From contig NZ_BBJX01000005.1 in NCBI RefSeq assembly GCF_000739995.1, forward strand, positions 186,001 through 250,000: a stretch of 64,000 nucleotides of DNA. Direction: 5' to 3'. Shown piece after piece: positions 1-64,000 of the stretch. The DNA is from Comamonas granuli NBRC 101663. Its GTDB lineage: Bacteria; Pseudomonadota; Gammaproteobacteria; Burkholderiales; Burkholderiaceae_C. The position numbers and the translations under genes are program-made. Position 1 is the first letter of the stretch, and every line of letters begins with the position of its first letter. The notes under the pieces were generated by a model. That model searched no databases, had not been told where the DNA came from, and saw nothing but the letters and a program-made list of their open reading frames with translations.

Positions 1-43
1 TCTCATTACGAATGAGCTGCTCTACCGACTGAGCTACACCGGC
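1..43 (-). tRNA. tRNA-Thr (CGU), 3' part cut off by the window edge
   Basis: Read on the minus strand, the sequence begins GCCGGTGTAGCTCAG with a normal D arm, followed by an anticodon arm with the loop TTCGTAA. The anticodon is therefore CGU (Thr). The T arm, variable loop and 3' acceptor lie outside the window. It follows fbp after a 12-bp gap, so it may be co-transcribed with it. Confidence 0.9.
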
Positions 44-55
44 CTAAGCCTCACA

Positions 56-1063
56 TTATATACCATTATGGTAGCTTGTCACCCGCTCGACCTCATTTTT
101 TGAGCCCAGGATGACGCTCACGCGCTCGTGCAGCTGCGTGGGCTGGATGTCCAGGATACGCTGCTTGCCGTTGGTGGCGGCGCCGCCGGCCTGTTCGACC
201 AGCCAGCCCATGGGGTTGGCCTCGTACAGCAGGCGCAGCTTGCCGGGCTTGTGGGGTTCGCGCTTGTCCCACGGATACATGAAGATGCCGCCACGCGTCA
301 TGATGCGGTGCACGTCCGACACCATGCTGGCGATCCAGCGCATGTTGAAGTCCTTGCCGCGCGGGCCTTCCTTGCCCTGCAGGCATTCGTCGATGTAGCG
401 CTTGACCGGCTCGTCCCAGTGGCGCATGTTGCTCATGTTGATGGCGAATTCCTTGGTGTCCTCGGGAATGCGCACGTTCTCCTGGATGAGCACGAAGGAG
501 CCCTGCTCGCGGTCGAGCGTGAACATGGCCACGCCGTCGCCCACGGTGAGCACCAGTGTGGTCTGCGGGCCGTAGACGCAGTAGCCGGCGGCCACCTGGC
601 GCTTGCCCGGTTGCAGGAAGTCGCCCTCGTCCACGCCGCGGTCGCCATCAGGCATGCGCAGCACGCTGAAGATGGTGCCGATGCTCACGTTCACGTCGAT
701 GTTCGACGAGCCGTCCAGCGGATCGAACAGGAGCAGGTATTCGCCCTTGGGGTAGCGGTTGGGCACGATGTAGATGCCGTCCATCTCCTCGCTGGCCATG
801 GCCGCCAGGTGGCCGCCCCACTCGTTGGCTTCGATCAGCACTTCGTTGGCGATGATGTCGAGCTTTTTCTGCACTTCACCCTGGACGTTCTCGCTGCCGG
901 CCGTGCCCAGCACGCCGCCCAGGGCGCCCTTGTTGACGGCCTGGCTGATGCTCTTGCAGGCGCGCGCCACGACTTCGAGCAGCAGGCGCAGTTCCGAGGG
1001 GATGTGGCCATGCACGCGCTGCTGTTCGACGAGAAAGCGCGTCAGGCTGATGCGTTTGGACAT
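56..1063 (-). CDS. fbp: Fructose-1,6-bisphosphatase, class I
   Basis: Hydrolyses fructose-1,6-bisphosphate to fructose-6-phosphate in gluconeogenesis and, where present, the Calvin cycle. The 335-residue length is normal for class I enzymes. The metal-binding signature [12 protein letters not shown] starts at residue 114, and the substrate loop near residue 267 ([19 protein letters not shown] in part) is also present. The ATG at 1063 is preceded by AAGGAG at good spacing. The gene lies only 12 bp downstream of the pepN stop, so prfB-pepN-fbp look like one minus-strand transcription unit running into tRNA-Thr. Assignment is from direct motif recognition. Confidence 0.96.
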
Positions 1064-1075
1064 GGATGGGGCTCC

Positions 1076-3787
1076 TTATACGTTGGCCAGTGCGCGTGTG
1101 ACGACCTCGCGCACGTCGTTGGAGAGGTCGGGCCGGGCGGCGACGCGCGCGATCGCCTCGCGCGCGGCCGTGCGCCAGGGTTCGGCGAGCTTGCTCCAGC
1201 GGTCGAGCGCGCGCGCCAGGCGTGCGGCCACCTGGGGGTTGATGGCGTCGAGTTCCATGACGCGCTCGCTCCAGAACACATAGCCCGCGGCGTCCTGGCG
1301 GTGGAAGGCGCCGGGGTTGGCGTTGCAGTAGCTGAAGATGAGGCTGCGCGCCCGGTTGGGGTTCTTGAGCGAAAACTGCGGGTGCTGCATGAGCTGGCGC
1401 ACCAGGGGCAGCACATTGCCGCCGCGGTCGGGGCTGCCGGCCTGCAGCGCGAACCATTTGTCGATGACCAGCGCATCGTCCTTGAACAACTGGTGAAAGC
1501 GTGCCAGGGCGGGCTGGGCCAGCGCGTGGCCGCTGGCGACCAGGGCCGACAGGGCGTTGAAGCGGTCGGTCATGTTGCCCGCGTCCTTGAAGCGCTGGTA
1601 GGCCTTGCCGGGCCAGACGGTGTCGCCGCTCGCGCGCGCGGCCAGGCACAGCATGGCCAGGGCCAGGCCGGCGAGGGCGCGGCGGCCGGCCGAGGCGGCG
1701 TCGGGGCGGTAGGCGCCCGTGTGCTGGTGTTGCTCCCAGGCCCAGGCCCAGTCGGCCTGCAGGGCGGCGGCCAGCTCCTGGCGCATGGCTTCGCGCACGG
1801 CGTGCACGCGCTGCGGGTCCACCACGTCGAGCTGCTCGGCGATGTAGGTCTCCGAGGGCAGGGTGAGCACGAGCTCCTTGAAGGCCGCGTCCAGGCCGGG
1901 ATGGCGCAGCACGCTGCGCATGGCCTCGATGTAGCTGGCAGGCAGGATTTTGGAGTCAATTTGGCCTTCAGCGCCCGTGGACAGTGCGCTGTCAGCTATC
2001 GCTTGTGTAGCAATGCGCAGCGCCAGACGCTGGCTGGCCTCCCAGCGGTTGAAGGCGTCGCTGTCGTGCGCGAGCAGGGTGAGCAGCTCGGCGTCGCTGT
2101 AGTCGCATTCGAGGATGACCGGCGCGCTGAAGCCGCGCAGGAGCGAGGGCACGGGGGCGCTGGGCACGTTGACGAAGCTCAGCGTCAGGCCGGCCTCCTG
2201 CAGCACCACGGTGCGCGAGAGGGTGCCGGGGGCGGCTTCGCCCTCCAGTTGCAGGGGCAGGGCGCTGCCGTCCTGCGCGAGCAGGCCGAGCTCGACCGGG
2301 ATGACGAAGGGCCGCTTGTCCGGCTGGCCCGGCGTGGCGGGGCAGCTTTGCGTGAGCGTGAGCGTGTAGCGCTGGGTGGCGGCGTCGTAGGCGCCTTCGG
2401 CGCGCACGCGCGGCGTGCCGGCCTGGCTGTACCAGCGCTTGAAGCCATCCAGGTGCAGGGCCAGGGGGCTGGCGGGGTTGGCGTCGGCCATGGCCTGGGC
2501 GAAGTCGTCGCAGGTCACGGCCTGGCCGTCGTGGCGCTCGAAGTACAGCTTCATGCCGCGCGCGAAGCCCTTGCGGCCCACCAGGTTGTGCTGCATGCGC
2601 ACCACCTCGGCGCCTTTTTCGTAGATGGTGACGGTGTAGAAGTTGTTGATCTCGACGTAGCTGTCGGGCCGCACCGGGTGGGCCATGGGGCCGGCGTCCT
2701 CGGGGAACTGCGCGGTGCGCAGCACGCGCACGTCCTCGATGCGCTTGACGGCGCGCGCGGACGGGCTGCCCGCCATGTCCTGGCTGAACTCCTGGTCGCG
2801 AAAGACCGTGAGGCCCTCCTTGAGCGAGAGCTGGAACCAGTCGCGGCAGGTGACGCGGTTGCCCGTCCAGTTGTGGAAGTACTCGTGCCCCACCACGGAC
2901 TCGATGTGGGCGAAGTCGGCGTCGGTGGCCGTGGCTTCGCTCGCCAGCACGTACTTGGTGTTGAAGATGTTCAGGCCCTTGTTCTCCATGGCGCCCATGT
3001 TGAAGTCGCTGGTGGCGACGATCATGAAGCGCTCCAGGTCCAGGCTCAGGCCAAAGCGGGCCTCGTCCCAGGCGATGGAGGCCATGAGCGAGTTCATGGC
3101 GTGTTCGGTCTTGCCCAGGTCGCCCGGGCGCACGTAGACCTGCAGCAGGTGCGGCTGGCCCGCGCGGCTGATGATCTGCTGCTCGCGCGCCACCAGCTTG
3201 CCCGCCACCAGGGCGAAGAGGTAGCAGGGCTTCTTGTGCGGGTCCTGCCAGCGGGCAAAGTGGCGGCCCTCGGGCAGCGCACCCTGCTCGACGAGGTTGC
3301 CGTTGGAGAGCAGCACCGGGCAGGCCGCCTTGTCCGCGCGCAGCAGCACGCTGTAGCTGGCCATGACGTCGGGTCGGTCCAGGAAGTAGGTGATGCGCCG
3401 AAAGCCCTCGGCCTCGCATTGGGTGAAGAAGGTGTCGCCGCTCACGTACAGGCCCGAGAGCTGCGTGTTCTTGGCGGGCGCGCAGGTGGTGAAGATCTCC
3501 AGCTCGAAGGGCGCATCGCCCTCGGGCAGGTTCTCCAGCACGAGCTGGCCGCCCTCGAGCTTGAACGAGGTGCCTGCGCCATTGACCAGCACACGCGCCA
3601 GGTTGAGCTCCTCGCCGTCCAGGCGCAGCGGCTGGGCCGGTGCGTCCGGGTTGCGGCGCACGCGCATCTTGTTCAAGACGCGGGTCTTGGCCGGGTCGAG
3701 GTCGAACGTGAGATCCACCGTGTCGATCCAGTACGCCGGCGGGGCGTAGTCCAGACGGTGGATGGCGGTGGCTTGTCCTTCTTTCAT
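1076..3787 (-). CDS. pepN: Aminopeptidase N (M1 family zinc metallopeptidase)
   Basis: Cytoplasmic broad-specificity aminopeptidase that removes N-terminal residues from peptides. At 903 residues it is slightly longer than the usual 870-890. The zinc motif HEYFHNW starts at residue 301, and the exopeptidase motif GAMEN lies about 40 residues earlier. The start ATG has AAGGA upstream and is 20 bp after the prfB stop. An unusual feature sits near residues 592-612: the coding sequence runs through a copy of the GATAGCT repeat (1948-2012). This gives a low-complexity stretch between helices of the C-terminal domain without breaking the frame. Confidence 0.96.
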   Translation of the reverse strand: MKEGQATAIHRLDYAPPAYWIDTVDLTFDLDPAKTRVLNKMRVRRNPDAPAQPLRLDGEELNLARVLVNGAGTSFKLEGGQLVLENLPEGDAPFELEIFTTCAPAKNTQLSGLYVSGDTFFTQCEAEGFRRITYFLDRPDVMASYSVLLRADKAACPVLLSNGNLVEQGALPEGRHFARWQDPHKKPCYLFALVAGKLVAREQQIISRAGQPHLLQVYVRPGDLGKTEHAMNSLMASIAWDEARFGLSLDLERFMIVATSDFNMGAMENKGLNIFNTKYVLASEATATDADFAHIESVVGHEYFHNWTGNRVTCRDWFQLSLKEGLTVFRDQEFSQDMAGSPSARAVKRIEDVRVLRTAQFPEDAGPMAHPVRPDSYVEINNFYTVTIYEKGAEVVRMQHNLVGRKGFARGMKLYFERHDGQAVTCDDFAQAMADANPASPLALHLDGFKRWYSQAGTPRVRAEGAYDAATQRYTLTLTQSCPATPGQPDKRPFVIPVELGLLAQDGSALPLQLEGEAAPGTLSRTVVLQEAGLTLSFVNVPSAPVPSLLRGFSAPVILECDYSDAELLTLLAHDSDAFNRWEASQRLALRIATQAIADSALSTGAEGQIDSKILPASYIEAMRSVLRHPGLDAAFKELVLTLPSETYIAEQLDVVDPQRVHAVREAMRQELAAALQADWAWAWEQHQHTGAYRPDAASAGRRALAGLALAMLCLAARASGDTVWPGKAYQRFKDAGNMTDRFNALSALVASGHALAQPALARFHQLFKDDALVIDKWFALQAGSPDRGGNVLPLVRQLMQHPQFSLKNPNRARSLIFSYCNANPGAFHRQDAAGYVFWSERVMELDAINPQVAARLARALDRWSKLAEPWRTAAREAIARVAARPDLSNDVREVVTRALANV
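1948..2012 (-). repeat. GATAGCT palindromic repeat, copy 1, inside pepN
   Basis: On the minus strand the element reads TGCTA, a short spacer, GATAGCT, a diverged stem (ACAGCGC...GGGCGCTG), AAGGCC and an AT-rich tail. It is fully inside pepN and in frame. The local base composition is visibly more AT-rich than the flanking gene. Confidence 0.75.
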
Positions 3788-3807
3788 CCTGATTCCTTAG
3801 CGTGCGT

Positions 3808-4912
3808 TTACACGCCTTGCTTGAGCGCGGCTTCGATGAACGCATCGAGGTCGCCGTCGAGCACCTTCTGCGTGGCGGAGATTTCGACGTTGGTGCGCAG
3901 GTCCTTGATGCGGCTGTTGTCCAGCACGTAGCTGCGGATCTGGTGGCCCCAGCCCACGTCGGTCTTGGTGTCTTCGAGCTTTTGCTGCTCTTCCATGCGC
4001 TTGTGCATCTCCAGTTCGTAGAGCTTGGAGCGCAGGCGCTGCCAGGCCACGTCGCGGTTGCTGTGCTGGCTGCGGCCGTCCTGGCACTGCACCACGGTGC
4101 CGGTGGGGATGTGCGTCAGGCGCACGGCCGAGTCGGTCTTGTTGATGTGCTGGCCGCCCGCACCGCTGGCGCGGTAGGTGTCGGTGCGCACGTCGGCGGG
4201 GTTGATGTCGATCTCGATGGAGTCGTCGATCTCGGGGTAGACGAACAGCGAGGCGAACGAGGTGTGCCGCCCGCCCGAGCTGTCGAAGGGGCTTTTGCGC
4301 ACCAGGCGGTGCACGCCCGTCTCGGTGCGCAGCAGGCCGTAGGCGTACTCGCCCTCGATGTGGATGGTGGCGCTCTTGATGCCGGCCACGTCGCCCGGGG
4401 TCTCCTCATCGACCGTGGCCTTGAAGCCCTTGCGCTCGGCGTACTTGAGGTACTGGCGCAGCAGCATGCTGGCCCAGTCGCAGGCCTCGGTGCCGCCAGC
4501 GCCGGCCTGGATGTCGATGTAGCAGTTCAGCGGATCGGCCTCCTTGCTGAACATGCGGCGGAACTCGAGCTCCTCGATCAGCGGGCGCAGCTTGTCGGTC
4601 TCGGCCTCGATGGTCAGCAGGCCGGCTTCGTCATCCTCTTCGCGGCTCATCTCGTAGAGCTCGCTGTTGTCGGCCAGCTCGCGCGTGAGCTTTTCCAGCG
4701 TGACGACCACGCTGCTGAGTGACTTCTGCTCCTTGCCCAGCTCCTGGGCCTTTTTCGGGTCGTTCCAGACGGCCGGGTCTTCGAGCGAGGCGTTTACCGT
4801 GCGCAGGCGTTCAAACTTGGCATCGAAGTCAAAGATACCTCCGTAACTCGGCCGTGCGCGTGGCCAAGTCCTGGAGGGTGTTGCCGATCTGGTTGATGCG
4901 TTCTGCTTCCAT
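3808..4912 (-). CDS. prfB: Peptide chain release factor 2 (programmed +1 frameshift)
   Basis: Recognises UGA and UAA stop codons and triggers peptide release. The product is made from two frames. The ATG at 4912 opens 27 codons ([11 protein letters not shown]...) ending in UGA at 4831-4829. The ribosome must shift +1 there and continue in the frame running from 4830 to 3808, giving about 367 residues (E. coli RF2 has 365). The RF2 discriminator SPF and the catalytic GGQ loop ([10 protein letters not shown]) are present. The residue before SGAGGQ is Ala rather than the Thr of E. coli K-12. It lies directly upstream of pepN. Confidence 0.96.
4826..4844 (-). promoter_or_regulatory. prfB autoregulatory +1 frameshift site
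   Basis: On the minus strand the site reads CGG AGG TAT CTT TGA C: an internal Shine-Dalgarno-like AGG, the slippery CUU codon, the in-frame UGA and a following C. This matches the classical RF2 autoregulation cassette, in which low RF2 favours slippage from CUU to UUU and so raises RF2 synthesis. Conservation of each element, including the C after the stop, makes the call secure. Confidence 0.93.
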
Positions 4913-5015
4913 GGTGTGCGATCCTGGGTTCTATTTGACTGAATAACCTCACATTTTCGCACGTGCGGCCTGTTGCGGGCTTTTCCAGCCGCGCTGCCGC
5001 GCACGGGGATGCTGT

Positions 5016-5070
5016 TGCTATCTTTGTGATAGCTACTGGCGCCCGCTTTACGGGTGCTGGAGGTCTTTCA
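5016..5070 (+). repeat. GATAGCT palindromic repeat, copy 2
   Basis: TGCTATCTTTGTGATAGCT, then GGCGCCCGCTTTACGGGTGC and TGGAGGTC. It sits between the prfB upstream region and the convergent hydrolase gene. Its 3' end supplies the hydrolase stop codon (TGA on the minus strand, 5070-5068). Confidence 0.8.
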
Positions 5071-5991
5071 GGCCGATAGCAGGAAACCTTCGATCAGCGC
5101 CGCCACGGCCTGGGGCTGGTCGTGGTGCAGCATGTGGCCTGCGTCCTCGACGCGCGCCGTGCGGCAGTCGGGCACGCTTTGCAGGCGCTGGTGGTATTCC
5201 TCCAGCGTGTAGCGGCCCTGCCACCACAGGCCCAGGCTGTCGTCGCTCGCCTCGATGCACAGCGTGGGCGCGGTGATGCTGGCGTAGAGCGCCAGCACCT
5301 CGTCCAGGCGAAAGAGCTGCGCGTTGACGATCTTGTGCGCGGCGTCGCCCAGGATCTCCCATTGCCCCTGGGCGTTGGGGCGCGCCCAGTGGCGCGCCAG
5401 CCAGGCGGCCTTGTCCTGGGGCAGGCGCGGGTTGGTCTTCATCAGGCGCCGGGCCACGCCGTCTGCGCTGTCGTAGGTCTTGAGGGCCATGTCGCCGCGC
5501 TGCAGGGCCTTGAGTTCGTCCATCCACTGGGCGTAGCGCTGCGGGGCCTTGGCGGGCTTGCTCGCGGGCATGCCGAAGCCCTCCAGGTTGACCAGGCGGC
5601 GGATGCGCGCGGGGCGCGACCCGGCGTAGAACATGGCCACATTGCCGCCCATGCTGTGGCCCACCAGGTCCACGGGGGTATCGGGCGCGAAGTGGTCGAG
5701 CAACTGGTCCAGGTCCGCCAGGTAGTCGGGGAAGAAGTAGTGGTCCGTGGGCACGGGCGGCGCCGTCAGCCCGAAGCCGCGCCAGTCCGGCGCGATGATG
5801 CGCCGCCCCTGCACAAAGGCCTGGGAGAAGGCATCGACCACGAACTGGTAGGACGCGGACACGTCCATCCAGCCGTGCACCAGCACCAGGGGCGGCAGCG
5901 TAGACGTGTCGGGCCCCCACTGGCGCACGTGGTAGTTCAGGTGCCGGATGGGGACGAAGGCGCTGCGCGCGGTCTGGTGTTCCTGGTACAT
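5068..5991 (-). CDS. Alpha/beta hydrolase
   Basis: Serine hydrolase of the alpha/beta fold, 307 residues; the substrate cannot be read from sequence. The oxyanion region is VLVHGWMDVS near residue 40. The nucleophile elbow is VGHSMGGN near residue 113, the acid lies in IEASDDS, and the catalytic His lies in EDAGHMLHHDQP near the C-terminus. The start at 5991 was chosen because the upstream extension of the open frame is non-conserved and runs through the divergent region. The 3' end abuts a repeat. Family-level assignment only; esterase, lactonase or C-C hydrolase are all possible. Confidence 0.88.
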   Translation of the reverse strand: MYQEHQTARSAFVPIRHLNYHVRQWGPDTSTLPPLVLVHGWMDVSASYQFVVDAFSQAFVQGRRIIAPDWRGFGLTAPPVPTDHYFFPDYLADLDQLLDHFAPDTPVDLVGHSMGGNVAMFYAGSRPARIRRLVNLEGFGMPASKPAKAPQRYAQWMDELKALQRGDMALKTYDSADGVARRLMKTNPRLPQDKAAWLARHWARPNAQGQWEILGDAAHKIVNAQLFRLDEVLALYASITAPTLCIEASDDSLGLWWQGRYTLEEYHQRLQSVPDCRTARVEDAGHMLHHDQPQAVAALIEGFLLSA

Positions 5992-6120
5992 GGTTTTATT
6001 ATCACCAAGCAAATGCTTTGTGTATATCTGGGGCAGGGCGGCGGTTTGTCGCGCGGGCGACGCTGCGCTGCAGCACCGTACACTGGGCGGTTTGCGCCAT
6101 TCACGGTCGCCATACTGCAC

Positions 6121-6195
6121 ATGACGAAACTTGCACGGGGCCAGAGCCGCCTGAGCGTCTCGCCCATTTGCCTGGGCACCATGTCCTTTGGCGGA
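6121..6195 (+). pseudogene. Aldo/keto reductase N-terminal remnant
   Basis: From an ATG at 6121 the translation MTKLARGQSRLSVSPICLGT, continuing MSFGG, matches the first strand and motif of aldo/keto reductases (L-GxSxLxVSxxCLGTMxFGG). Similarity stops after about 25 residues, where the sequence passes into unrelated codons and then a GATAGCT repeat. No catalytic Asp/Tyr/Lys/His part remains. The frame stays open into ybaK. The rest of 5992-6306 holds no complete gene. Confidence 0.7.
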
Positions 6196-6239
6196 CCGGT
6201 GGCCGGGCCGTCGGTTTGCCTGCCGTTCCGGCGCGGTGA

Positions 6240-6302
6240 TTTTGGGCAAAATAGGGGTGCAGCGCTTTACCATCAAGCGCAAGCAGCTATCAAAGCAATA
6301 GT
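6240..6302 (-). repeat. GATAGCT palindromic repeat, copy 3
   Basis: On the minus strand: TATTGCTTTGATAGCTGCTT, then GCGCTTGATGGTAAAGCGCTG and an AT-rich tail. It lies just upstream of the ybaK start, between the aldo/keto-reductase remnant and ybaK, and may mark the deletion endpoint. Confidence 0.88.
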
Positions 6303-6306
6303 AAAA

Positions 6307-6828
6307 ATGGCCAAGAAAGAAGGCAAGACCGCGCACGTGAGCGAGACCCCCGCCACGCAGATGCTCAAGGCGCACCGGGTGGAGTTCACCGGTCACCCTT
6401 ACGAATACGTCGAGCATGGCGGCACGGCCGAGTCGGCGCGTCAGCTCGGCCTGGATGAGCACACCGTGGTCAAGACCCTGGTGATGCAGGACCAGGACGC
6501 CAGGCCGCTGATCGTGCTCATGCACGGCGACTGCAAGGTCTCCACCAAGAACCTGGCACGCCAGATCGGCGCCAAGTCGGTCGAGCCCTGCACGCCCGAG
6601 GTGGCCCACCGCCACAGCGGGTATCTGGTGGGCGGCACTTCGCCATTCGGCACGCGGCGCGACATGCCGGTCTACATCGAGGAAAGCATCCTGGCATTGC
6701 CGCGCATCGCCATCAACGGCGGGCGCCGGGGCTACCTGGTGCAGATCGACCCCCAGGCCTGCGTGCGCCTGTTGAACGCGCGCCCGGTGCAGTGTGCGCT
6801 GCGCGATGAACCTGCGGGGGGCGCGTAG
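6307..6828 (+). CDS. ybaK: YbaK/EbsC family aminoacyl-tRNA deacylase
   Basis: Trans-editing enzyme that hydrolyses mischarged tRNA, typically Cys-tRNA(Pro), in the cytoplasm. The 173-residue product has the family's usual length. It contains the conserved HGDCKVSTKNLARQIGAKSV region with its Lys, GGTSPFGTRR, and the C-terminal INGGRRGYLVQIDP. The ATG at 6307 was chosen because similarity to the family begins there (MAKKEGKTAHVSETPATQML). The open frame continues upstream through the repeat into the reductase remnant, but that part is unlikely to be translated usefully. Confidence 0.9.
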   Translation: MAKKEGKTAHVSETPATQMLKAHRVEFTGHPYEYVEHGGTAESARQLGLDEHTVVKTLVMQDQDARPLIVLMHGDCKVSTKNLARQIGAKSVEPCTPEVAHRHSGYLVGGTSPFGTRRDMPVYIEESILALPRIAINGGRRGYLVQIDPQACVRLLNARPVQCALRDEPAGGA

Positions 6829-6920
6829 TGCGGCCGCAGGGGGCGCGCGGCGCGGGCCCGCGGCGACCGGGGCTGTCGGCGCAGGTGCAGGCCCGCGCGC
6901 TTTGCGGCAGGCGCTGACCC

Positions 6921-8117
6921 ATGGGTGCGACCTTCATCGTCGGCATGCTGTGCGTGCACCTGCTGTGCTTCGGCGCCATGTTCCTGCTGATCGGCAGGCG
7001 GCTGCAGGGCAGAAGAATGGGCATGGACGTGTTCGCCCTCGGCCACCTCATGCTGGGCTCTGCCTACGTGCTGCAACTGCTGGGCGGGCCGCCGGGCTGG
7101 AACCTGATGAGCGTGGTCAACCATACGCTGACCCTGGGCACGCCCGCCGTCTACTGGGTGGGCGCCATGCGCTTCTTCGACCGCCCGGCGCCGCTGTGGC
7201 GCCCGCTGCTCGCCCTGGCGCTGGCCTACACGGCCGCGCAGGTGCTGGTGCAGTGGGCGTTGGGGCCGACGGCCCGCTATGCCCTGTTGTCGGGCATGTC
7301 GGCGCTGCTGTTCCTGGCCATGACCATCGCCGTGGTGCACGGCGCACGCAGCTTTGCCCGGGATCTGCGCGTCGAAATGCTGCTGTTCGCCGTGCTGATC
7401 GGCGGCATCTGCGTGCTCAACGTCCTGAAGTGCCTGCAGATCCTCTCCGCAGGGCTGCAGGCGCTGGACATGGACAGCGCGTTCCAGATGGCGTTCTACG
7501 CCTACATGTCCTTCCTGGCGACCGTGCTGGCGCCGTTGCTCATCTGGCTGCTGCTGCGCCGGCTGACGGACGAGCTGCGCGCTGCCGCCGTGCGCGATCC
7601 GCTGACGCGCCTGCTGAACCGGCGCGGCCTCACCGAGGGGCTGCAGGCACATTTCCGTGCGCGCACCGCGGGGCCCGCGCAGCTCTTGATCGTCGACATC
7701 GACCACTTCAAGCGCATCAACGACACCCACGGTCATGCGGCGGGCGACGCCGTGCTGTGCCAGGTGGCGGATCGCTTGCGCGCCGCGGTGCGCCAGGGGG
7801 ACCTGGTCTGCCGCATGGGCGGCGAAGAGTTCGTCGTGATCTGCCTGGATACCGAGGACGCGGGGGCGACGCGCCTGGCCGAGCGCCTGCGTGCCGCCGT
7901 CGAAAGCATGGCGGTGCCCGTCGGTGGCCGCCCGGAGGCGATACGGTGCACCGTGACCATCGGGGTATCGCAGACGTTCGCCGGCGGCGAGGCGCTCGAC
8001 CGCGCCCTGCAGCAGGCCGATGCGGCCCTCTATCGCGGCAAGGCCGCCGGGCGCAACCGGGTGGAGCCCAGCGACGAGGCCGCCACGGCCGCTTATCGCG
8101 GGGTGGCAGCGGTCTGA
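6921..8117 (+). CDS. Membrane-bound diguanylate cyclase (GGDEF protein)
   Basis: Predicted to make cyclic di-GMP from two GTP. The first ~215 of 398 residues form about six or seven hydrophobic segments with no recognised sensor motif. A GGDEF domain follows: RDPLTRLLNRRG at its start, the metal residue in IVDIDHFKRIND, and the active-site GGEEF at residues 300-304. RQGD sits five residues before GGEEF, so the product-inhibition I-site is intact. The last ~20 residues are a non-conserved tail. The start is weakly supported because no good Shine-Dalgarno precedes 6921. No EAL domain is present. Confidence 0.93.
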   Translation: MGATFIVGMLCVHLLCFGAMFLLIGRRLQGRRMGMDVFALGHLMLGSAYVLQLLGGPPGWNLMSVVNHTLTLGTPAVYWVGAMRFFDRPAPLWRPLLALALAYTAAQVLVQWALGPTARYALLSGMSALLFLAMTIAVVHGARSFARDLRVEMLLFAVLIGGICVLNVLKCLQILSAGLQALDMDSAFQMAFYAYMSFLATVLAPLLIWLLLRRLTDELRAAAVRDPLTRLLNRRGLTEGLQAHFRARTAGPAQLLIVDIDHFKRINDTHGHAAGDAVLCQVADRLRAAVRQGDLVCRMGGEEFVVICLDTEDAGATRLAERLRAAVESMAVPVGGRPEAIRCTVTIGVSQTFAGGEALDRALQQADAALYRGKAAGRNRVEPSDEAATAAYRGVAAV

Positions 8118-8238
8118 GGCCGACGCCGGCCTCCCGCGCCCGCGCCGGCGTCGGCCGCTGGCAGAATGTAGCGCTCCAGAGCGCGTGGGGGGAGACCGCG
8201 CGTCACCCAACAACATCCAGTCGTCGAGAGAGTCTTTC

Positions 8239-8928
8239 GTGTCCATTGTCTATTCCGTCCTGGCGGTCATTGCCGCCTACCTGCTGGGCTCCCTGTCGTT
8301 TGCCGTCATCGTCAGCCGCGTGATGGGGCTTTCCGACCCGCGCACCTACGGCAGCAAGAACCCCGGCGCCACCAACGTGCTGCGCTCGGGCAGCAAGGCG
8401 GCGGCGGTGGTCACGCTGCTGCTCGATGCCGTCAAGGGCTGGCTGCCCGTGGTGCTGGTGCGCTGGTTTGGCGAGCCCTGGGGGCTGGGGGAGTTCACGC
8501 TGGCCCTGGTCGGTCTGGCGGCCTTCCTGGGCCACCTGTGGCCGGTGTTCTTCCGCTTCGAGGGCGGTAAGGGCGTGGCCACGGCGCTGGGGGTGCTGGT
8601 GGGCATCAGCGGCTGGCTGGGGCTGGTGCTGGGCCTGCTGTGGCTGGCCGTGGCGGCGGTTTCGCGCTATTCCTCGCTGGCTTCTCTGTCGGCGGCGGTG
8701 CTGTCGCCGGTGGTGTACGTGCTGGCTTCGGGCCTGCTGTGGAACGCCGAACGTGCCGTCACCGGCGCCATCGTGGTGATGGCCGCATTGCTGGTCTGGC
8801 GCCACAAGGAGAATATCACCCGGCTCATCCAGGGCAAGGAGTCGCGCCTGGGCAGCAAGGGCAAGGACAAGGGCGCGCCTGCCGAAGCAGCAGCGAAGGC
8901 GCCGCACAAGAAGCACAAGCGCCACTGA
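8239..8928 (+). CDS. plsY: Acyl-phosphate glycerol-3-phosphate acyltransferase PlsY
   Basis: Inner-membrane enzyme that transfers the acyl group from acyl-phosphate to glycerol-3-phosphate, the first step of phospholipid synthesis. The 229-residue protein has the conserved loop GSKNPGATNVLRSG and the second loop FEGGKGVATALG, with five or so hydrophobic segments. The GTG at 8239 was chosen because VSIVYSVLAVIAAYLLGS matches the family N-terminus; upstream codons do not. The C-terminus is an unusual Lys/His-rich tail (about 25 residues), probably cytoplasmic and dispensable. Confidence 0.94.
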   Translation: MSIVYSVLAVIAAYLLGSLSFAVIVSRVMGLSDPRTYGSKNPGATNVLRSGSKAAAVVTLLLDAVKGWLPVVLVRWFGEPWGLGEFTLALVGLAAFLGHLWPVFFRFEGGKGVATALGVLVGISGWLGLVLGLLWLAVAAVSRYSSLASLSAAVLSPVVYVLASGLLWNAERAVTGAIVVMAALLVWRHKENITRLIQGKESRLGSKGKDKGAPAEAAAKAPHKKHKRH

Positions 8929-8951
8929 GCGCAGGCACCGCGGTGCTGCGC
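8929..8951. terminator. GC-rich hairpin between convergent plsY and mepK-like genes
   Basis: GCGCA-GGCACCG-CGGTGC-TGCGC folds into an almost perfect stem placed between two convergent stop codons. There is no T-run on either side, so intrinsic termination is only suggested. Confidence 0.4.
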
Positions 8952-8959
8952 AGGCCGGG

Positions 8960-9517
8960 TCACCAGTGGCGCACGCGGCCGGTGTCGATGTGCACGAACT
9001 GCTCGCGCGGATAAAAACCCACGCCGCCGCCGCGCAGTGAGCGCGCGGCATCGCGCAGATCGGCCAGGGACACGCCGGGCAGGCGCACATCGATCGCCTT
9101 GCCGTCCATGTGCAGGCTGTGCTTGGCCACGCCACCCCCACGCGTGCCGCGCAGCGTGGCGTTGGTGCCGGGGCTGCGGTAGCCGGAAATCACCTGGAAG
9201 GGCTGTTCCGTGCCCAGTTCCTGGCGCACCCGGTGCAGCAGGTGGAAGAGCTGCGGGTCCATGGGGCCCACCTCGCCGCTGTAGTGGTCGCGCAGGAAGT
9301 GGTTGAGGCTGGTCAGCGCCGGCGCGAGGAAGCTGTCGCCCAGGGCGTACACCAGCGCGATCTGCTCGCGGGTGTGCGTGTGCTCCAGCGCCAGGCTGCG
9401 TGCGTCGGGCAGGCTGGCCAGCACAGGGGCAGCCTGCGGCAGGGTCGCGCCGGCTGCCAGCCACCGGGCGCAATGGCCCAGGAAGCGGCGGCGCGGGGAA
9501 GGTGGTGGTGGGGTCAT
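8960..9517 (-). CDS. YcbK/MepK-like (DUF882) periplasmic murein endopeptidase
   Basis: Likely zinc peptidase of the M15-like DUF882 family, whose E. coli member MepK cleaves peptide cross-links of the wall. The 185-residue product starts with a twin-arginine type leader (RRRFLGHCARW). It carries the metal-site motifs ISGYRSPGTN, SLHMDGKAIDVR and a final HIDTGRVRHW. It is 18 bp downstream of an L,D-transpeptidase gene in the same orientation. E. coli has the same pairing (ycbB-ycbK), which fits coordinated handling of 3-3 cross-links. Family assignment is firm; bond specificity is inferred. Confidence 0.88.
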   Translation of the reverse strand: MTPPPPSPRRRFLGHCARWLAAGATLPQAAPVLASLPDARSLALEHTHTREQIALVYALGDSFLAPALTSLNHFLRDHYSGEVGPMDPQLFHLLHRVRQELGTEQPFQVISGYRSPGTNATLRGTRGGGVAKHSLHMDGKAIDVRLPGVSLADLRDAARSLRGGGVGFYPREQFVHIDTGRVRHW

Positions 9518-9535
9518 GGGGCTTCTGGGTGTCGT

Positions 9536-11101
9536 TCAGCGGGCCTGGCGCCGCGCCAGGGCGTTGCGGCGCAGCGTCTGGTCGAGCAGCCGGTCGTGGC
9601 CGTAGATGTCGGCAAAGAAATAGGGGCGGCCGTTCTTCACGATGGTGGTGCTGTAGGCCAGCACCACGGGCACGGGCCGGGGCAGGCGCACGGTGTGCGA
9701 CTGGCCCTGGCCCATGGCCTCGCGGATGCGCTCGGGCGTCCAGGCCGGGTCGTCCTGGAGCACGAAGCGGGCCAGTGCCACGGGGTCTTCCACGCGGATG
9801 CAGCCGTGGCTGAAGTCGCGCCGCTCGCGCGCAAAGAGCTGGGTGCTGGGCGTGTGGTGCAGGTAGATGTTGCTGTGGTTGGGGAACACGAACTTGATGT
9901 CCCCCAGCGCATTGTGCGGGCCGGGCCGCTGGCGCAGGCGCATCTGGCCCTGCAGCACGGCGTTCAGATGGTCTGGCGTGAGGTCGGTGACGGCCTGGCC
10001 GCTGCCGTTGACGAACTCGAAGCCCTGCTGCGTGAAATAGGCGCTGTCGCGGCGCAGGCGGGGCACGGTCTCCTCGCGCGCGATCGACGGGGGCACATTC
10101 CAGTAGGGGCTGAACTCGATGAAGCGCATGGGCTCGTCGAACAGCGGGGTGTGCGTCTTCACGGACTTGCCGACGATGACCTTCATGCTCAGGGCCACGG
10201 TGGTGGCACCGCCATGCACCTCATAGGCGCGCAGCACGAACTCCGGCACGTTGACCACGATCATGCGGGGCGCCAGTTGCAGCGGCGTCCAGCGCAGGTG
10301 TTCCATGGCCAGCGTGATCTGCCGCGCGCGCTGGGCGGGCGCCACCTCCAGTTGGGCCAGCGTGCCTTTTCCCACCACGCCATCGGCCGCCAGCGCGTGG
10401 CGCTGCTGGAAGGCCTTGACGCCCTCTTGCAGCACAGTGTCGTAGGTCGGTGTGGGCTGCGTGCCTTCCGGCAGGTCGCCCAGTGCCACGAGCCGCTGGG
10501 TGAGCTGCGCCAGGCCGGCCCAGGGCTGGCCGGGTTCGAGCTTGCGTTTCCCGGGCAGCGGGGGCAGGGGCGTGGCCCAGGCGGCATGACCGGCCAGCGT
10601 GCGGTAATGCGCCAACAGGGCGCGCAGGCTGGCGTAGAGCGGCACACGGGGCGCGGCGGCGCGCAGCGCGTCGGCAAAATGCGGGGTGGCCAGAGCGGCC
10701 TGCAGGTAGGCGGCGGGGTCGAAGTCCCGTGCCGGCAAGGCCGTGAACTCTGCATGGATCTGGCGGGGATCGATGCGGCCGGCGTGCAGGTCAGCCAGGT
10801 AGCGGTGCAGCGCGGCGGTCAGGGCCGCGTCCAGCCGTGCGGCGCCGGCTTCGTCCAGGGCGGGGCCTTGGGCTGCGCCGGTGACGGCCTGCATCAGGGG
10901 CTGTGCGTCGTAATCCTGGGGCTCCAGGCCTTCGGCGTCCGCATCGGCCAGCACCTGGGCGGCCTGCAGTGCGGCGGGGGTGGGGCGCCCCCCGTCAAGG
11001 AAAACGCCCGCGCCCGCGGCCTGGCCCAGGCAGGCCAGGCACAGCGCCGTCAGGCCGCGCGCCAGGAGGGAGGGTGCCATGCGGGTGGGAGAAGAACGCA
11101 T
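9536..11101 (-). CDS. L,D-transpeptidase, LdtD (YcbB) type
   Basis: Periplasmic enzyme that forms 3-3 cross-links in peptidoglycan. The 521 residues start with a Sec signal peptide ending near GQAAGAG. A large N-terminal scaffold follows, then a peptidoglycan-binding region (VLQEGVKAFQQRHALAADG near residue 220). The YkuD catalytic domain carries YLHHTPSTQLF and the Cys motif FSHGCIRVEDP near residue 425. Domain order and length match LdtD rather than the short ErfK-type enzymes. An internal ATG at 11080 could also be the start. The mepK-like gene downstream supports the role. Confidence 0.92.
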   Translation of the reverse strand: MRSSPTRMAPSLLARGLTALCLACLGQAAGAGVFLDGGRPTPAALQAAQVLADADAEGLEPQDYDAQPLMQAVTGAAQGPALDEAGAARLDAALTAALHRYLADLHAGRIDPRQIHAEFTALPARDFDPAAYLQAALATPHFADALRAAAPRVPLYASLRALLAHYRTLAGHAAWATPLPPLPGKRKLEPGQPWAGLAQLTQRLVALGDLPEGTQPTPTYDTVLQEGVKAFQQRHALAADGVVGKGTLAQLEVAPAQRARQITLAMEHLRWTPLQLAPRMIVVNVPEFVLRAYEVHGGATTVALSMKVIVGKSVKTHTPLFDEPMRFIEFSPYWNVPPSIAREETVPRLRRDSAYFTQQGFEFVNGSGQAVTDLTPDHLNAVLQGQMRLRQRPGPHNALGDIKFVFPNHSNIYLHHTPSTQLFARERRDFSHGCIRVEDPVALARFVLQDDPAWTPERIREAMGQGQSHTVRLPRPVPVVLAYSTTIVKNGRPYFFADIYGHDRLLDQTLRRNALARRQAR

Positions 11102-11164
11102 CGTGCGAAGCCGCGCTCACCAGAAGGTGGCGCCGCGTGGGCAACGCACACAAAAAGAAGTTGA

Positions 11165-11254
11165 CGAGCCTTACCCCCGGCACTGGCTCCACAGTTAGGG
11201 CTGCTTGGTTCCCCACCTGACCCGGTTGGCCGCTTCACCATGCGGGGAGGCCCG
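11165..11254 (-). ncRNA. ffs: Signal recognition particle 4.5S RNA
   Basis: On the minus strand the conserved SRP core is readable: GGGTCAGGTGGGGAACCAAG followed by CAGCC, matching the Ffh-binding stem and tetraloop region of bacterial 4.5S RNA. The ends pair: CGGGCCT near 11254 with AGGCTCG near 11165, and CCCCGCA with TGCCGGGG inside. A TAGAAT at 11270-11265 is a possible -10 box with a start close to the predicted 5' end. The exact ends are estimates. It diverges from dnaX. Confidence 0.88.
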
Positions 11255-11349
11255 TCAGGATGGGATTCTACCCTCTGAACGGCGGCGCTGTGGAGGATGG
11301 TGGACGCAGCACCCCTACCTTGCAGGCCATGGGCCGTAGAATCGTGCGG

Positions 11350-13329
11350 ATGTCCTACCTCGTGCTCGCCCGCAAGTACCGCCCGCGCAACTTCACCGAA
11401 ATGGTGGGGCAGCAGCATGTGGTGCAGGCGCTGACCAATGCGCTCACGCAGCAGCGGCTGCACCATGCTTATTTGTTCACGGGCACGCGCGGCGTGGGCA
11501 AGACCACGGTGTCGCGCATTCTGGCCAAGTCGCTCAACTGCCAGGGGCCTGACGGGCAGGGCGGTATCACCGCCACGCCCTGTGGCGTGTGCCCGGCCTG
11601 TACGGACATCGACAGCGGGCGCTTTCCTGACTATACCGAGCTGGACGCAGCCTCCAACCGCGGCGTGGACGAGGTGCAGGGCCTGTTGGAGCAGGCGGTG
11701 TACAAGCCGGTGCAGGGGCGCTTCAAGGTCTTCATGATCGACGAAGTGCACATGCTGACCAACACGGCTTTCAACGCCATGCTCAAGACGCTGGAAGAGC
11801 CGCCCGAGTACCTCAAGTTCGTGCTCGCCACGACCGATCCGCAGAAGGTGCCGGTCACCGTGCTGAGCCGCTGCCTGCAGTTCAACCTGCGCCCCATGGC
11901 GCCCGAGACGGTGCTGGAGCACCTGGCCCAGGTGCTGGCCACCGAGCAGGTGCCGGCCGAGCCGCAGGCGCTGCGCCTGCTGGCGCGCGCCGCGCGCGGC
12001 TCCATGCGCGATGCGCTCTCGCTCACCGACCAGGCCATTGCCTTCGGCAGCGGCCGCATCGAGGAAGCCACCGTGCGCCAGATGCTGGGCAGCGTGGACT
12101 GCAGCCATGTGCTGCACCTGATCGACGCACTGGCCCAGGCCGATGGGCGCAGCGTGGTGCACACCGTCGAGACCCTGCGGCAGAACGGCCTGTCCGCCGC
12201 CTCCACGCTGGAGGAGATGGTGACCGTGCTGCAGCGCATGGCCGTGCTGCAGGCCGTACCCGGCATGGACGCCGGCGCCGCCAGCGACCCCGAGGCCGCC
12301 GAGGTGCAGCGCCTGGCCGCGTTGCTGCCCGCGGACGAAACGCAACTGCTCTACAGCATCTGCCTGCATGGCCGCGCCGAACTGGGCCTGGCCCCGGACG
12401 AGTACGCTGCGCTCACCATGGTGCTGCTGCGCCTGCTGCCCTTCAAGGCCACCAGCGGTACGGCGGAAAAAAAAACACTGAAACCGGCTGAGGCCCCGCC
12501 CGCTGCGGCCGCCGCCCCCGCCGCGCCAGCGCCTGCCGGGCCTGCCCCGCATGCTGCGCCGGCTGCGCTGCAACCAGAGCCAAAAGAGGCTGCAGCGCCC
12601 GTGGTGCAAGCGCAACCAGCTATCGAATCCATAGCGGAGCAGACGCCAGCCCCCGCCCCGGAGGCCCCGTTCATGCCGGCCGCTGTGGCAGACGCGCAGC
12701 CGGCACCGGCAGAACCTGCCCAGGCCGCCGCCGGCGAACCCGAGGCCGAGCCTGCGCGGCAGGCGGCATCCGCCCGGCTGCGCGCCTTGCCCGTGCGCAG
12801 CCCCGAGGCCGCCGCGCCTGTGCCCCAGGCACCGGCCGCGGCGGCGCCCAAGGTGGCTCCCATTCCCGTGCGCGAGCCGCGCCAGGAGGGCGCCCGGCTC
12901 CAGCCCCGGCCGGCCGAGGGCGCTGCCGCCCGGCGCCTGGTGCCGACCGCCGAGGGCGAGGCCTGGCAGGCGGCCGTGCAGCAGCTCATCGCCAGCGAGG
13001 CCATCACCGCGCTGGTGCGCGAGCTGGCGCTGCAGTCCCAACTGGTGGCGCGCGACGGCGAGCACTGGCTGCTGCGCGTGGAGAGCGAGTCGCTCAACCA
13101 GGGCAGTACGCGCGAGCGCCTGCGCGCCGCGCTGGCCGCTGCGGGCCTGGCGCAGCAGATCAGCGTGGAGCTGGGCCCCGTGACGGACAGCCCGGCGCTG
13201 CGCAATGCGGCGCGGCAGAACGAACGCCAGCAGCGCGCCCTGGAGATCGTGCAGAACGACCCCTTCGTGCAGACCCTGGTGCGCGAGTTCGATGCGCGCA
13301 TCGTGCCGGGCAGCGTGCAGCCGCTCTGA
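11350..13329 (+). CDS. dnaX: DNA polymerase III subunits tau/gamma
   Basis: Clamp-loader ATPase and polymerase-organising subunit. Full-length tau is 659 residues. The Walker A motif GTRGVGKTT has Lys at residue 51. Zinc cysteines lie in CGVCPAC, with Cys also at LNCQ, and the Walker B region is MIDEVHML. A long Ala/Pro/Glu-rich linker (residues ~375-540) precedes the C-terminal tau domain. Nine A residues at 12467-12475 mark a slippage site for a gamma form. A GATAGCT repeat lies in frame in the linker. The ATG at 11350 gives the family start MSYLVLARKYRP. First gene of dnaX-ybaB-recR. Confidence 0.96.
   Translation: MSYLVLARKYRPRNFTEMVGQQHVVQALTNALTQQRLHHAYLFTGTRGVGKTTVSRILAKSLNCQGPDGQGGITATPCGVCPACTDIDSGRFPDYTELDAASNRGVDEVQGLLEQAVYKPVQGRFKVFMIDEVHMLTNTAFNAMLKTLEEPPEYLKFVLATTDPQKVPVTVLSRCLQFNLRPMAPETVLEHLAQVLATEQVPAEPQALRLLARAARGSMRDALSLTDQAIAFGSGRIEEATVRQMLGSVDCSHVLHLIDALAQADGRSVVHTVETLRQNGLSAASTLEEMVTVLQRMAVLQAVPGMDAGAASDPEAAEVQRLAALLPADETQLLYSICLHGRAELGLAPDEYAALTMVLLRLLPFKATSGTAEKKTLKPAEAPPAAAAAPAAPAPAGPAPHAAPAALQPEPKEAAAPVVQAQPAIESIAEQTPAPAPEAPFMPAAVADAQPAPAEPAQAAAGEPEAEPARQAASARLRALPVRSPEAAAPVPQAPAAAAPKVAPIPVREPRQEGARLQPRPAEGAAARRLVPTAEGEAWQAAVQQLIASEAITALVRELALQSQLVARDGEHWLLRVESESLNQGSTRERLRAALAAAGLAQQISVELGPVTDSPALRNAARQNERQQRALEIVQNDPFVQTLVREFDARIVPGSVQPL
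12463..12496 (+). promoter_or_regulatory. dnaX A9 slippage site producing a short gamma form
   Basis: Codons 372-376 read GCG GAA AAA AAA ACA. With one extra A in the transcript, or a -1 ribosomal shift, the frame becomes AAC ACT GAA ACC GGC TGA and ends at about 380 residues. With one A missing it becomes CAC TGA and ends at about 376 residues. Both alternative frames therefore terminate at once, as at known dnaX slippage sites. The AAA-domain part would be complete in either short product. Confidence 0.72.
12581..12636 (-). repeat. GATAGCT palindromic repeat, copy 4, inside dnaX
   Basis: On the minus strand: CGCTATGGATTCGATAGCTG, then TTGCGCTTGCACCACGGGCG, CTGCAGCC and an AT-richer tail. 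The element lies in the linker of DnaX (about residues 411-429) and adds codons without breaking the frame. Confidence 0.78.
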
Positions 13330-13374
13330 ACATCCCCTCTTTCTTTTCCCACCCATTCAACGAAAGGTCTATCC

Positions 13375-13707
13375 ATGTTCAACAAAGGACAACTCGCCGG
13401 TCTCATGAAGCAGGCCCAGGCCATGCAGGACAACCTGAAGAAGGCGCAGGACGAACTGGGCAGCATCGAGGTCGAGGGCGAATCCGGCGCCGGGCTGGTC
13501 AAGGTCGTCATGACCTGCAAGCACGACGTCAAGCGCGTCACCATCGACCCCAGCCTGCTGCAGGATGACAAGGACATGCTTGAAGACCTGGTCGCCGCCG
13601 CCTTCAACGCCGCCGTGCGCAAGGCCGAGGAGACCTCGGCCGAGAAGATGGGCAAGATCACCGCAGGCATGCCAGGCCTCCCCGGCGGCATGAAATTCCC
13701 TTTCTGA
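13375..13707 (+). CDS. ybaB: Nucleoid-associated protein YbaB/EbfC
   Basis: Small dimeric DNA-binding protein of the YbaB/EbfC family, 110 residues, the usual length. It has the Met/Gln-rich coiled-coil start ([20 protein letters not shown]), the central [19 protein letters not shown], and a Gly/Met-rich tail ending GGMKFPF. It is in the conserved position between dnaX and recR, 45 bp after dnaX, with CGAAAGG upstream of its ATG. Confidence 0.95.
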
Positions 13708-13856
13708 TGCTGGCTACTGCGCGGGCGATCCGCGTCGTTGGGCGGTGCTCGCAATCCTCACGACCAGAAAGGTCGTTCCGGTTGCTGCGCTCCGTCCGCC
13801 TCGCGGCTCATCCCGCTCGCTACGCCCTGGAGGGCGGGGTATGAACAGCAACCACC
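13708..13856. other. Structured spacer between ybaB and recR
   Basis: A 149-bp spacer interrupts an operon that is otherwise tight. It contains a short hairpin (GACCAGAAAGGTC) and an 8-bp inverted pair, GGTTGCTG at 13778 and CAGCAACC at 13845, enclosing GC-rich sequence. No open frame in it looks like a protein. It may be a second kind of intergenic repeat element; no other copy occurs in this window. Confidence 0.35.
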
Positions 13857-14447
13857 ATGTCCAACACCCACTCGCTTGACGCGCTGATCCAGGCCCTGCG
13901 GCGGCTGCCGGGGGTGGGGGCGAAGTCGGCGGCGCGCATGGCGTTTCACCTGCTGCAGCACGACCGCGCCGGTGCACGCCAACTGGCACAGGCGCTGGAG
14001 CAGGCGGTGGACCAGGTGCGCCACTGCGCGCGCTGCCATACCTTTACCGAAGCGCCCGTGTGCGCCACCTGCCTGGATGCGCGGCGCGACGCCACGCGCC
14101 TGTGCGTGGTCGAGACGCCCGCCGACCAGTCCGCCATGGAGCGCACCGGCGCTTTCCATGGGCTGTACTTCGTGCTCATGGGGCGGCTGTCGCCGCTGGA
14201 CGGCGTGGGCCCGCGCGACATTGGCGTGCAGGCCCTGCTCGAGCGCGCCTGCGACGGCGTGGTGCAGGAGGTCATCCTGGCCACGGGCTTCACCGCCGAG
14301 GGCGAGGCCACGGCCCACGTGGTGGGCGAGGCGCTGCGCGCGCGCGGGCTGCGCGTCACGCGCCTGGCGCGCGGCGTGCCCGTGGGCAGCGAACTGGAAT
14401 ATGTGGACCTGGGCACCATCGCCCATGCGCTGGCGGATAGGCGATAG
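13857..14447 (+). CDS. recR: Recombination protein RecR
   Basis: Works with RecF and RecO to load RecA at single-stranded gaps. The 196-residue protein has the helix-hairpin-helix region [20 protein letters not shown], the four-cysteine zinc finger CARC...CATC, and a TOPRIM domain starting [16 protein letters not shown] and containing the conserved [13 protein letters not shown]. Length and motif order are standard. It is the third gene of the dnaX-ybaB-recR cluster, set apart by the structured spacer. Confidence 0.96.
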
Positions 14448-14465
14448 GGACAGGGGCCGCACTGC

Positions 14466-14494
14466 GGCGCAGCAGCCCTGGCCGGGGCTGCGCC
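14466..14494 (+). terminator. Strong hairpin after recR
   Basis: GGCGCAGCAGCCC, the short loop TGGCC, then GGGCTGCGCC form a long GC-rich stem 19 bp after the recR stop. No T-tract follows, so it is a candidate attenuator or rho-linked end rather than a textbook terminator. The rest of 14448-14537 shows nothing else. Confidence 0.4.
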
Positions 14495-14537
14495 ACCGTG
14501 CGGCGCTGCACGGCCCGTCAGGAGGCGCAGTGGTTTG

Positions 14538-14592
14538 CGCTATTGGTTTGATAGCTGTTTGCGCTGATTGGTAAAGCGCTGGAGGCATTTTT
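14538..14592 (+). repeat. GATAGCT palindromic repeat, copy 5
   Basis: GCTATTGGTTTGATAGCTGT, then TTGCGCTGATTGGTAAAGCG, CTGGAGGC and a T-rich tail. Its 3' GGAGG ends about 11 bases before the ATG of the MAPEG gene and is the only Shine-Dalgarno-like sequence there, so the repeat may supply the ribosome-binding site. Confidence 0.85.
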
Positions 14593-14596
14593 CATT

Positions 14597-15022
14597 ATGA
14601 ATACCAATTCCCATCTGGCGCATTTCACCGTGGCCTACTGGTGCGTATTGGTGGCGGTGCTGCTGCCGCTGGCGTGCTCGCTCATCGCCAAGCGTGCGGG
14701 CTTTGGCAAGAAGCGTGCGCAGGGCGGCTACGACAACCACCAGCCGCGCGCCTGGCTGGCGCGGCAGACGGGCGCGGCGGCGCGCGCCAATGCGGCGCAG
14801 GCCAACAGCTTTGAGGCGCTGCCCTTCTTCATGGGGGCGGTCATCATCGCCCACCAGCTCGGCGCCGGGCAGACGGCGCTGGACCTGCTGGCCCTGCTGT
14901 GGGTGCTGCTGCGCCTGTTCTACATCGTCACCTACGTGGCCGACCAGCCGACGGCACGCAGCGCTGTCTGGGGCGCGGCCTTCGTGGTCAACATCGCCAT
15001 CTTCTTCCTCGGCTGGCGCTGA
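14597..15022 (+). CDS. MAPEG family membrane protein
   Basis: Small integral membrane protein of the eicosanoid/glutathione metabolism (MAPEG) family. The 141 residues form four hydrophobic segments. The conserved pattern RANAAQANSFEALPFFMGAV after the first loop is typical. Bacterial members are mostly of unknown substrate. The reading frame begins just after a repeat that may supply its ribosome-binding site. Confidence 0.85.
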   Translation: MNTNSHLAHFTVAYWCVLVAVLLPLACSLIAKRAGFGKKRAQGGYDNHQPRAWLARQTGAAARANAAQANSFEALPFFMGAVIIAHQLGAGQTALDLLALLWVLLRLFYIVTYVADQPTARSAVWGAAFVVNIAIFFLGWR

Positions 15023-15156
15023 CGGACGGCGCGCGCGCCGGGCCGCTCTACCGGAGCGCGGGTACGTAGATTCCCCCATCGCGTCATCCCTGATGTGCGC
15101 AGGCCGTCTCCCGGGCACAATTGCTGCAATGCAACATCGTGGAGGCTGTGCTGTCC

Positions 15157-16206
15157 GTGTCCTGGCTTATTGAACGCCGCCGTGCGCTGGGCGCGCTGGG
15201 CACCCTGGCCCTGGCCGGGCCGGGGCCCTGGGTGCGTGCCGGGGCGCAGGTGCCGCAGGCCATCACCGTGGCCATGGGCGGGGGGGCGATGCACCCGCTG
15301 CGCCACCTGCCGCTGGACATCGCCCAGCAGTTGGACTACTTCCGCCAGGAGGGCCTGGACGCCACCCTGCAGGACCATGCCAGCGATGCCCTGGCCCTGC
15401 ATGCGCTGGCCCGTGGCCAGGCCGACGTGGCTGCCGTGGGCTACGAGCATGCGGTGCAGGCGGCCGCTGCGCCGGGCGCCGGCCTGCGCGCGCTGGTGCT
15501 GCAGACGCGCGCGCCCCAACTGGCGCTGGCCGTCTCGCTGCGGGCCTTGCCGCGCTACCGCGACCCGGGCGATCTGCGGCGCAGCCGCATCGGCATCAGC
15601 GCCTGGGGCGCGCTGGACCACGCCATGGCCTGCATGGTGCTGGCGCAGGCCGGGCTGGCACCCGAGGAGGTGCAGTTCATCGCCGTGGGCGACGGGCCGC
15701 GCGCGCAGGCGGCGCTGCGCGCGGGGCGCGTGCATGCCCTGTGCCAGCCCGATGCGGTGCTGGCGCGCCTGGAGCGCCAGGGCGAGGTGCGCATCGTGGC
15801 CGACGCGCGCGGCCTCGATGCCTCGCAGGCCGTGTTTGGCGGCCCCATGCCCGGCACCTGCCTGGTGGCGAGCACGGCCTTTGTCCAGGCCCGGGCGGGG
15901 CGTGCGCAGGCCCTGGTGAATGCCGTGGTGCATGCCCTCAAGTGGCTGCGCACCGCCGAGCCGGCCGATGTCGTGCGCCTGGTGCCGCCCGCCGGGCTGC
16001 TGGCCGAGCGCAGCCTGTACTTTGCCGCTCTGGCACGTGTGCGCGAGGTCATCTCGCCCGACGGCATGATGCCCGAGGCCGGGCCGGCGACGGCCCTGCG
16101 CGCGCTGGCCGTGCTGCAGCCGACGCTGGCGGTGCGCAAGGGCGAGCTGGCGCGCACCTACACGCAGGACTTCGTGCGCCAGGCGCGGCAGAAGTACGGC
16201 GTGTAG
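15157..16206 (+). CDS. ABC-type solute-binding protein, NMT1/SsuA-like
   Basis: Predicted periplasmic binding protein of the NMT1/taurine-nitrate-like group, about 349 residues. A leader with ERRRALGALG followed by a hydrophobic run suggests Sec or Tat export. The mature part has the family's opening VPQAITVAMGGG and the substrate-cleft pattern LGQADVAAVGYEHAV-like (ARGQADVAAVGYE). No permease or ATPase gene is adjacent, so the transport partner and ligand are unknown. The start is uncertain: GTG at 15157 is preferred, with GTG at 15148 or TTG at 15121 as alternatives. Confidence 0.72.
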   Translation: MSWLIERRRALGALGTLALAGPGPWVRAGAQVPQAITVAMGGGAMHPLRHLPLDIAQQLDYFRQEGLDATLQDHASDALALHALARGQADVAAVGYEHAVQAAAAPGAGLRALVLQTRAPQLALAVSLRALPRYRDPGDLRRSRIGISAWGALDHAMACMVLAQAGLAPEEVQFIAVGDGPRAQAALRAGRVHALCQPDAVLARLERQGEVRIVADARGLDASQAVFGGPMPGTCLVASTAFVQARAGRAQALVNAVVHALKWLRTAEPADVVRLVPPAGLLAERSLYFAALARVREVISPDGMMPEAGPATALRALAVLQPTLAVRKGELARTYTQDFVRQARQKYGV

Positions 16207-16253
16207 GGGCCGGGCGCGTTTATGCTTGCAGGCTTTTGCGCCTCGTTCCTGCC

Positions 16254-16406
16254 ATGACGCTTCACCTCAGCCTCGGTCCCCTGATCGCCCTGGTCGCGGG
16301 CATTCTGATCCTCGTGTTCCCGCGCCTGCTCTCCACCATCGTGGCGCTGTACCTCATCCTCGTGGGCGTGCTGGGGCTGCTGGGCATGCACCAGTGGCGC
16401 CTGTGA
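16254..16406 (+). CDS. Small DUF3096-like membrane protein
   Basis: A 50-residue protein (MTLHLSLGPLIALVAGILIL...) with two hydrophobic helices separated by PRLLS. It matches the pattern of the DUF3096 family of tiny membrane proteins, whose function is unknown. It is only 47 bp after the solute-binding protein gene and converges with mltD 6 bp away. Assignment rests on pattern memory and length. Confidence 0.7.
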   Translation: MTLHLSLGPLIALVAGILILVFPRLLSTIVALYLILVGVLGLLGMHQWRL

Positions 16407-16412
16407 GCGCGC

Positions 16413-17933
16413 TCAGCGGCGGCGCGCCTTGCCCGGCTTGACGGCGCCGCGCCGCACGGGCGTGGTCTTCTTGTCGGCCGTGCGCCTTTCCTTGCTGGCC
16501 TTGCGCGTGCCCGCCTTGTCGGTGTGCGCGCGCACGGCGAGGTAGAGCACCACGTCCTGCCCGGCCTTGAAGGCGGCGTTGGCCTTCACGTCGTTCCATT
16601 GCGCGAGCTGGGCGGCGGTCACACGGTGGCGCCGCGCCAGGCTGGCCACGGTGTCGCCCTTGCGGGCGCGCACCGTGGTGCGGCGCGTGACGATCTCGGG
16701 CGTCAGGGCCACCTTGCCGTTATCGGCCACCTGCTCGGAGACGTCGGCGCGCGCCGTGGTCGAGCGCGGCACGATGAGCGCCGACCCCGCCTTCACCAGC
16801 ATGCGCGGCGGAATGCCGTTGATGCTGCGCAGGTCGGACTCCTCCATGCCCACGCGGCGCGCGATGTCGGCCACGCTCATGGTCGAGGGCAGGGTCCAGA
16901 CCGTCCAGCTCGCGTACTGGCCTTCGTTGTAGGCGGCAAAGTTGCGCTCGAAGACCTTGGCGTTGTCCCAGGGCAGCAGGATTTGCGGCGTGCCCGCCGC
17001 CAGGATCACGGGCTTGTGCAGCGAGGGGTTGAGCGCCTTGAAGTCCTCCAGCCGCACATCGGCCAGCTTGGCTGCCAGCGCCACGTCGATGTCGCGCGTG
17101 ATGTCCACGGTCTCGAAGTAGGGGTGGTTGGGGATCAGCGGCAGCTCGGCGTTGAAGGCCTCGGGGCGCGCCACGATGTTCTTCACCGCCTGCAGCTTGG
17201 GCACGTACAGGCGCGTTTCGCCAGGCATGGTGAGGTCGGTGTAGCCCGTGCCCAGGCCGGCCTTCTGGTTGCGCGCGATGGCGCGGCCGACGCTGCCCTC
17301 GCCCCAGTTGTAGGCGGCCAGCGCCAGGTGCCAGTCGCCGAACATGCCGTAGAGCTTTTGCAGGTAGTCCAGCGCCGCGCGCGTGGAGGCGAGCACGTCG
17401 CGCCGGTCGTCGCGGAATGCGTTCTGCTTGAGGTCGAAGTAGCTCCCCGTGGCGGGCATGAACTGCCACATGCCCGCGGCCCGTGCCGAGGACACGGCCT
17501 GCGGGTTGAACGCGCTCTCGATGTAGGGCAGCAGCGCCAGCTCGGTGGGCATGCCGCGGCGCTCGAGCTCCTCGACGATGTGGAACAGGTATTTGCGCGA
17601 GCGCTCGGTCATGCGCAGCATGTAGTCGGGGCGGCTGGCGTACCACTGCTCGCGGTCCTGCACCAGCGGGTGCTGCAGGTCGGGCATGGCAAAGCCGCGG
17701 CGAATGCGGTCCCACAGGTCCGTGGGCGTGAACAGCGGGGCCACGCGCTGGCCATGGGCCTGGGCCTGGGCAATCGGTTGCAGCGGGCCCGGGGGGAGGA
17801 TGGGGGTGTGCGATGTGGCGGGGGCCTCGCCGGTCTGGGCGGGCGTGGCGGGGGCTCCGGCGCCGGGCAGTTGCGTGGCGCAACCCGTGAGCCAGAGCAG
17901 GCCCGCGAGGCAGGCAATGTGCAGCAGTTTCAT
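16413..17933 (-). CDS. mltD: Membrane-bound lytic murein transglycosylase D
   Basis: Outer-membrane lipoprotein that cleaves glycan strands to 1,6-anhydro products. The 506 residues start with a lipoprotein leader with lipobox LTGC. A GH23 transglycosylase domain follows: catalytic Glu in LPYIESAFNPQAVS and AAGMWQFMPATG near residue 155, then YNWGEGSVGRAI. At least two LysM repeats come next (IARRVGMEESDLRSINGIPP and VASLARRHRVTAAQLAQWND). A Lys/Arg-rich tail ends the protein. The ATG at 17933 overlaps the gloB stop as TGATG, implying translational coupling. Confidence 0.94.
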   Translation of the reverse strand: MKLLHIACLAGLLWLTGCATQLPGAGAPATPAQTGEAPATSHTPILPPGPLQPIAQAQAHGQRVAPLFTPTDLWDRIRRGFAMPDLQHPLVQDREQWYASRPDYMLRMTERSRKYLFHIVEELERRGMPTELALLPYIESAFNPQAVSSARAAGMWQFMPATGSYFDLKQNAFRDDRRDVLASTRAALDYLQKLYGMFGDWHLALAAYNWGEGSVGRAIARNQKAGLGTGYTDLTMPGETRLYVPKLQAVKNIVARPEAFNAELPLIPNHPYFETVDITRDIDVALAAKLADVRLEDFKALNPSLHKPVILAAGTPQILLPWDNAKVFERNFAAYNEGQYASWTVWTLPSTMSVADIARRVGMEESDLRSINGIPPRMLVKAGSALIVPRSTTARADVSEQVADNGKVALTPEIVTRRTTVRARKGDTVASLARRHRVTAAQLAQWNDVKANAAFKAGQDVVLYLAVRAHTDKAGTRKASKERRTADKKTTPVRRGAVKPGKARRR

Positions 17934-18706
17934 CAAAAAGCGTTTTTCCAGGCGCGCAGCGTGGCCAGCACGCTGGCCGCATCCTGCGGGTGGGTGGAAG
18001 GATCGTGGGCCACGGCTGCCGCCGCCACGTCCGCCTGGCGCGTGCGCAGGAAGGGGTTGATCTCCCGCTCCAGCGCCAGGGTGGACGGCAGCGTGGGCAG
18101 GCCTTGCGCGCGCAGGCGCTCGCAGTGGCCCAGGTGGTGGAGCAGCGCGGCATTGCCGGGTTCCACGGCGCGGGCGAATTTCAGGTTGGAAAGTGTGTAT
18201 TCATGGGCGCAGCACACGCGCGTGCCCGCGGGCAGGGCGGCCAGGCAGTCCAGCGAGTCCTGCATCTGCGCGGCCGTGCCCTCGAACAGGCGTCCGCACC
18301 CGGCCGAGAACAGGGTGTCGCCGCAGAACAGCAGCGGGCTGTCACCGGCCGGCGCGGCGTAGTAGGCGATGTGCCCGGCCGTATGGCCCGGCACGTCGAG
18401 CACCAGGAAGTCCAGCCCCAGCGCCTGCACCCGGTCGCCCTGCGCCAGCGGCACGAAGGGCTGCGGGATGGCCTCGCGCGCGGGCCCGTACACGGTGGCG
18501 CCGGTGGCGGCGCGCAGCGCCTGCACGCCGCCCACGTGGTCTGCATGGTGGTGCGTGACTAGAATCGCCTGCAGGCGCAAGTCCCGCTCCTGCAGGGCCT
18601 GCAGCACGGGCTGGGCCTGGCCGGGGTCGACGACCAGCGCCTCGTGCGCGTCGTGCAGCAGCCAGAGGTAGTTGTCGGCAAAGGCGGGCAACGCGAGCAG
18701 GTTCAT
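17933..18706 (-). CDS. gloB: Hydroxyacylglutathione hydrolase (glyoxalase II)
   Basis: Hydrolyses S-lactoylglutathione to lactate and glutathione in methylglyoxal detoxification. The 257-residue metallo-beta-lactamase-fold protein has the metal motif [10 protein letters not shown], a second His in [30 protein letters not shown], and [12 protein letters not shown] near residue 175. The start ATG at 18706 lies in a CATG shared with the divergent methyltransferase start. TATAAT upstream gives a likely promoter. Its stop overlaps the mltD start. Confidence 0.95.
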
Positions 18707-19517
18707 GAGCGATCAACAAAAGATTATAGGTTTGCACCATTGGTTCGAATCCGCCCCCGGGCGCTATCTGCTGGAGTGGGAGCAGGCGTGCTTTGATGCG
18801 GCCGTGGCCGACGTGTTCGGCTACCACAGCCTGCAGGTGGGCATGCCGCTGCTCGACGGCCTGCGCGCCAACCGCATGCAGCACCGCTGGCTGGCGCTGG
18901 ACGAATGGCCCGGCGCCGGCCCGGAGGCGCAGCAGGGCGGCCGGCCCGACCTGCTGGCGCATGCCGTGGCGCTGCCCTTTCCGGACAACAGCCTGGACCT
19001 GGTGCTGCTGCCGCACGCGCTGGAGCTCAGCCACGACCCGCACAGCGCGCTGCGCGAGGTGGCGCGCGTGCTCGTGCCCGAGGGGCGCGTGGTCATCACG
19101 GGCCTGAACCCGGTGAGCCTGTGGGGCCTGCGCCAGCAGCGCCAGCGCCTGTACCGCCGCCTGGCGGGCGGGCGGGGGCGCCTGTTCCTGCCCGACCTGG
19201 GAGAGTTCATCGCTCCCTGGCGCATGCGCGACTGGCTCAAGCTGCTCAATTTTGAACTGGGCGCCATGCAGTACGGCTGCTGGCGCCCCGCGGTGCGCAC
19301 GCAGCACTGGCTGGACCGCTACGCCTGGATGGACGGCGTGGGCGCCCGGCTGTGGCCCATTCTGGGCGCGGCGTATTTCATCGTGGGCATCAAGCGCGTG
19401 CATGGCATGCGCCTGCTCGAGCCCGCCTGGCGCAGCGCGCGTGCGCACACCGGCGCCACCGTGCCGCTGGTGCGCCGGGGCGCAAAAAACCACCATTGCA
19501 CAGGACACATGGAGTGA
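18705..19517 (+). CDS. YafS-like SAM-dependent methyltransferase
   Basis: Class I methyltransferase-like protein of about 270 residues. It has the post-motif region [20 protein letters not shown] and the following strand [20 protein letters not shown], but a weak motif I. The substrate is unknown. The position between gloB (divergent) and rnhA matches yafS of E. coli. The ATG at 18705 gives [16 protein letters not shown] and overlaps the gloB start codon on the other strand; the open frame extends 33 bp further up without support. Its stop overlaps the rnhA start (GTGA). Confidence 0.8.
18723..18728 (-). promoter_or_regulatory. Likely -10 box for gloB
   Basis: A perfect TATAAT on the minus strand lies 17 bases before the gloB ATG, so the 5' leader would be about 10 bases or less. 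The -35 region is weak. The box is inside the first codons of the divergent methyltransferase gene. Confidence 0.55.
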
Positions 19518-19960
19518 ACAAGGTACAGATTTACACCGACGGCGCCTGCAAGGGCAACCCCGGCCCGGGCGGCTGGGGCGTGCTGCTGCGCTCGGGCGTA
19601 GTGGAGAAGGAGCTGTTCGGCGGCGAGCCCAACACGACCAACAACCGCATGGAGCTGATGGCGGTGATCGAGGCGCTCTCGGCCTTGAAGCGCCCGTGCG
19701 ACGTCACGCTCTGGCTCGACAGCGAATATGTGCGCAAGGGCATCACGGAATGGATCCATGGCTGGAAGGCCAAGGGCTGGCGCACTGCCGCGCGCCAGCC
19801 GGTGAAGAACGCCGAGCTCTGGCAGCGCCTGGACGCGCTGGTCGAGCAGGGCGGCCACCGCATCGACTGGCGCTGGGTGCGCGGCCATTCGGGCGACCCT
19901 GGCAACGAGCGCGCCGACGCCCTGGCCAACCGCGGCGTGGAGCAGGCCCTGGGGCGCTGA
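19514..19960 (+). CDS. rnhA: Ribonuclease HI
   Basis: Degrades RNA in RNA-DNA hybrids. The 148-residue protein has all catalytic acids in their motifs: [16 protein letters not shown] (Asp 9), [13 protein letters not shown] (Glu), [11 protein letters not shown] (Asp) and [12 protein letters not shown] (His and Asp). The GTG start at 19514 overlaps the TGA of the methyltransferase gene, which fits coupling, and yields the family N-terminus. In E. coli dnaQ follows rnhA divergently; here an efflux gene follows instead. Confidence 0.95.
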
Positions 19961-20076
19961 GCCCGGAAGGTAAAGCTGCGGTAAAACCCGGGCGCGCCGC
20001 AGGGGGCACGTGCGGCGCGGCACGGGCGCCGCGCCGGGGCGCTGTTACATTCCAGGGCCTATCCGGTACGTTTCTT

Positions 20077-21243
20077 ATGGCTTCTTCCAGAACAGCAACT
20101 TGGATTCTTGCGGCCCTGGGGCTGGTGGCGGCAGGCACGGCCGCCTGGTGGCTGCAAAGGCCTGGCGCCGGCACGCAGGCCGCCGCTCCCGCGCAGGTCG
20201 CGCAGGGGCAGGGCAAGGCCGCTGGGGCGCAGGCCCCCGGCGTGGAGGCCGCCGCCGTGCGCCGCATGGCCCTGAGCGACGAGGCCCAGGCCGTGGGCAG
20301 CCTGCGTTCGCGCCGCAGCGTGGTGTTGCGGCCCGAGGTGAGCGGGCGTGTCACGCACATCCATTTGCGTGACGGCGCGCGCGTGCGCCAGGGGCAGGTG
20401 CTGGTGCAGTTCGACGACCAGTTGCCGCGTGCCCAGGTGCAGCAGGCGCGGGCTGAGCTGTCCATCGCCCAGGCCAACCACCAGCGCAACCAGGAGCTGG
20501 TGGCGCAGGGTTTCGTGAGCCAGCGCTCGCTCGACGAGAGCGCCGCCAGCCTGCAGGTGGCGCAGGCCAAGCTCGCGCTGGCCGAGGCGACGCTCGCGCG
20601 CCTGCGCATCGTCGCGCCGTTCGACGGGGTGGCGGGCATCCGCAATGTGCACGTGGGCGACTACCTCAAGGATGGTGCGGACATCGTCAATCTCGAGGAC
20701 ATCGACGGCATGGTCGTGGACTTCCGCCTGCCCGAGCGCTACCAGACCCTGCTGCGCACCGGCCAGCGCGCGCGCGTCGAGCTCGACGCGCTGCCCGGCC
20801 AGACGTTCGAGGCCCAGGTGCTCGCCGTCGACCCGCAGATCGACGCCAACGGCCGCTCGGTGGCCGTGCGTGCGGGCCTGGACAACCGCGGCGGGCCGCT
20901 GCGTCCGGGCATGTTTGCGCGCGTCACGGCCGTGTTCGGCGCACCGGTGCAGGCGCTGGTGGTGCCCGAGGCGGCCATCGTGCCCCAGGGCGCGGGCAAC
21001 TGGGTCTGGCGGCTCGAACCCGGCGCTGCCGGCCAGGACACGGTGGCGCGCCGGGTGGACGTGCAGCTTGGCCTGCGCCGGGCGGGCCTGGTGGAAGTGC
21101 GCTCGGGTCTGGCCGAGGGCGACCAGGTGGTCACAGCGGGCCACCAGCGCCTGCAGCGTGACGGCGCGCCCGTGCGCATCGTGATGCAGCAGCCGCAGGC
21201 GGCGGCGCCCGCGGCTCCGGCCAGCCAGGGCGCCGCGCGCTGA
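20077..21243 (+). CDS. RND efflux periplasmic adaptor (membrane fusion protein)
   Basis: Links an inner-membrane RND pump to an outer-membrane channel. The 388 residues have an N-terminal membrane anchor (TATWILAALGLVAAGTAAWW). The lipoyl half-motifs are GRVTHIHLRDGARVRQGQVL and RIVAPFDGVAGIRNVHVGDY. A coiled-coil hairpin lies between them and beta-barrel sequence (LRPGMFARV) follows. It is 19 bp upstream of the pump gene, so the two form an operon. No outer-membrane factor is adjacent. Substrate unknown; the type resembles MexH/AcrA-like adaptors. Confidence 0.93.
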   Translation: MASSRTATWILAALGLVAAGTAAWWLQRPGAGTQAAAPAQVAQGQGKAAGAQAPGVEAAAVRRMALSDEAQAVGSLRSRRSVVLRPEVSGRVTHIHLRDGARVRQGQVLVQFDDQLPRAQVQQARAELSIAQANHQRNQELVAQGFVSQRSLDESAASLQVAQAKLALAEATLARLRIVAPFDGVAGIRNVHVGDYLKDGADIVNLEDIDGMVVDFRLPERYQTLLRTGQRARVELDALPGQTFEAQVLAVDPQIDANGRSVAVRAGLDNRGGPLRPGMFARVTAVFGAPVQALVVPEAAIVPQGAGNWVWRLEPGAAGQDTVARRVDVQLGLRRAGLVEVRSGLAEGDQVVTAGHQRLQRDGAPVRIVMQQPQAAAPAAPASQGAAR

Positions 21244-21262
21244 AGTCCCGGGAGCCCGCCGC

Positions 21263-24200
21263 ATGCAACTGGCCGAAGTCTCCATCCGCCGCCCGGTGCT
21301 GGCCACCGTGCTCTCGCTGCTGGTGCTGCTCGTCGGCGCCGTGAGCTTCACGCGCCTGTCGGTGCGCGAGTACCCGCGCATCGACGAACCCGTGGTCACC
21401 GTGAGCGTGCGCTACGCGGGTGCCTCGGCCGAGGTCATGGAGTCGCAGGTCACCAAGCCGCTCGAAGACTCCATCGCCGGCATCGACGCGGTGGACGTCA
21501 TCACCTCCATCAGCCGCGCCGAGCAAAGCCAGATCAGCGTGCGCTTCCGGCTCGAGAAGGACGCCGACAACGCCGCCGCCGAGGTGCGCGACCGCACGGC
21601 GCGCGTGCGCGGCCGCCTGCCCGACGAGGTCGACGAACCCGTGATCGCCAAGGTCGAGGCCGATGCCGTGCCCGTGATGTGGCTGGCCTTCAGCAGCGAC
21701 ACGCGCACGCCGCTGCAGATCAACGACCTGCTCAACCGCATCGTCAAGCCGCGCCTGCAGACCGTCAGCGGCGTGGCCGACGTGCCGATCTACGGCGAAC
21801 GCCGCTACGCCATGCGCGTGTGGCTGGATCCGCAGCGCATGGCGGGCTACCGCCTGACCACGCAGGACGTGGAGGACGCCATCCGGCGCAGCAACCTGGA
21901 GCTGCCCGCCGGGCGCATCGAGTCGCTCGAGCGCGAGTTCAGCGTGACCTCGCAGACCAACCTGCTGCGCGCGTCCGAGTTTGCGCAGATCGTGGTGCGC
22001 AACGTCAACGGTTTTGCCGTGCGCCTGGCGGACGTGGCGCGTGTGGAGGAGGGCCCGGCCAGCGACCGCAGCCGCGTGCGCCTGAACGGGCGCGAGGCCA
22101 TCTCGGTGGGCGTGATCCGCCAGACCACGGCCAACCCGCTGGAGATCTCCGACGGTGTGCGCGCCATGCTGCCCGTGCTGAAGGCCGACCTGCCGCCCGA
22201 CGTGTCCATCGATATCGCCAACGACAACTCGCGCTTCATCGACCGCTCCGTCAAGAGCGTGTACCAGACCATCGCCGAGGCCGTGGTGCTGGTGGCGCTG
22301 GTGATCTTCGTGTTCCTGCGCACGGTGCGCGCGTCCATCATCCCCATCGTCACCATCCCGGTGAGCCTGATCGGCAGCTTCGCCCTCATGCACCTGGCGG
22401 GCTTCTCCATCAACACGCTCACGCTGCTGGCGCTGGTGCTGGCCATCGGCCTGGTGGTGGACGACGCCATCGTCATGCTGGAGAACATCTTCCGCCATAT
22501 CGAGGAGGGGCTGGACCCGTTCTCTGCCGCCATCCGCGGCGCGCGCGAGATCGGCTTTGCCATCGTCGCCATGACGCTCACGCTGGTGGCGGTGTACGCG
22601 CCGCTGGCCTTCACGCCCGGGCGCACGGGGCGGCTGTTCGTGGAATTCGCGCTCGCGCTGGCCGGGGCGGTGCTGGTGTCGGGCTTCGTGGCGCTCACGC
22701 TCTCGCCCATGATGTGCTCGCTGCTGCTGCGCCACAATCCGCAGCCCGGCTGGTTCGACCGCAGCATGGAGCGCTGGCTCACGGCGCTGGCGGACGGCTA
22801 CGGCCGCCTGCTGCGCTGGGTGCTCACGGCGCGCGCCGGCGCGCTCCTGCAGGCGCGCTGGCTGGTGCTGGCGCTGATGCTGGCCTGCGCCGCGGCGATT
22901 GCGCTGATCTGGCCCACCATGCGCCAGGAACTCTCGCCGCTGGAAGACCGCGGCACCATCCTGGCGAGCATCACGGCGCCCGACGGCGCCACGCTGGACT
23001 ACACCGACCGCTACGCGCGCGAGCTCGAGAAGATCGGCAAGGACTACCCGGAGTTCGACCGCATCTTTGCCAACATCGGCAACCCCACCGTCTCGCAGGG
23101 CAGCGTGGTCTACCGCGCGGTGGACTGGGAGCAGCGCCAGCGCAGCACCCTGCAGCTGGCGCGCGAGATGCAGGGGCGCATTGCCAGCCTGCCGGGGGTC
23201 AACGCCTTTCCCATCACGCCGCCCTCGCTCGGGCAGGGCTTTCGCTCGCGCCCGCTGCACTACGTGATCCAGACCTCCGAGAGCTACGAGGACTTGTACG
23301 CCACGGTCAACCGCTTCATGGCCGAGGTGGCGAAAAACCCCGGCATCGTCTCGCCCGACGTGGACCTGCGCCTGAACAAGCCCGAGCTGCGCATCGAGGT
23401 GGACCGCGAGCGCGCTGCCGACCTGGGCGTGGGCGTGGACGTGGTGGCCCGCGCCGTCGAGACCATGCTGGGCGGGCGCACCGTCACGCGCTACAAGCGC
23501 GATGCCGAGCAGTTCGACGTGATCGTGCAGACGGCGGACGCGGACCGGCGCACGCCCCAGGACATCGACGGCATCTACGTGCGCGGGCGCGGCGACGCCA
23601 TGATCCCGCTCTCCAGCCTGGTGCGCGTGCACGAGAGCGTGAGCCCGCGCGAGCTCAACCACTTCGGCCAGCGGCGCTCGGCCACCATCACGGCCAACCT
23701 GGCGAGCGACTACTCGCTGGGGCAGGCGCTGGCCTTCATGGACCGCACGGCGGCCCAGGTGCTGCGGCCGGGCTACACCACCGAGCTCAACGGCATCTCG
23801 CGCGAGTTCAAGAGCTCGCAGGGGGCGCTGGTGGTCGTGTTCGTGCTGGCGCTGGTGTTCATCTACCTGGTGCTGTCGGCGCAGTTCGAGAGTTTTCTCG
23901 ACCCGCTGGTCATCCTGCTCTCCGTGCCGCTGTCCATGGTGGGGGCGCTGCTGGCCCTGAAGTGGAGCGGCGGCTCGCTCAACGTGTACTCGCAGATCGG
24001 CCTGATCACGCTCGTGGGCCTGATCACCAAGCACGGCATCCTGATCGTCGAGTTCGCCAACCAGTTGCGCGCCCAGGGCCTGGAGATGGTGGACGCGCTC
24101 GTCAAGGCGTCCAGCCAGCGCCTGCGCCCCATCCTCATGACCACGGGCGCCATGGTGCTGGGCGCCATCCCGCTGGCGCTGGCCGAAGGCGCGGGCGCCG

Positions 24201-24361
24201 AGACGCGCACGCAGATCGGCTGGGTCATCGTCGGCGGCATGAGCCTGGGCACGCTGCTGACCATCTTCGTCGTGCCCACCATGTATGCCCTGCTGGCGCG
24301 CCGCGCCGTGCCCGGCCCGCGCGCCCAGCCCGCGCAGGCAGCGCACGGTGCGCCGCATTGA
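21263..24361 (+). CDS. RND-family multidrug efflux permease
   Basis: Proton-driven inner-membrane transporter of the HAE-1 type, 1032 residues with twelve expected membrane helices. Start LAEVSIRRPVLATVLSLLVL is typical. TM4 carries the proton-relay acids in LAIGLVVDDAIVMLENIFRH, followed by the GG...EIGFAIVAMTLTLVAVY-type region. The second half begins near EDRGTILASITAPDGATLDY, and TM10-11 contain GLITKHGILIVEFANQ. It pairs with the adaptor gene just upstream. The regulator is not visible nearby. Confidence 0.95.
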   Translation: MQLAEVSIRRPVLATVLSLLVLLVGAVSFTRLSVREYPRIDEPVVTVSVRYAGASAEVMESQVTKPLEDSIAGIDAVDVITSISRAEQSQISVRFRLEKDADNAAAEVRDRTARVRGRLPDEVDEPVIAKVEADAVPVMWLAFSSDTRTPLQINDLLNRIVKPRLQTVSGVADVPIYGERRYAMRVWLDPQRMAGYRLTTQDVEDAIRRSNLELPAGRIESLEREFSVTSQTNLLRASEFAQIVVRNVNGFAVRLADVARVEEGPASDRSRVRLNGREAISVGVIRQTTANPLEISDGVRAMLPVLKADLPPDVSIDIANDNSRFIDRSVKSVYQTIAEAVVLVALVIFVFLRTVRASIIPIVTIPVSLIGSFALMHLAGFSINTLTLLALVLAIGLVVDDAIVMLENIFRHIEEGLDPFSAAIRGAREIGFAIVAMTLTLVAVYAPLAFTPGRTGRLFVEFALALAGAVLVSGFVALTLSPMMCSLLLRHNPQPGWFDRSMERWLTALADGYGRLLRWVLTARAGALLQARWLVLALMLACAAAIALIWPTMRQELSPLEDRGTILASITAPDGATLDYTDRYARELEKIGKDYPEFDRIFANIGNPTVSQGSVVYRAVDWEQRQRSTLQLAREMQGRIASLPGVNAFPITPPSLGQGFRSRPLHYVIQTSESYEDLYATVNRFMAEVAKNPGIVSPDVDLRLNKPELRIEVDRERAADLGVGVDVVARAVETMLGGRTVTRYKRDAEQFDVIVQTADADRRTPQDIDGIYVRGRGDAMIPLSSLVRVHESVSPRELNHFGQRRSATITANLASDYSLGQALAFMDRTAAQVLRPGYTTELNGISREFKSSQGALVVVFVLALVFIYLVLSAQFESFLDPLVILLSVPLSMVGALLALKWSGGSLNVYSQIGLITLVGLITKHGILIVEFANQLRAQGLEMVDALVKASSQRLRPILMTTGAMVLGAIPLALAEGAGAETRTQIGWVIVGGMSLGTLLTIFVVPTMYALLARRAVPGPRAQPAQAAHGAPH

Positions 24362-24365
24362 TGCT

Positions 24366-24420
24366 CCATTTTTGATAGCTGCTGGCGCTTGTCGGCATTG
24401 CCCTGCAGCCTTTTTTGAGC
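24366..24420 (+). repeat. GATAGCT palindromic repeat, copy 6
   Basis: ATTTTTGATAGCTGCTGGCG, then CTTGTCGGCATTGCCCTGCA and GCC with a T-rich tail, directly after the RND stop. The second stem arm is eroded. A GC-rich inverted repeat (GGCGGCGGCGCACCGCCGCC) further down, near 24447, could end the RND transcript. Nothing else is seen in 24421-24556 apart from AGGAGG before the next ATG. Confidence 0.8.
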
Positions 24421-24556
24421 CTTGGATTGCGCTCGGGCGCGGGCGGCGGCGCACCGCCGCCGTGACGCAGATCAACCACGACCGTGCGCGCCGCTGGGGC
24501 ATGGGCGGCGCGCGCCGGCAGCGCGCCTATGATGTGTCTGGCAGGAGGATGGCTGC

Positions 24557-25981
24557 ATGAATCCGGTGTTCGACCTGTTGCGTTTGTCCACGGTCTCGCT
24601 CGACGTGCTGGTCGCCCAGCGCGGCAGCCGCGCGGGCCTGGCGCAGCGCCAGCGCAGCCGGCTTGCACTCTTGCTCGACGCCGCCCTGCGCGGCTCGCCC
24701 CTGTACCGTGAATGGCTGGGCCCCGGCGCGCATGCAGGCATGGCGCTGGAGCAGTTGCCGGTGGTCACGCGCGGCGCGCTCATGGCACGCTTTGACGACT
24801 GGGTGACCGACCCGCGCCTGCGCCTGGACGAACTGCGCGCCTTCATGGCCGAGCGCGAACGCATCGCCGATCCCTGGCTGGGGCGCTACATGGTGTGGGA
24901 GAGCTCGGGCACGTCGGGCCAGCCGGGCATCTTCGTGCAGGACGGCCATGCCATGGCCGTGTACGACGCGCTGGAGGCCCTGCGCCGCAGCGCACCGCGC
25001 CCGCTGGTGCACTGGATGGACCCGCTGCACCTGGCCGACCGGCATGCCTTCGTGGGCGCGATCGGCGGGCATTTCGCAAGCATCGTCTCGCTGCAGCGCC
25101 TGCGCAGCATCAACCCCTGGATCGCGGCCACCACGCGCAGCTTCGCCATCGAGGCGCCGGTCGCCGAGCTGGTGCAGGCGCTCAACGCCTACGACCCCAC
25201 CGTGCTCATCACCTATCCCACGGCGGCGGCGCTGCTGGCGCAGGAGGCGCTGGAGGGGCGCCTGCGCATCCGCCCGCGCGAGGTCTGGACCGGCGGGGAG
25301 ACGCTCAGCCCCGTGGTGCGCGCGCACATCGAGCACGGCCTGGGCGGCGTGCTGCGCAACAGCTATGGCGCCTCGGAATTCCTGGCCATGGGCTGGGAAT
25401 GTGCGCATGGCCACATGCACCTGAACGCCGACTGGGTGATCCTCGAACCCGTGGACGAGCACCACCGCCCGGTGCCCGCCGGGGCGCCTTCGTGCAGCGT
25501 GCTGCTGACCAACCTGGCCAACCACGTGCAGCCGCTGATCCGCTGCGAGCTGGGCGACCAGGTCACGCTGCACAGCGAGCTGTGCACCTGCGGCTCGCCC
25601 CTGCCGCTGATGGAGGTGTGCGGCCGCCAGGACGATGCGCTGCGCATGGCCACGCAGGACGGCGGCACGGCGACGCTGCTGCCGCTGGCGCTCTCCACCG
25701 TGCTGGAGGACGGGGCGGGCGTATTCGACTTCCACCTGCGCCAGCTCGACGCGCGCACCCTGCTGCTGCGCCTGCCGCAGCAGGGCGCCGCGGGGCGTGC
25801 CGCCGCCGCACGCTGCCGCGCCGTGCTGCAGCGCTGGGCGGCCAGCCAGGGGCTGGCGCCCCTCACGGTGCGCACCGAGCTGGGCCACGCCGTGCCGCGC
25901 GGGCGCAGCGGCAAGGCGCGCCGCATCGTCGCTTGCTCGCCGGATGAGGTCGCGCCTTCTCAGGGCATGGATGACACGTAG
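24557..25981 (+). CDS. PaaK/CapK-like AMP-forming ligase family protein
   Basis: Adenylate-forming enzyme of the phenylacetate-CoA ligase/CapK group, 474 residues. The nucleotide-binding P-loop is VWESSGTSGQPGIF near residue 115. YGASE near residue 273 corresponds to the (Y/F)GxTE adenylation motif, and a C-terminal RSGKARRIV supports the fold. A CTCGSP motif near residue 350 resembles the Cys-containing loop of PaaK relatives. The acid substrate is not predictable; no phenylacetate pathway genes are adjacent. AGGAGG precedes the ATG. The 3' end overlaps the convergent cytochrome gene by 22 bp. Confidence 0.82.
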   Translation: MNPVFDLLRLSTVSLDVLVAQRGSRAGLAQRQRSRLALLLDAALRGSPLYREWLGPGAHAGMALEQLPVVTRGALMARFDDWVTDPRLRLDELRAFMAERERIADPWLGRYMVWESSGTSGQPGIFVQDGHAMAVYDALEALRRSAPRPLVHWMDPLHLADRHAFVGAIGGHFASIVSLQRLRSINPWIAATTRSFAIEAPVAELVQALNAYDPTVLITYPTAAALLAQEALEGRLRIRPREVWTGGETLSPVVRAHIEHGLGGVLRNSYGASEFLAMGWECAHGHMHLNADWVILEPVDEHHRPVPAGAPSCSVLLTNLANHVQPLIRCELGDQVTLHSELCTCGSPLPLMEVCGRQDDALRMATQDGGTATLLPLALSTVLEDGAGVFDFHLRQLDARTLLLRLPQQGAAGRAAAARCRAVLQRWAASQGLAPLTVRTELGHAVPRGRSGKARRIVACSPDEVAPSQGMDDT

Positions 25982-26628
25982 GCCACCACGGCCTCGATGT
26001 CCGGGTCCGTGAGGTAGCGCGTATTGGCGGTCATGATGGAATTGCTGCGCACATCGACCCCGTCGCGGTAGCGGCGCAGCGTGGTGCGCAGGTAGTCGGG
26101 CTGCTGGCCGGCGATGCGCGCGATCTGCGCGCTGCCGCGGCCCTCGCTGCCGTGGCAGCGTACGCAGTTCTTGTTGAACTGGGACTGGCCCTTGAGCACC
26201 AGCGCCTGGTCGGCCGCGGGCTGGGGGCGCACGTCCTGGTCGGCGTAGAACAGCACCATGCCGATCTTCTCGTCGGCGTTCATGGCGCGGATCATGCCCT
26301 CCATGAATTCGTTGCGGCGCCGGCCATCGGCGAACTGGCGCAACTGCTCGAGCAGGTAGGCCGGGTTCTGGCCCGCGAGGTTGGGAATCGACGGCTTGGT
26401 GCTGTTACCGCCGTCGCCATGGCAGTGCGCGCACACGGCAGCCACCTTGCGGCCCAGGCGGTACAGCTCGCCGGCCAGTGCCGGCGTGGCCTGCACCTCC
26501 TGGAAGCGGGCGTCCAGGTCCACATGCGCCGTGGCACGCGCCTTGGCCGGCTGCGCCAGCGCCGGCGGCATGGCGCAAACGGCTGCCAGGCAGGCCAGCA
26601 CCCATCCCCGCACGATCCCTTTCCACAT
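25960..26628 (-). CDS. Cytochrome c4-like dihaem cytochrome
   Basis: Periplasmic electron carrier with two c-type haems. The 222-residue precursor has a signal peptide ending near ALA-QP and two haem motifs, CAHCH at 66-70 and CVRCH at 155-159. Two homologous halves each carry a distal Met region (FMEGMIRAM and SNSIMTANTRYL). The sequence fits cytochrome c4, which feeds terminal oxidases. A perfect FNR-type site lies 66 bp upstream of the start, so oxygen-dependent control is likely. It converges with and overlaps the ligase gene. Confidence 0.92.
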   Translation of the reverse strand: MWKGIVRGWVLACLAAVCAMPPALAQPAKARATAHVDLDARFQEVQATPALAGELYRLGRKVAAVCAHCHGDGGNSTKPSIPNLAGQNPAYLLEQLRQFADGRRRNEFMEGMIRAMNADEKIGMVLFYADQDVRPQPAADQALVLKGQSQFNKNCVRCHGSEGRGSAQIARIAGQQPDYLRTTLRRYRDGVDVRSNSIMTANTRYLTDPDIEAVVAYVSSMP

Positions 26629-26693
26629 GTTTTGACCCTTTTCCGAAAATGGTCATTCTAGAGGCTGGCGCCGCGGCGGGCGCGGGATTTTGC

Positions 26694-26707
26694 TTGATGG
26701 ATATCAA
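26694..26707. promoter_or_regulatory. Perfect FNR/Anr-type binding site upstream of the cytochrome c4 gene
   Basis: TTGATGGATATCAA matches the FNR consensus TTGAT-N4-ATCAA at all ten positions. Its centre is about 72 bp from the cytochrome start codon, and it overlaps the last codons of mobA. A TAGAAT at 26660-26655 could be a -10 box, but the spacing is not the classical -41.5 arrangement. Confidence 0.72.
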
Positions 26708-27348
26708 GCCTTGGCGTCACCGGGGGCGCCGGCCAGGTGCTGCAGCTCGGTCAGGGTGTTGATGTTGGCAAAGGCCCGGGGGTCGTCGCCCGGCCGGTCG
26801 AAGGCCGCCTGCGCACAGGCGTGCTGCGCTGCCCAGGCGCCCACCTTGTGGCCGCCCGCCGCCACGAAATCCGCCAGGCTGTGCCGCAAGGCGCTGCGCA
26901 GCAGGCAGAACACGGGCTGGGGGCGCAGCGGCGCCGGGGCGCCGGGGCCATCGGGCGCCAGGGCGATGGCGAGGTCCGCGCCCTGCGCCTGGGCGGCTGT
27001 GGCCAGGCGCGCCGCCAGGTCGCTGGGAAAGAAGGGGCTGTCGCAGGGCACGGTGAGCATCCAGGGCGTGCGGCAGCGCTCCAGCCCGGCCAGAAAGCCC
27101 GCCAGCGGTCCGGCGAAGCCGGGCAGGGTGTCCGGGCAGACCGGGGCGCCCCAGGCCTGGTAGGCGGCCAGGTGGCGGTTGGCGTTGACGAGCACGGTAC
27201 CGACCTGCGGCGCCAGCCGGCGCAGCGCGTGCAGCGCCAGCGGCACGCCGTGCAGCGGCTGCAGGCCTTTGTCCACGCCCCCCATGCGCGTGCCCTGGCC
27301 GCCGGCCAGCACCAGGCCCGTGATGTCTGCAGGGGCAATGGCGGGCAT
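26704..27348 (-). CDS. mobA: Molybdenum cofactor guanylyltransferase
   Basis: Attaches GMP to molybdopterin to make the bis-MGD cofactor used by nitrate reductases and related enzymes. The 214-residue protein has the nucleotide-binding start LVLAGGQGTRMGGVDKGLQP and the metal-binding TVPCDSPFFP near residue 97. Of the possible starts, the ATG at 27348 has AGGA nine bases upstream; the ATG at 27357 is nearly on top of that AGGA. It lies downstream of moaA in the same orientation, separated by a repeat-bearing spacer. Confidence 0.93.
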   Translation of the reverse strand: MPAIAPADITGLVLAGGQGTRMGGVDKGLQPLHGVPLALHALRRLAPQVGTVLVNANRHLAAYQAWGAPVCPDTLPGFAGPLAGFLAGLERCRTPWMLTVPCDSPFFPSDLAARLATAAQAQGADLAIALAPDGPGAPAPLRPQPVFCLLRSALRHSLADFVAAGGHKVGAWAAQHACAQAAFDRPGDDPRAFANINTLTELQHLAGAPGDAKA

Positions 27349-27379
27349 GTCAGTCATTCCTGGTGCGGAGGTCCGCCCT

Positions 27380-27453
27380 GTCGCGTGCCAGGGGCGCAGC
27401 CCAAGGCCAGGGCAGCCGCGCAAGGGCCGCCCCGCCGCCGCTCAGGGGGTGTT
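27380..27453 (-). repeat. Second intergenic repeat family (CCCCCTGAGCGGC), copy 1
   Basis: On the minus strand it begins ACACCCCCTGAGCGGCGGCG and continues through CGGCCCTTGCGCGGCTGCCC and CTTGGGCTGCGCCCCTGG. It shares CACCCCC-TGAGCGGC with the sequence at 32762. It fills most of the moaA-mobA spacer. I recall similar sequences as common in Comamonadaceae intergenic regions, but did not search. Confidence 0.5.
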
Positions 27454-27459
27454 TCCATA

Positions 27460-28596
27460 TCATCCGCCGATGTAGCTCATCTCGATGCGGCGCTTGCCTG
27501 TGCCCGGCTCCGCGGGCAGGCTGCTGCGCAGCTCGGAGTAGCGGTCGCTGCGGCCTTGCCAGATCGCGCCCAGCGCGCTGGCGATGGCATCGTCGCTCGC
27601 GCCCGAGCGCAGCAGGCTGCGCAGGTCGTAGCCTTTGTCGGCGAACAGGCACAGGTACAGGCGCCCTTCGGTCGAGAGGCGCGCGCGGTTGCAGTCGCCG
27701 CAGAAGGCCTGGGTCACGCTGCTGATCACGCCCACCTCGCCCAGCGCGGGGTCGTGCCGCCCCTGCGCGTCGGCATAGCCCCAGCGCTGGGCCGTCTCGC
27801 CCGGTGCCGTCGGCTCCAGCGGCACCAGCGGCAGTTCGGCGCGCAGCCGCGCGATGACCTCGCGCGAGGGCAGGACTTCGTCCATGCGCCAGCCGTTGGT
27901 GGCGCCCACGTCCATGAATTCGATGAAGCGCAGGATGACGCCTGTGCCGCGGAAATGCCGCGCCATGGGCAGGATTTCGTGCTCGTTGGTGCCGCGCTTG
28001 ACCACCATGTTGACCTTGACCGGCGCCAGGCCGGCCGCGCGTGCGGCGGCAATGCCGGCCAGCACCTCGGCCACGGGGAAGTCCACGTCGTTCATGCGCC
28101 GGAACACCGCGTCGTCCAGGCCGTCCAGGCTCACGGTCACGCGCTGCAGCCCGGCCTGGCGCAGGGCAGGGGCCTTGCGCGCCAGCAGCGAGCCATTGGT
28201 GGTGAGGGTGATCTCGGGCGGCTGGCCGTCGGTGGTGCGCAAGGCCGCGAGCTGCGCCACCAGGCCCTCGATGTTGCGGCGCAGCAGCGGCTCGCCGCCC
28301 GTGAGCCGGATCTTGCGCACGCCGTGGCGCAGGAAGATGGCGGCCAGGCGCGTGATCTCCTCGAAGCGCAGCAGGTCGGCGTGCGGCAGGTAGGGGTAGT
28401 CCTTGCCGAAGACTTCCTTGGGCATGCAGTAGTTGCAGCGGAAGTTGCAGCGGTCCGTCACGCTGATGCGCAGGTCGCGCAAGGGCCGGCCCAGTGTATC
28501 GGCCAGCAGCCCCGTGGCTGGCACCGGCGTGGTGGGCAGGGGCACCGCCAACGCGGCGCTGCGCTGGTCCACCAGGGGAATCACGCGTTCAGACAT
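27460..28596 (-). CDS. moaA: GTP 3',8-cyclase MoaA
   Basis: Radical-SAM enzyme that starts molybdenum cofactor synthesis by rearranging GTP. The 378-residue protein has the first cluster motif CNFRCNYC (Cys 50, 54, 57), the SAM-binding [12 protein letters not shown], and the second cluster cysteines in [21 protein letters not shown] near residue 285. It ends with the obligatory Gly-Gly (MSYIGG). The N-terminus is ~20 residues longer than the E. coli enzyme. The ATG at 28596 starts [10 protein letters not shown]. It pairs with mobA downstream. Confidence 0.96.
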
Positions 28597-28681
28597 GGGG
28601 CGATTGTGCCCCACGGCGCGCTGCGCCGGCGGTACCAATGTGCCCGTCAGGGGCGTCCAAGGCGCTGCTGCCCGCAGGGGA

Positions 28682-28695
28682 TTGATCTACCTCAG
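28682..28695 (+). promoter_or_regulatory. Imperfect FNR-type site before the PilJ-N gene
   Basis: TTGATCTACCTCAG has one perfect half-site and a second half matching 3 of 5 bases. A -10-like CAGAAT at 28718-28723 starts 22 bp after the site, which is the spacing of class II FNR promoters. Two mismatches keep this tentative. Confidence 0.45.
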
Positions 28696-28753
28696 TGGAG
28701 CCTCGGGTGCAGGCGCGCAGAATTCATTCTCATTTCCCATGTGATGGCAATCC

Positions 28754-29575
28754 ATGAAAACCCTTGACTGCTCCGTTGCCCGTACTTCTTCCCGCCGTGC
28801 CCTGATCCAGGGCGCGGCGGCGGTCGCGCTCTATTCCGTGCTCACGCCGGCGCAGGCGCAACTGGCCATGTCCACCGCCATCAACCGGGCGGCGCGCAAC
28901 CGCGCGCTGTCGCAGCGCATGGCCAAGGCCTATTGCCAGATCCTGCTGGGCGTGCTGCCCGAGGAGTCCGCGCGCACCCTGGCCGATGCGCGCAAGCAGG
29001 TGCGCCGCGGCTTTGACGACCTGGCCAAGGTGCCCTGGCCCGCGGACCTGGCCCGGCATGTGATGGACATCCAGAAGCATGCGGACACCACCGAGTCCCT
29101 GTTGGTCATCCCCGCCACGCGCGAGTCGGTGGCCGCCGTGGCCCAGCAGTCCGACCGCATGATGGCGGCGGCGCAGTCCGCCACCGAGGCCTTCGAGAAG
29201 GCCGCCAGGATCAACACCGCCAAGCTCGTGAACACCGCGGGCCGCCAGCGCGCGCTCTCGCAGCGCATGGCGCGCGACTACTTCCTCGCGGCGGCCCGGC
29301 TCGACGGCAAGGGCCTGCGCGAGCAGATGAAGGCCGACGCCACCGAATTCCGCCTGGCCCTGGACGCCCTGGCGGCCGCGCCCATCAGCACGCCGGCCAT
29401 CCGCAACGAGCTCGAGCTGGGCCGGGGCCAGTGGCTGTTCTTCGAGGCGGCCCTGCAGCGCAAGCCCGACGACAAGGGCATGGAAACCCTGGCCACCACC
29501 AGCGAGCGCCTGCTGGAGGTGATGGACAAGCTCACCGACCTGTACGACGCCGCGCTCAAGGAAGTGCTGGGCTGA
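28754..29575 (+). CDS. Exported protein with two PilJ-N (type IV pili MCP sensor) repeats
   Basis: A 273-residue protein with an export signal (SSRRALIQGAAAVAL...AQA, twin-arginine-like). It carries two copies of the helical motif seen in the PilJ/NarX-type sensor domain: NRAARNRALSQRMAKAYCQ near residue 44 and NTAGRQRALSQRMARDYFLAA near residue 160. It has no transmembrane, kinase or methyl-accepting part, so it is a free periplasmic sensor-like protein. It diverges from moaA, with an FNR-like site in between, which suggests a link to nitrate respiration. Ligand binding is inferred from the family only. Confidence 0.8.
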   Translation: MKTLDCSVARTSSRRALIQGAAAVALYSVLTPAQAQLAMSTAINRAARNRALSQRMAKAYCQILLGVLPEESARTLADARKQVRRGFDDLAKVPWPADLARHVMDIQKHADTTESLLVIPATRESVAAVAQQSDRMMAAAQSATEAFEKAARINTAKLVNTAGRQRALSQRMARDYFLAAARLDGKGLREQMKADATEFRLALDALAAAPISTPAIRNELELGRGQWLFFEAALQRKPDDKGMETLATTSERLLEVMDKLTDLYDAALKEVLG

Positions 29576-29623
29576 ATCGCCCCCGGGTTTGCCGCTACAG
29601 TGGGGCCTGCCGGAGACCCTGCC

Positions 29624-30244
29624 ATGTACCTGCCCGCCCAGTTCCAAAGCCTCGACGGCGCGCATGCCGACGCCCTCATGCGTGCCCACCCGCTGGCCAG
29701 CCTCGTCTCCACCGACGACGAGGGCTTTCCGTTCATCACCCACCTGCCCCTGCACCTGCAGGTGCGCGGCTCGCAGCGCGTGCTGCTGGGCCACTGCGCG
29801 CGCGGCAACCCGCACTGGCGCTACCTGCAGCAGCGCCCCGAGGCGCTGGTGGCCTTTCTCGGGCCGCATGCCTACCTCTCGCCCGCGGTGTACCCGGACC
29901 GCGAGCGCGTGCCCACATGGAACTACCTGGCCGTGCACTGCCGCGTGCGCACCGTGTTCGTCGAGGAGCCCGCCGCCAAGGATGCCCTGCTCAAGGCGCT
30001 GATCGGCGACCATGAGCCGCCCTATGCCGAGCAGTGGCGCGCCCTGGGCGAGGGCTTTGCGCACAAGATGCTGGCGGGCATCGTGGCCTTCGAGCTGCAC
30101 GTGAGCAGCCTTCAGTGCAAGCTCAAGCTCAACCAGCACCGCAGGGAATCGCACGCCGCCATGTATGCGGCCTACCGTGCGGGCGATGCGGGCGCCCAGG
30201 GCCTGGCCCAGTGGATGCAGACCCTGGGCATGGTGGCGGACTGA
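29624..30244 (+). CDS. PaiB-like FMN-binding negative transcriptional regulator
   Basis: Split-barrel flavin-type protein of the PaiB family, 206 residues. Start MYLPAQFQ is characteristic, followed by LVSTDDEGFPFITHLPLHL, VAFLGPHAYLSPAVYPD near residue 75, VPTWNYLAVHCRVR and MLAGIVAFELHVSSLQCKLKLNQ near the end. Bacillus PaiB represses sporulation and protease genes, but most members are uncharacterised and may be FMN-binding enzymes. The ATG at 29624 fits the family start. Confidence 0.88.
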   Translation: MYLPAQFQSLDGAHADALMRAHPLASLVSTDDEGFPFITHLPLHLQVRGSQRVLLGHCARGNPHWRYLQQRPEALVAFLGPHAYLSPAVYPDRERVPTWNYLAVHCRVRTVFVEEPAAKDALLKALIGDHEPPYAEQWRALGEGFAHKMLAGIVAFELHVSSLQCKLKLNQHRRESHAAMYAAYRAGDAGAQGLAQWMQTLGMVAD

Positions 30245-30277
30245 GGCAGCTTGGCCGCGCGGGTGCAAATGGGCATG

Positions 30278-31735
<1,458 letters not shown>

Positions 31736-31740
31736 CCACC

Positions 31741-32754
31741 ATGGAGCGGGCCGCACCGGGCCCGGACGCCTTGCCTTCCGACCACGACGACCACGCACAC
31801 TGCGGCTGCGGCCATGCGCACGGCCCCAAGCACATCTACATCTATTCGCCGTCGAGCGCCGTGCGCGACAAGGCGGCCTTTCGCCGCGGCGTCAAGCGCC
31901 TGCAGGCCCTGGGGCACGAGGTCGAGATCGACCCCGACGCCCTGGCCCAGCACACGCGCTTTGCCGGCGACGATGCCACGCGCCTGGCGGCCATCCACCG
32001 CGCCGCCGCCAGCGGCGCCGACGTGGCGCTGATCTCCCGCGGGGGCTACGGCCTCACGCGCATCCTGCCCGGCATCGACGGCGCGGCCGTGGCGCGTGCG
32101 GTGGAGGGGGGGACGCAGTTCGTGGGCATCAGCGACTTCACGGCCCTGCAGTGCGCCGTGCTGGCGCGCGCGGGCGCGGTCACCTGGGCCGGCCCCGTGC
32201 TGGGCGCCGATTTCGGCGTGCAGGGCGTGCCCGACGACATCATGGAGGCCTGCTTCGACGACCTGCTCAGCGGCCATGGCGAGGGCGCCGGCTGGCGCCT
32301 GCCCAAGGAGCGGCGTGCGGCCGGCGCGCCCGAGCTGCCGCTGCCGGAGCTGGACATCGCCGGCGCCACGCTGTGGGGCGGCAATCTCGCCGTGCTGTGC
32401 GCGCTCGTGGGCACGCCGTATTTCCCGCAGGTCGATGGCGGCATCCTGTTCGTCGAGGACGTGAACGAGCACCCGTACCGCATCGAGCGCATGCTCACGC
32501 AACTGCTGCACGCCGGCGTGCTGGCGCGGCAGAAGGCGCTGCTGCTGGGCCAGTTCACCAACTACCGGCTCGCGCCGCACGACAAGGGCTTCAAGCTGCA
32601 GAGCGTGGTGGACTGGCTGCGCAGCCAGGTGGGCATTCCGGTGCTCACGGGCCTGCCCTACGGCCATGTGGCCACCAAGGTACTGCTGCCCGTGGGGGCC
32701 CGGGTCGATCTGTCGGTGCGGGGGCGCGACGCCCTGATCTACTGGGGGCATTGA
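31741..32754 (+). CDS. ldcA: Muramoyltetrapeptide L,D-carboxypeptidase (S66 family)
   Basis: Cytoplasmic serine peptidase that trims the terminal D-Ala from recycled muropeptides. The 337-residue protein has the RGGYGLTRILPGID loop, the nucleophile Ser in FVGISDFTALQC near residue 131, the Glu in FVEDVNEHPYRIERML and the His in LPYGHVATK near the end. An unusual N-terminal extension of about 35 residues is rich in His, Asp and Cys (DHDDHAHCGCGHAHG), like a metal-binding segment. It starts 5 bp after the tadA fusion stop, so the two are probably co-transcribed. Confidence 0.92.
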   Translation: MERAAPGPDALPSDHDDHAHCGCGHAHGPKHIYIYSPSSAVRDKAAFRRGVKRLQALGHEVEIDPDALAQHTRFAGDDATRLAAIHRAAASGADVALISRGGYGLTRILPGIDGAAVARAVEGGTQFVGISDFTALQCAVLARAGAVTWAGPVLGADFGVQGVPDDIMEACFDDLLSGHGEGAGWRLPKERRAAGAPELPLPELDIAGATLWGGNLAVLCALVGTPYFPQVDGGILFVEDVNEHPYRIERMLTQLLHAGVLARQKALLLGQFTNYRLAPHDKGFKLQSVVDWLRSQVGIPVLTGLPYGHVATKVLLPVGARVDLSVRGRDALIYWGH

Positions 32755-32761
32755 GGGAGTA

Positions 32762-32820
32762 GGGCACACCCCCCCTGAGCGGCTGCGCTGCTTCCCCCCG
32801 CTTTCGCAGCGCGGCGGCGC
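32762..32820 (+). repeat. Second intergenic repeat family, copy 2, between convergent genes
   Basis: GCACACCCCCCCTGAGCGGC, then TGCGCTGCTTCCCCCCGC and TTTCGCAGCGCGGCGGCGCT. The outer parts CTGAGCGGC-TGCGCTGC and GCAGCGCGGCGGCGCTCAG are an imperfect inverted pair, able to form a long hairpin between the two convergent stops. It shares its 5' part with 27380-27453 (minus strand). Confidence 0.5.
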
Positions 32821-33828
32821 TCAGAGGCCTGCGGGCTGCGTGGCCAGGTACTGGCGCGGCTGGGCGGCGTACAGGCCCAGGCGCACCATGGCGCGGTGGT
32901 TCAGGTCCACCGTCACCGCGTTGCGCGCCAGGGCGGACTGCACGCGCGGCGGGCCTTCGGCCGTCTGGTGCAGGCGCGGCGCGCTCAGCACCTTGTCCCC
33001 GCGCTCGACGACGCTGGCCACCAGCGGTAGATTGGGCTTTTCGCTGCGGCGCAGCACCACGGCGATGTCGCCATTGTCCAGGCGCACGAAGGTGCCGGGC
33101 GGGCACAGGCCCACGGTGCGCACCAGCATCAGGCCGACCTCGTCGCGCTCCTGCACGTCCTTGCCCACCAGCTCGCGCACCGAGTCCGTGGCGCTGCGCC
33201 CCGGGCGCGACTTGCGCGGACTGATCATGGCCGCGTAGCGGTCGATGGTGCCCAGGATGCGCGTGAGCCGGTCCACCGGGCTCAGTTGCTGCAGGGGCGT
33301 GCGTTCGGGCAGGCGCTGGTGGTGCTGGGCGACCAGGTCCAGCCACAGGTCGTTGGTGATGTCCAGCTCCTCGAGCAAGGCCTGCGATTGCACAGGGTGG
33401 CTGCCGATCATCTCCTTTTGCGCGGCGTTGGGCTGCTCGCGCTGCACGGCCAGTTCGTCCTGCATGCGCGTCATGGCGATGTTCATGGTGAGCGCGGCGC
33501 GCACCAGGGCGTTGCGCTCGTTCTCCGGCAGGCCGAATTCGCGCGCCATGATGTGGCACAGCGTGCCGCACACCAGGGCGTGCGAGGCGCTGTAGCCCAC
33601 GGTGGAGGTCGCCGCGAGCTGGAACATCAGGTACAGCGAGCCGTCGATGTCGTGCGTCACCAGGTCCTGCAGCCATTGGTCGAACTGGCGCACCTTGGCG
33701 GCAAAGTCCTGCGCCTGGCGCGGGCGGGCGAGCAGCACCGACAGGCCTGCCTCCAGGTCGCTCCAGAGGCTGAGCAAGTCCTCGTACTCGTCGTCCTGGG
33801 CGTGGAGCAGGGGGGCGGGGGCAGTCAT
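32821..33828 (-). CDS. Degenerate HD-GYP-like phosphohydrolase domain protein
   Basis: A 335-residue cytoplasmic protein. The helical core looks like an HD-GYP domain: SASHALVCGTLCHIMAREFGL, GSHPVQSQALLEEL and VAQHHQRLPERT, then a helix with DRLTRILGTIDRYAAMISPR. The metal-binding His-Asp pair is replaced by Met-Asn (LTMNIAMTRM) and no GYP motif remains, so it is probably not an active phosphodiesterase. The C-terminal third is beta-rich (FVRLDNGDIAVVLRRS). The ATG at 33828 is 2 bp after the protease gene stop, so they share a transcript. Confidence 0.72.
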   Translation of the reverse strand: MTAPAPLLHAQDDEYEDLLSLWSDLEAGLSVLLARPRQAQDFAAKVRQFDQWLQDLVTHDIDGSLYLMFQLAATSTVGYSASHALVCGTLCHIMAREFGLPENERNALVRAALTMNIAMTRMQDELAVQREQPNAAQKEMIGSHPVQSQALLEELDITNDLWLDLVAQHHQRLPERTPLQQLSPVDRLTRILGTIDRYAAMISPRKSRPGRSATDSVRELVGKDVQERDEVGLMLVRTVGLCPPGTFVRLDNGDIAVVLRRSEKPNLPLVASVVERGDKVLSAPRLHQTAEGPPRVQSALARNAVTVDLNHRAMVRLGLYAAQPRQYLATQPAGL

Positions 33829-33830
33829 GG

Positions 33831-34493
33831 TCAATTGCGCTTTTCCAGCACCATCTGGTCGTTCGTGCGCGTCATCTGGAACTGGCCCAGAAAGCTGTTG
33901 CCCAGCAGCACGTAGGGCATGGCCTGCGGGGTGACGATGGCATCGACCTGGAAGACCTCCACGTCGCCGATGCGCACCGAGTCCAGCCGCAGGCGCCAGC
34001 CTTGCGTGGCGCCGTTGGCGGTGTTGAGCATCACGGCCTGGCCTTTCTGGTAAGGCAGGCCCATGCGCTCGGCATCGGGCCGCCCTATGGCCACGGTGGT
34101 TGCGCCTGTGTCCACCATGAACTGCATGACACGCCCGTTGATGAGGCCTTGCTGGATGAAGTGCCCGCGGCTGTCGCCCTGGAGCACGATGCGCTGGCCC
34201 ATGCCGCTGCGCCGGCCCACGCTCACCGGGGCCTCGCCCACGCGCAGCGTGCTCTGCCGGCCGTCGATTTCGATCACGGCCTCGTCGCGCGCGACGGACA
34301 GCACCTTCACGCCCAGGTGTGTCTGGCCGGGGGCCACGCCCTTGGGCGGGCTGCCGTCGACCACGAGCAGGGCCTTGCCGCCCAGCATGCCCGCCAGGGT
34401 GACGGCCGGGGCGGCCCAGGCGCTGCCGCAGGCCGCTGCGGCGCAGGCAAGCGCCCAGGCGAGGGCGCGCAGGGAGGGGGTGTGCTGCAGCAT
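33831..34493 (-). CDS. Exported retropepsin-like aspartic protease
   Basis: A 220-residue protein with a signal peptide ending near AWA-AP. It carries one aspartic-protease domain of the bacterial clan AA type: active-site DTGAT at 128-132 (FMVDTGATTVAIG) and a C-terminal YVLLGNSFLGQFQ, the partner hairpin. Single-domain members are expected to act as homodimers. An N-terminal region of ~90 residues is family-specific. The substrate is unknown. It is upstream of the HD gene with a 2-bp gap and downstream of yajQ. Confidence 0.85.
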   Translation of the reverse strand: MLQHTPSLRALAWALACAAAACGSAWAAPAVTLAGMLGGKALLVVDGSPPKGVAPGQTHLGVKVLSVARDEAVIEIDGRQSTLRVGEAPVSVGRRSGMGQRIVLQGDSRGHFIQQGLINGRVMQFMVDTGATTVAIGRPDAERMGLPYQKGQAVMLNTANGATQGWRLRLDSVRIGDVEVFQVDAIVTPQAMPYVLLGNSFLGQFQMTRTNDQMVLEKRN

Positions 34494-34519
34494 GGCGGCG
34501 GGCCCGCGGGGGCAGGGGG

Positions 34520-35005
34520 CTAGTCGCGGAAGTTGTTGAACGACAGCGGCATGTCGGCGATCTCCTTGCGGATCAGCGCCATCACGGCCTGCAGGTCATC
34601 GCGCTTGGCGCCGGTGACGCGCACCTTCTCGTCCTGGATGGCGGCCTGCACCTTGATCTTGCTGTCCTTGACGAGCCGCTGGATCTTCTTGGCCAGCTCG
34701 CTGTCGATGCCGTTGCGCACCTTGACGGTCTGCTTGAGCTTGTCGCCGCCGATCTTCTGCGGCTTGCCCACGTCGAGAAAGCGCACGTCCACGCCGCGCT
34801 TGGCCAGCTTGTTGCGCAGCACGTCCTCGACCTGGGTGAGCTGGAAATCGGCGTCGCCGAACAGCGTGATCTCCTTGTCCTTGAGTTCGATGGCGGCAGA
34901 GGTGCCCTTGAAGTCGAAGCGCGTTCCGATCTCCTTGGCCGTGTTGTCCACGGCGTTTCTCACTTCGACGAAGTCGGCTTCACAGACGGTATCAAAAGAC
35001 GGCAT
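34520..35005 (-). CDS. yajQ: YajQ family nucleotide-binding protein
   Basis: A 161-residue protein with two tandem RNP-like folds. The opening [21 protein letters not shown] and the [11 protein letters not shown] segment are diagnostic, as is the C-terminal SFNNFRD. Family members bind nucleic acids or nucleotides; a Xanthomonas relative binds cyclic di-GMP. Here a membrane diguanylate cyclase occurs 27 kb away, but no direct link is visible. It diverges from murB across 61 bp. Confidence 0.95.
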
Positions 35006-35066
35006 GGCGGGGTGTTTCTCCAGAAAGGCGGGCCGCCCGGCGGGGCCCGGTGCGACAATCTGGCCA

Positions 35067-36140
35067 ATGGTAGTCGAGAAAAACGTGTCGCTGCAGCCCT
35101 ACAACAGCTTTGGCATCGCCGCGCGTGCCCAGACGCTGGTGCGCGTGCGTTCGGTCCAGGACCTGCAGGCGTTGCGGGCCGACCCCGTGCTCGGGCGCCG
35201 GCCGGTGTTCGTGCTCGGCGGCGGCAGCAATGTGGTGCTGACCGGGGACGTCGAGCGCGTGGTCCTGAAAATGGAGATCCGCGGCCGCCGCCTGGTGCAG
35301 GAGGGGGCCAGGGCCTGGACCATCGAGGTCGGCGCGGGCGAGTCCTGGCACGAGACCGTCGCCTGGACGCTCGCGCAGGGCTGGCCCGGGCTGGAGAACC
35401 TGGCGCTCATCCCCGGCACCGTGGGCGCGGCGCCGGTGCAGAACATCGGCGCCTACGGCGTGGAGCTGCAGGACCGTTTCGAGTCGCTCGACGGCTTCGA
35501 CCTGGCGACGGGCGAGACCTTCACCCTCGATGCCGCGCAATGCGCCTTCGGCTACCGCGATTCGGTGTTCAAGCACGCGCCCGCCTTGCCCGGTGCGCCG
35601 GGCAGCGCGCCGCGCGGCATGGGGCTGGCGGGGCGGGCCATCATCACCCATGTGCGCCTGCGCCTGCCGCGCCCCTGGGTGCCCCAGCTCGGCTACCTCG
35701 ACCTGGAGCGAAAGCGCGCCGAGGCCGGCGTGGCGCACCCCAGCGCGCAGCAGATCTTCGACTGGGTGTGCGAGATCCGCCGCGCCAAGCTGCCCGACCC
35801 GGACACGCTGGGCAATGCGGGCAGCTTCTTCAAGAACCCCACCGTCACGCCCGAGCAGTGCCAGGACATCATCGCGCGCGAGCCCCGGATCGTGCACTAC
35901 CCCATGCCCGACGGCAGCGTCAAGCTCGCGGCGGGCTGGCTCATCGACGCCTGCGGCTGGAAGGGCAAGACCGTGGGCCGTGCCGGCGTGTACGACAAGC
36001 AGGCCCTGGTGCTGGTCAACCGCGGCACGCCCGAGGACAGCGTGACCGGCGGCGAGGTCATGACCCTGGCCAAGGCCATACAGACCAGCGTGTACGAGCG
36101 CTTCGGCATCCGCCTGGAGCCCGAGCCGGTGGTGGTCTGA
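35067..36140 (+). CDS. murB: UDP-N-acetylenolpyruvoylglucosamine reductase
   Basis: FAD enzyme that makes UDP-N-acetylmuramate for peptidoglycan synthesis. The 357-residue type I protein has [13 protein letters not shown] at the start and the FAD-binding [12 protein letters not shown] near residue 51. It also has [22 protein letters not shown], the catalytic Ser in [11 protein letters not shown] near residue 251, and the final Glu in RLEPEPVVV. The ATG at 35067 fits family alignments ([15 protein letters not shown]); the open frame upstream runs over yajQ and is spurious. Confidence 0.95.
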
Positions 36141-36159
36141 AGGCCGGAGCGTCTCGCAC

Positions 36160-36212
36160 TACTTTTTTGATAGCTGCTTGCGCTTGCTGCACAAGCGCTG
36201 AAGGCCCAAAAC
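36160..36212 (+). repeat. GATAGCT palindromic repeat, copy 8
   Basis: ACTTTTTTGATAGCTGCTTG, then CGCTTGCTGCACAAGCGCTG and AAGGCCCAAAAC. A near-consensus copy with a perfect GCGCTTG/CAAGCGC stem, placed 20 bp after the murB stop. Confidence 0.9.
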
Positions 36213-36279
36213 ACCTGAAATCGCTGTGGCGGGCGGGCGCCGCCATCCGCTACAATCGCGCCCCGGCACTTTCGCCAGC

Positions 36280-36313
36280 ATGGGTTCCCTCGCCCCCATT
36301 CACCAAAAAGGAC
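36280..36313 (+). promoter_or_regulatory. Candidate preQ1-I riboswitch before yhhQ
   Basis: ATGGG (36280-36284) pairs with CCCAT (36295-36299), enclosing the loop TTCCCTCGCC. An A-rich tail CACCAAAAAGGAC follows. Loop bases CCT (36288-36290) can pair with AGG (36309-36311) inside the Shine-Dalgarno, giving the H-type pseudoknot of preQ1-I aptamers. The base 5' of the closing CCCAT is C, as required for ligand pairing. The regulated gene is a queuosine-precursor transporter. The call is from architecture and context, not a covariance search. Confidence 0.6.
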
Positions 36314-36317
36314 TGCC

Positions 36318-36992
36318 ATGAGCACCATCCAGGCGCCGCCGTCGCGCGTGCCGCTGTACCTCTCCCTCCTGGTGGCGTTCCACATCGCCATCGTCATCGC
36401 CAGCAACTACCTGGTGCAACTGCCCATCATGCTGCTGGGCTTTCACAGCACCTGGGGCGCGTTCAGCTTCCCGTTCATCTTCCTCGCCACGGATTTGACG
36501 GTGCGTCTGATCGGCAAGCCCCAGGCGCGCCGCGTCATCACGCGCGCCATGCTGCCGGCGCTCGTCGCCTCCTACGTCGTGGGCGTGCTGTTCCATGAAG
36601 GGCGCTTCAACGGCTGGGAGTCGCTGGGCGCGTTCAACACCTTCGTGTTCCGCATCGCCTTCGCCAGCTTCGCCGCCTACGTGCTGGGGCAGCTCTTGGA
36701 CATCCAGGTGTTCGACCGCATCCGCCAGACGAGCCGCGCCTGGTGGCTCGCGCCCGCGGCGGCCTCGGTGTTCGGCCAGGCGCTGGATACGGCGGCGTTC
36801 TTCTCCATCGCCTTCTGGCGCAGCCCCGACGCGTTCATGGCCGCGCACTGGGTGGAGATCGCCTGGGTGGACTACGCCATCAAGCTGGCGGTGAGCCTGC
36901 TGCTGTTCGTGCCCGCCTACGGCGTGCTGCTGGCGGCCATCGTGCGCACCATGCGCACGCCACCCGCGCCCCCCGCGGTGGCCGCGCCCTGA
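36318..36992 (+). CDS. yhhQ: Queuosine precursor transporter (VUT family, YhhQ)
   Basis: Inner-membrane importer of preQ0/preQ1, precursors for queuosine in tRNA. The 224 residues form about six hydrophobic helices. The family pattern includes IASNYLVQLPI, TWGAFSFPFIFLATDLTVRL and the conserved SVFGQALDTAAFFSIAFW near residue 155. AAGGA precedes the ATG by five bases and may be sequestered by the leader pseudoknot. It converges with the SDR gene, leaving four bases between the stops. Confidence 0.92.
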   Translation: MSTIQAPPSRVPLYLSLLVAFHIAIVIASNYLVQLPIMLLGFHSTWGAFSFPFIFLATDLTVRLIGKPQARRVITRAMLPALVASYVVGVLFHEGRFNGWESLGAFNTFVFRIAFASFAAYVLGQLLDIQVFDRIRQTSRAWWLAPAAASVFGQALDTAAFFSIAFWRSPDAFMAAHWVEIAWVDYAIKLAVSLLLFVPAYGVLLAAIVRTMRTPPAPPAVAAP

Positions 36993-36996
36993 CGGC

Positions 36997-37704
36997 TCAC
37001 ACGCTGCGCATCAGCCCGCCATCGACCCGGATGTTCTGCCCCGTGATGTAGGCCGCGCCCTCGCTGGCCAGGAAGGCCACCGTCGCGCCGACTTCCTCGG
37101 CCGTGCCGTAGCGCTGCAAGGGCACCGACCGGCGGCGCTCCTCGGTCTGCGGCAGGCTGTCGATCCAGCCGGGCAGCACGTTGTTCATGCGGATGTTGTG
37201 CGCGCCATACTCGTCGCAGAAGATCTTGGTGAACGCTGCCAGCCCCGAGCGCGCCACGGCCGAGGTGGGAAACAGCGCCGCGGGCTCGAACGCCCAGGCC
37301 GAGGAGATGTTAATGATGCTGCCGCCGCCCTGGCGCTGCATGATGGGCGCCACCAGCCGCGTGGCGCGCACCACGTTGAGAAAATAGACCTCCAGGCCGC
37401 GCACCCAGTCCGCGTCGCTGATCTCCAGCAGCCGGCCCTTGGGGCCGTGGCCCGCGCCGTTGACCAGCACGTCGATGCGGCCCCAGCGCTGCATCACGGC
37501 GTCCACCAGCGTCTGCAGGTCGGCCACGTTCTGGTTCGAGCCCGTCACGCCCACGCCGCCCAGTGCATGGGCCAGCGCCTCGCCCTTGCCGGAGGACGAG
37601 AGGATGCCCAGGGCAAAGCCCGCTGCATGCAGCTTGCGCGCGGCGGCAGCGCCCATGCCGCTGCCGCCCGCCACCACCATGGCCACCCGTTGCTGTTCGC
37701 TCAT
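36997..37704 (-). CDS. Short-chain dehydrogenase/reductase-like protein
   Basis: Rossmann-fold SDR, 235 residues. The cofactor loop is VVAGGSGMGAAAARKL (a variant of TGxxxGxG), with NGAGHGPKG, IINISSAW and a C-terminal GQNIRVDGGLMRSV. The usual active-site Tyr-x-x-x-Lys is not visible: the segment after the Ser reads FEPAALFPTSAVARSGLAAF, so catalysis by the standard mechanism is doubtful. The ATG at 37704 follows directly from repeat copy 9 on the other side. Physiological substrate unknown. Confidence 0.85.
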   Translation of the reverse strand: MSEQQRVAMVVAGGSGMGAAAARKLHAAGFALGILSSSGKGEALAHALGGVGVTGSNQNVADLQTLVDAVMQRWGRIDVLVNGAGHGPKGRLLEISDADWVRGLEVYFLNVVRATRLVAPIMQRQGGGSIINISSAWAFEPAALFPTSAVARSGLAAFTKIFCDEYGAHNIRMNNVLPGWIDSLPQTEERRRSVPLQRYGTAEEVGATVAFLASEGAAYITGQNIRVDGGLMRSV

Positions 37705-37708
37705 TTGC

Positions 37709-37763
37709 TTCTCTTTCGATAGCTGCTTGCGCTTGCCCATCAAGCGCTGGAGGCCATTTTGGC
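37709..37763 (+). repeat. GATAGCT palindromic repeat, copy 9
   Basis: TTCTCTTTCGATAGCTGCTT, then GCGCTTGCCCATCAAGCGCT and GGAGGCCATTTTGG. The cleanest consensus copy in the window. It lies just upstream of the SDR start (minus strand) and after ddh. Confidence 0.92.
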
Positions 37764-37817
37764 CCTGATTGCGCGGCCCGCCCGGGGCGCCTGCGCCGCC
37801 TGCGCGGCGCGCAGGCC

Positions 37818-38813
37818 TCAGAGCAATTCGGCGCGCAGTTGCTCGGCGCTCTTGGGCGAGAGCAGGCCCGGGGGCACGTCGAACACCGTCTTGCAGCCGT
37901 ACTGGCCGGCCTGCTGCAGGCGGTGCACGGCGCGCGCGTAGGCCACGAGCACGCTGGCGGTGAACTCGGGGTTGCTGTCGAGTTGCAGGCGGTACTCGAT
38001 GACCTGCTGGCTGCCGGCCGAGGTGTTGCCGCTGCGGATCACGAAGCCGCCGTGCGGCATGGCGCCGTGCGCGCGCGCGAGCTCCTCGGCGCTGATGAAG
38101 TGCACCGTGGTGTCGTACTCGTCGAAGTAGTGCGGCATGTGCACGATGGTGTGGCGCACGGTCTCGGCGTCGGCGCCGGCCTGCAGCACCACGTAGCATT
38201 CGCGCCGGTGCTTCTCGCGCGTGCTGAGCTGGGGGCGCACGCCGCTGCGCACCTTGTCCACGGCCTCGGGCACGGGAATGGTGTACTGCACGCCGCCGGC
38301 CACGCCGGGCACGCGGCGGATGGCGTCGGAGTGGCCCTGGCTCAGGCCCTTGCCCCAGAAGGTGTAGGTCGCGCCGTCGGGCAGCAGGGCCTCGCCCATC
38401 AGGCGGTTGAGCGAGAACATGCCGGGGTCCCAGCCCGCGGAGATCAGCGCCGTCGTGCGGCCGGCCTGCGCTGCGGCATCGACGGCCGCGAAATGCCCGG
38501 GAATGCGGGCGTGGGTGTCGAAGCTGTCCACCAGGCTGAAGTGGCGCGCCAGCTCGGGGCTTTGGCGCGGCAGGTCGTCCTTGGAGCCGCCGCACAGGAT
38601 GAGCACGTCGAGCCGGTCGCGGTGGCCGGGCAACTCGTCCAGGCCGTGCACGGCCACGCCGGCGCCCAGGGGCTGGAGCTGCGCCGGGTCGCGCCGCGTG
38701 TAGATGGCGGCGGTGGCCATGTCCGGGTTCTTGGCGATGGCGGCTTCCACGCCACGGCCCAGGTTGCCGTAGCCCACGATGCCGACGCGGATGGGGGAGA
38801 GGGGGGCTTGCAT
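37818..38813 (-). CDS. ddh: meso-Diaminopimelate D-dehydrogenase
   Basis: NADPH enzyme that forms meso-diaminopimelate in one step from tetrahydrodipicolinate, a shortcut to lysine and cell-wall precursor. The 331-residue protein starts with IRVGIVGYGNLGRGVEAAI. It carries DVLILCGGSKDDLP, LVDSFDTHARIPGHFAAVDA, SAGWDPGMFSLNRL and WGKGLSQGHSDAIRRVPGV, all typical. The ATG at 38813 was chosen over an upstream in-frame start that falls over the argG end. It is 16 bp downstream of argG. Confidence 0.93.
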   Translation of the reverse strand: MQAPLSPIRVGIVGYGNLGRGVEAAIAKNPDMATAAIYTRRDPAQLQPLGAGVAVHGLDELPGHRDRLDVLILCGGSKDDLPRQSPELARHFSLVDSFDTHARIPGHFAAVDAAAQAGRTTALISAGWDPGMFSLNRLMGEALLPDGATYTFWGKGLSQGHSDAIRRVPGVAGGVQYTIPVPEAVDKVRSGVRPQLSTREKHRRECYVVLQAGADAETVRHTIVHMPHYFDEYDTTVHFISAEELARAHGAMPHGGFVIRSGNTSAGSQQVIEYRLQLDSNPEFTASVLVAYARAVHRLQQAGQYGCKTVFDVPPGLLSPKSAEQLRAELL

Positions 38814-38829
38814 GCGCTGCGCCTGGGGC

Positions 38830-40245
<1,416 letters not shown>

Positions 40246-40563
40246 TCAGCCGAAGTGGCAAATGTAGTGGTAGGCCTCGGTCACGCGGATGTCGAAGCTC
40301 GAATGCGCGGGAACGCTGAAGCGCTCGCCCGGGCCCACGTGCTGCCAGGTGTCCGTGCCCGCCAGGCGGTACTCGCAGGCGCCGGCCACGCATTCCATCA
40401 CCTCGGGCGCGCTGGTCTTGAAAGTCAGCGTGGCGGGCAGCACCACGCCCACGGATTTTTTCGTGCCGTCGGCCAGGGTGATGCCGTGGCTCACGCACTT
40501 GCCCTCGAAATACACGTTCGCCCGGGTGGTGACGGACACGCCGTCGAGTTGTTCGGTGGTCAT
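40246..40563 (-). CDS. ppnP: Pyrimidine/purine nucleoside phosphorylase PpnP
   Basis: Small cupin-fold enzyme that phosphorolyses nucleosides. The 105-residue protein (family length ~95) has the conserved GKCVSHGITLADGTKKSVGV, EVMECVAGACEYRL and the closing FDIRVTEAYHYICHFG. The function was established for the E. coli homologue (YaiE); assignment here is by family. The ATG at 40563 gives MTTEQLDGVSVTTRANVYFEG. Confidence 0.93.
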   Translation of the reverse strand: MTTEQLDGVSVTTRANVYFEGKCVSHGITLADGTKKSVGVVLPATLTFKTSAPEVMECVAGACEYRLAGTDTWQHVGPGERFSVPAHSSFDIRVTEAYHYICHFG

Positions 40564-40650
40564 GGAAATACGCAGAGGAGCAGGTCAAACGGGCGATTTT
40601 AGGCGACCGGCCTGGCTCCCGCCGCAGGCCGCGCGGCAAAAGCGGCGGGC

Positions 40651-40681
40651 AAAAAAAGAGGAGGGCCCGGCCGGGCCCTCC
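40651..40681 (-). terminator. Rho-independent terminator after the glycine-zipper gene
   Basis: On the minus strand, GGAGGGCCCGG-CCGGGCCCTCC forms a perfect 11-bp stem followed by TCTTTTTTT. It lies 20 bp past the stop of the gene ending at 40702. Confidence 0.92.
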
Positions 40682-40701
40682 AGGAGGTGCGCTGCGCCGC
40701 C

Positions 40702-41334
40702 TCAGCGGTCGTAGGGGTTGTTGTTGTAGTACCGGTGCGGGTGGCGGCGGCGGTAGTAGGGGTCGCCCTCGTAGCCGTACTCGATGATGGTCACGCCCGG
40801 CTGCGGCGGGGCCGCGTAGGGCGAGGTGACCACGCCGGGCTGCACATAGCTGCCGTAGGGGACGGGGCCGTTCACGGGTTGCACCTGCACGTTGATGTAG
40901 CGGCCCGGGTCGGTGGCCGTCTGCGTGGTGTACTGCCGCCCGGCGTATTCGTACACCACGGTGTAGCCCACGGTGCGGTTCTCGTAGTAGGTCTCGGTGC
41001 CGCAGCGCTGCACGGTTTCGTACTGCGGCTGGCCCTGGCCCTCGATGTGGTTGCCGAGCACGGCCCCGCCGATCACGCCGATGGCCGTGGCCGCAGCGCG
41101 GCCGCTGCCCTTGCCGATGGCGTTGCCCGCTGCGCCGCCGGCGATGGCGCCCAGCACCGCGCCGCCGCCCGAATTGCGCTGGCCGGTGTACACGGTTTCG
41201 TTGGTGCACACCTGGCGCGGCGTGGCCACCTGCTGCACGATGGGCGTGGCCGAGAGCACGCGCGCCTGCTCCTGGGCGTGGGACAGCGCCGCCGTGGCAG
41301 CCAGGACCGAGAAGGCAATCGCTTTTTTCATCAT
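40702..41334 (-). CDS. Exported glycine-zipper 2TM-domain protein
   Basis: A 210-residue envelope protein with a signal peptide (MMKKAIAFSVLAATAALSHA). The glycine-zipper region near residues 55-95 (GGGAVLGAIAGGAAGNAIGK, GVIGGAVLGNHIEG) resembles SlyB/Rcp-type outer-membrane proteins. The C-terminal part is Tyr/Pro-rich and ends in YRRRHPHRYYNNNPYDR. Function unknown; such proteins are often linked to envelope integrity. A strong terminator follows. Translation may start at the second Met (41331). Confidence 0.85.
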   Translation of the reverse strand: MMKKAIAFSVLAATAALSHAQEQARVLSATPIVQQVATPRQVCTNETVYTGQRNSGGGAVLGAIAGGAAGNAIGKGSGRAAATAIGVIGGAVLGNHIEGQGQPQYETVQRCGTETYYENRTVGYTVVYEYAGRQYTTQTATDPGRYINVQVQPVNGPVPYGSYVQPGVVTSPYAAPPQPGVTIIEYGYEGDPYYRRRHPHRYYNNNPYDR

Positions 41335-41453
41335 GGACGGTTTCCTATAAAGCCGGTGCGCTTTTAACGCGCCGCATGGGGAAAAAGTTTATCGGTCCCC
41401 TGCTGCGCGCGCGCTCTGCGCGGGTAAAGATGCGTAAACAAATGTGCGGTTTC

Positions 41454-41831
41454 CTACGCTTTGGCCCATTCGGCCCACAGCACCGCATCGAAGCCCACCG
41501 TGGCGCGCGGCTGCCCACCCTGCTGCGGCCACTCGGCCACGGGGCGCTTGATGACGCTGGGGTGCGTCTGCATCAGCGCCATGGCGCTGGCCGCGTCCTG
41601 CACGCGCTCCTGCTCGCCCGGCGGGAGCTTGCGCCAGGTGGTGCCGCGGCGGTTGAGCAGCGCCTCCCAGCCCAGTTGCTGCACCCACAGGGCCAGGTGC
41701 TCGGGCGGCACGCCCTGTTTGCCGAAATCGTGGAACACGCAATCTTGGCCCTGGGCCGCCAGCCAGGCCCGGGCCTTGCGCACCGTATCGCAATGTGCAA
41801 TGCCAAACAATGTCAGGGGTGTGTGTTTCAT
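41454..41831 (-). CDS. ArsC/Spx-family thioredoxin-fold protein (YffB type)
   Basis: A 125-residue protein with the arsenate-reductase-like fold. The start TLFGIAHCDTVRKARAWLA carries a single Cys, then FHDFGKQGVP, WRKLPPGEQERV and the conserved basic-Pro element SVIKRPVAEW near residue 96. It matches YffB/Spx-like proteins more than true ArsC, so arsenic resistance should not be assumed. The gene diverges from folC with about 48 bp between start codons. The ATG at 41840 is an alternative start. Confidence 0.88.
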   Translation of the reverse strand: MKHTPLTLFGIAHCDTVRKARAWLAAQGQDCVFHDFGKQGVPPEHLALWVQQLGWEALLNRRGTTWRKLPPGEQERVQDAASAMALMQTHPSVIKRPVAEWPQQGGQPRATVGFDAVLWAEWAKA

Positions 41832-41879
41832 GGCGCCCATGATGCGCCAGAACGGGCCTGCGCGACAATCGCGCTCCGT

Positions 41880-43202
41880 ATGCAAAGCAAAATCCACACC
41901 CTGGAAGGCTGGCTTGCCCACTGCGAGCGCCTGCACCCCCAAACCATCGCCCTGGGCCTGGAGCGCGTGGCCGAGGTCGCGCGCCGCATGGCGCTGCGCC
42001 TGCAGTGCCCCGTGATCACCGTGGCGGGCACCAACGGCAAGGGCTCGACCTGCGCCATCATCGAGGCCGTGGCCCTGCAGGCCGGCTACCGCACCGGCGT
42101 GTACTCCTCGCCGCACCTGGTGCATTTCCAGGAGCGCTGCCGCATCCACGGCGAAATCGTGGCCCCCGAGAGCCTGCTGGAGCATTTCGAGGCCGTGGAG
42201 CAGGCGCGCACCGCGGGCGGCGAGGAGGTGCCGCTCACCTATTTCGAGTTCACCACCCTGGCCATCCTGCGCCTGATGAGCCACAGCCTGCTGGACCTGG
42301 CCATCCTGGAAGTGGGCCTGGGCGGGCGGCTGGATGCGACCAACATCATCGACGCCGACTGCGCCGTGATCACCAGCATCGACCTGGACCACACCGAGTT
42401 CCTCGGCCCGGACCGCGAGAGCATCGGCCGCGAGAAGGCCGGCATCATGCGCACGGGCCGCCCCGTGGTGGTGAGCGACCCCATGCCGCCACAGAGCGTC
42501 ATCGACCATGCGTGCGAGATCGGCGCCGAGCTCTGGCGCTTCGGGCAGGACTTCAACTACGCGGGCGACCGCCAGCAGTGGAGCTGGGCGGGCCGGGGGC
42601 GGCGTTACGCGGGGCTGGCCTACCCGGCGCTGCGCGGCGCCAACCAGCTCGTCAACGCCGCGGGCGCGCTGGCCGCCCTGGTGGCGCTGCGCGAGCGCGT
42701 GCCGGTCACGGCGCAGGCCGTGCGCAACGGCCTGGCCATGGTGGACCTGCCGGGGCGCTTCCAGGTGGTGCCGGGCCAGCCCGCGCTGGTGCTCGACGTG
42801 GCGCACAACCCGCATTCGGTGGCGGCGCTCACGGCCAACCTGGACGCCATGGGCTACTTCCCGGTCACGCACGCCGTGTTCGGCGCCATGGCCGACAAGG
42901 ACCTGGCGCCCATGCTGGAGCGCATCGCGCCCATCGTGGACCGCTGGTATTTCACCGACCTGCCCACGCCGCGCGCCGCCACGGCCGCGAGCCTCGCAGA
43001 GCGCTGGGCCGCGCTGCCACGGGCGGGCGCGGGCGCGCGCAGCGCCACCTGCAGCACCCACCCCGGCCCGGCCGAGGCCCTGCAGGCCGCCATGGCGCAG
43101 GCGAACCCCGCTGATAGAATCATCGTCTTTGGCTCCTTCCATACGGTGGGCGGCGTGCTGCAGGGCGGCATACCGCGGTTGCAGGCCAAGCACCTGGCCT
43201 GA
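41880..43202 (+). CDS. folC: Dihydrofolate synthase / folylpolyglutamate synthase
   Basis: ATP-dependent Mur-ligase-like enzyme that adds glutamate to dihydropteroate and folates. The 440-residue protein has the P-loop ITVAGTNGKGSTCAIIEAVA, SSPHLVHFQERCRIHG, the Mg-site LEVGLGGRLDATNII, ITSIDLDHTEFLG and LVLDVAHNPHS near residue 305. It is first in a five-gene plus-strand run with the SPOR, cvpA, purF and metZ genes, an arrangement also seen in Pseudomonas. Confidence 0.95.
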   Translation: MQSKIHTLEGWLAHCERLHPQTIALGLERVAEVARRMALRLQCPVITVAGTNGKGSTCAIIEAVALQAGYRTGVYSSPHLVHFQERCRIHGEIVAPESLLEHFEAVEQARTAGGEEVPLTYFEFTTLAILRLMSHSLLDLAILEVGLGGRLDATNIIDADCAVITSIDLDHTEFLGPDRESIGREKAGIMRTGRPVVVSDPMPPQSVIDHACEIGAELWRFGQDFNYAGDRQQWSWAGRGRRYAGLAYPALRGANQLVNAAGALAALVALRERVPVTAQAVRNGLAMVDLPGRFQVVPGQPALVLDVAHNPHSVAALTANLDAMGYFPVTHAVFGAMADKDLAPMLERIAPIVDRWYFTDLPTPRAATAASLAERWAALPRAGAGARSATCSTHPGPAEALQAAMAQANPADRIIVFGSFHTVGGVLQGGIPRLQAKHLA

Positions 43203-43222
43203 CACCGGTTCCATTCAAGTCC

Positions 43223-44068
43223 ATGGCTTTTTTCAAGTTACGCTGGCCCGGCCAGAAGGGGCAGGACAGCAAGGCCAAGGCGGGCCGCGCCGCGCGCGCG
43301 GCACCGGCCGAGAGCATCGAGGTCATGCGCCGGCGTGCGCGCCACCGGCTGATCGGCGCGGCCGTGCTGGTGCTGCTGGGCGTGGTGGGCTTTCCCGTGC
43401 TGTTCGACTCCCAGCCCCGGCCGATTCCGGTCGATATCCCCATCGAAATCCCCGACCGCGAGCGCGTGGCGCCCCTGCCGGCGTCTGCGGCCCCCGCACC
43501 GGCCGCCCAGGCCCCTGAGCCGGCACCGGCCGAGACCGTGGCGCACGCAGCCAGCACCGCGCGGGCAGCGCCCGCCGCCGCGTCCGCACCGGCGCCCGCA
43601 CCCGCACCCGCACCCGCGCCCACACGCCCGGCTGCCGCGCCGGCCTTTGTGGCGGCTTCGGCCGCCGCGCCGCCGCGCGCCGACACCCGCCCTGCCGCCG
43701 AGCCGCGCGCTGCAGAGCCGCGCGCTGCAGAGCCGCGCAGTGCCGAGCCGGCGCGCCGCGATGCCGACGCCGAGGCTGCGCGCGCGCGCGCCCTGCTCGA
43801 AGGCCGCAGCGCCGACAAGCCCGCTGCCGCGCCGGCGGCCGGCCGCTACATCGTGCAGATCGGCGCCTACGCCGAAGTCGAGAAGGCGCGCGAGGTGCGC
43901 CTCAAGCTCGAACGCGCCGGCATCAAGACCTACACCCAGGTGGTCGAGACGCCCCAGGGCAAGCGCATCCGCGTGCGCGTGGGCCCCTTCGAGGGGCATG
44001 CCGAGGCCGACAAGACGGCGGCGCGCATCAAGGCGCTGAGCCTGCCCGTGTCCGTGCTGCAGCTCTGA
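43223..44068 (+). CDS. SPOR-domain cell-division-associated protein (DedD-like)
   Basis: A 281-residue inner-membrane protein: short cytoplasmic start, one transmembrane helix (HRLIGAAVLVLLGVVGFPVL, residues ~41-61), a long Ala/Pro linker, and a C-terminal SPOR domain (GRYIVQIGAYAEVEKAREVR ... VRVGPFEGHAEADKTAARI) that binds denuded septal glycan. The linker contains a PAPAPAPAPAP run and tandem EPRAAEPRAAEPRS units; the corresponding DNA at about 43699-43745 is a short tandem repeat likely to vary between strains. It lies 20 bp after folC. Confidence 0.9.
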   Translation: MAFFKLRWPGQKGQDSKAKAGRAARAAPAESIEVMRRRARHRLIGAAVLVLLGVVGFPVLFDSQPRPIPVDIPIEIPDRERVAPLPASAAPAPAAQAPEPAPAETVAHAASTARAAPAAASAPAPAPAPAPAPTRPAAAPAFVAASAAAPPRADTRPAAEPRAAEPRAAEPRSAEPARRDADAEAARARALLEGRSADKPAAAPAAGRYIVQIGAYAEVEKAREVRLKLERAGIKTYTQVVETPQGKRIRVRVGPFEGHAEADKTAARIKALSLPVSVLQL

Positions 44069-44078
44069 CGCGTGGCCC

Positions 44079-44573
44079 ATGATGGCAACCCTGGACTGGA
44101 TCTTCGCCGCCGTGCTGCTGGCCTCCATGCTGCTGGGGGCCTGGCGCGGCCTGGTCTACGAGGTGCTCTCGCTGCTGGCCTGGGTGGCCGCGTTCATGCT
44201 GGCCCAGTGGCTGGCCCTGGACGCCGCGGCGCTGCTGCCGCTGCAGGAACAGTCGGAGACGCTGCGCTACGCGGCCGGCTTCATCACCGTGTTCCTGGTC
44301 GCGGTGTTCGCCTGCAGCTTCGTGGCCTGGCTGGGCAAGAAACTGGCGCAGGCCCTGGGCCTGCGGCCCGTGGACCGTGTGCTGGGGGCCGTGTTCGGCG
44401 CCCTGCGCGGGGTGCTCGTGATTCTCGTGGCGGTGTTCGTCGCCGGGCTGACCCAACTGGACCGGGCGCCCTGGTGGCAGGAGGCGCGCAGCGCCGTCCT
44501 GCTCTCTGAATGGGTCAAGAACGACCTGCGGCCGCTGCTGCCGCAGGACCTGGGCAGTTATTGGCCCGCCTAG
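44079..44573 (+). CDS. cvpA: CvpA family protein
   Basis: A 164-residue inner-membrane protein with four hydrophobic segments, starting ATLDWIFAAVLLASMLLGAWRGLVYE, the family signature. It also has FGALRGVLVILVAVFV. CvpA is needed for colicin V export in E. coli, and recent family work links it to envelope stress, but its molecular role is unsettled. It lies 10 bp after the SPOR gene and 28 bp before purF, its usual partner. Confidence 0.94.
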   Translation: MMATLDWIFAAVLLASMLLGAWRGLVYEVLSLLAWVAAFMLAQWLALDAAALLPLQEQSETLRYAAGFITVFLVAVFACSFVAWLGKKLAQALGLRPVDRVLGAVFGALRGVLVILVAVFVAGLTQLDRAPWWQEARSAVLLSEWVKNDLRPLLPQDLGSYWPA

Positions 44574-44601
44574 CGGGCCTTCTGGATGGAAAGCAACTCT
44601 T

Positions 44602-46116
<1,515 letters not shown>

Positions 46117-46196
46117 ACCGGGCGGCGGCGCTGTACCTTGGCAAAAAAGTGAGCACCTCGCGCTTGTCCAGATTGGTTTTCAACATAAAAATCATC

Positions 46197-46240
46197 TGAA
46201 ATCCTCTGTTTTCAAGCGCCACCAGCTATCGTTTTTGAAT
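46197..46240 (-). repeat. GATAGCT repeat, copy 11 (half element)
   Basis: On the minus strand: CAAAAACGATAGCTGGTGGC, then GCTTGAAAACAGAGG. The head and first stem arm are kept, but the second arm is lost. The surrounding spacer 46117-46253 is AT-rich and holds no other recognisable feature. Confidence 0.65.
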
Positions 46241-46253
46241 TGAAAGCCGCACC

Positions 46254-47468
46254 GTGACCGAACCGACCCTGCCCCCGGGCCTGCACCCCGACACGCTCGC
46301 CGTGCGCGAGGCCGTCGCACGCAGCCAATGGGGCGAACACAGCGAGGCGCTGTACCTCACCAGCAGCTTCGTGCAGAGCGACAGCGCCAGCGCCGCGCGG
46401 CGCTTTGCCAACCAGGAAGAGGGCTACACCTACAGCCGCACGGGCAACCCCACGGTCACCAGCTTCGAGCGCCGCCTGGCCGCCATGGAAGGCACGGAAT
46501 GCGCCGTGGCCACCACCACCGGCATGGCGGCCATCCTGCTCGTGGCGCTGACCATGCTCAAGGCGGGCGACCACGTGGTGTGCTCGCAATCCATGTTCGG
46601 CTCCACCATCCGGCTGCTGGGCACCGAGATGGCGCGCTTCGGCGTGGAGACCAGCTTCGTGGCGCAGACCGACGTGGCCGCCTGGCAGGCCGCCATGCGC
46701 CCCAACACCAGGCTGCTGTTCGCCGAGACGCCGACCAACCCGCTCACCGACCTGTGCGACATCGCCGCGCTCGCCGACCTGGCGCACCGCCATGGCGCGC
46801 TGCTGGCCGTGGACAACAGCTTCGCCTCGCCCGTGCTGCAGCGCCCGGCGCAGTTCGGCGCCGACCTGGTCGTGCACTCCGGCACCAAGCTGCTCGACGG
46901 CCAGGGCCGCGTCATGGCCGGGGCCGTGTGCGGCTCGCTGGCCCTGGTGGACAAGGTCATGGGCACCTTTCTGCGCAGCGGCGGGCTCAACCTCGCGCCG
47001 TTCAACGCCTGGGTGGTGCTCAAGGGCCTGGAGACCCTGGCCCTGCGCGTGAACGCGCAAAGCGCCGCGGCGCTGGAGCTGGCGCGCTGGCTGGAGGCCC
47101 ACCCCAAGGTGGCGCGCGTGTACTACCCCGGCCTGCCCAGCCACCCCCAGCACCAGCTCGCCATGCGCCAGCAAAACGGCCTGGGCGGCCCGGTGCTGTC
47201 CTTCGACGTGGCGGGGCAGGGCGCCGAGGCCCTGCGCGCCCATGCCTTCCACGTCATCGACAGCACGCGCGTGTGCTCCATCACCGCCAACCTGGGCGAC
47301 GTCAAGACCACCATCACCCATCCGGCCAGCACCTCGCACGGCCGCCTCACGGAAGAACAGCGCCAGGCGGCTGGCATCGGCCAGGGCCTGGTGCGCGTCT
47401 CCGTGGGCCTCGAACACCTGGGCGACCTGCAGACCGACCTCGCCCGCGGACTGGATACCCTGCCATGA
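46254..47468 (+). CDS. metZ: O-succinylhomoserine sulfhydrylase
   Basis: PLP enzyme that makes homocysteine directly from O-succinylhomoserine and sulfide. The 404-residue protein has [43 protein letters not shown], the PLP Lys in [18 protein letters not shown] near residue 211, and [19 protein letters not shown] near residue 343. The GTG start at 46254 fits the family N-terminus. Position after purF and the MetZ-like sequence favour this over cystathionine gamma-synthase. Its stop overlaps the gltX start (ATGA). Confidence 0.93.
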
Positions 47469-48874
47469 CCACCACGACCACCAAAGTACGCACCCGATTC
47501 GCCCCTTCGCCCACGGGCTTCATCCACCTGGGCAACATCCGCTCGGCGCTCTACCCCTGGGCCTTTGCGCGTGCCCACGGCGGCGACTTCATCCTGCGCA
47601 TCGAGGACACCGACCAGGAGCGCTCCACCCAGGCGGCCGTGGACGTCATCCTCGAAGGCATGGCCTGGCTGCAGCTCGACATCGACGAAGGCCCGTACTA
47701 CCAGATGCAGCGCATGGACCGCTACAAGGCCGTGCTGGCGCAGTTGCAGGCGAGCGGCCATGTCTACCCTTGCTACATGAGCGTGCAGGAGCTCGACGCG
47801 CTGCGCGAGCGCCAGACCGCGAACAAGGAAAAGCCCCGCTACGACGGCACCTGGCGCCCCGAACCCGGCAAGCAGTTGCCGCCCGTGCCCGCCGGCGTGC
47901 AGCCCGTGCTGCGTTTCAAGACGCCCCAGGGCGGCGTGGTCGGCTGGGACGACCAGTGCAAGGGCCGCATCGAGTTCCAGAACAGCGAGCTCGACGACCT
48001 GGTGATCGCCCGCCCCGACGGCACGCCCACCTACAACTTCTGCGTCTGCGTGGACGACATGGACATGGGCATCACCCACGTCATCCGCGGCGACGACCAC
48101 GTGAACAACACGCCGCGCCAGATCCACATCTTCGAGGCCCTGGGGGCCCAGGTGCCCGTGTTTGCCCACCTGCCCACGGTGCTCAACGAGCAGGGCGAGA
48201 AGATGAGCAAGCGCCACGGCGCCAAGCCCGTGACCTGGTACCGCGACGCGGGCTACCTGCCCGACGCCATGGTCAACTACCTCGCGCGCCTGGGCTGGAG
48301 CCACGGGGACGACGAAATCTTCAGCCGCGCGCAATTCCTGCAGTGGTTCGACCTCGACCACCTGGGCCGCAGCGCCGGCCAGTTCGACGAGGCCAAGCTG
48401 CGCTGGGTCAACGCCCAGCACCTCAAGGCCCTGGACGATGCAGCCCTGGCCGCGCTGGTCACGCCCTTCGTGGTCCAGGCCGGCGTGCCGGCCGCCGACC
48501 TCGACGCGCGCCTGCCGCGCCTGTGCGCGCTGTTCAAGGACCGCTGCGACACCCTGGTCGACCTGGCCGCCTGGATCCGCCTGTTCTACGTGGACGCCAT
48601 CGAGCGCAACGCCGCCGACCTGGCGCAGCACGTGACGCCCGCGGCCGAGCCCCTGCTGGAGGCCTTTGCCAGCGCCATCGCCACGGTGCAGTGGAGCAAG
48701 GAGGCCATTGCCGCCACGCTCAAGGACGTGCTCAAGGCGCAGGGCGCCAAGATGCCGCAACTGGCCATGCCCGTGCGCGTGCTCACGCTCGGGACGGCGC
48801 ACACGCCCTCGGTCGATGCGGTACTGGAACTGCTCGGACGCGAAAAAATCCTCGCACGTTTGAAAACACGCTGA
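47465..48874 (+). CDS. gltX: Glutamyl-tRNA synthetase
   Basis: Charges tRNA-Glu. The 469-residue class I enzyme has the HIGH-equivalent [19 protein letters not shown], the [13 protein letters not shown] region and [19 protein letters not shown]-like sequence ([20 protein letters not shown]). KMSKR lies in [16 protein letters not shown] near residue 245. The start overlaps the metZ stop by four bases. Interestingly, two tRNA-Glu genes lie in the array immediately downstream, and the array's promoter begins inside the last codons of gltX. Confidence 0.96.
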
Positions 48875-48889
48875 AAATCTGTCTATAAT
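48860..48889 (+). promoter_or_regulatory. Strong promoter of the tRNA array
   Basis: TTGAAA (48860-48865), an 18-bp spacer and a perfect TATAAT (48884-48889), followed by a GC-rich discriminator (GCGAGGC) typical of stringently controlled stable-RNA promoters. The -35 box overlaps the end of gltX. Confidence 0.8.
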
Positions 48890-48940
48890 GCGAGGCTCAG
48901 GTGATGACGGCAGTGAAGTGATTCACAGCCCGAATCCAAG

Positions 48941-49016
<76 letters not shown>

Positions 49017-49038
49017 ACCTGAATACAATCTAGGTTTT

Positions 49039-49114
49039 GACCCTATCGTCTAGAGGCCTAGGACACTACCCTTTCACGGTAGGTACCGGGGTTCGAATCC
49101 CCGTAGGGTCGCCA
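49039..49114 (+). tRNA. tRNA-Glu (UUC), copy 1
   Basis: 76 nt with encoded CCA. Acceptor GACCCTA/TAGGGTC, anticodon loop CTTTCAC giving UUC. The sequence is very close to E. coli tRNA-Glu in the D and anticodon arms. Confidence 0.96.
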
Positions 49115-49161
49115 AGTTTTGTCGCACTTGACTCGCAAGAGTGTAAAAGCGGCACCGACGC

Positions 49162-49238
49162 GGAGTGGTAGTTCAGTCGGTTAGAATACCGGCCTGTCAC
49201 GCCGGGGGTCGCGGGTTCGAGTCCCGTCCACTCCGCCA
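49162..49238 (+). tRNA. tRNA-Asp (GUC), copy 1
   Basis: 77 nt with encoded CCA. Acceptor GGAGTGG/CCACTCC, anticodon arm CCGGCCTGTCACGCCGG giving GUC. Confidence 0.96.
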
Positions 49239-49254
49239 TTTGTTTGCTAGGTTT

Positions 49255-49330
<76 letters not shown>

Positions 49331-49360
49331 AAACAGTCGGTTGTTTTTCGTCCAGGTTTT

Positions 49361-49436
49361 GACCCTATCGTCTAGAGGCCTAGGACACTACCCTTTCACG
49401 GTAGGTACCGGGGTTCGAATCCCCGTAGGGTCGCCA
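49361..49436 (+). tRNA. tRNA-Glu (UUC), copy 2
   Basis: 76 nt, identical to copy 1 at 49039-49114. The following 47-nt spacer to tRNA-Asp is also identical, marking a recent tandem duplication or active gene conversion. Confidence 0.96.
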
Positions 49437-49483
49437 AGTTTTGTCGCACTTGACTCGCAAGAGTGTAAAAGCGGCACCGACGC

Positions 49484-49560
49484 GGAGTGGTAGTTCAGTC
49501 GGTTAGAATACCGGCCTGTCACGCCGGGGGTCGCGGGTTCGAGTCCCGTCCACTCCGCCA
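49484..49560 (+). tRNA. tRNA-Asp (GUC), copy 2
   Basis: 77 nt, identical to copy 1 at 49162-49238. Last gene of the array, six bases before a strong terminator stem. Confidence 0.96.
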
Positions 49561-49566
49561 ACCATC

Positions 49567-49602
49567 AAAAGCCCTGTGAATCATTGATTCACAGGGCTTT
49601 TT
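49567..49602. terminator. Bidirectional intrinsic terminator after the tRNA array
   Basis: AAAA, then GCCCTGTGAATC, loop ATT, GATTCACAGGGC and TTTTT: a perfect 12-bp stem with A-tract and T-tract on opposite sides. It ends the tRNA transcript (+) and can also end the convergent efflux operon (-), whose last stop is at 49649. Confidence 0.95.
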
Positions 49603-49648
49603 CTTTGGGCGCGCTGCACTGGCGGGCAGCGCAGATGCGCCGCAGCGC

Positions 49649-51274
49649 TCAGTGCGCGCCGCCCGCATCCGCCGCGCCCTGGCCGGACGCGGGCTGCGGG
49701 CGGCGCGTGAGCCAGATGAGCCCGATCAGCAGCAGGAAGATGTACGCCGAGGCCAGGAAGATGTCGTCCGCCGCGCGCGTGTAGGCCTGCTGGTCGATCA
49801 GGCGGTTGATCTGCGCCAGCGCCTGGGCCTGGCTCAGGCCCGTGGCCGTGAGCATGTCCAGGGTGTGCGCAAAAACGCCCTGGCCCTGCACCAGGCCTTC
49901 GGTCAGGCGTGCGTGGTGCAGGGCGGCGCGGCTCTCCCACAGGGTGGTGGCGATGGACGTGCCCATGGCCCCGGCCGTGATGCGCACGAAGTTGGACAGG
50001 CCCGCGGCCGACGGGATGCGCGTGTGCGGCAGGCCCGAGAGCGTGATGGTCGTCAGGGGAATGAAGAAGAAGGCCATGGCCGCGCCCTGGATGACGGTGG
50101 GCACCATGATGTGCACGAAGTCCGTCTGCGTGGTGAACTGCGAACGCATCCACAGCACCAGGCTGAACACGATGAAGGCCCCCGTGGCCATGCGGCGCGG
50201 GTCCCACTGGCCGACCTTGCGCCCCACCAGCGGCGTGAGCACGATGGCGAGCACCCCCACGGGCGCCAGCGCCATGCCGGCGCTGGTGGCGGTGTAGCCC
50301 AGCCACTGCTGCAGCCACAGCGGCAGCAGCACCACGTTGCCGAAAAACAGGGCGTAGGCCACCGACAGCGCGAGCACGCCAAACGCGAAATTGCGCTGGC
50401 CGAACAGCCGCAGGTCCACCACGGGGTGCGCGTCCGTCAGCTCCCAGACCAGGAACACGGCAAAGCCCACCACCGCGACGATGGCCAGGGCCGTGATCTC
50501 GCCCGAGGCGAACCAGTCCAGCTCCTTGCCCTTGTCGAGCATGAGCTGCAGCGCACCCACCCACAGCACCAGCAGCGACAGGCCCACGCTGTCGATGGGG
50601 AGCTTGCGCACCGGCGTCTCGCGCCGCCGGTAGATGCCCCAGGTGAGCGCCGCGGCGAGCAGGCCCACGGGCACGTTGATGTAGAAGATCCAGGGCCAGG
50701 AGATGTTGTCCGTGATCCAGCCGCCCAGCAGCGGCCCGACCACGGGCGCGACCAGCGTGGTCACGCCCCACAGCGCCAGGGCCGTGCCCGCGAGCGCGGG
50801 CGGGTAGCTCGCCAGCAGCAGGGTTTGCGACAGCGGGATCATGGGCCCGGCGACCAGGCCCTGCAGCACGCGGAAGAACACCAGCGCCTCCAGCGAGGAG
50901 GCAAAGCCGCACAGCCAGGAGGTGAGCACGAACAGCAGCACGCTGACGGTGAACAGGCGCACCGCGCCGAAGCGCTGCGTGAGCCAGCCCGTGAGCGGCA
51001 CCGAGATGGCGTTGGCCACGCCGAAGCTGGTGATGACCCAGGTGCCCTGCGCCGGGCTCACGCCCAGGTCGCCCGCGATGGCGGGAATGGAGACGTTGGC
51101 GATGGACGAGTCCAGCACGTTCATGAACGTGGCCAGCGACAGCGACAGCGTGCCCAGCAGCAGCGCCGTGCCCTGCAGCGGCGGGTGCGCCGCCGGGGCC
51201 GGCGGCGGGGTGCGCGGCGCGGCCGGCGCCGGTGCGGCGCCGTCGCGCGGGGGGAGGGAGGCGGCGGAGCCCAT
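49649..51274 (-). CDS. DHA2-family (EmrB/QacA) multidrug MFS exporter
   Basis: Proton-coupled drug exporter, 541 residues with about 14 membrane helices. The DHA2 signature appears in TM1 (LATFMNVLDSSIANVSIPAI) and the loop (WVITSFGVANAISVPLTGWL with TQRFG), then RVLQGLVAGPMIPLSQTLLL, and motif C (LWGVTTLVAPVVGPLLGGWI). An N-terminal Ala/Pro-rich cytoplasmic tail of ~35 residues is unusual but common in this group. It is the last gene of marR-OMF-emrA-emrB, three bases after the adaptor stop. Confidence 0.94.
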   Translation of the reverse strand: MGSAASLPPRDGAAPAPAAPRTPPPAPAAHPPLQGTALLLGTLSLSLATFMNVLDSSIANVSIPAIAGDLGVSPAQGTWVITSFGVANAISVPLTGWLTQRFGAVRLFTVSVLLFVLTSWLCGFASSLEALVFFRVLQGLVAGPMIPLSQTLLLASYPPALAGTALALWGVTTLVAPVVGPLLGGWITDNISWPWIFYINVPVGLLAAALTWGIYRRRETPVRKLPIDSVGLSLLVLWVGALQLMLDKGKELDWFASGEITALAIVAVVGFAVFLVWELTDAHPVVDLRLFGQRNFAFGVLALSVAYALFFGNVVLLPLWLQQWLGYTATSAGMALAPVGVLAIVLTPLVGRKVGQWDPRRMATGAFIVFSLVLWMRSQFTTQTDFVHIMVPTVIQGAAMAFFFIPLTTITLSGLPHTRIPSAAGLSNFVRITAGAMGTSIATTLWESRAALHHARLTEGLVQGQGVFAHTLDMLTATGLSQAQALAQINRLIDQQAYTRAADDIFLASAYIFLLLIGLIWLTRRPQPASGQGAADAGGAH

Positions 51275-51277
51275 GCG

Positions 51278-52519
51278 TCAGCGGACCGTGGCCGGGGCGC
51301 CGGCGCGTGGCTGCGCCGCCTTGCGCCCGAGGTGGGCGGCGATGATCTGGCGCACCTGGGCGTCGGCGGCCTGCAGTTGTGCGTCGTACACCGTGGTGGA
51401 GGCCACGGGCGCGCTGCGCGGGGCGTCGGCCAGGGCCTTGCCGCTGGTGTCGCGCACGTCCACCTCGGCGAGCATGGACAGGCCCACGCGCAGCGGGTGC
51501 GCGGCCACTTCGTCCGCGTCCAGGGCGATGCGCACGGGCACGCGCTGCACGACCTTGATCCAGTTGCCCGTGGCGTTCTGCGCGGGCAGCAGGGCGAAGG
51601 CGGCGCCCGTGCCCGCGCCCAGGCCGGTCACGGTGCCGTGGTAGCGCACCTTGTCGCCGTACACGTCGGCCGTCAGCACGGCGCTCTGGCCGATGCGCAG
51701 GCGCTGGAGCTGGCTTTCCTTGAAGTTGGCGTCCACCCACAGCTCGGCCAGCGGCACGACGGTCATCACCGGCGCGCCAGCGGGCACGCGCTGGCCCAGC
51801 TGCACGCCGCGCTTGGCCACGTAGCCGTCGATGGGGGCGAGCAATTGCGCGCGCCCTGCGGCCAGGAAGGCCTCGCGCACGCGCGCGGCGGCGCGCTGCA
51901 CGCTGGGGTGCTGCTCCACGCTCAGGCCCTCGGTCTGCGTCTGGCTGGCGGCCCACTGCTCCTGCGCCGCGAGCACGGCCGACTGCGCGGCGGCCACGCT
52001 GCTGCGCGCCGCAGCGAGCTGGCTGCTGGCGTGCTGGAATTCCTCCTTGCCCACGGCGCCGCTGGCCGTCAGCGGGGCGCGGCGGTCCACGTCGTCCTGC
52101 AGGCGCGCCTGCTCGGCCTGGGCGCGGGCCAGTTCCGCTTTGCGCAAGGCCACCTGGGCCTGCAGCGCCGTGCTGTTGGCGTAGAGCTGGCGCACCTCGC
52201 GCACGGTCTGTGCGAGCTGCGCCTCGGCCTGCTCCAGCGCCACGCGCGCATCGGCCGGATCGAGCTGTACCAGCACCTGGCCGCGCTGCACGCGGTCCGT
52301 GTCGTCGGCGCCGATGGCCACCACGGTACCGCCCACCTGGGGCGTGATCTGCACCACATTGCCGGCGACGTAGGCGTTGTCCGTGGTTTCGTAGTGGCGC
52401 GCGTGCATCCAGTGCCAGCCGCCCCAGCCGGCGCCGGCCAGGGCCACGGCCAGGGCGATCAGGGTCAGGCCGCGGCGGCGCGCGCTGCTGGCGGCATGGG
52501 AGGTCAGGGGTTCGCTCAT
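51278..52519 (-). CDS. EmrA-like efflux membrane-fusion adaptor
   Basis: Periplasmic adaptor of an MFS tripartite pump, 413 residues. One N-terminal transmembrane helix (GLTLIALAVALAGAGWGGWH). The lipoyl halves are ITPQVGGTVVAIGADDTDRV and QLLAPIDGYVAKRGVQLGQR, around a long Ala/Gln-rich coiled coil. LWVDANFKESQLQRLRIGQS is characteristic of EmrA. The ATG at 52519 (MSEPLTSH) is preferred; the open frame upstream has no support. It lies between the outer-membrane factor and the exporter. Confidence 0.93.
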   Translation of the reverse strand: MSEPLTSHAASSARRRGLTLIALAVALAGAGWGGWHWMHARHYETTDNAYVAGNVVQITPQVGGTVVAIGADDTDRVQRGQVLVQLDPADARVALEQAEAQLAQTVREVRQLYANSTALQAQVALRKAELARAQAEQARLQDDVDRRAPLTASGAVGKEEFQHASSQLAAARSSVAAAQSAVLAAQEQWAASQTQTEGLSVEQHPSVQRAAARVREAFLAAGRAQLLAPIDGYVAKRGVQLGQRVPAGAPVMTVVPLAELWVDANFKESQLQRLRIGQSAVLTADVYGDKVRYHGTVTGLGAGTGAAFALLPAQNATGNWIKVVQRVPVRIALDADEVAAHPLRVGLSMLAEVDVRDTSGKALADAPRSAPVASTTVYDAQLQAADAQVRQIIAAHLGRKAAQPRAGAPATVR

Positions 52520-52574
52520 GGCGGGGTCTTTCGCAATGGGATCGTGAGGGGTGTTCGGCCTGCGGGTGCGGAGC

Positions 52575-54041
52575 TCACTGGGGCGCTGCGGCCAGGGCGG
52601 CGGTGTCGTCCTGCCAGCCACCGCCCAGGGCCTTCATCAGGGCCACGTGCGTGTCGAGCCGGCGCGCCTGCAGGTCCACGGCCTGGCGGCGCTGGGCGAG
52701 CACCTGGCTTTCCGCCGCCAGCACGCTGAGGTAGCTGCCCAGGCCCGCGCGGTAGCGTTCCTGCGCCAGGCGCCAGGCCTGCTCGGCACCGGCCGCGGCC
52801 TGGTCCTGCTGCGCCTGCTGGCGCGTGAGCGACTGCAGCGACGCGATGGCGTCGCCCGCTTCGCGCGCGGCGTCGAGCACCGCGCCGTTGTACTGGGCGA
52901 TGGCGGCGTCCAGCTCGGCCTGGCGGCTGCCGAGCTGGGCGCGCAGGCGCCCGCCGTCGAACAGCGGCAGGCGCAGCGCCGGGGCCACGCCGAACTGGCG
53001 CGAGCCCGCCTGGAACAGCCGGTCCAGCCCGAGCGCATTCAGGCCCACGAAGGCCACGAGGTTGATGTTCGGGTAGAACTCGCCACGCGCGGCGGCCACG
53101 CCCTGCGTCGCCGCCTCGATGCGCCAGCGCGCGGCCACCACGTCGGGGCGGCGGCCCAGCAGGTCGGCGCCCAGTTGCGGCGGCACCGGCAGGGCCTGCA
53201 GACGCGCCAGCGCCGGATCAAGGGCGGCCAGGGCGGAAGGCGCCTGGCCGCTGAGCGTGGCGAGCTGGCGGCGTGCCAGCGTGATCTGCTCGTCCAGCGC
53301 CTCGATCTGCGCGCGGGCATCGGGCACGGCGGCCTGCGCCTGGGCGAGCTCGACCTGGCTGTCCAGCCCCGCCTGCACGCGCTCGCGCGTGAGGGCCCAT
53401 TGCTCCTGGCGCTGGGCGTGGGCGCGCTCGGCCACGGCCCGCTGGGCCTGCAGGCGGGCCAGCCCCACGTAGCCGCGCGCCACCTGCGCGGCCAGCAGGT
53501 TGGCGGCGGCCGCGGCGTCGGCCTGCGCTGCGCGCGCCTGGCCCAGCGCCGCCTCCAGTTCGGCCGCGTGCTGGCCGAAGAAGTCGGGCGCCCAGGCCAG
53601 CGTGGCCTGCAGGTTGCCCGTGGAATAGACATGGCCCGCCACGGGCGCCGGGATCAGCCCCTGCGCGGTGTAGTGCTGGCGCGCCAGGTCCGCGCCCAGC
53701 GTGGCCTGCGGGCCATTGGCGGCCTCGCGCACCTGGCTCAGCGCCACGGCCTGGGCCAGGCGCGCACGCGCCACGGCCAGGCTGGGGTTGCCCTGCAGGG
53801 CCTGTTCGATGAGGGTGTCGAGCGTGGGGTCGCCAAGCTGGCGCCACCACTGCGCCGGGGCCAGGGCTTGCTGCGGTGGGGCGCTGGCCAGGCCCGCGGC
53901 CTGGGCGGTGGTGGCGGCCAGGGGCTCATGGGCCGGGCCGGGGCTGGCGCAGGCGGCCAGCAGCCAGGCGCCGGCCAGCGCCGTGGTCTGCAGCCGCCAG
54001 CGCCGGGCGCGTGCCGCCAAGGGGTTGCCTGTGGGTGTCAT
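52575..54041 (-). CDS. Outer-membrane efflux lipoprotein (NodT/OprM family)
   Basis: TolC-like channel, 488 residues. Lipoprotein signal with lipobox LLAACAS near residue 31, WWRQLGDPTLDTLIEQALQGNPSLAVARARL and two repeated helical-barrel halves. GRRPDVVAARWRIEAATQGV marks the second repeat, and RYRAGLGSYLSVLAAESQVL lies near the end. It supplies the outer-membrane part of the EmrAB-type pump and could serve the separate RND pair at 20077-24361, which has none nearby. It begins 25 bp after marR. Confidence 0.94.
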   Translation of the reverse strand: MTPTGNPLAARARRWRLQTTALAGAWLLAACASPGPAHEPLAATTAQAAGLASAPPQQALAPAQWWRQLGDPTLDTLIEQALQGNPSLAVARARLAQAVALSQVREAANGPQATLGADLARQHYTAQGLIPAPVAGHVYSTGNLQATLAWAPDFFGQHAAELEAALGQARAAQADAAAAANLLAAQVARGYVGLARLQAQRAVAERAHAQRQEQWALTRERVQAGLDSQVELAQAQAAVPDARAQIEALDEQITLARRQLATLSGQAPSALAALDPALARLQALPVPPQLGADLLGRRPDVVAARWRIEAATQGVAAARGEFYPNINLVAFVGLNALGLDRLFQAGSRQFGVAPALRLPLFDGGRLRAQLGSRQAELDAAIAQYNGAVLDAAREAGDAIASLQSLTRQQAQQDQAAAGAEQAWRLAQERYRAGLGSYLSVLAAESQVLAQRRQAVDLQARRLDTHVALMKALGGGWQDDTAALAAAPQ

Positions 54042-54066
54042 GGTGCAAGAAGGTGAAAGAGCGGAA

Positions 54067-54543
54067 TCAGGCGCTGCCGTTGGCCAGCATGCGGCGCAGC
54101 AGGCGCAGGAGCAGTTGCCATTCCTCGTGGGTGAAATCGCTCAGGTGGGCGTTGAGCACGCTGGCCAGCACGGGCGGCACCTGCGCCGCCATGGCCTGTC
54201 CGGCCGGGGTGAGGGCCAGTTGCACCACGCGGCGGTCGTGCGTGGCGCGCTCGCGCCGCACCAGGCCCTTGGCCTCCAGGCGGTCGAGCACGCGGGTCAT
54301 GGCCGCGGGGTCGGTTTCGAGCTCGCGCGCCAGGCCGGCCACGGTGGTGGAGGTCTGGCACAGCGAGAGCTTGAACAGCGGCAGCCACTGGGTGTAGGTC
54401 AGGCCGTGCGCCGCCAGCCCGGCATCGACCTGCGAGCGGATGGACGTAATGACCTTGCGCATGAGGTAGCCCACGCTGTCCTCGGGAGCGAGGTGGGTGG
54501 CGTCGTAGAACGGCGGGGCAGGGGGCGGGGGCGTACCGGACAT
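54067..54543 (-). CDS. MarR-family transcriptional repressor of the efflux operon
   Basis: A 158-residue winged-helix regulator with the recognition helix region VAGLARELETDPAAMTRVLD and wing RLEAKGLVRRERATHDRRVV near residue 95. It heads the efflux operon and is preceded by two palindromic half-similar operators, so autorepression relieved by a pump substrate is the likely scheme, as for EmrR/MprA. The inducing ligand is unknown. Confidence 0.94.
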   Translation of the reverse strand: MSGTPPPPAPPFYDATHLAPEDSVGYLMRKVITSIRSQVDAGLAAHGLTYTQWLPLFKLSLCQTSTTVAGLARELETDPAAMTRVLDRLEAKGLVRRERATHDRRVVQLALTPAGQAMAAQVPPVLASVLNAHLSDFTHEEWQLLLRLLRRMLANGSA

Positions 54544-54556
54544 GGCGCGGATTTTA

Positions 54557-54586
54557 ATTGTCTAGTCAATGATTGTCTAGACAATC
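54557..54586. promoter_or_regulatory. Tandem palindromic operators upstream of marR
   Basis: Site 1, GATTGTCTAGACAATC (54571-54586), is a perfect 16-bp palindrome. Site 2, ATTGTCTAGTCAAT (54557-54570), is the same sequence with one mismatch; the centres are 15 bp apart. They begin 14 bp before the marR start codon, in AT-rich DNA that must contain the promoter. The form is typical of MarR-family operators. Confidence 0.85.
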
Positions 54587-54607
54587 ATTTTGCGGCCGCA
54601 GCAGGGC

Positions 54608-54666
54608 TCTACTTCGGTTTTGATAGCTTGTCGCGCTTGGCTGGCAAGCCCTGGAGCCGTTTTTTG
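54608..54666 (+). repeat. GATAGCT palindromic repeat, copy 12
   Basis: CTACTTCGGTTTTGATAGCT, then TGTCGCGCTTGGCTGGCAAG and CCCTGGAGCC with a T-rich tail. It lies between the divergent marR and smc genes. Confidence 0.85.
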
Positions 54667-54781
54667 CACCTGAATGCAGAGTTCGCGGCAGGCGGTGCCC
54701 CGGGGCGGGCAGGCACGGTATCATTTGCGGCTGTCCTGCCCTGGGCCGCCCTGCCGCGCGCCGCCACCCACTGCCAGCCCC

Positions 54782-57700
54782 GTGCGACTCAATTCGATCA
54801 AGCTCTCCGGCTTCAAGTCCTTCGCCGAACCCACCAACTTCATGCTCCCCGGCCAACTGGTGGGCGTGGTGGGGCCCAATGGCTGCGGCAAGTCCAACAT
54901 CATGGACGCCGTGCGCTGGGTGCTGGGCGAGAGCAAGGCCAGCGAGCTGCGCGGCGAGAGCATGCAGGACGTGATCTTCAACGGCACGACCAGCCGCAAG
55001 CCCGCCAGCCGGGCGAGCGTGGAGCTCACCTTCGACAACGGCGACCACCGCGCGGGCGGCCAGTGGAGCCAGTTTGCCGAGGTCGCCGTCAAGCGCGTGC
55101 TCACGCGCGACGGCAACAGCAGCTACTACATCAACAACCAGCCCGTGCGCCGGCGCGACGTGCAGGACGTGTTCCTGGGCACGGGCCTGGGGCCGCGCGC
55201 CTACGCCATCATCGGCCAGGGCACGATCAGCCGCATCATCGAATCGCGCCCCGAGGAACTGCGCCTGTTCCTGGAGGAAGCGGCGGGCGTCTCCAAGTAC
55301 AAGGAGCGCCGGCGCGAGACGGAAAACCGCCTGCACGACACGCGCGAGAACCTCACGCGCGTGGAGGACATCCTGCGCGAGCTGAACGCCAACCTCGACA
55401 AGCTCGAAAAGCAGGCCGAGGTGGCCGCGCGCTACAACGCGCTGCAGGCCGACGTCACGCTGCGCCAGCACCAGTTGTGGTACCTCAAGCGTGCCGACGC
55501 CGAAGCCGATCAGGCCCGTGTGCGCGCCGAGGGCCTGCAGGCCGTCAACGACCTGGAGGCGCGCATGGCCGACCTGCGCCATGTCGAGGCCGAGCTCGAG
55601 ACCGTGCGCCAGGCGCACTACGCCGCGGGCGACGCCGTCAACCAGGCGCAGGGCCAGCTCTACGAGGCCACGGCCGAGGTCGGCAAGCTCGAGGCCGAGA
55701 TCCGCTACGTCGTCGAAGGGCGCCAGCGCGTGGAGCAGCGCCTGGCACAACTGGCCGAGCAGATCGCCCAGTGGGCCGCGCGCAAGCAGGAGGCGGCCGC
55801 CGAGATGGAGAGCCTCGAAGGCGCGGGCCTGGACGCCGAGGAGCAGGCCGAGATCCTCGCCGCGCAGGTGCAGGAGCAGGAGCTGCGCCTGCCCGACCTC
55901 GAAGAAGCCCTGCGCCAGGCGCAGGCGCGTGCCAGCGAGCAGCGCGCCGCCGTGGTGCAGGTGCAGCAGCAGATCCAGGTGCTTGCCGCCGAGCAGCGCA
56001 GCATGGACGAGCAGACGCGCCAGCAGGAGGCGCGCAGCGAGCGCCTGCGCCTGGACCAGGGCGCCCTGGCCATGCCCGACGAGGCGCGCCTGCAGCAGTT
56101 GCAGGAGCAGCTCGCCGCGGCCAGCGAGGCCGCCGAAATGGCCGAGGCCGTGCTGTTCGAGCTGCAGGAGACCGTGCCCCGGCTCGATGAGGAGCGCCGC
56201 CAGCGCCAGCAGGCCGTCAACGACGAGCGCGCGCGCCAGGCCGACCTGTCGGCGCGCATGGAGGCGCTCAAGGCGCTGCAGGACAAGGTCAAGGTCTCGG
56301 GCAAGCTCCAGCCCTGGCTGGCACGGCACGGGCTCGACGGCCTGCAGGGCCTGTGGACGCGCATCCACGTCGAGCAGGGCTGGGAGAACGCCCTGGAGGC
56401 CGCGCTGCGCGAGCGCATGGGCGCCCTCGAGGTGGGTCGCCTGGACCTGGTGCGCGGCTTCCTCGGCAGCAGCGCGCAGGACGCGCCGCCCGCCCGCCTG
56501 GCCTTCTACAGCAAGGCCGCCGCCACCGCCGCGCCCGAGCCCGCGGCGCGCCTGCCGCGCCTGTCCGGCCTGCTGCGCGTGGGCGACGAAGGCCTGCGCG
56601 CCCTGCTGCTGGACTGGCTGCAGGGCTGCTACACCGCCCCCAGCCTGGACGAGGCCCTGGCCCAGCGCAGCCAATTGCAGCCCGGCGAGACCATTTACGT
56701 GCCCAGCGGCCACGCCGTGGGCCTGCACAGCGTGGCCTTCTACGCGCAGGACTCCGAACAGGCGGGCCTGCTGGCGCGTGCGCAGGAGATCGAGCACCTG
56801 GACAAGGAGCTGCGCGCCCAGCAGCTCATCGGCGACGAGGCGCGCAGCGCCCTGCTCAAGGCCGAGGCGGCCTACCAGGACGCCTCCGCGCGCCTGGTGA
56901 GCGCGCGGCGCGAGGCCAGCGAGGCCCAGGGCCGCGCGCACGAGCTGCAGGTCGAGACCCTGCGCCTGGCGCAACTGGCCGAGCAGGCGCGCGTGCGCAG
57001 CCAGCAGATCGGCGCCGACCTGGACGAAGTGCACGCCCTGCTGGCCGAGCTGCAGGAGCGGCGCGTGGCGGCCGAGGCGCGCTTTGAAGAGCTGGACATG
57101 CAACTGGCCGACAGCCAGGAGCGCGAGGCGCAGCTGGGCGACCGCGTGATCGAGGCCGAGCGCCGCCTGCACGAATGCCGCGAGCAGCAGCGCCAGCTCG
57201 AGCGCCAGGCGCAGGAGGCGCAGTTCTCGCAGCGCAGCCTCACGGCGCGGCGCGCCGAGCTCGCGCGCACCCTGGAGACCGCCGACAGCCAGGCCCGCGC
57301 GCTGCAGGACGAGCAGCAGCGCGCGCACGAGGAGCAGTCGCGCCTGTCCGCCGCTGCCGCCCAGGGCGGCCTGCAGGACGCGCTGAACCTGAAGATGGAG
57401 CGCGAAAAGGCCCTGGGCGAGCGCCGCAGCCAGTACGACGGCCTCACCGCCCAACTGCGCGCCAGCGACGAGCGCCGCATGCAGCTCGAGCGCGCCCTCG
57501 AGCCGCTGCGCCAGCGCATCACCGAACTGCAGCTCAAGGAGCAGGCCGCGCGCCTGGGCCTGGAGCAGTACAGCCAGCTCCTGGAGGAGGCGCAGGCCGA
57601 CCTCGAGGCCGTGGCCCAGTCCATCGCCGCCGGCCAGGTGCGCCTGCAGGGCCTGCAGGGCGAGATCGACCGCCTGCACCGCGAGATCGCCGCGCTGGGC

Positions 57701-58312
57701 GCGGTCAACCTCGCGGCGCTCGACGAGCTCGCCCTGGCGCGCGAGCGCAAGACCTTCCTGGACGCGCAGACCGAAGACCTCACGCTCGCCATGAACACCC
57801 TGGAGGCCGCGATCCAGAAGATCGACGCGGAGACGCGCCAGTTGCTTTCGGGCACCTTCGAGACCGTCAACGCGCACTTCGGCCGCATGTTCCCCGAGCT
57901 GTTCGGCGGCGGCCAGGCGCGGCTCATCATGACGGGCGAGGAAATCCTCGACTCCGGCGTGCAGGTCATGGCCCAGCCGCCGGGCAAGAAGAACCAGACC
58001 ATCCACCTGCTCTCGGGCGGCGAGAAGGCGCTTACCGCCATCGCCCTGGTGTTCGCCATCTTCCAGCTCAACCCCGCGCCGTTCTGCCTGCTCGACGAGG
58101 TGGACGCGCCCCTGGACGATGCCAACACCGAGCGCTATGCCAAACTCGTCACGGCCATGAGCAAACAGGGCACCCAGTTCCTGTTCATCAGCCACAACAA
58201 GATCGCCATGGAAATGGCCGAACAACTCATCGGCGTGACCATGCAGGAACAGGGCGTCTCGCGCATCGTCGCGGTGGACATGGAGTCCGCCCTGTCCATG
58301 GCCGACGCCTGA
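54782..58312 (+). CDS. smc: Chromosome segregation protein SMC
   Basis: Ring-forming ATPase that organises and segregates chromosomes. The 1176-residue length is standard. Walker A GPNGCGKS is at 31-38. Long coiled-coil arms rich in Glu, Gln, Arg and Ala flank a hinge at about residues 510-640 (WLARHGLDGLQGLWTRIHVE onward). The signature LSGGEKALTAIAL begins near residue 1077, and Walker B CLLDEVDAPLDDAN has Asp1105. The GTG at 54782 gives VRLNSIKLSGFKSFAEPT, the family start; upstream codons are not conserved. First of smc-zipA-ligA. Confidence 0.96.
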   Translation: MRLNSIKLSGFKSFAEPTNFMLPGQLVGVVGPNGCGKSNIMDAVRWVLGESKASELRGESMQDVIFNGTTSRKPASRASVELTFDNGDHRAGGQWSQFAEVAVKRVLTRDGNSSYYINNQPVRRRDVQDVFLGTGLGPRAYAIIGQGTISRIIESRPEELRLFLEEAAGVSKYKERRRETENRLHDTRENLTRVEDILRELNANLDKLEKQAEVAARYNALQADVTLRQHQLWYLKRADAEADQARVRAEGLQAVNDLEARMADLRHVEAELETVRQAHYAAGDAVNQAQGQLYEATAEVGKLEAEIRYVVEGRQRVEQRLAQLAEQIAQWAARKQEAAAEMESLEGAGLDAEEQAEILAAQVQEQELRLPDLEEALRQAQARASEQRAAVVQVQQQIQVLAAEQRSMDEQTRQQEARSERLRLDQGALAMPDEARLQQLQEQLAAASEAAEMAEAVLFELQETVPRLDEERRQRQQAVNDERARQADLSARMEALKALQDKVKVSGKLQPWLARHGLDGLQGLWTRIHVEQGWENALEAALRERMGALEVGRLDLVRGFLGSSAQDAPPARLAFYSKAAATAAPEPAARLPRLSGLLRVGDEGLRALLLDWLQGCYTAPSLDEALAQRSQLQPGETIYVPSGHAVGLHSVAFYAQDSEQAGLLARAQEIEHLDKELRAQQLIGDEARSALLKAEAAYQDASARLVSARREASEAQGRAHELQVETLRLAQLAEQARVRSQQIGADLDEVHALLAELQERRVAAEARFEELDMQLADSQEREAQLGDRVIEAERRLHECREQQRQLERQAQEAQFSQRSLTARRAELARTLETADSQARALQDEQQRAHEEQSRLSAAAAQGGLQDALNLKMEREKALGERRSQYDGLTAQLRASDERRMQLERALEPLRQRITELQLKEQAARLGLEQYSQLLEEAQADLEAVAQSIAAGQVRLQGLQGEIDRLHREIAALGAVNLAALDELALARERKTFLDAQTEDLTLAMNTLEAAIQKIDAETRQLLSGTFETVNAHFGRMFPELFGGGQARLIMTGEEILDSGVQVMAQPPGKKNQTIHLLSGGEKALTAIALVFAIFQLNPAPFCLLDEVDAPLDDANTERYAKLVTAMSKQGTQFLFISHNKIAMEMAEQLIGVTMQEQGVSRIVAVDMESALSMADA

Positions 58313-58329
58313 ACCTCCCACATACCACC

Positions 58330-62493
<4,164 letters not shown>

Positions 62494-62692
62494 CGCCAGT
62501 TTCCTTCACCACGTGCGACGGATTGGATCAACCACTATGGCGTATGCAATGTGTTGCGATGCGGTGACAACGCCGCAGACCGCCCGAGTCCGCAGATGCA
62601 CACGGCGCGATGATTCGTGCAGAGGCTCCTTAGGCTTTGGCCGCAAGTGAGGTATAAATCCTCTGTCACAACAAGTTACAGGGAGCCCGCAC

Positions 62693-63592
62693 GTGCAGTT
62701 CATTCCAGCGATTTGTCCACAATGCTCAGGGAAGCTGCAGGTGCCCGAAGGCAAGGATTCCGTGCAGTGCGAGTTCTGCGGTACCGACGTCTTCTTGCGT
62801 GAGTCTGAGAAGACCGCTGCTAGCAAAGTTGTTCACCTGCTTGAGCTTGCCCAAGCGGCTGAGACTGCAGGCAACCACACAGAGGCGTTCGGGTACTTCA
62901 CAAGCGTGCTTGAGATTGACAGCAAAAACGTTTGGGCATGGGTGGGCAAAGGAACAAGTGCCGGCTATCTCTCGACGCTTGCGCATTCGCGGATACCTGA
63001 AACCATCGAGTGCTACCGCACAGCAGTGCGGCTTGCGGGTGACGACGATGCAATCACGACAGTTGTGAGCATGGACTGCGCTGTCGCAGCTGTTCTCATT
63101 GCGAACGCTTATTTCCAGACCTCGCTGCAGCACACGATGCAGTTCATCTCTGTGCCCGACACGCCGTACGAGCACGCCACACGCTGCGTGGAAGCAGTAA
63201 AACTTTGCGAGTTTGCGCTATCGCTAGACCCGAACGTGCCTGGCGCCGCTTCATTTATCCATGACGTCGCTTCGCGGACGTTGAATGTCGGTAAGCTGTC
63301 TGCAGATGAGAAGGCATTTCTTGAAGGTGAGAGGAGCAAACACGCTAGTGCAGCGCCAAAACCGGCTACTACCGGCCCGGCAGTAGCGGGGACAGATGCG
63401 GGCAGCACGGGCGTTATGGTTGGTGTGTTCGGAGCTGCCTACGTTGCTTCGTACTTCATTCTGAAAGCGATGGGTGTACAGACGACGTTCTGGGCACTTT
63501 TTTGGGCGCTGTGGCTGTGCATCCCTATCGGTGGCGCGGTGGGAATCGGCTGCATCCTGGCAATGGCAAAGTTCGCTCACAAGAAAACCTAA
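62693..63592 (+). CDS. Zinc-ribbon, TPR-like membrane protein of unknown function
   Basis: Not recognised beyond its parts. The 299 residues start with a zinc ribbon (CPQC...CEFC at ~8-30). A helical region resembling tetratricopeptide repeats follows (EAFGYFTSVLEIDSKNVWAW and EAVKLCEFALSLDPNVPGAA), then an Ala/Thr-rich linker and two C-terminal hydrophobic helices (VMVGVFGAAYVASYFILKAM; FWALFWALWLCIPIGGAVGI). The GTG at 62693 has GGGAG upstream. Base composition and codon use are clearly less GC-rich than all other genes here, suggesting transfer. An IS5-family remnant follows 80 bp later. Confidence 0.75.
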   Translation: MQFIPAICPQCSGKLQVPEGKDSVQCEFCGTDVFLRESEKTAASKVVHLLELAQAAETAGNHTEAFGYFTSVLEIDSKNVWAWVGKGTSAGYLSTLAHSRIPETIECYRTAVRLAGDDDAITTVVSMDCAVAAVLIANAYFQTSLQHTMQFISVPDTPYEHATRCVEAVKLCEFALSLDPNVPGAASFIHDVASRTLNVGKLSADEKAFLEGERSKHASAAPKPATTGPAVAGTDAGSTGVMVGVFGAAYVASYFILKAMGVQTTFWALFWALWLCIPIGGAVGIGCILAMAKFAHKKT

Positions 63593-63672
63593 GAGGTCCA
63601 GTCGCTAAGGATACTCTGCACGAATCCCTGCGAGGCGTGACGGGGCGTGCTTGAAACCAAGACAATACCGGT

Positions 63673-63801
63673 ATGAAGCAAAGCAGCCTGGGCCTGAGCA
63701 ACACCGTCAAGCGCCCCCGCAAGCGCGAGTTCCTCGATGCCATGGAGTTGGTGGTACCTTGGGCCGAGCTGGTCGCGCAGATCGAGCCGTATGCCCCCGT
63801 G
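63673..63801 (+). pseudogene. IS5-family transposase, 5' remnant
   Basis: MKQSSLGLSNTVKRPRKREF followed by LDAMELVVPWAELVAQIEPY matches the N-terminus of IS5-family transposases. Similarity ends after about 43 residues; the open frame runs to 63900 with unrelated codons, and no DDE domain is present. Upstream, CTCTGCACGAATCC near 63614 may be part of the original left end. In 63802-63961 nothing else is recognised. Confidence 0.8.
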
Positions 63802-63961
63802 AAGAGCTTCCCTAACACCAGCGCCATTCTAGGCAATCATCTCGAAGCCGCCTCGGCAGCTACAACCCCACACCACAATCCCCGCCGATTGGCGGTATGA
63901 CTGCTCACCTCCCGCCCTCCAAGCGGTGGGGCCTGCAAGCCATCCATCCCGCCTGCAGAAC

Positions 63962-64000
63962 TCCAAATTTGATAGCTGCTAGCGCTTTACTATCAAGCGT
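63962..64000 (+). repeat. GATAGCT palindromic repeat, copy 15, cut by window edge
   Basis: CCAAATTTGATAGCTGCTAG, then CGCTTTACTATCAAGCG up to the last base. The second arm's end and the tail are outside the window. Confidence 0.88.

Follow-up and report, generated by a model that had tools for sequence, protein, structure and literature searches.

A REP-like hairpin repeated in Comamonadaceae chromosomes and often found at the same sites in different genera

Introduction

Short bacterial repeats are usually viewed as restless parasites. Among the described systems, REPs are reported to be recognised by gyrase, IHF and Pol I in the excerpted text of PMC6006769, which also characterises group 1 of the RAYTs (TIRYT, or TnpA_Y1 subclass 2.1) by a length of about 238 aa, motifs of the NH[VYF]H and YI.LNP type, and GGGG[AT][CG]A[CG] inverted repeats. 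Palindromic repeats lying in-frame in unrelated genes and in spacers are described from Rickettsia as Rickettsia palindromic elements, or RPEs (PMC10969869, in excerpt), while BRE is a repeat of Bordetella and the Comamonadaceae that is sometimes found within genes, measures about 90 bp with 69% GC in Bordetella, and is arranged in tandem as a VNTR (PMC3110155, in excerpt). The element analysed here is a hairpin of about 55 bp, present in hundreds of copies in relatives of Acidovorax and Rhodoferax and placed mostly at gene ends. The window is the whole stretch of 64,000 nucleotides that was analysed from Comamonas granuli NBRC 101663.

Copies and form of the element

The initial annotation had counted fifteen copies in the window. 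A covariance model of 75 positions, built from 12 window copies and one copy from elsewhere, matched 14 of these 15 positions (Table 1), with 1946-2020 and 46176-46250 being copies outside the model-building set; position 60263 gave no match at E<=1 and holds no copy, and at 46197 only half a copy was found. Four extra weak matches in the window are pieces of 19-26 nt, three of them the same hairpins on the opposite strand. The pattern GATAGCTGCTNGCGCTTG, with up to three mismatches, was found 13 times against 0.39 expected, a number reached in 0 of 100 shuffles. The genome scan that the annotation had proposed returned at least 150 model matches (all 150 scored passed) and 74 exact 17-mer cores, where the same pattern read backwards gave 0; at a total of 150, copies may be more closely packed in the window, with 14 in 64 kb, than on average in the genome.

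Table 1. Model matches in the window, with their surroundings and their state in relatives
Surroundings	Coordinates	Strand	Score (bits)	Filled in relatives
inside pepN (gene on -)	1946..2020	-	39.9	5/6
between alpha/beta-hydrolase gene 3' end and prfB	5008..5082	+	60.3	3/6
just 5' of YbaK-type Cys-tRNA(Pro) deacylase gene	6237..6311	-	72.9	5/6
dnaX linker coding region	12570..12644	-	64.9	4/6
between recR and MAPEG-family gene	14530..14604	+	70.8	4/6
3' of AcrB-like gene	24354..24428	+	64.4	
just 5' of tadA	30266..30340	-	68.9	6/6 other-genus genomes fetched
3' of murB	36149..36223	+	71.3	6/7 other-genus genomes fetched
5' of SDR-family gene (gene on -)	37698..37772	+	79.2	
between ppnP-like gene and argG (both on -)	40172..40246	+	63.5	
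half copy between purF and O-succinylhomoserine sulfhydrylase gene	46176..46250	-	22.6	0/6
between divergent MarR-family gene and smc	54602..54676	+	67.6	2/6
ligA N-terminal coding region	59479..59553	-	62.7	6/6, one weak
cut by window end	63951..64000	+	41.6 over positions 1-50	2/2 same-genus relatives

Counts out of 61 refer to a sample of the at least 150 genomic copies, namely the 30 best scorers and 31 chosen lower-ranked ones. Paired bases fill 86.6% of stem cells, against at most 48.2% when the arms are slid, and pairing among the 61 copies is roughly as predicted by column make-up. The arms had been taken as invariant, and this was not borne out: they vary, with two-sided changes in five of the seven stem pairs, a number reached in 4 of 500 shuffles. 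The loop had been said to vary, and its bases do differ, but not freely, since its five bases hold TGG or the inverse CCA in 43 of 61 copies (shuffle maxima 17 and 25). Loop inversion is only suggested: reverse-complement loop pairs exceed within-loop shuffles (p=0.0015) but not column shuffles (p=0.14), and it was not retained. The hairpin foot is mostly ATAG (RTAG), position 22 being A in 51 of the 61 copies and G in 9, position 23 T in 58, and A24 and G25 present in all 61. The stem ends at position 50 and an A/T run begins at 60, with T in 49-51 of 61 copies at positions 61-63.

Copies rarely stand close together. Around the 61 own loci five further copies were found, none less than 200 bp away; G120 has a single close inverted pair (L325), and same-strand copies lie close together at L050 and L258. 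No Rfam family matched the element over the whole window at gathering cut-offs or over window positions 35500-41000 at E<=5. A literature search of titles and abstract openings in one library found no description of it, and a search of papers for its sequence gave no bacterial-repeat title among the matches listed. Among phages, one record has a 40-bp match to the element.

Placement relative to genes and transcription

Most copies lie between genes: 46 of 61 in the own-genome sample and, with two at stretch edges counted in, 66 of 92 in G120 and 56 of 62 in G283. Here and in the loop counts below, 17 of 109 G120 hits (11 in an integron stretch, 6 of a length other than 75 nt) and 4 of 66 G283 hits (again for their length) are omitted. 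Divergent gaps are depleted of the element (9/120 vs 119/585, p=6e-4) and convergent gaps enriched (32/120 vs 76/585, p=4e-4). Together with the hairpin, the high copy number and the gene-end position, this agrees with the REP resemblance proposed in the initial annotation. Copies nevertheless are found on the 5' side of genes, on the 3' side and within them, in either orientation, and because three window copies are within genes (pepN, dnaX and ligA) the element is not purely extragenic. Of the 15 coding copies in the own sample, 14 run antisense, the orientation that avoids the forward-strand TGA and TAG. In G120, 14 coding copies were called as same-sense although that strand of the element has stop codons; errors of the gene caller may account for these.

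The loop shows no constant sense relative to transcription in the larger samples, codirectional intergenic copies giving TGG:CCA ratios of 14:14 in G120 and 13:15 in G283, while the copies sampled from the own genome lean to TGG in RNA sense (21 vs 11). Loops in both orientations, independent of transcription in the larger samples, are more easily reconciled with recognition of the DNA arms than of an RNA loop, and the latter was rejected for want of a strand preference in G120 and G283. A replication-strand bias suggested by short hit lists was likewise dropped, none being seen in sampled stretches split by GC skew (G120 18+/22- vs 25+/33-, integron stretch excluded; G283 16+/17- vs 17+/16-).

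The same sites in other genera

Across G120, G226 and G190, which belong to three other genera, the orthologous place was filled in 21 of 33 site-by-genome tests, 15 of 24 intergenic and 6 of 9 coding; these tests leave out 24354..24428 and 37698..37772 and cover tadA outside the genus only. For the intergenic sites p=1e-4 even at a chance level of 25%, the tests not being independent; the background in G120 is 374 gaps of 30 bp or more, with 66 intergenic copies. The filled coding sites include ligA, pepN and dnaX, the pepN site being filled in two of the three genomes, with that of G226 a relic recognised by eye only. For 37698..37772 no orthologous stretch was found among 20 genus loci. In G301 the dnaX site carries four copies. 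In the window, tadA shares one frame with a haloalkane-dehalogenase-like domain.

The annotation had called for a comparison of empty and filled sites as a sign of mobility, and such sites exist. Of 20 stretches from the same genus, 8 are filled at argG and four of those lacking the copy show clean junctions; G121, of another genus, has an inverted copy there. At both argG and purF, copies were clearly lost or gained. Mobility is nevertheless not the main signal, because most tested copies were found again at the orthologous site in other genera.

Within intergenic orthologues, identity is 0.78 and 0.69 in the core halves, 0.35 in the loop and 0.42 in the 5' flank; for non-orthologous copies the values are 0.73 and 0.65, 0.31 and 0.27. 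The orthologue pairs are those not both of the window's genus, and the figures come from model-recognised copies only, which favours a conserved core, with coding and non-75-nt copies excluded and the ybaK row of G226 shifted one base out of register. This pattern indicates that the flanks retain a trace of descent, the core staying close to consensus. Within one genome, the loops of paralogues are no more alike (0.29), which argues against gene conversion. Inside genes, 4-fold third positions within the element have 39% GC in pepN and 41% in ligA, against 93% and 94% elsewhere, and their identity is 0.82 and 0.84, against 0.71 and 0.76 elsewhere, in a comparison that takes in all fetched relatives, model-found or not; the same comparison for dnaX gave no DNA-level constraint (0.63 vs 0.66). 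The arms of some coding copies are decayed, and constraint on the protein may account for some of the conservation at coding sites, since amino acids are conserved too.

The resident Y1 transposase

A RAYT-type gene was to be looked for, and the genome does have a Y1_Tnp gene with an element copy directly behind it. The transposase has 237 aa and the motifs NHFH, YIDLNP and WSS, and its flanks in many relatives carry repeats of the GGGGTCAGA/TGTCCCC/TCTGACCCC type; matched by eye to the excerpted motifs of PMC6006769, these appear to be group-1/TIRYT features. Of 299 family genomes, 282 have a Y1 transposase, as surveyed by protein search with at most 16 candidates scored per genome (a PF01797 profile count missed divergent relatives, e.g. 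G141). The element was found in 83 of 282 genomes with the transposase and in 6 of 17 without it (p=0.59, no association), and G256 and G270 are complete genomes with many copies and no transposase at E<=1e-15. The suggested link to mobilisation by RAYTs was not supported, and the RAYT as engine of the element was rejected for lack of association.

Of 80 RAYT loci, taken irrespective of the element elsewhere in those genomes, one is adjoined by a model hit at E<=0.05. Model-recognised copies lie directly 3' of the transposase in G000, G120, G121, G226, G302, G309 and G301, and 5' of it in G190 and G301, and a GCTAT...TTTTGAT motif adjoining the gene persists in many other loci. In the spacer between transposase and gltB, 4 of 23 genus loci still have a model match on the 3' side of the transposase gene; at the remaining loci only the GCTAT...TTTTGAT end is left, the core having decayed in most genus members.

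A copy in the DUF1010 cassette

One copy of the element lies inside the DUF1010 (PF06231) cassette of class 1 integrons, in the order dfrA12-DUF1010-aadA2 on antibiotic-resistance plasmids; 1786 plasmid records match (3 opened). The cassette is distinct from the element, since it ends in a repeat of its own and carries the element as a single copy, and its reading frame is presumably the one named gcuF or orfF. Related cassettes stand in the chromosomal integron of a Comamonadaceae relative, so that the element ties the cassette of these plasmid records to chromosomal integron cassettes, and its presence there makes one ask whether DUF1010 is a genuine protein family. That copies in general are fixed addresses for a putative chromosomal DNA-binding protein of Comamonadaceae, a dispersed class of palindromic sites retained across genera at the same gene ends and within ligA and pepN, and exported by cassettes to clinical plasmids, with part of DUF1010 being a translation of the element, seems unlikely.

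Explanations weighed

The reading preferred here, at a probability of roughly 0.45, is that of an ancient REP-like hairpin that spread early, is now mostly static, and is kept as a DNA site. Copying would have spread the element before these Comamonadaceae genera radiated or as they did so, its copies would now mostly stay put, and purifying selection would act on the DNA itself, most likely through a putative chromosomal protein that recognises the GATAGCT...GCGCTTG/CAAGCGC...GGAG hairpin in the manner reported for gyrase, IHF and Pol I with REPs. Possible, if doubtful, is a selfish miniature element, now immobile and of no present function, which persists through a low deletion rate and, in genes, through protein co-option as with RPEs. 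The in-frame copies in ligA, dnaX and pepN, the antisense bias that spares coding copies a stop, the empty and inverted argG sites, the multiple dnaX copies of G301 and the decayed core beside gltB all suit such a relic, and choosing copies by model inflates core conservation; against it stand a core that keeps close to consensus from genus to genus as loop and flanks drift apart, and AT-ending synonymous codons kept in GC-rich genes, which were not chosen by model.

Gene-end placement and the hairpin would also suit an RNA element, whether transcription terminator, mRNA 3'-end protector or site for an RNA-binding protein. This is quite improbable, given the nine bases between stem and A/T run, the separate terminator-like hairpin after the murB copy in several genus members, the copies 5', 3' and within genes on either strand, and a loop sense without transcript preference in both larger samples, the own sample alone leaning to TGG. 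Least probable is that the resident RAYT/Y1 transposase at the gltB locus still moves the element as a REP family, cutting the hairpin as single-stranded DNA: the gene is present, copies adjoin it in several genomes, and the RTAG foot is close to GTAG, yet the enzyme has group-1/TIRYT features and its own end repeats, no genome-level association or regular adjacency was seen, and copies keep their places across genera. The element often behaves as a fixed set of DNA sites across genera, which makes the function of a REP-like hairpin testable, and orthologous filled and empty sites for such a test are now at hand.

Comparison with known repeat systems

Intrinsic terminators have a U-run directly after the stem, and here nine bases intervene. 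From BRE the element is set apart by the excerpted description and not by letters, so the two may be identical. Like RPE, it occurs in-frame within protein-coding genes common to several species (ligA, pepN, dnaX); unlike RPE, which has about 150 bp in the excerpted description compared, it has about 55 bp, is mostly intergenic and shows signs of DNA-level constraint. The closest likeness is to REP/BIME, as a short imperfect palindromic hairpin within the REP range of about 20-65 nt, high in copy, mainly between genes and at their ends, depleted between divergent genes, and with a tetranucleotide-like RTAG foot. REPs carry GT[AG]G 0-2 nt 5' of the hairpin foot, whereas the foot here is mostly ATAG; the closely spaced, paired inverted repeats of REPINs and BIMEs are replaced by mostly single copies; and the association of a cognate TnpA_REP with flanking repeats is lacking, yet the element adjoins the transposase in several element-rich genomes. 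Unlike REP/BIME, the element often keeps its positions across genera, and the resident transposase has group-1 features and shows no association with it.

Abundance, consensus and placement of the element

A search with a 75-position covariance model returned 14 matches in the window (G000:C30:186001-250000), 12 of which had helped to build the model, and all lie at places where the initial annotation had put its fifteen copies. The whole 3.5-Mb genome holds at least 150 matches, and 61 sampled copies give the consensus TGCTATnnTTTT-GATAGCTGCTn-GCGCTTG-5 nt-CAAGCGC-TGGAGGCC-WTTT, in which T12, A24, G25, C26, T27, C33 and G34 are invariant. Stretches sampled from two genomes of other genera gave 109 matches over 800 kb in G120, 11 of which fall within a single integron-bearing stretch, and 66 over 400 kb in G283, so that some relatives have hundreds of copies. 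At E<=1e-5, with at most 16 candidates scored per genome, 89 of 299 family genomes have the element, spread over 52 of 141 genera, and the other 210 genomes gave no match.

Of the 61 copies, 15 lie in coding sequence, 14 of these antisense, and the other 46 lie between genes; the flanking genes are codirectional at 33 of the intergenic copies, convergent at 11 and divergent at 2. In G120 and G283 together, divergent gaps hold 9 of 120 copies versus 119 of 585 gaps, and convergent gaps 32 of 120 versus 76 of 585. The AT-rich end often adjoins a start or stop codon: in 27/46, 22/66 and 21/54 intergenic copies of the window's genome, G120 and G283, respectively, the distance from the gene to the start of the core is 8-20 bp. 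The loop contains TGG or CCA in 43 of the 61 copies, and both senses are seen again among the loops of G120 (34 and 22 of 92) and G283 (25 and 23 of 62). In the samples from these two genomes, loop sense was unrelated to transcription and element strand unrelated to replication; the sample from the window's genome tilts to TGG, 21 versus 11.

Coordinates of features in the window and in fetched stretches
Feature	Location	Strand
tadA and haloalkane-dehalogenase-like domain in one 463-aa frame	window 30344-31735	+
tRNA cluster, two similar units, six tRNA matches	window 48941-49557	
murB-site copy, blastn query	window 36140-36230	
20-kb stretch with attC-like repeats (L338)	G120:C1:1576001-1596000	
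Tyrosine recombinase (Phage_integrase, SAM_4)	L338 193-1239	-
Second, longer Y1-type ORF (373 aa; NHYH, YVDLNP)	L136 997-2118	-
Element copy in the same 3.2-kb stretch	L136 224-298	

Conservation of position and signs of constraint

Eleven window sites, named by neighbouring or host gene, were compared with orthologous stretches from three other-genus genomes (G120, G226 and G190), and 21 of 33 comparisons were filled (model E<=0.05): three of three at tadA, murB, argG and ligA (one weak), two at pepN, ybaK and smc, one at hydrolase/prfB, dnaX and recR, and none at purF. Three same-genus genomes (G313, G303 and G301) gave 22 of 30 at ten of the 11 sites, tadA being left out. Over all other-genus genomes fetched, tadA was filled in 6/6 and murB in 6/7, the murB element being retained although the DNA past it is unalignable between genera. 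The argG site was filled in the same sense in three of seven other-genus genomes, inverted in G121 and empty in G136, G283 and G072; within the genus 8 of 20 stretches were filled and 12 were not. The AT tracts and flanks are site-specific and common to orthologous copies, which therefore descended from one insertion. The dnaX linker stretch of G301 (L258) carries four copies spaced 111-126 bp.

Among orthologous copies, the comparison being restricted to those recognised by the model, loops are nearly saturated and the core stays near consensus. Gene conversion across the hairpin should yield common loops, which same-genome paralogues do not have. Independently of the model, pepN and ligA, with 93-94% GC at 4-fold sites, keep A/T-ending codons inside the element, whose codon positions are better conserved than the rest of the gene; this combination was not seen in dnaX. 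In 48 intergenic copies 86.6% of stem cells are paired, and two-sided changes occur at 5 of 7 stem pairs, as reached in 4 of 500 shuffles. The structure extends through C26-G55, T27-A54, C29-G53 and T30-G52 around a bulge, with RTAG as foot.

Integron cassettes

The 20-kb stretch of G120 holds attC-like repeats and cassettes, ten of them with an element copy, some being tandem 320-bp units with DUF1010-type ORFs; judged by its arrangement, we read it as a probable integron. The murB-site copy matched 1786 of 72556 plasmid records, with 81-86% identity among the 15 matches listed. Three were inspected (L378, L379 and L380; NC_004464.2, LC623924.1 and CP076070.1), and the model matches the element in all three, where it sits in class 1 integrons, either within DUF1010 ORFs or in cassettes that seem to have no gene. 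The pCTX-M3 match is inside a DUF1010 ORF with dfrA12 and aadA2 on either side, behind intI1; the Vibrio anguillarum plasmid has it inside a DUF1010 ORF adjoining blaOXA-2, and the IncP plasmid carries six copies between ereA and blaIMP-1. The dfrA12-aadA2 stretch is 84% identical to a G120 cassette over 327 bp. In a 96-residue ORF the element covers about residues 30-54 and DUF1010 residues 31-96; DUF1010 is therefore partly the translated repeat.

The resident transposase and known systems

One Y1_Tnp gene was found in the window's genome; in many relatives it lies upstream of a gene that we take, from its translated start, to be gltB-like, and is bordered by GGGGTCAGA/TGTCCCC/TCTGACCCC-type repeats. 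Relatives of its product occur in Acidovorax, Rhodoferax, Polaromonas, Variovorax, Limnohabitans and others, which places the family in Comamonadaceae. The initial annotation had likened the element to REPs moved by RAYT transposases; the transposase was found in 282 of 299 family genomes (E<=1e-15), and no association emerged, the element being present in 83/282 genomes with and 6/17 without it (p=0.59). A copy adjoins the gene in several element-rich genomes but in 1 of 80 transposase loci examined. As a limit to the case for constraint, 19 of 23 genus loci have no remaining model match in the transposase-gltB spacer, which we read as one among many old element sites. The second Y1-type ORF of the window's genome has relB/relE-like ORFs, recognised by eye, nearby.

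As a REP-like repeat the element is ordinary; unusual are its often fixed positions, the integron link and, in two genes, signs that the DNA itself is constrained. The resident transposase matches in size and motifs subclass 2.1 / RAYT group 1, which is described as being without REPs and with GGGG[AT][CG]A[CG] repeats (PMC6006769).
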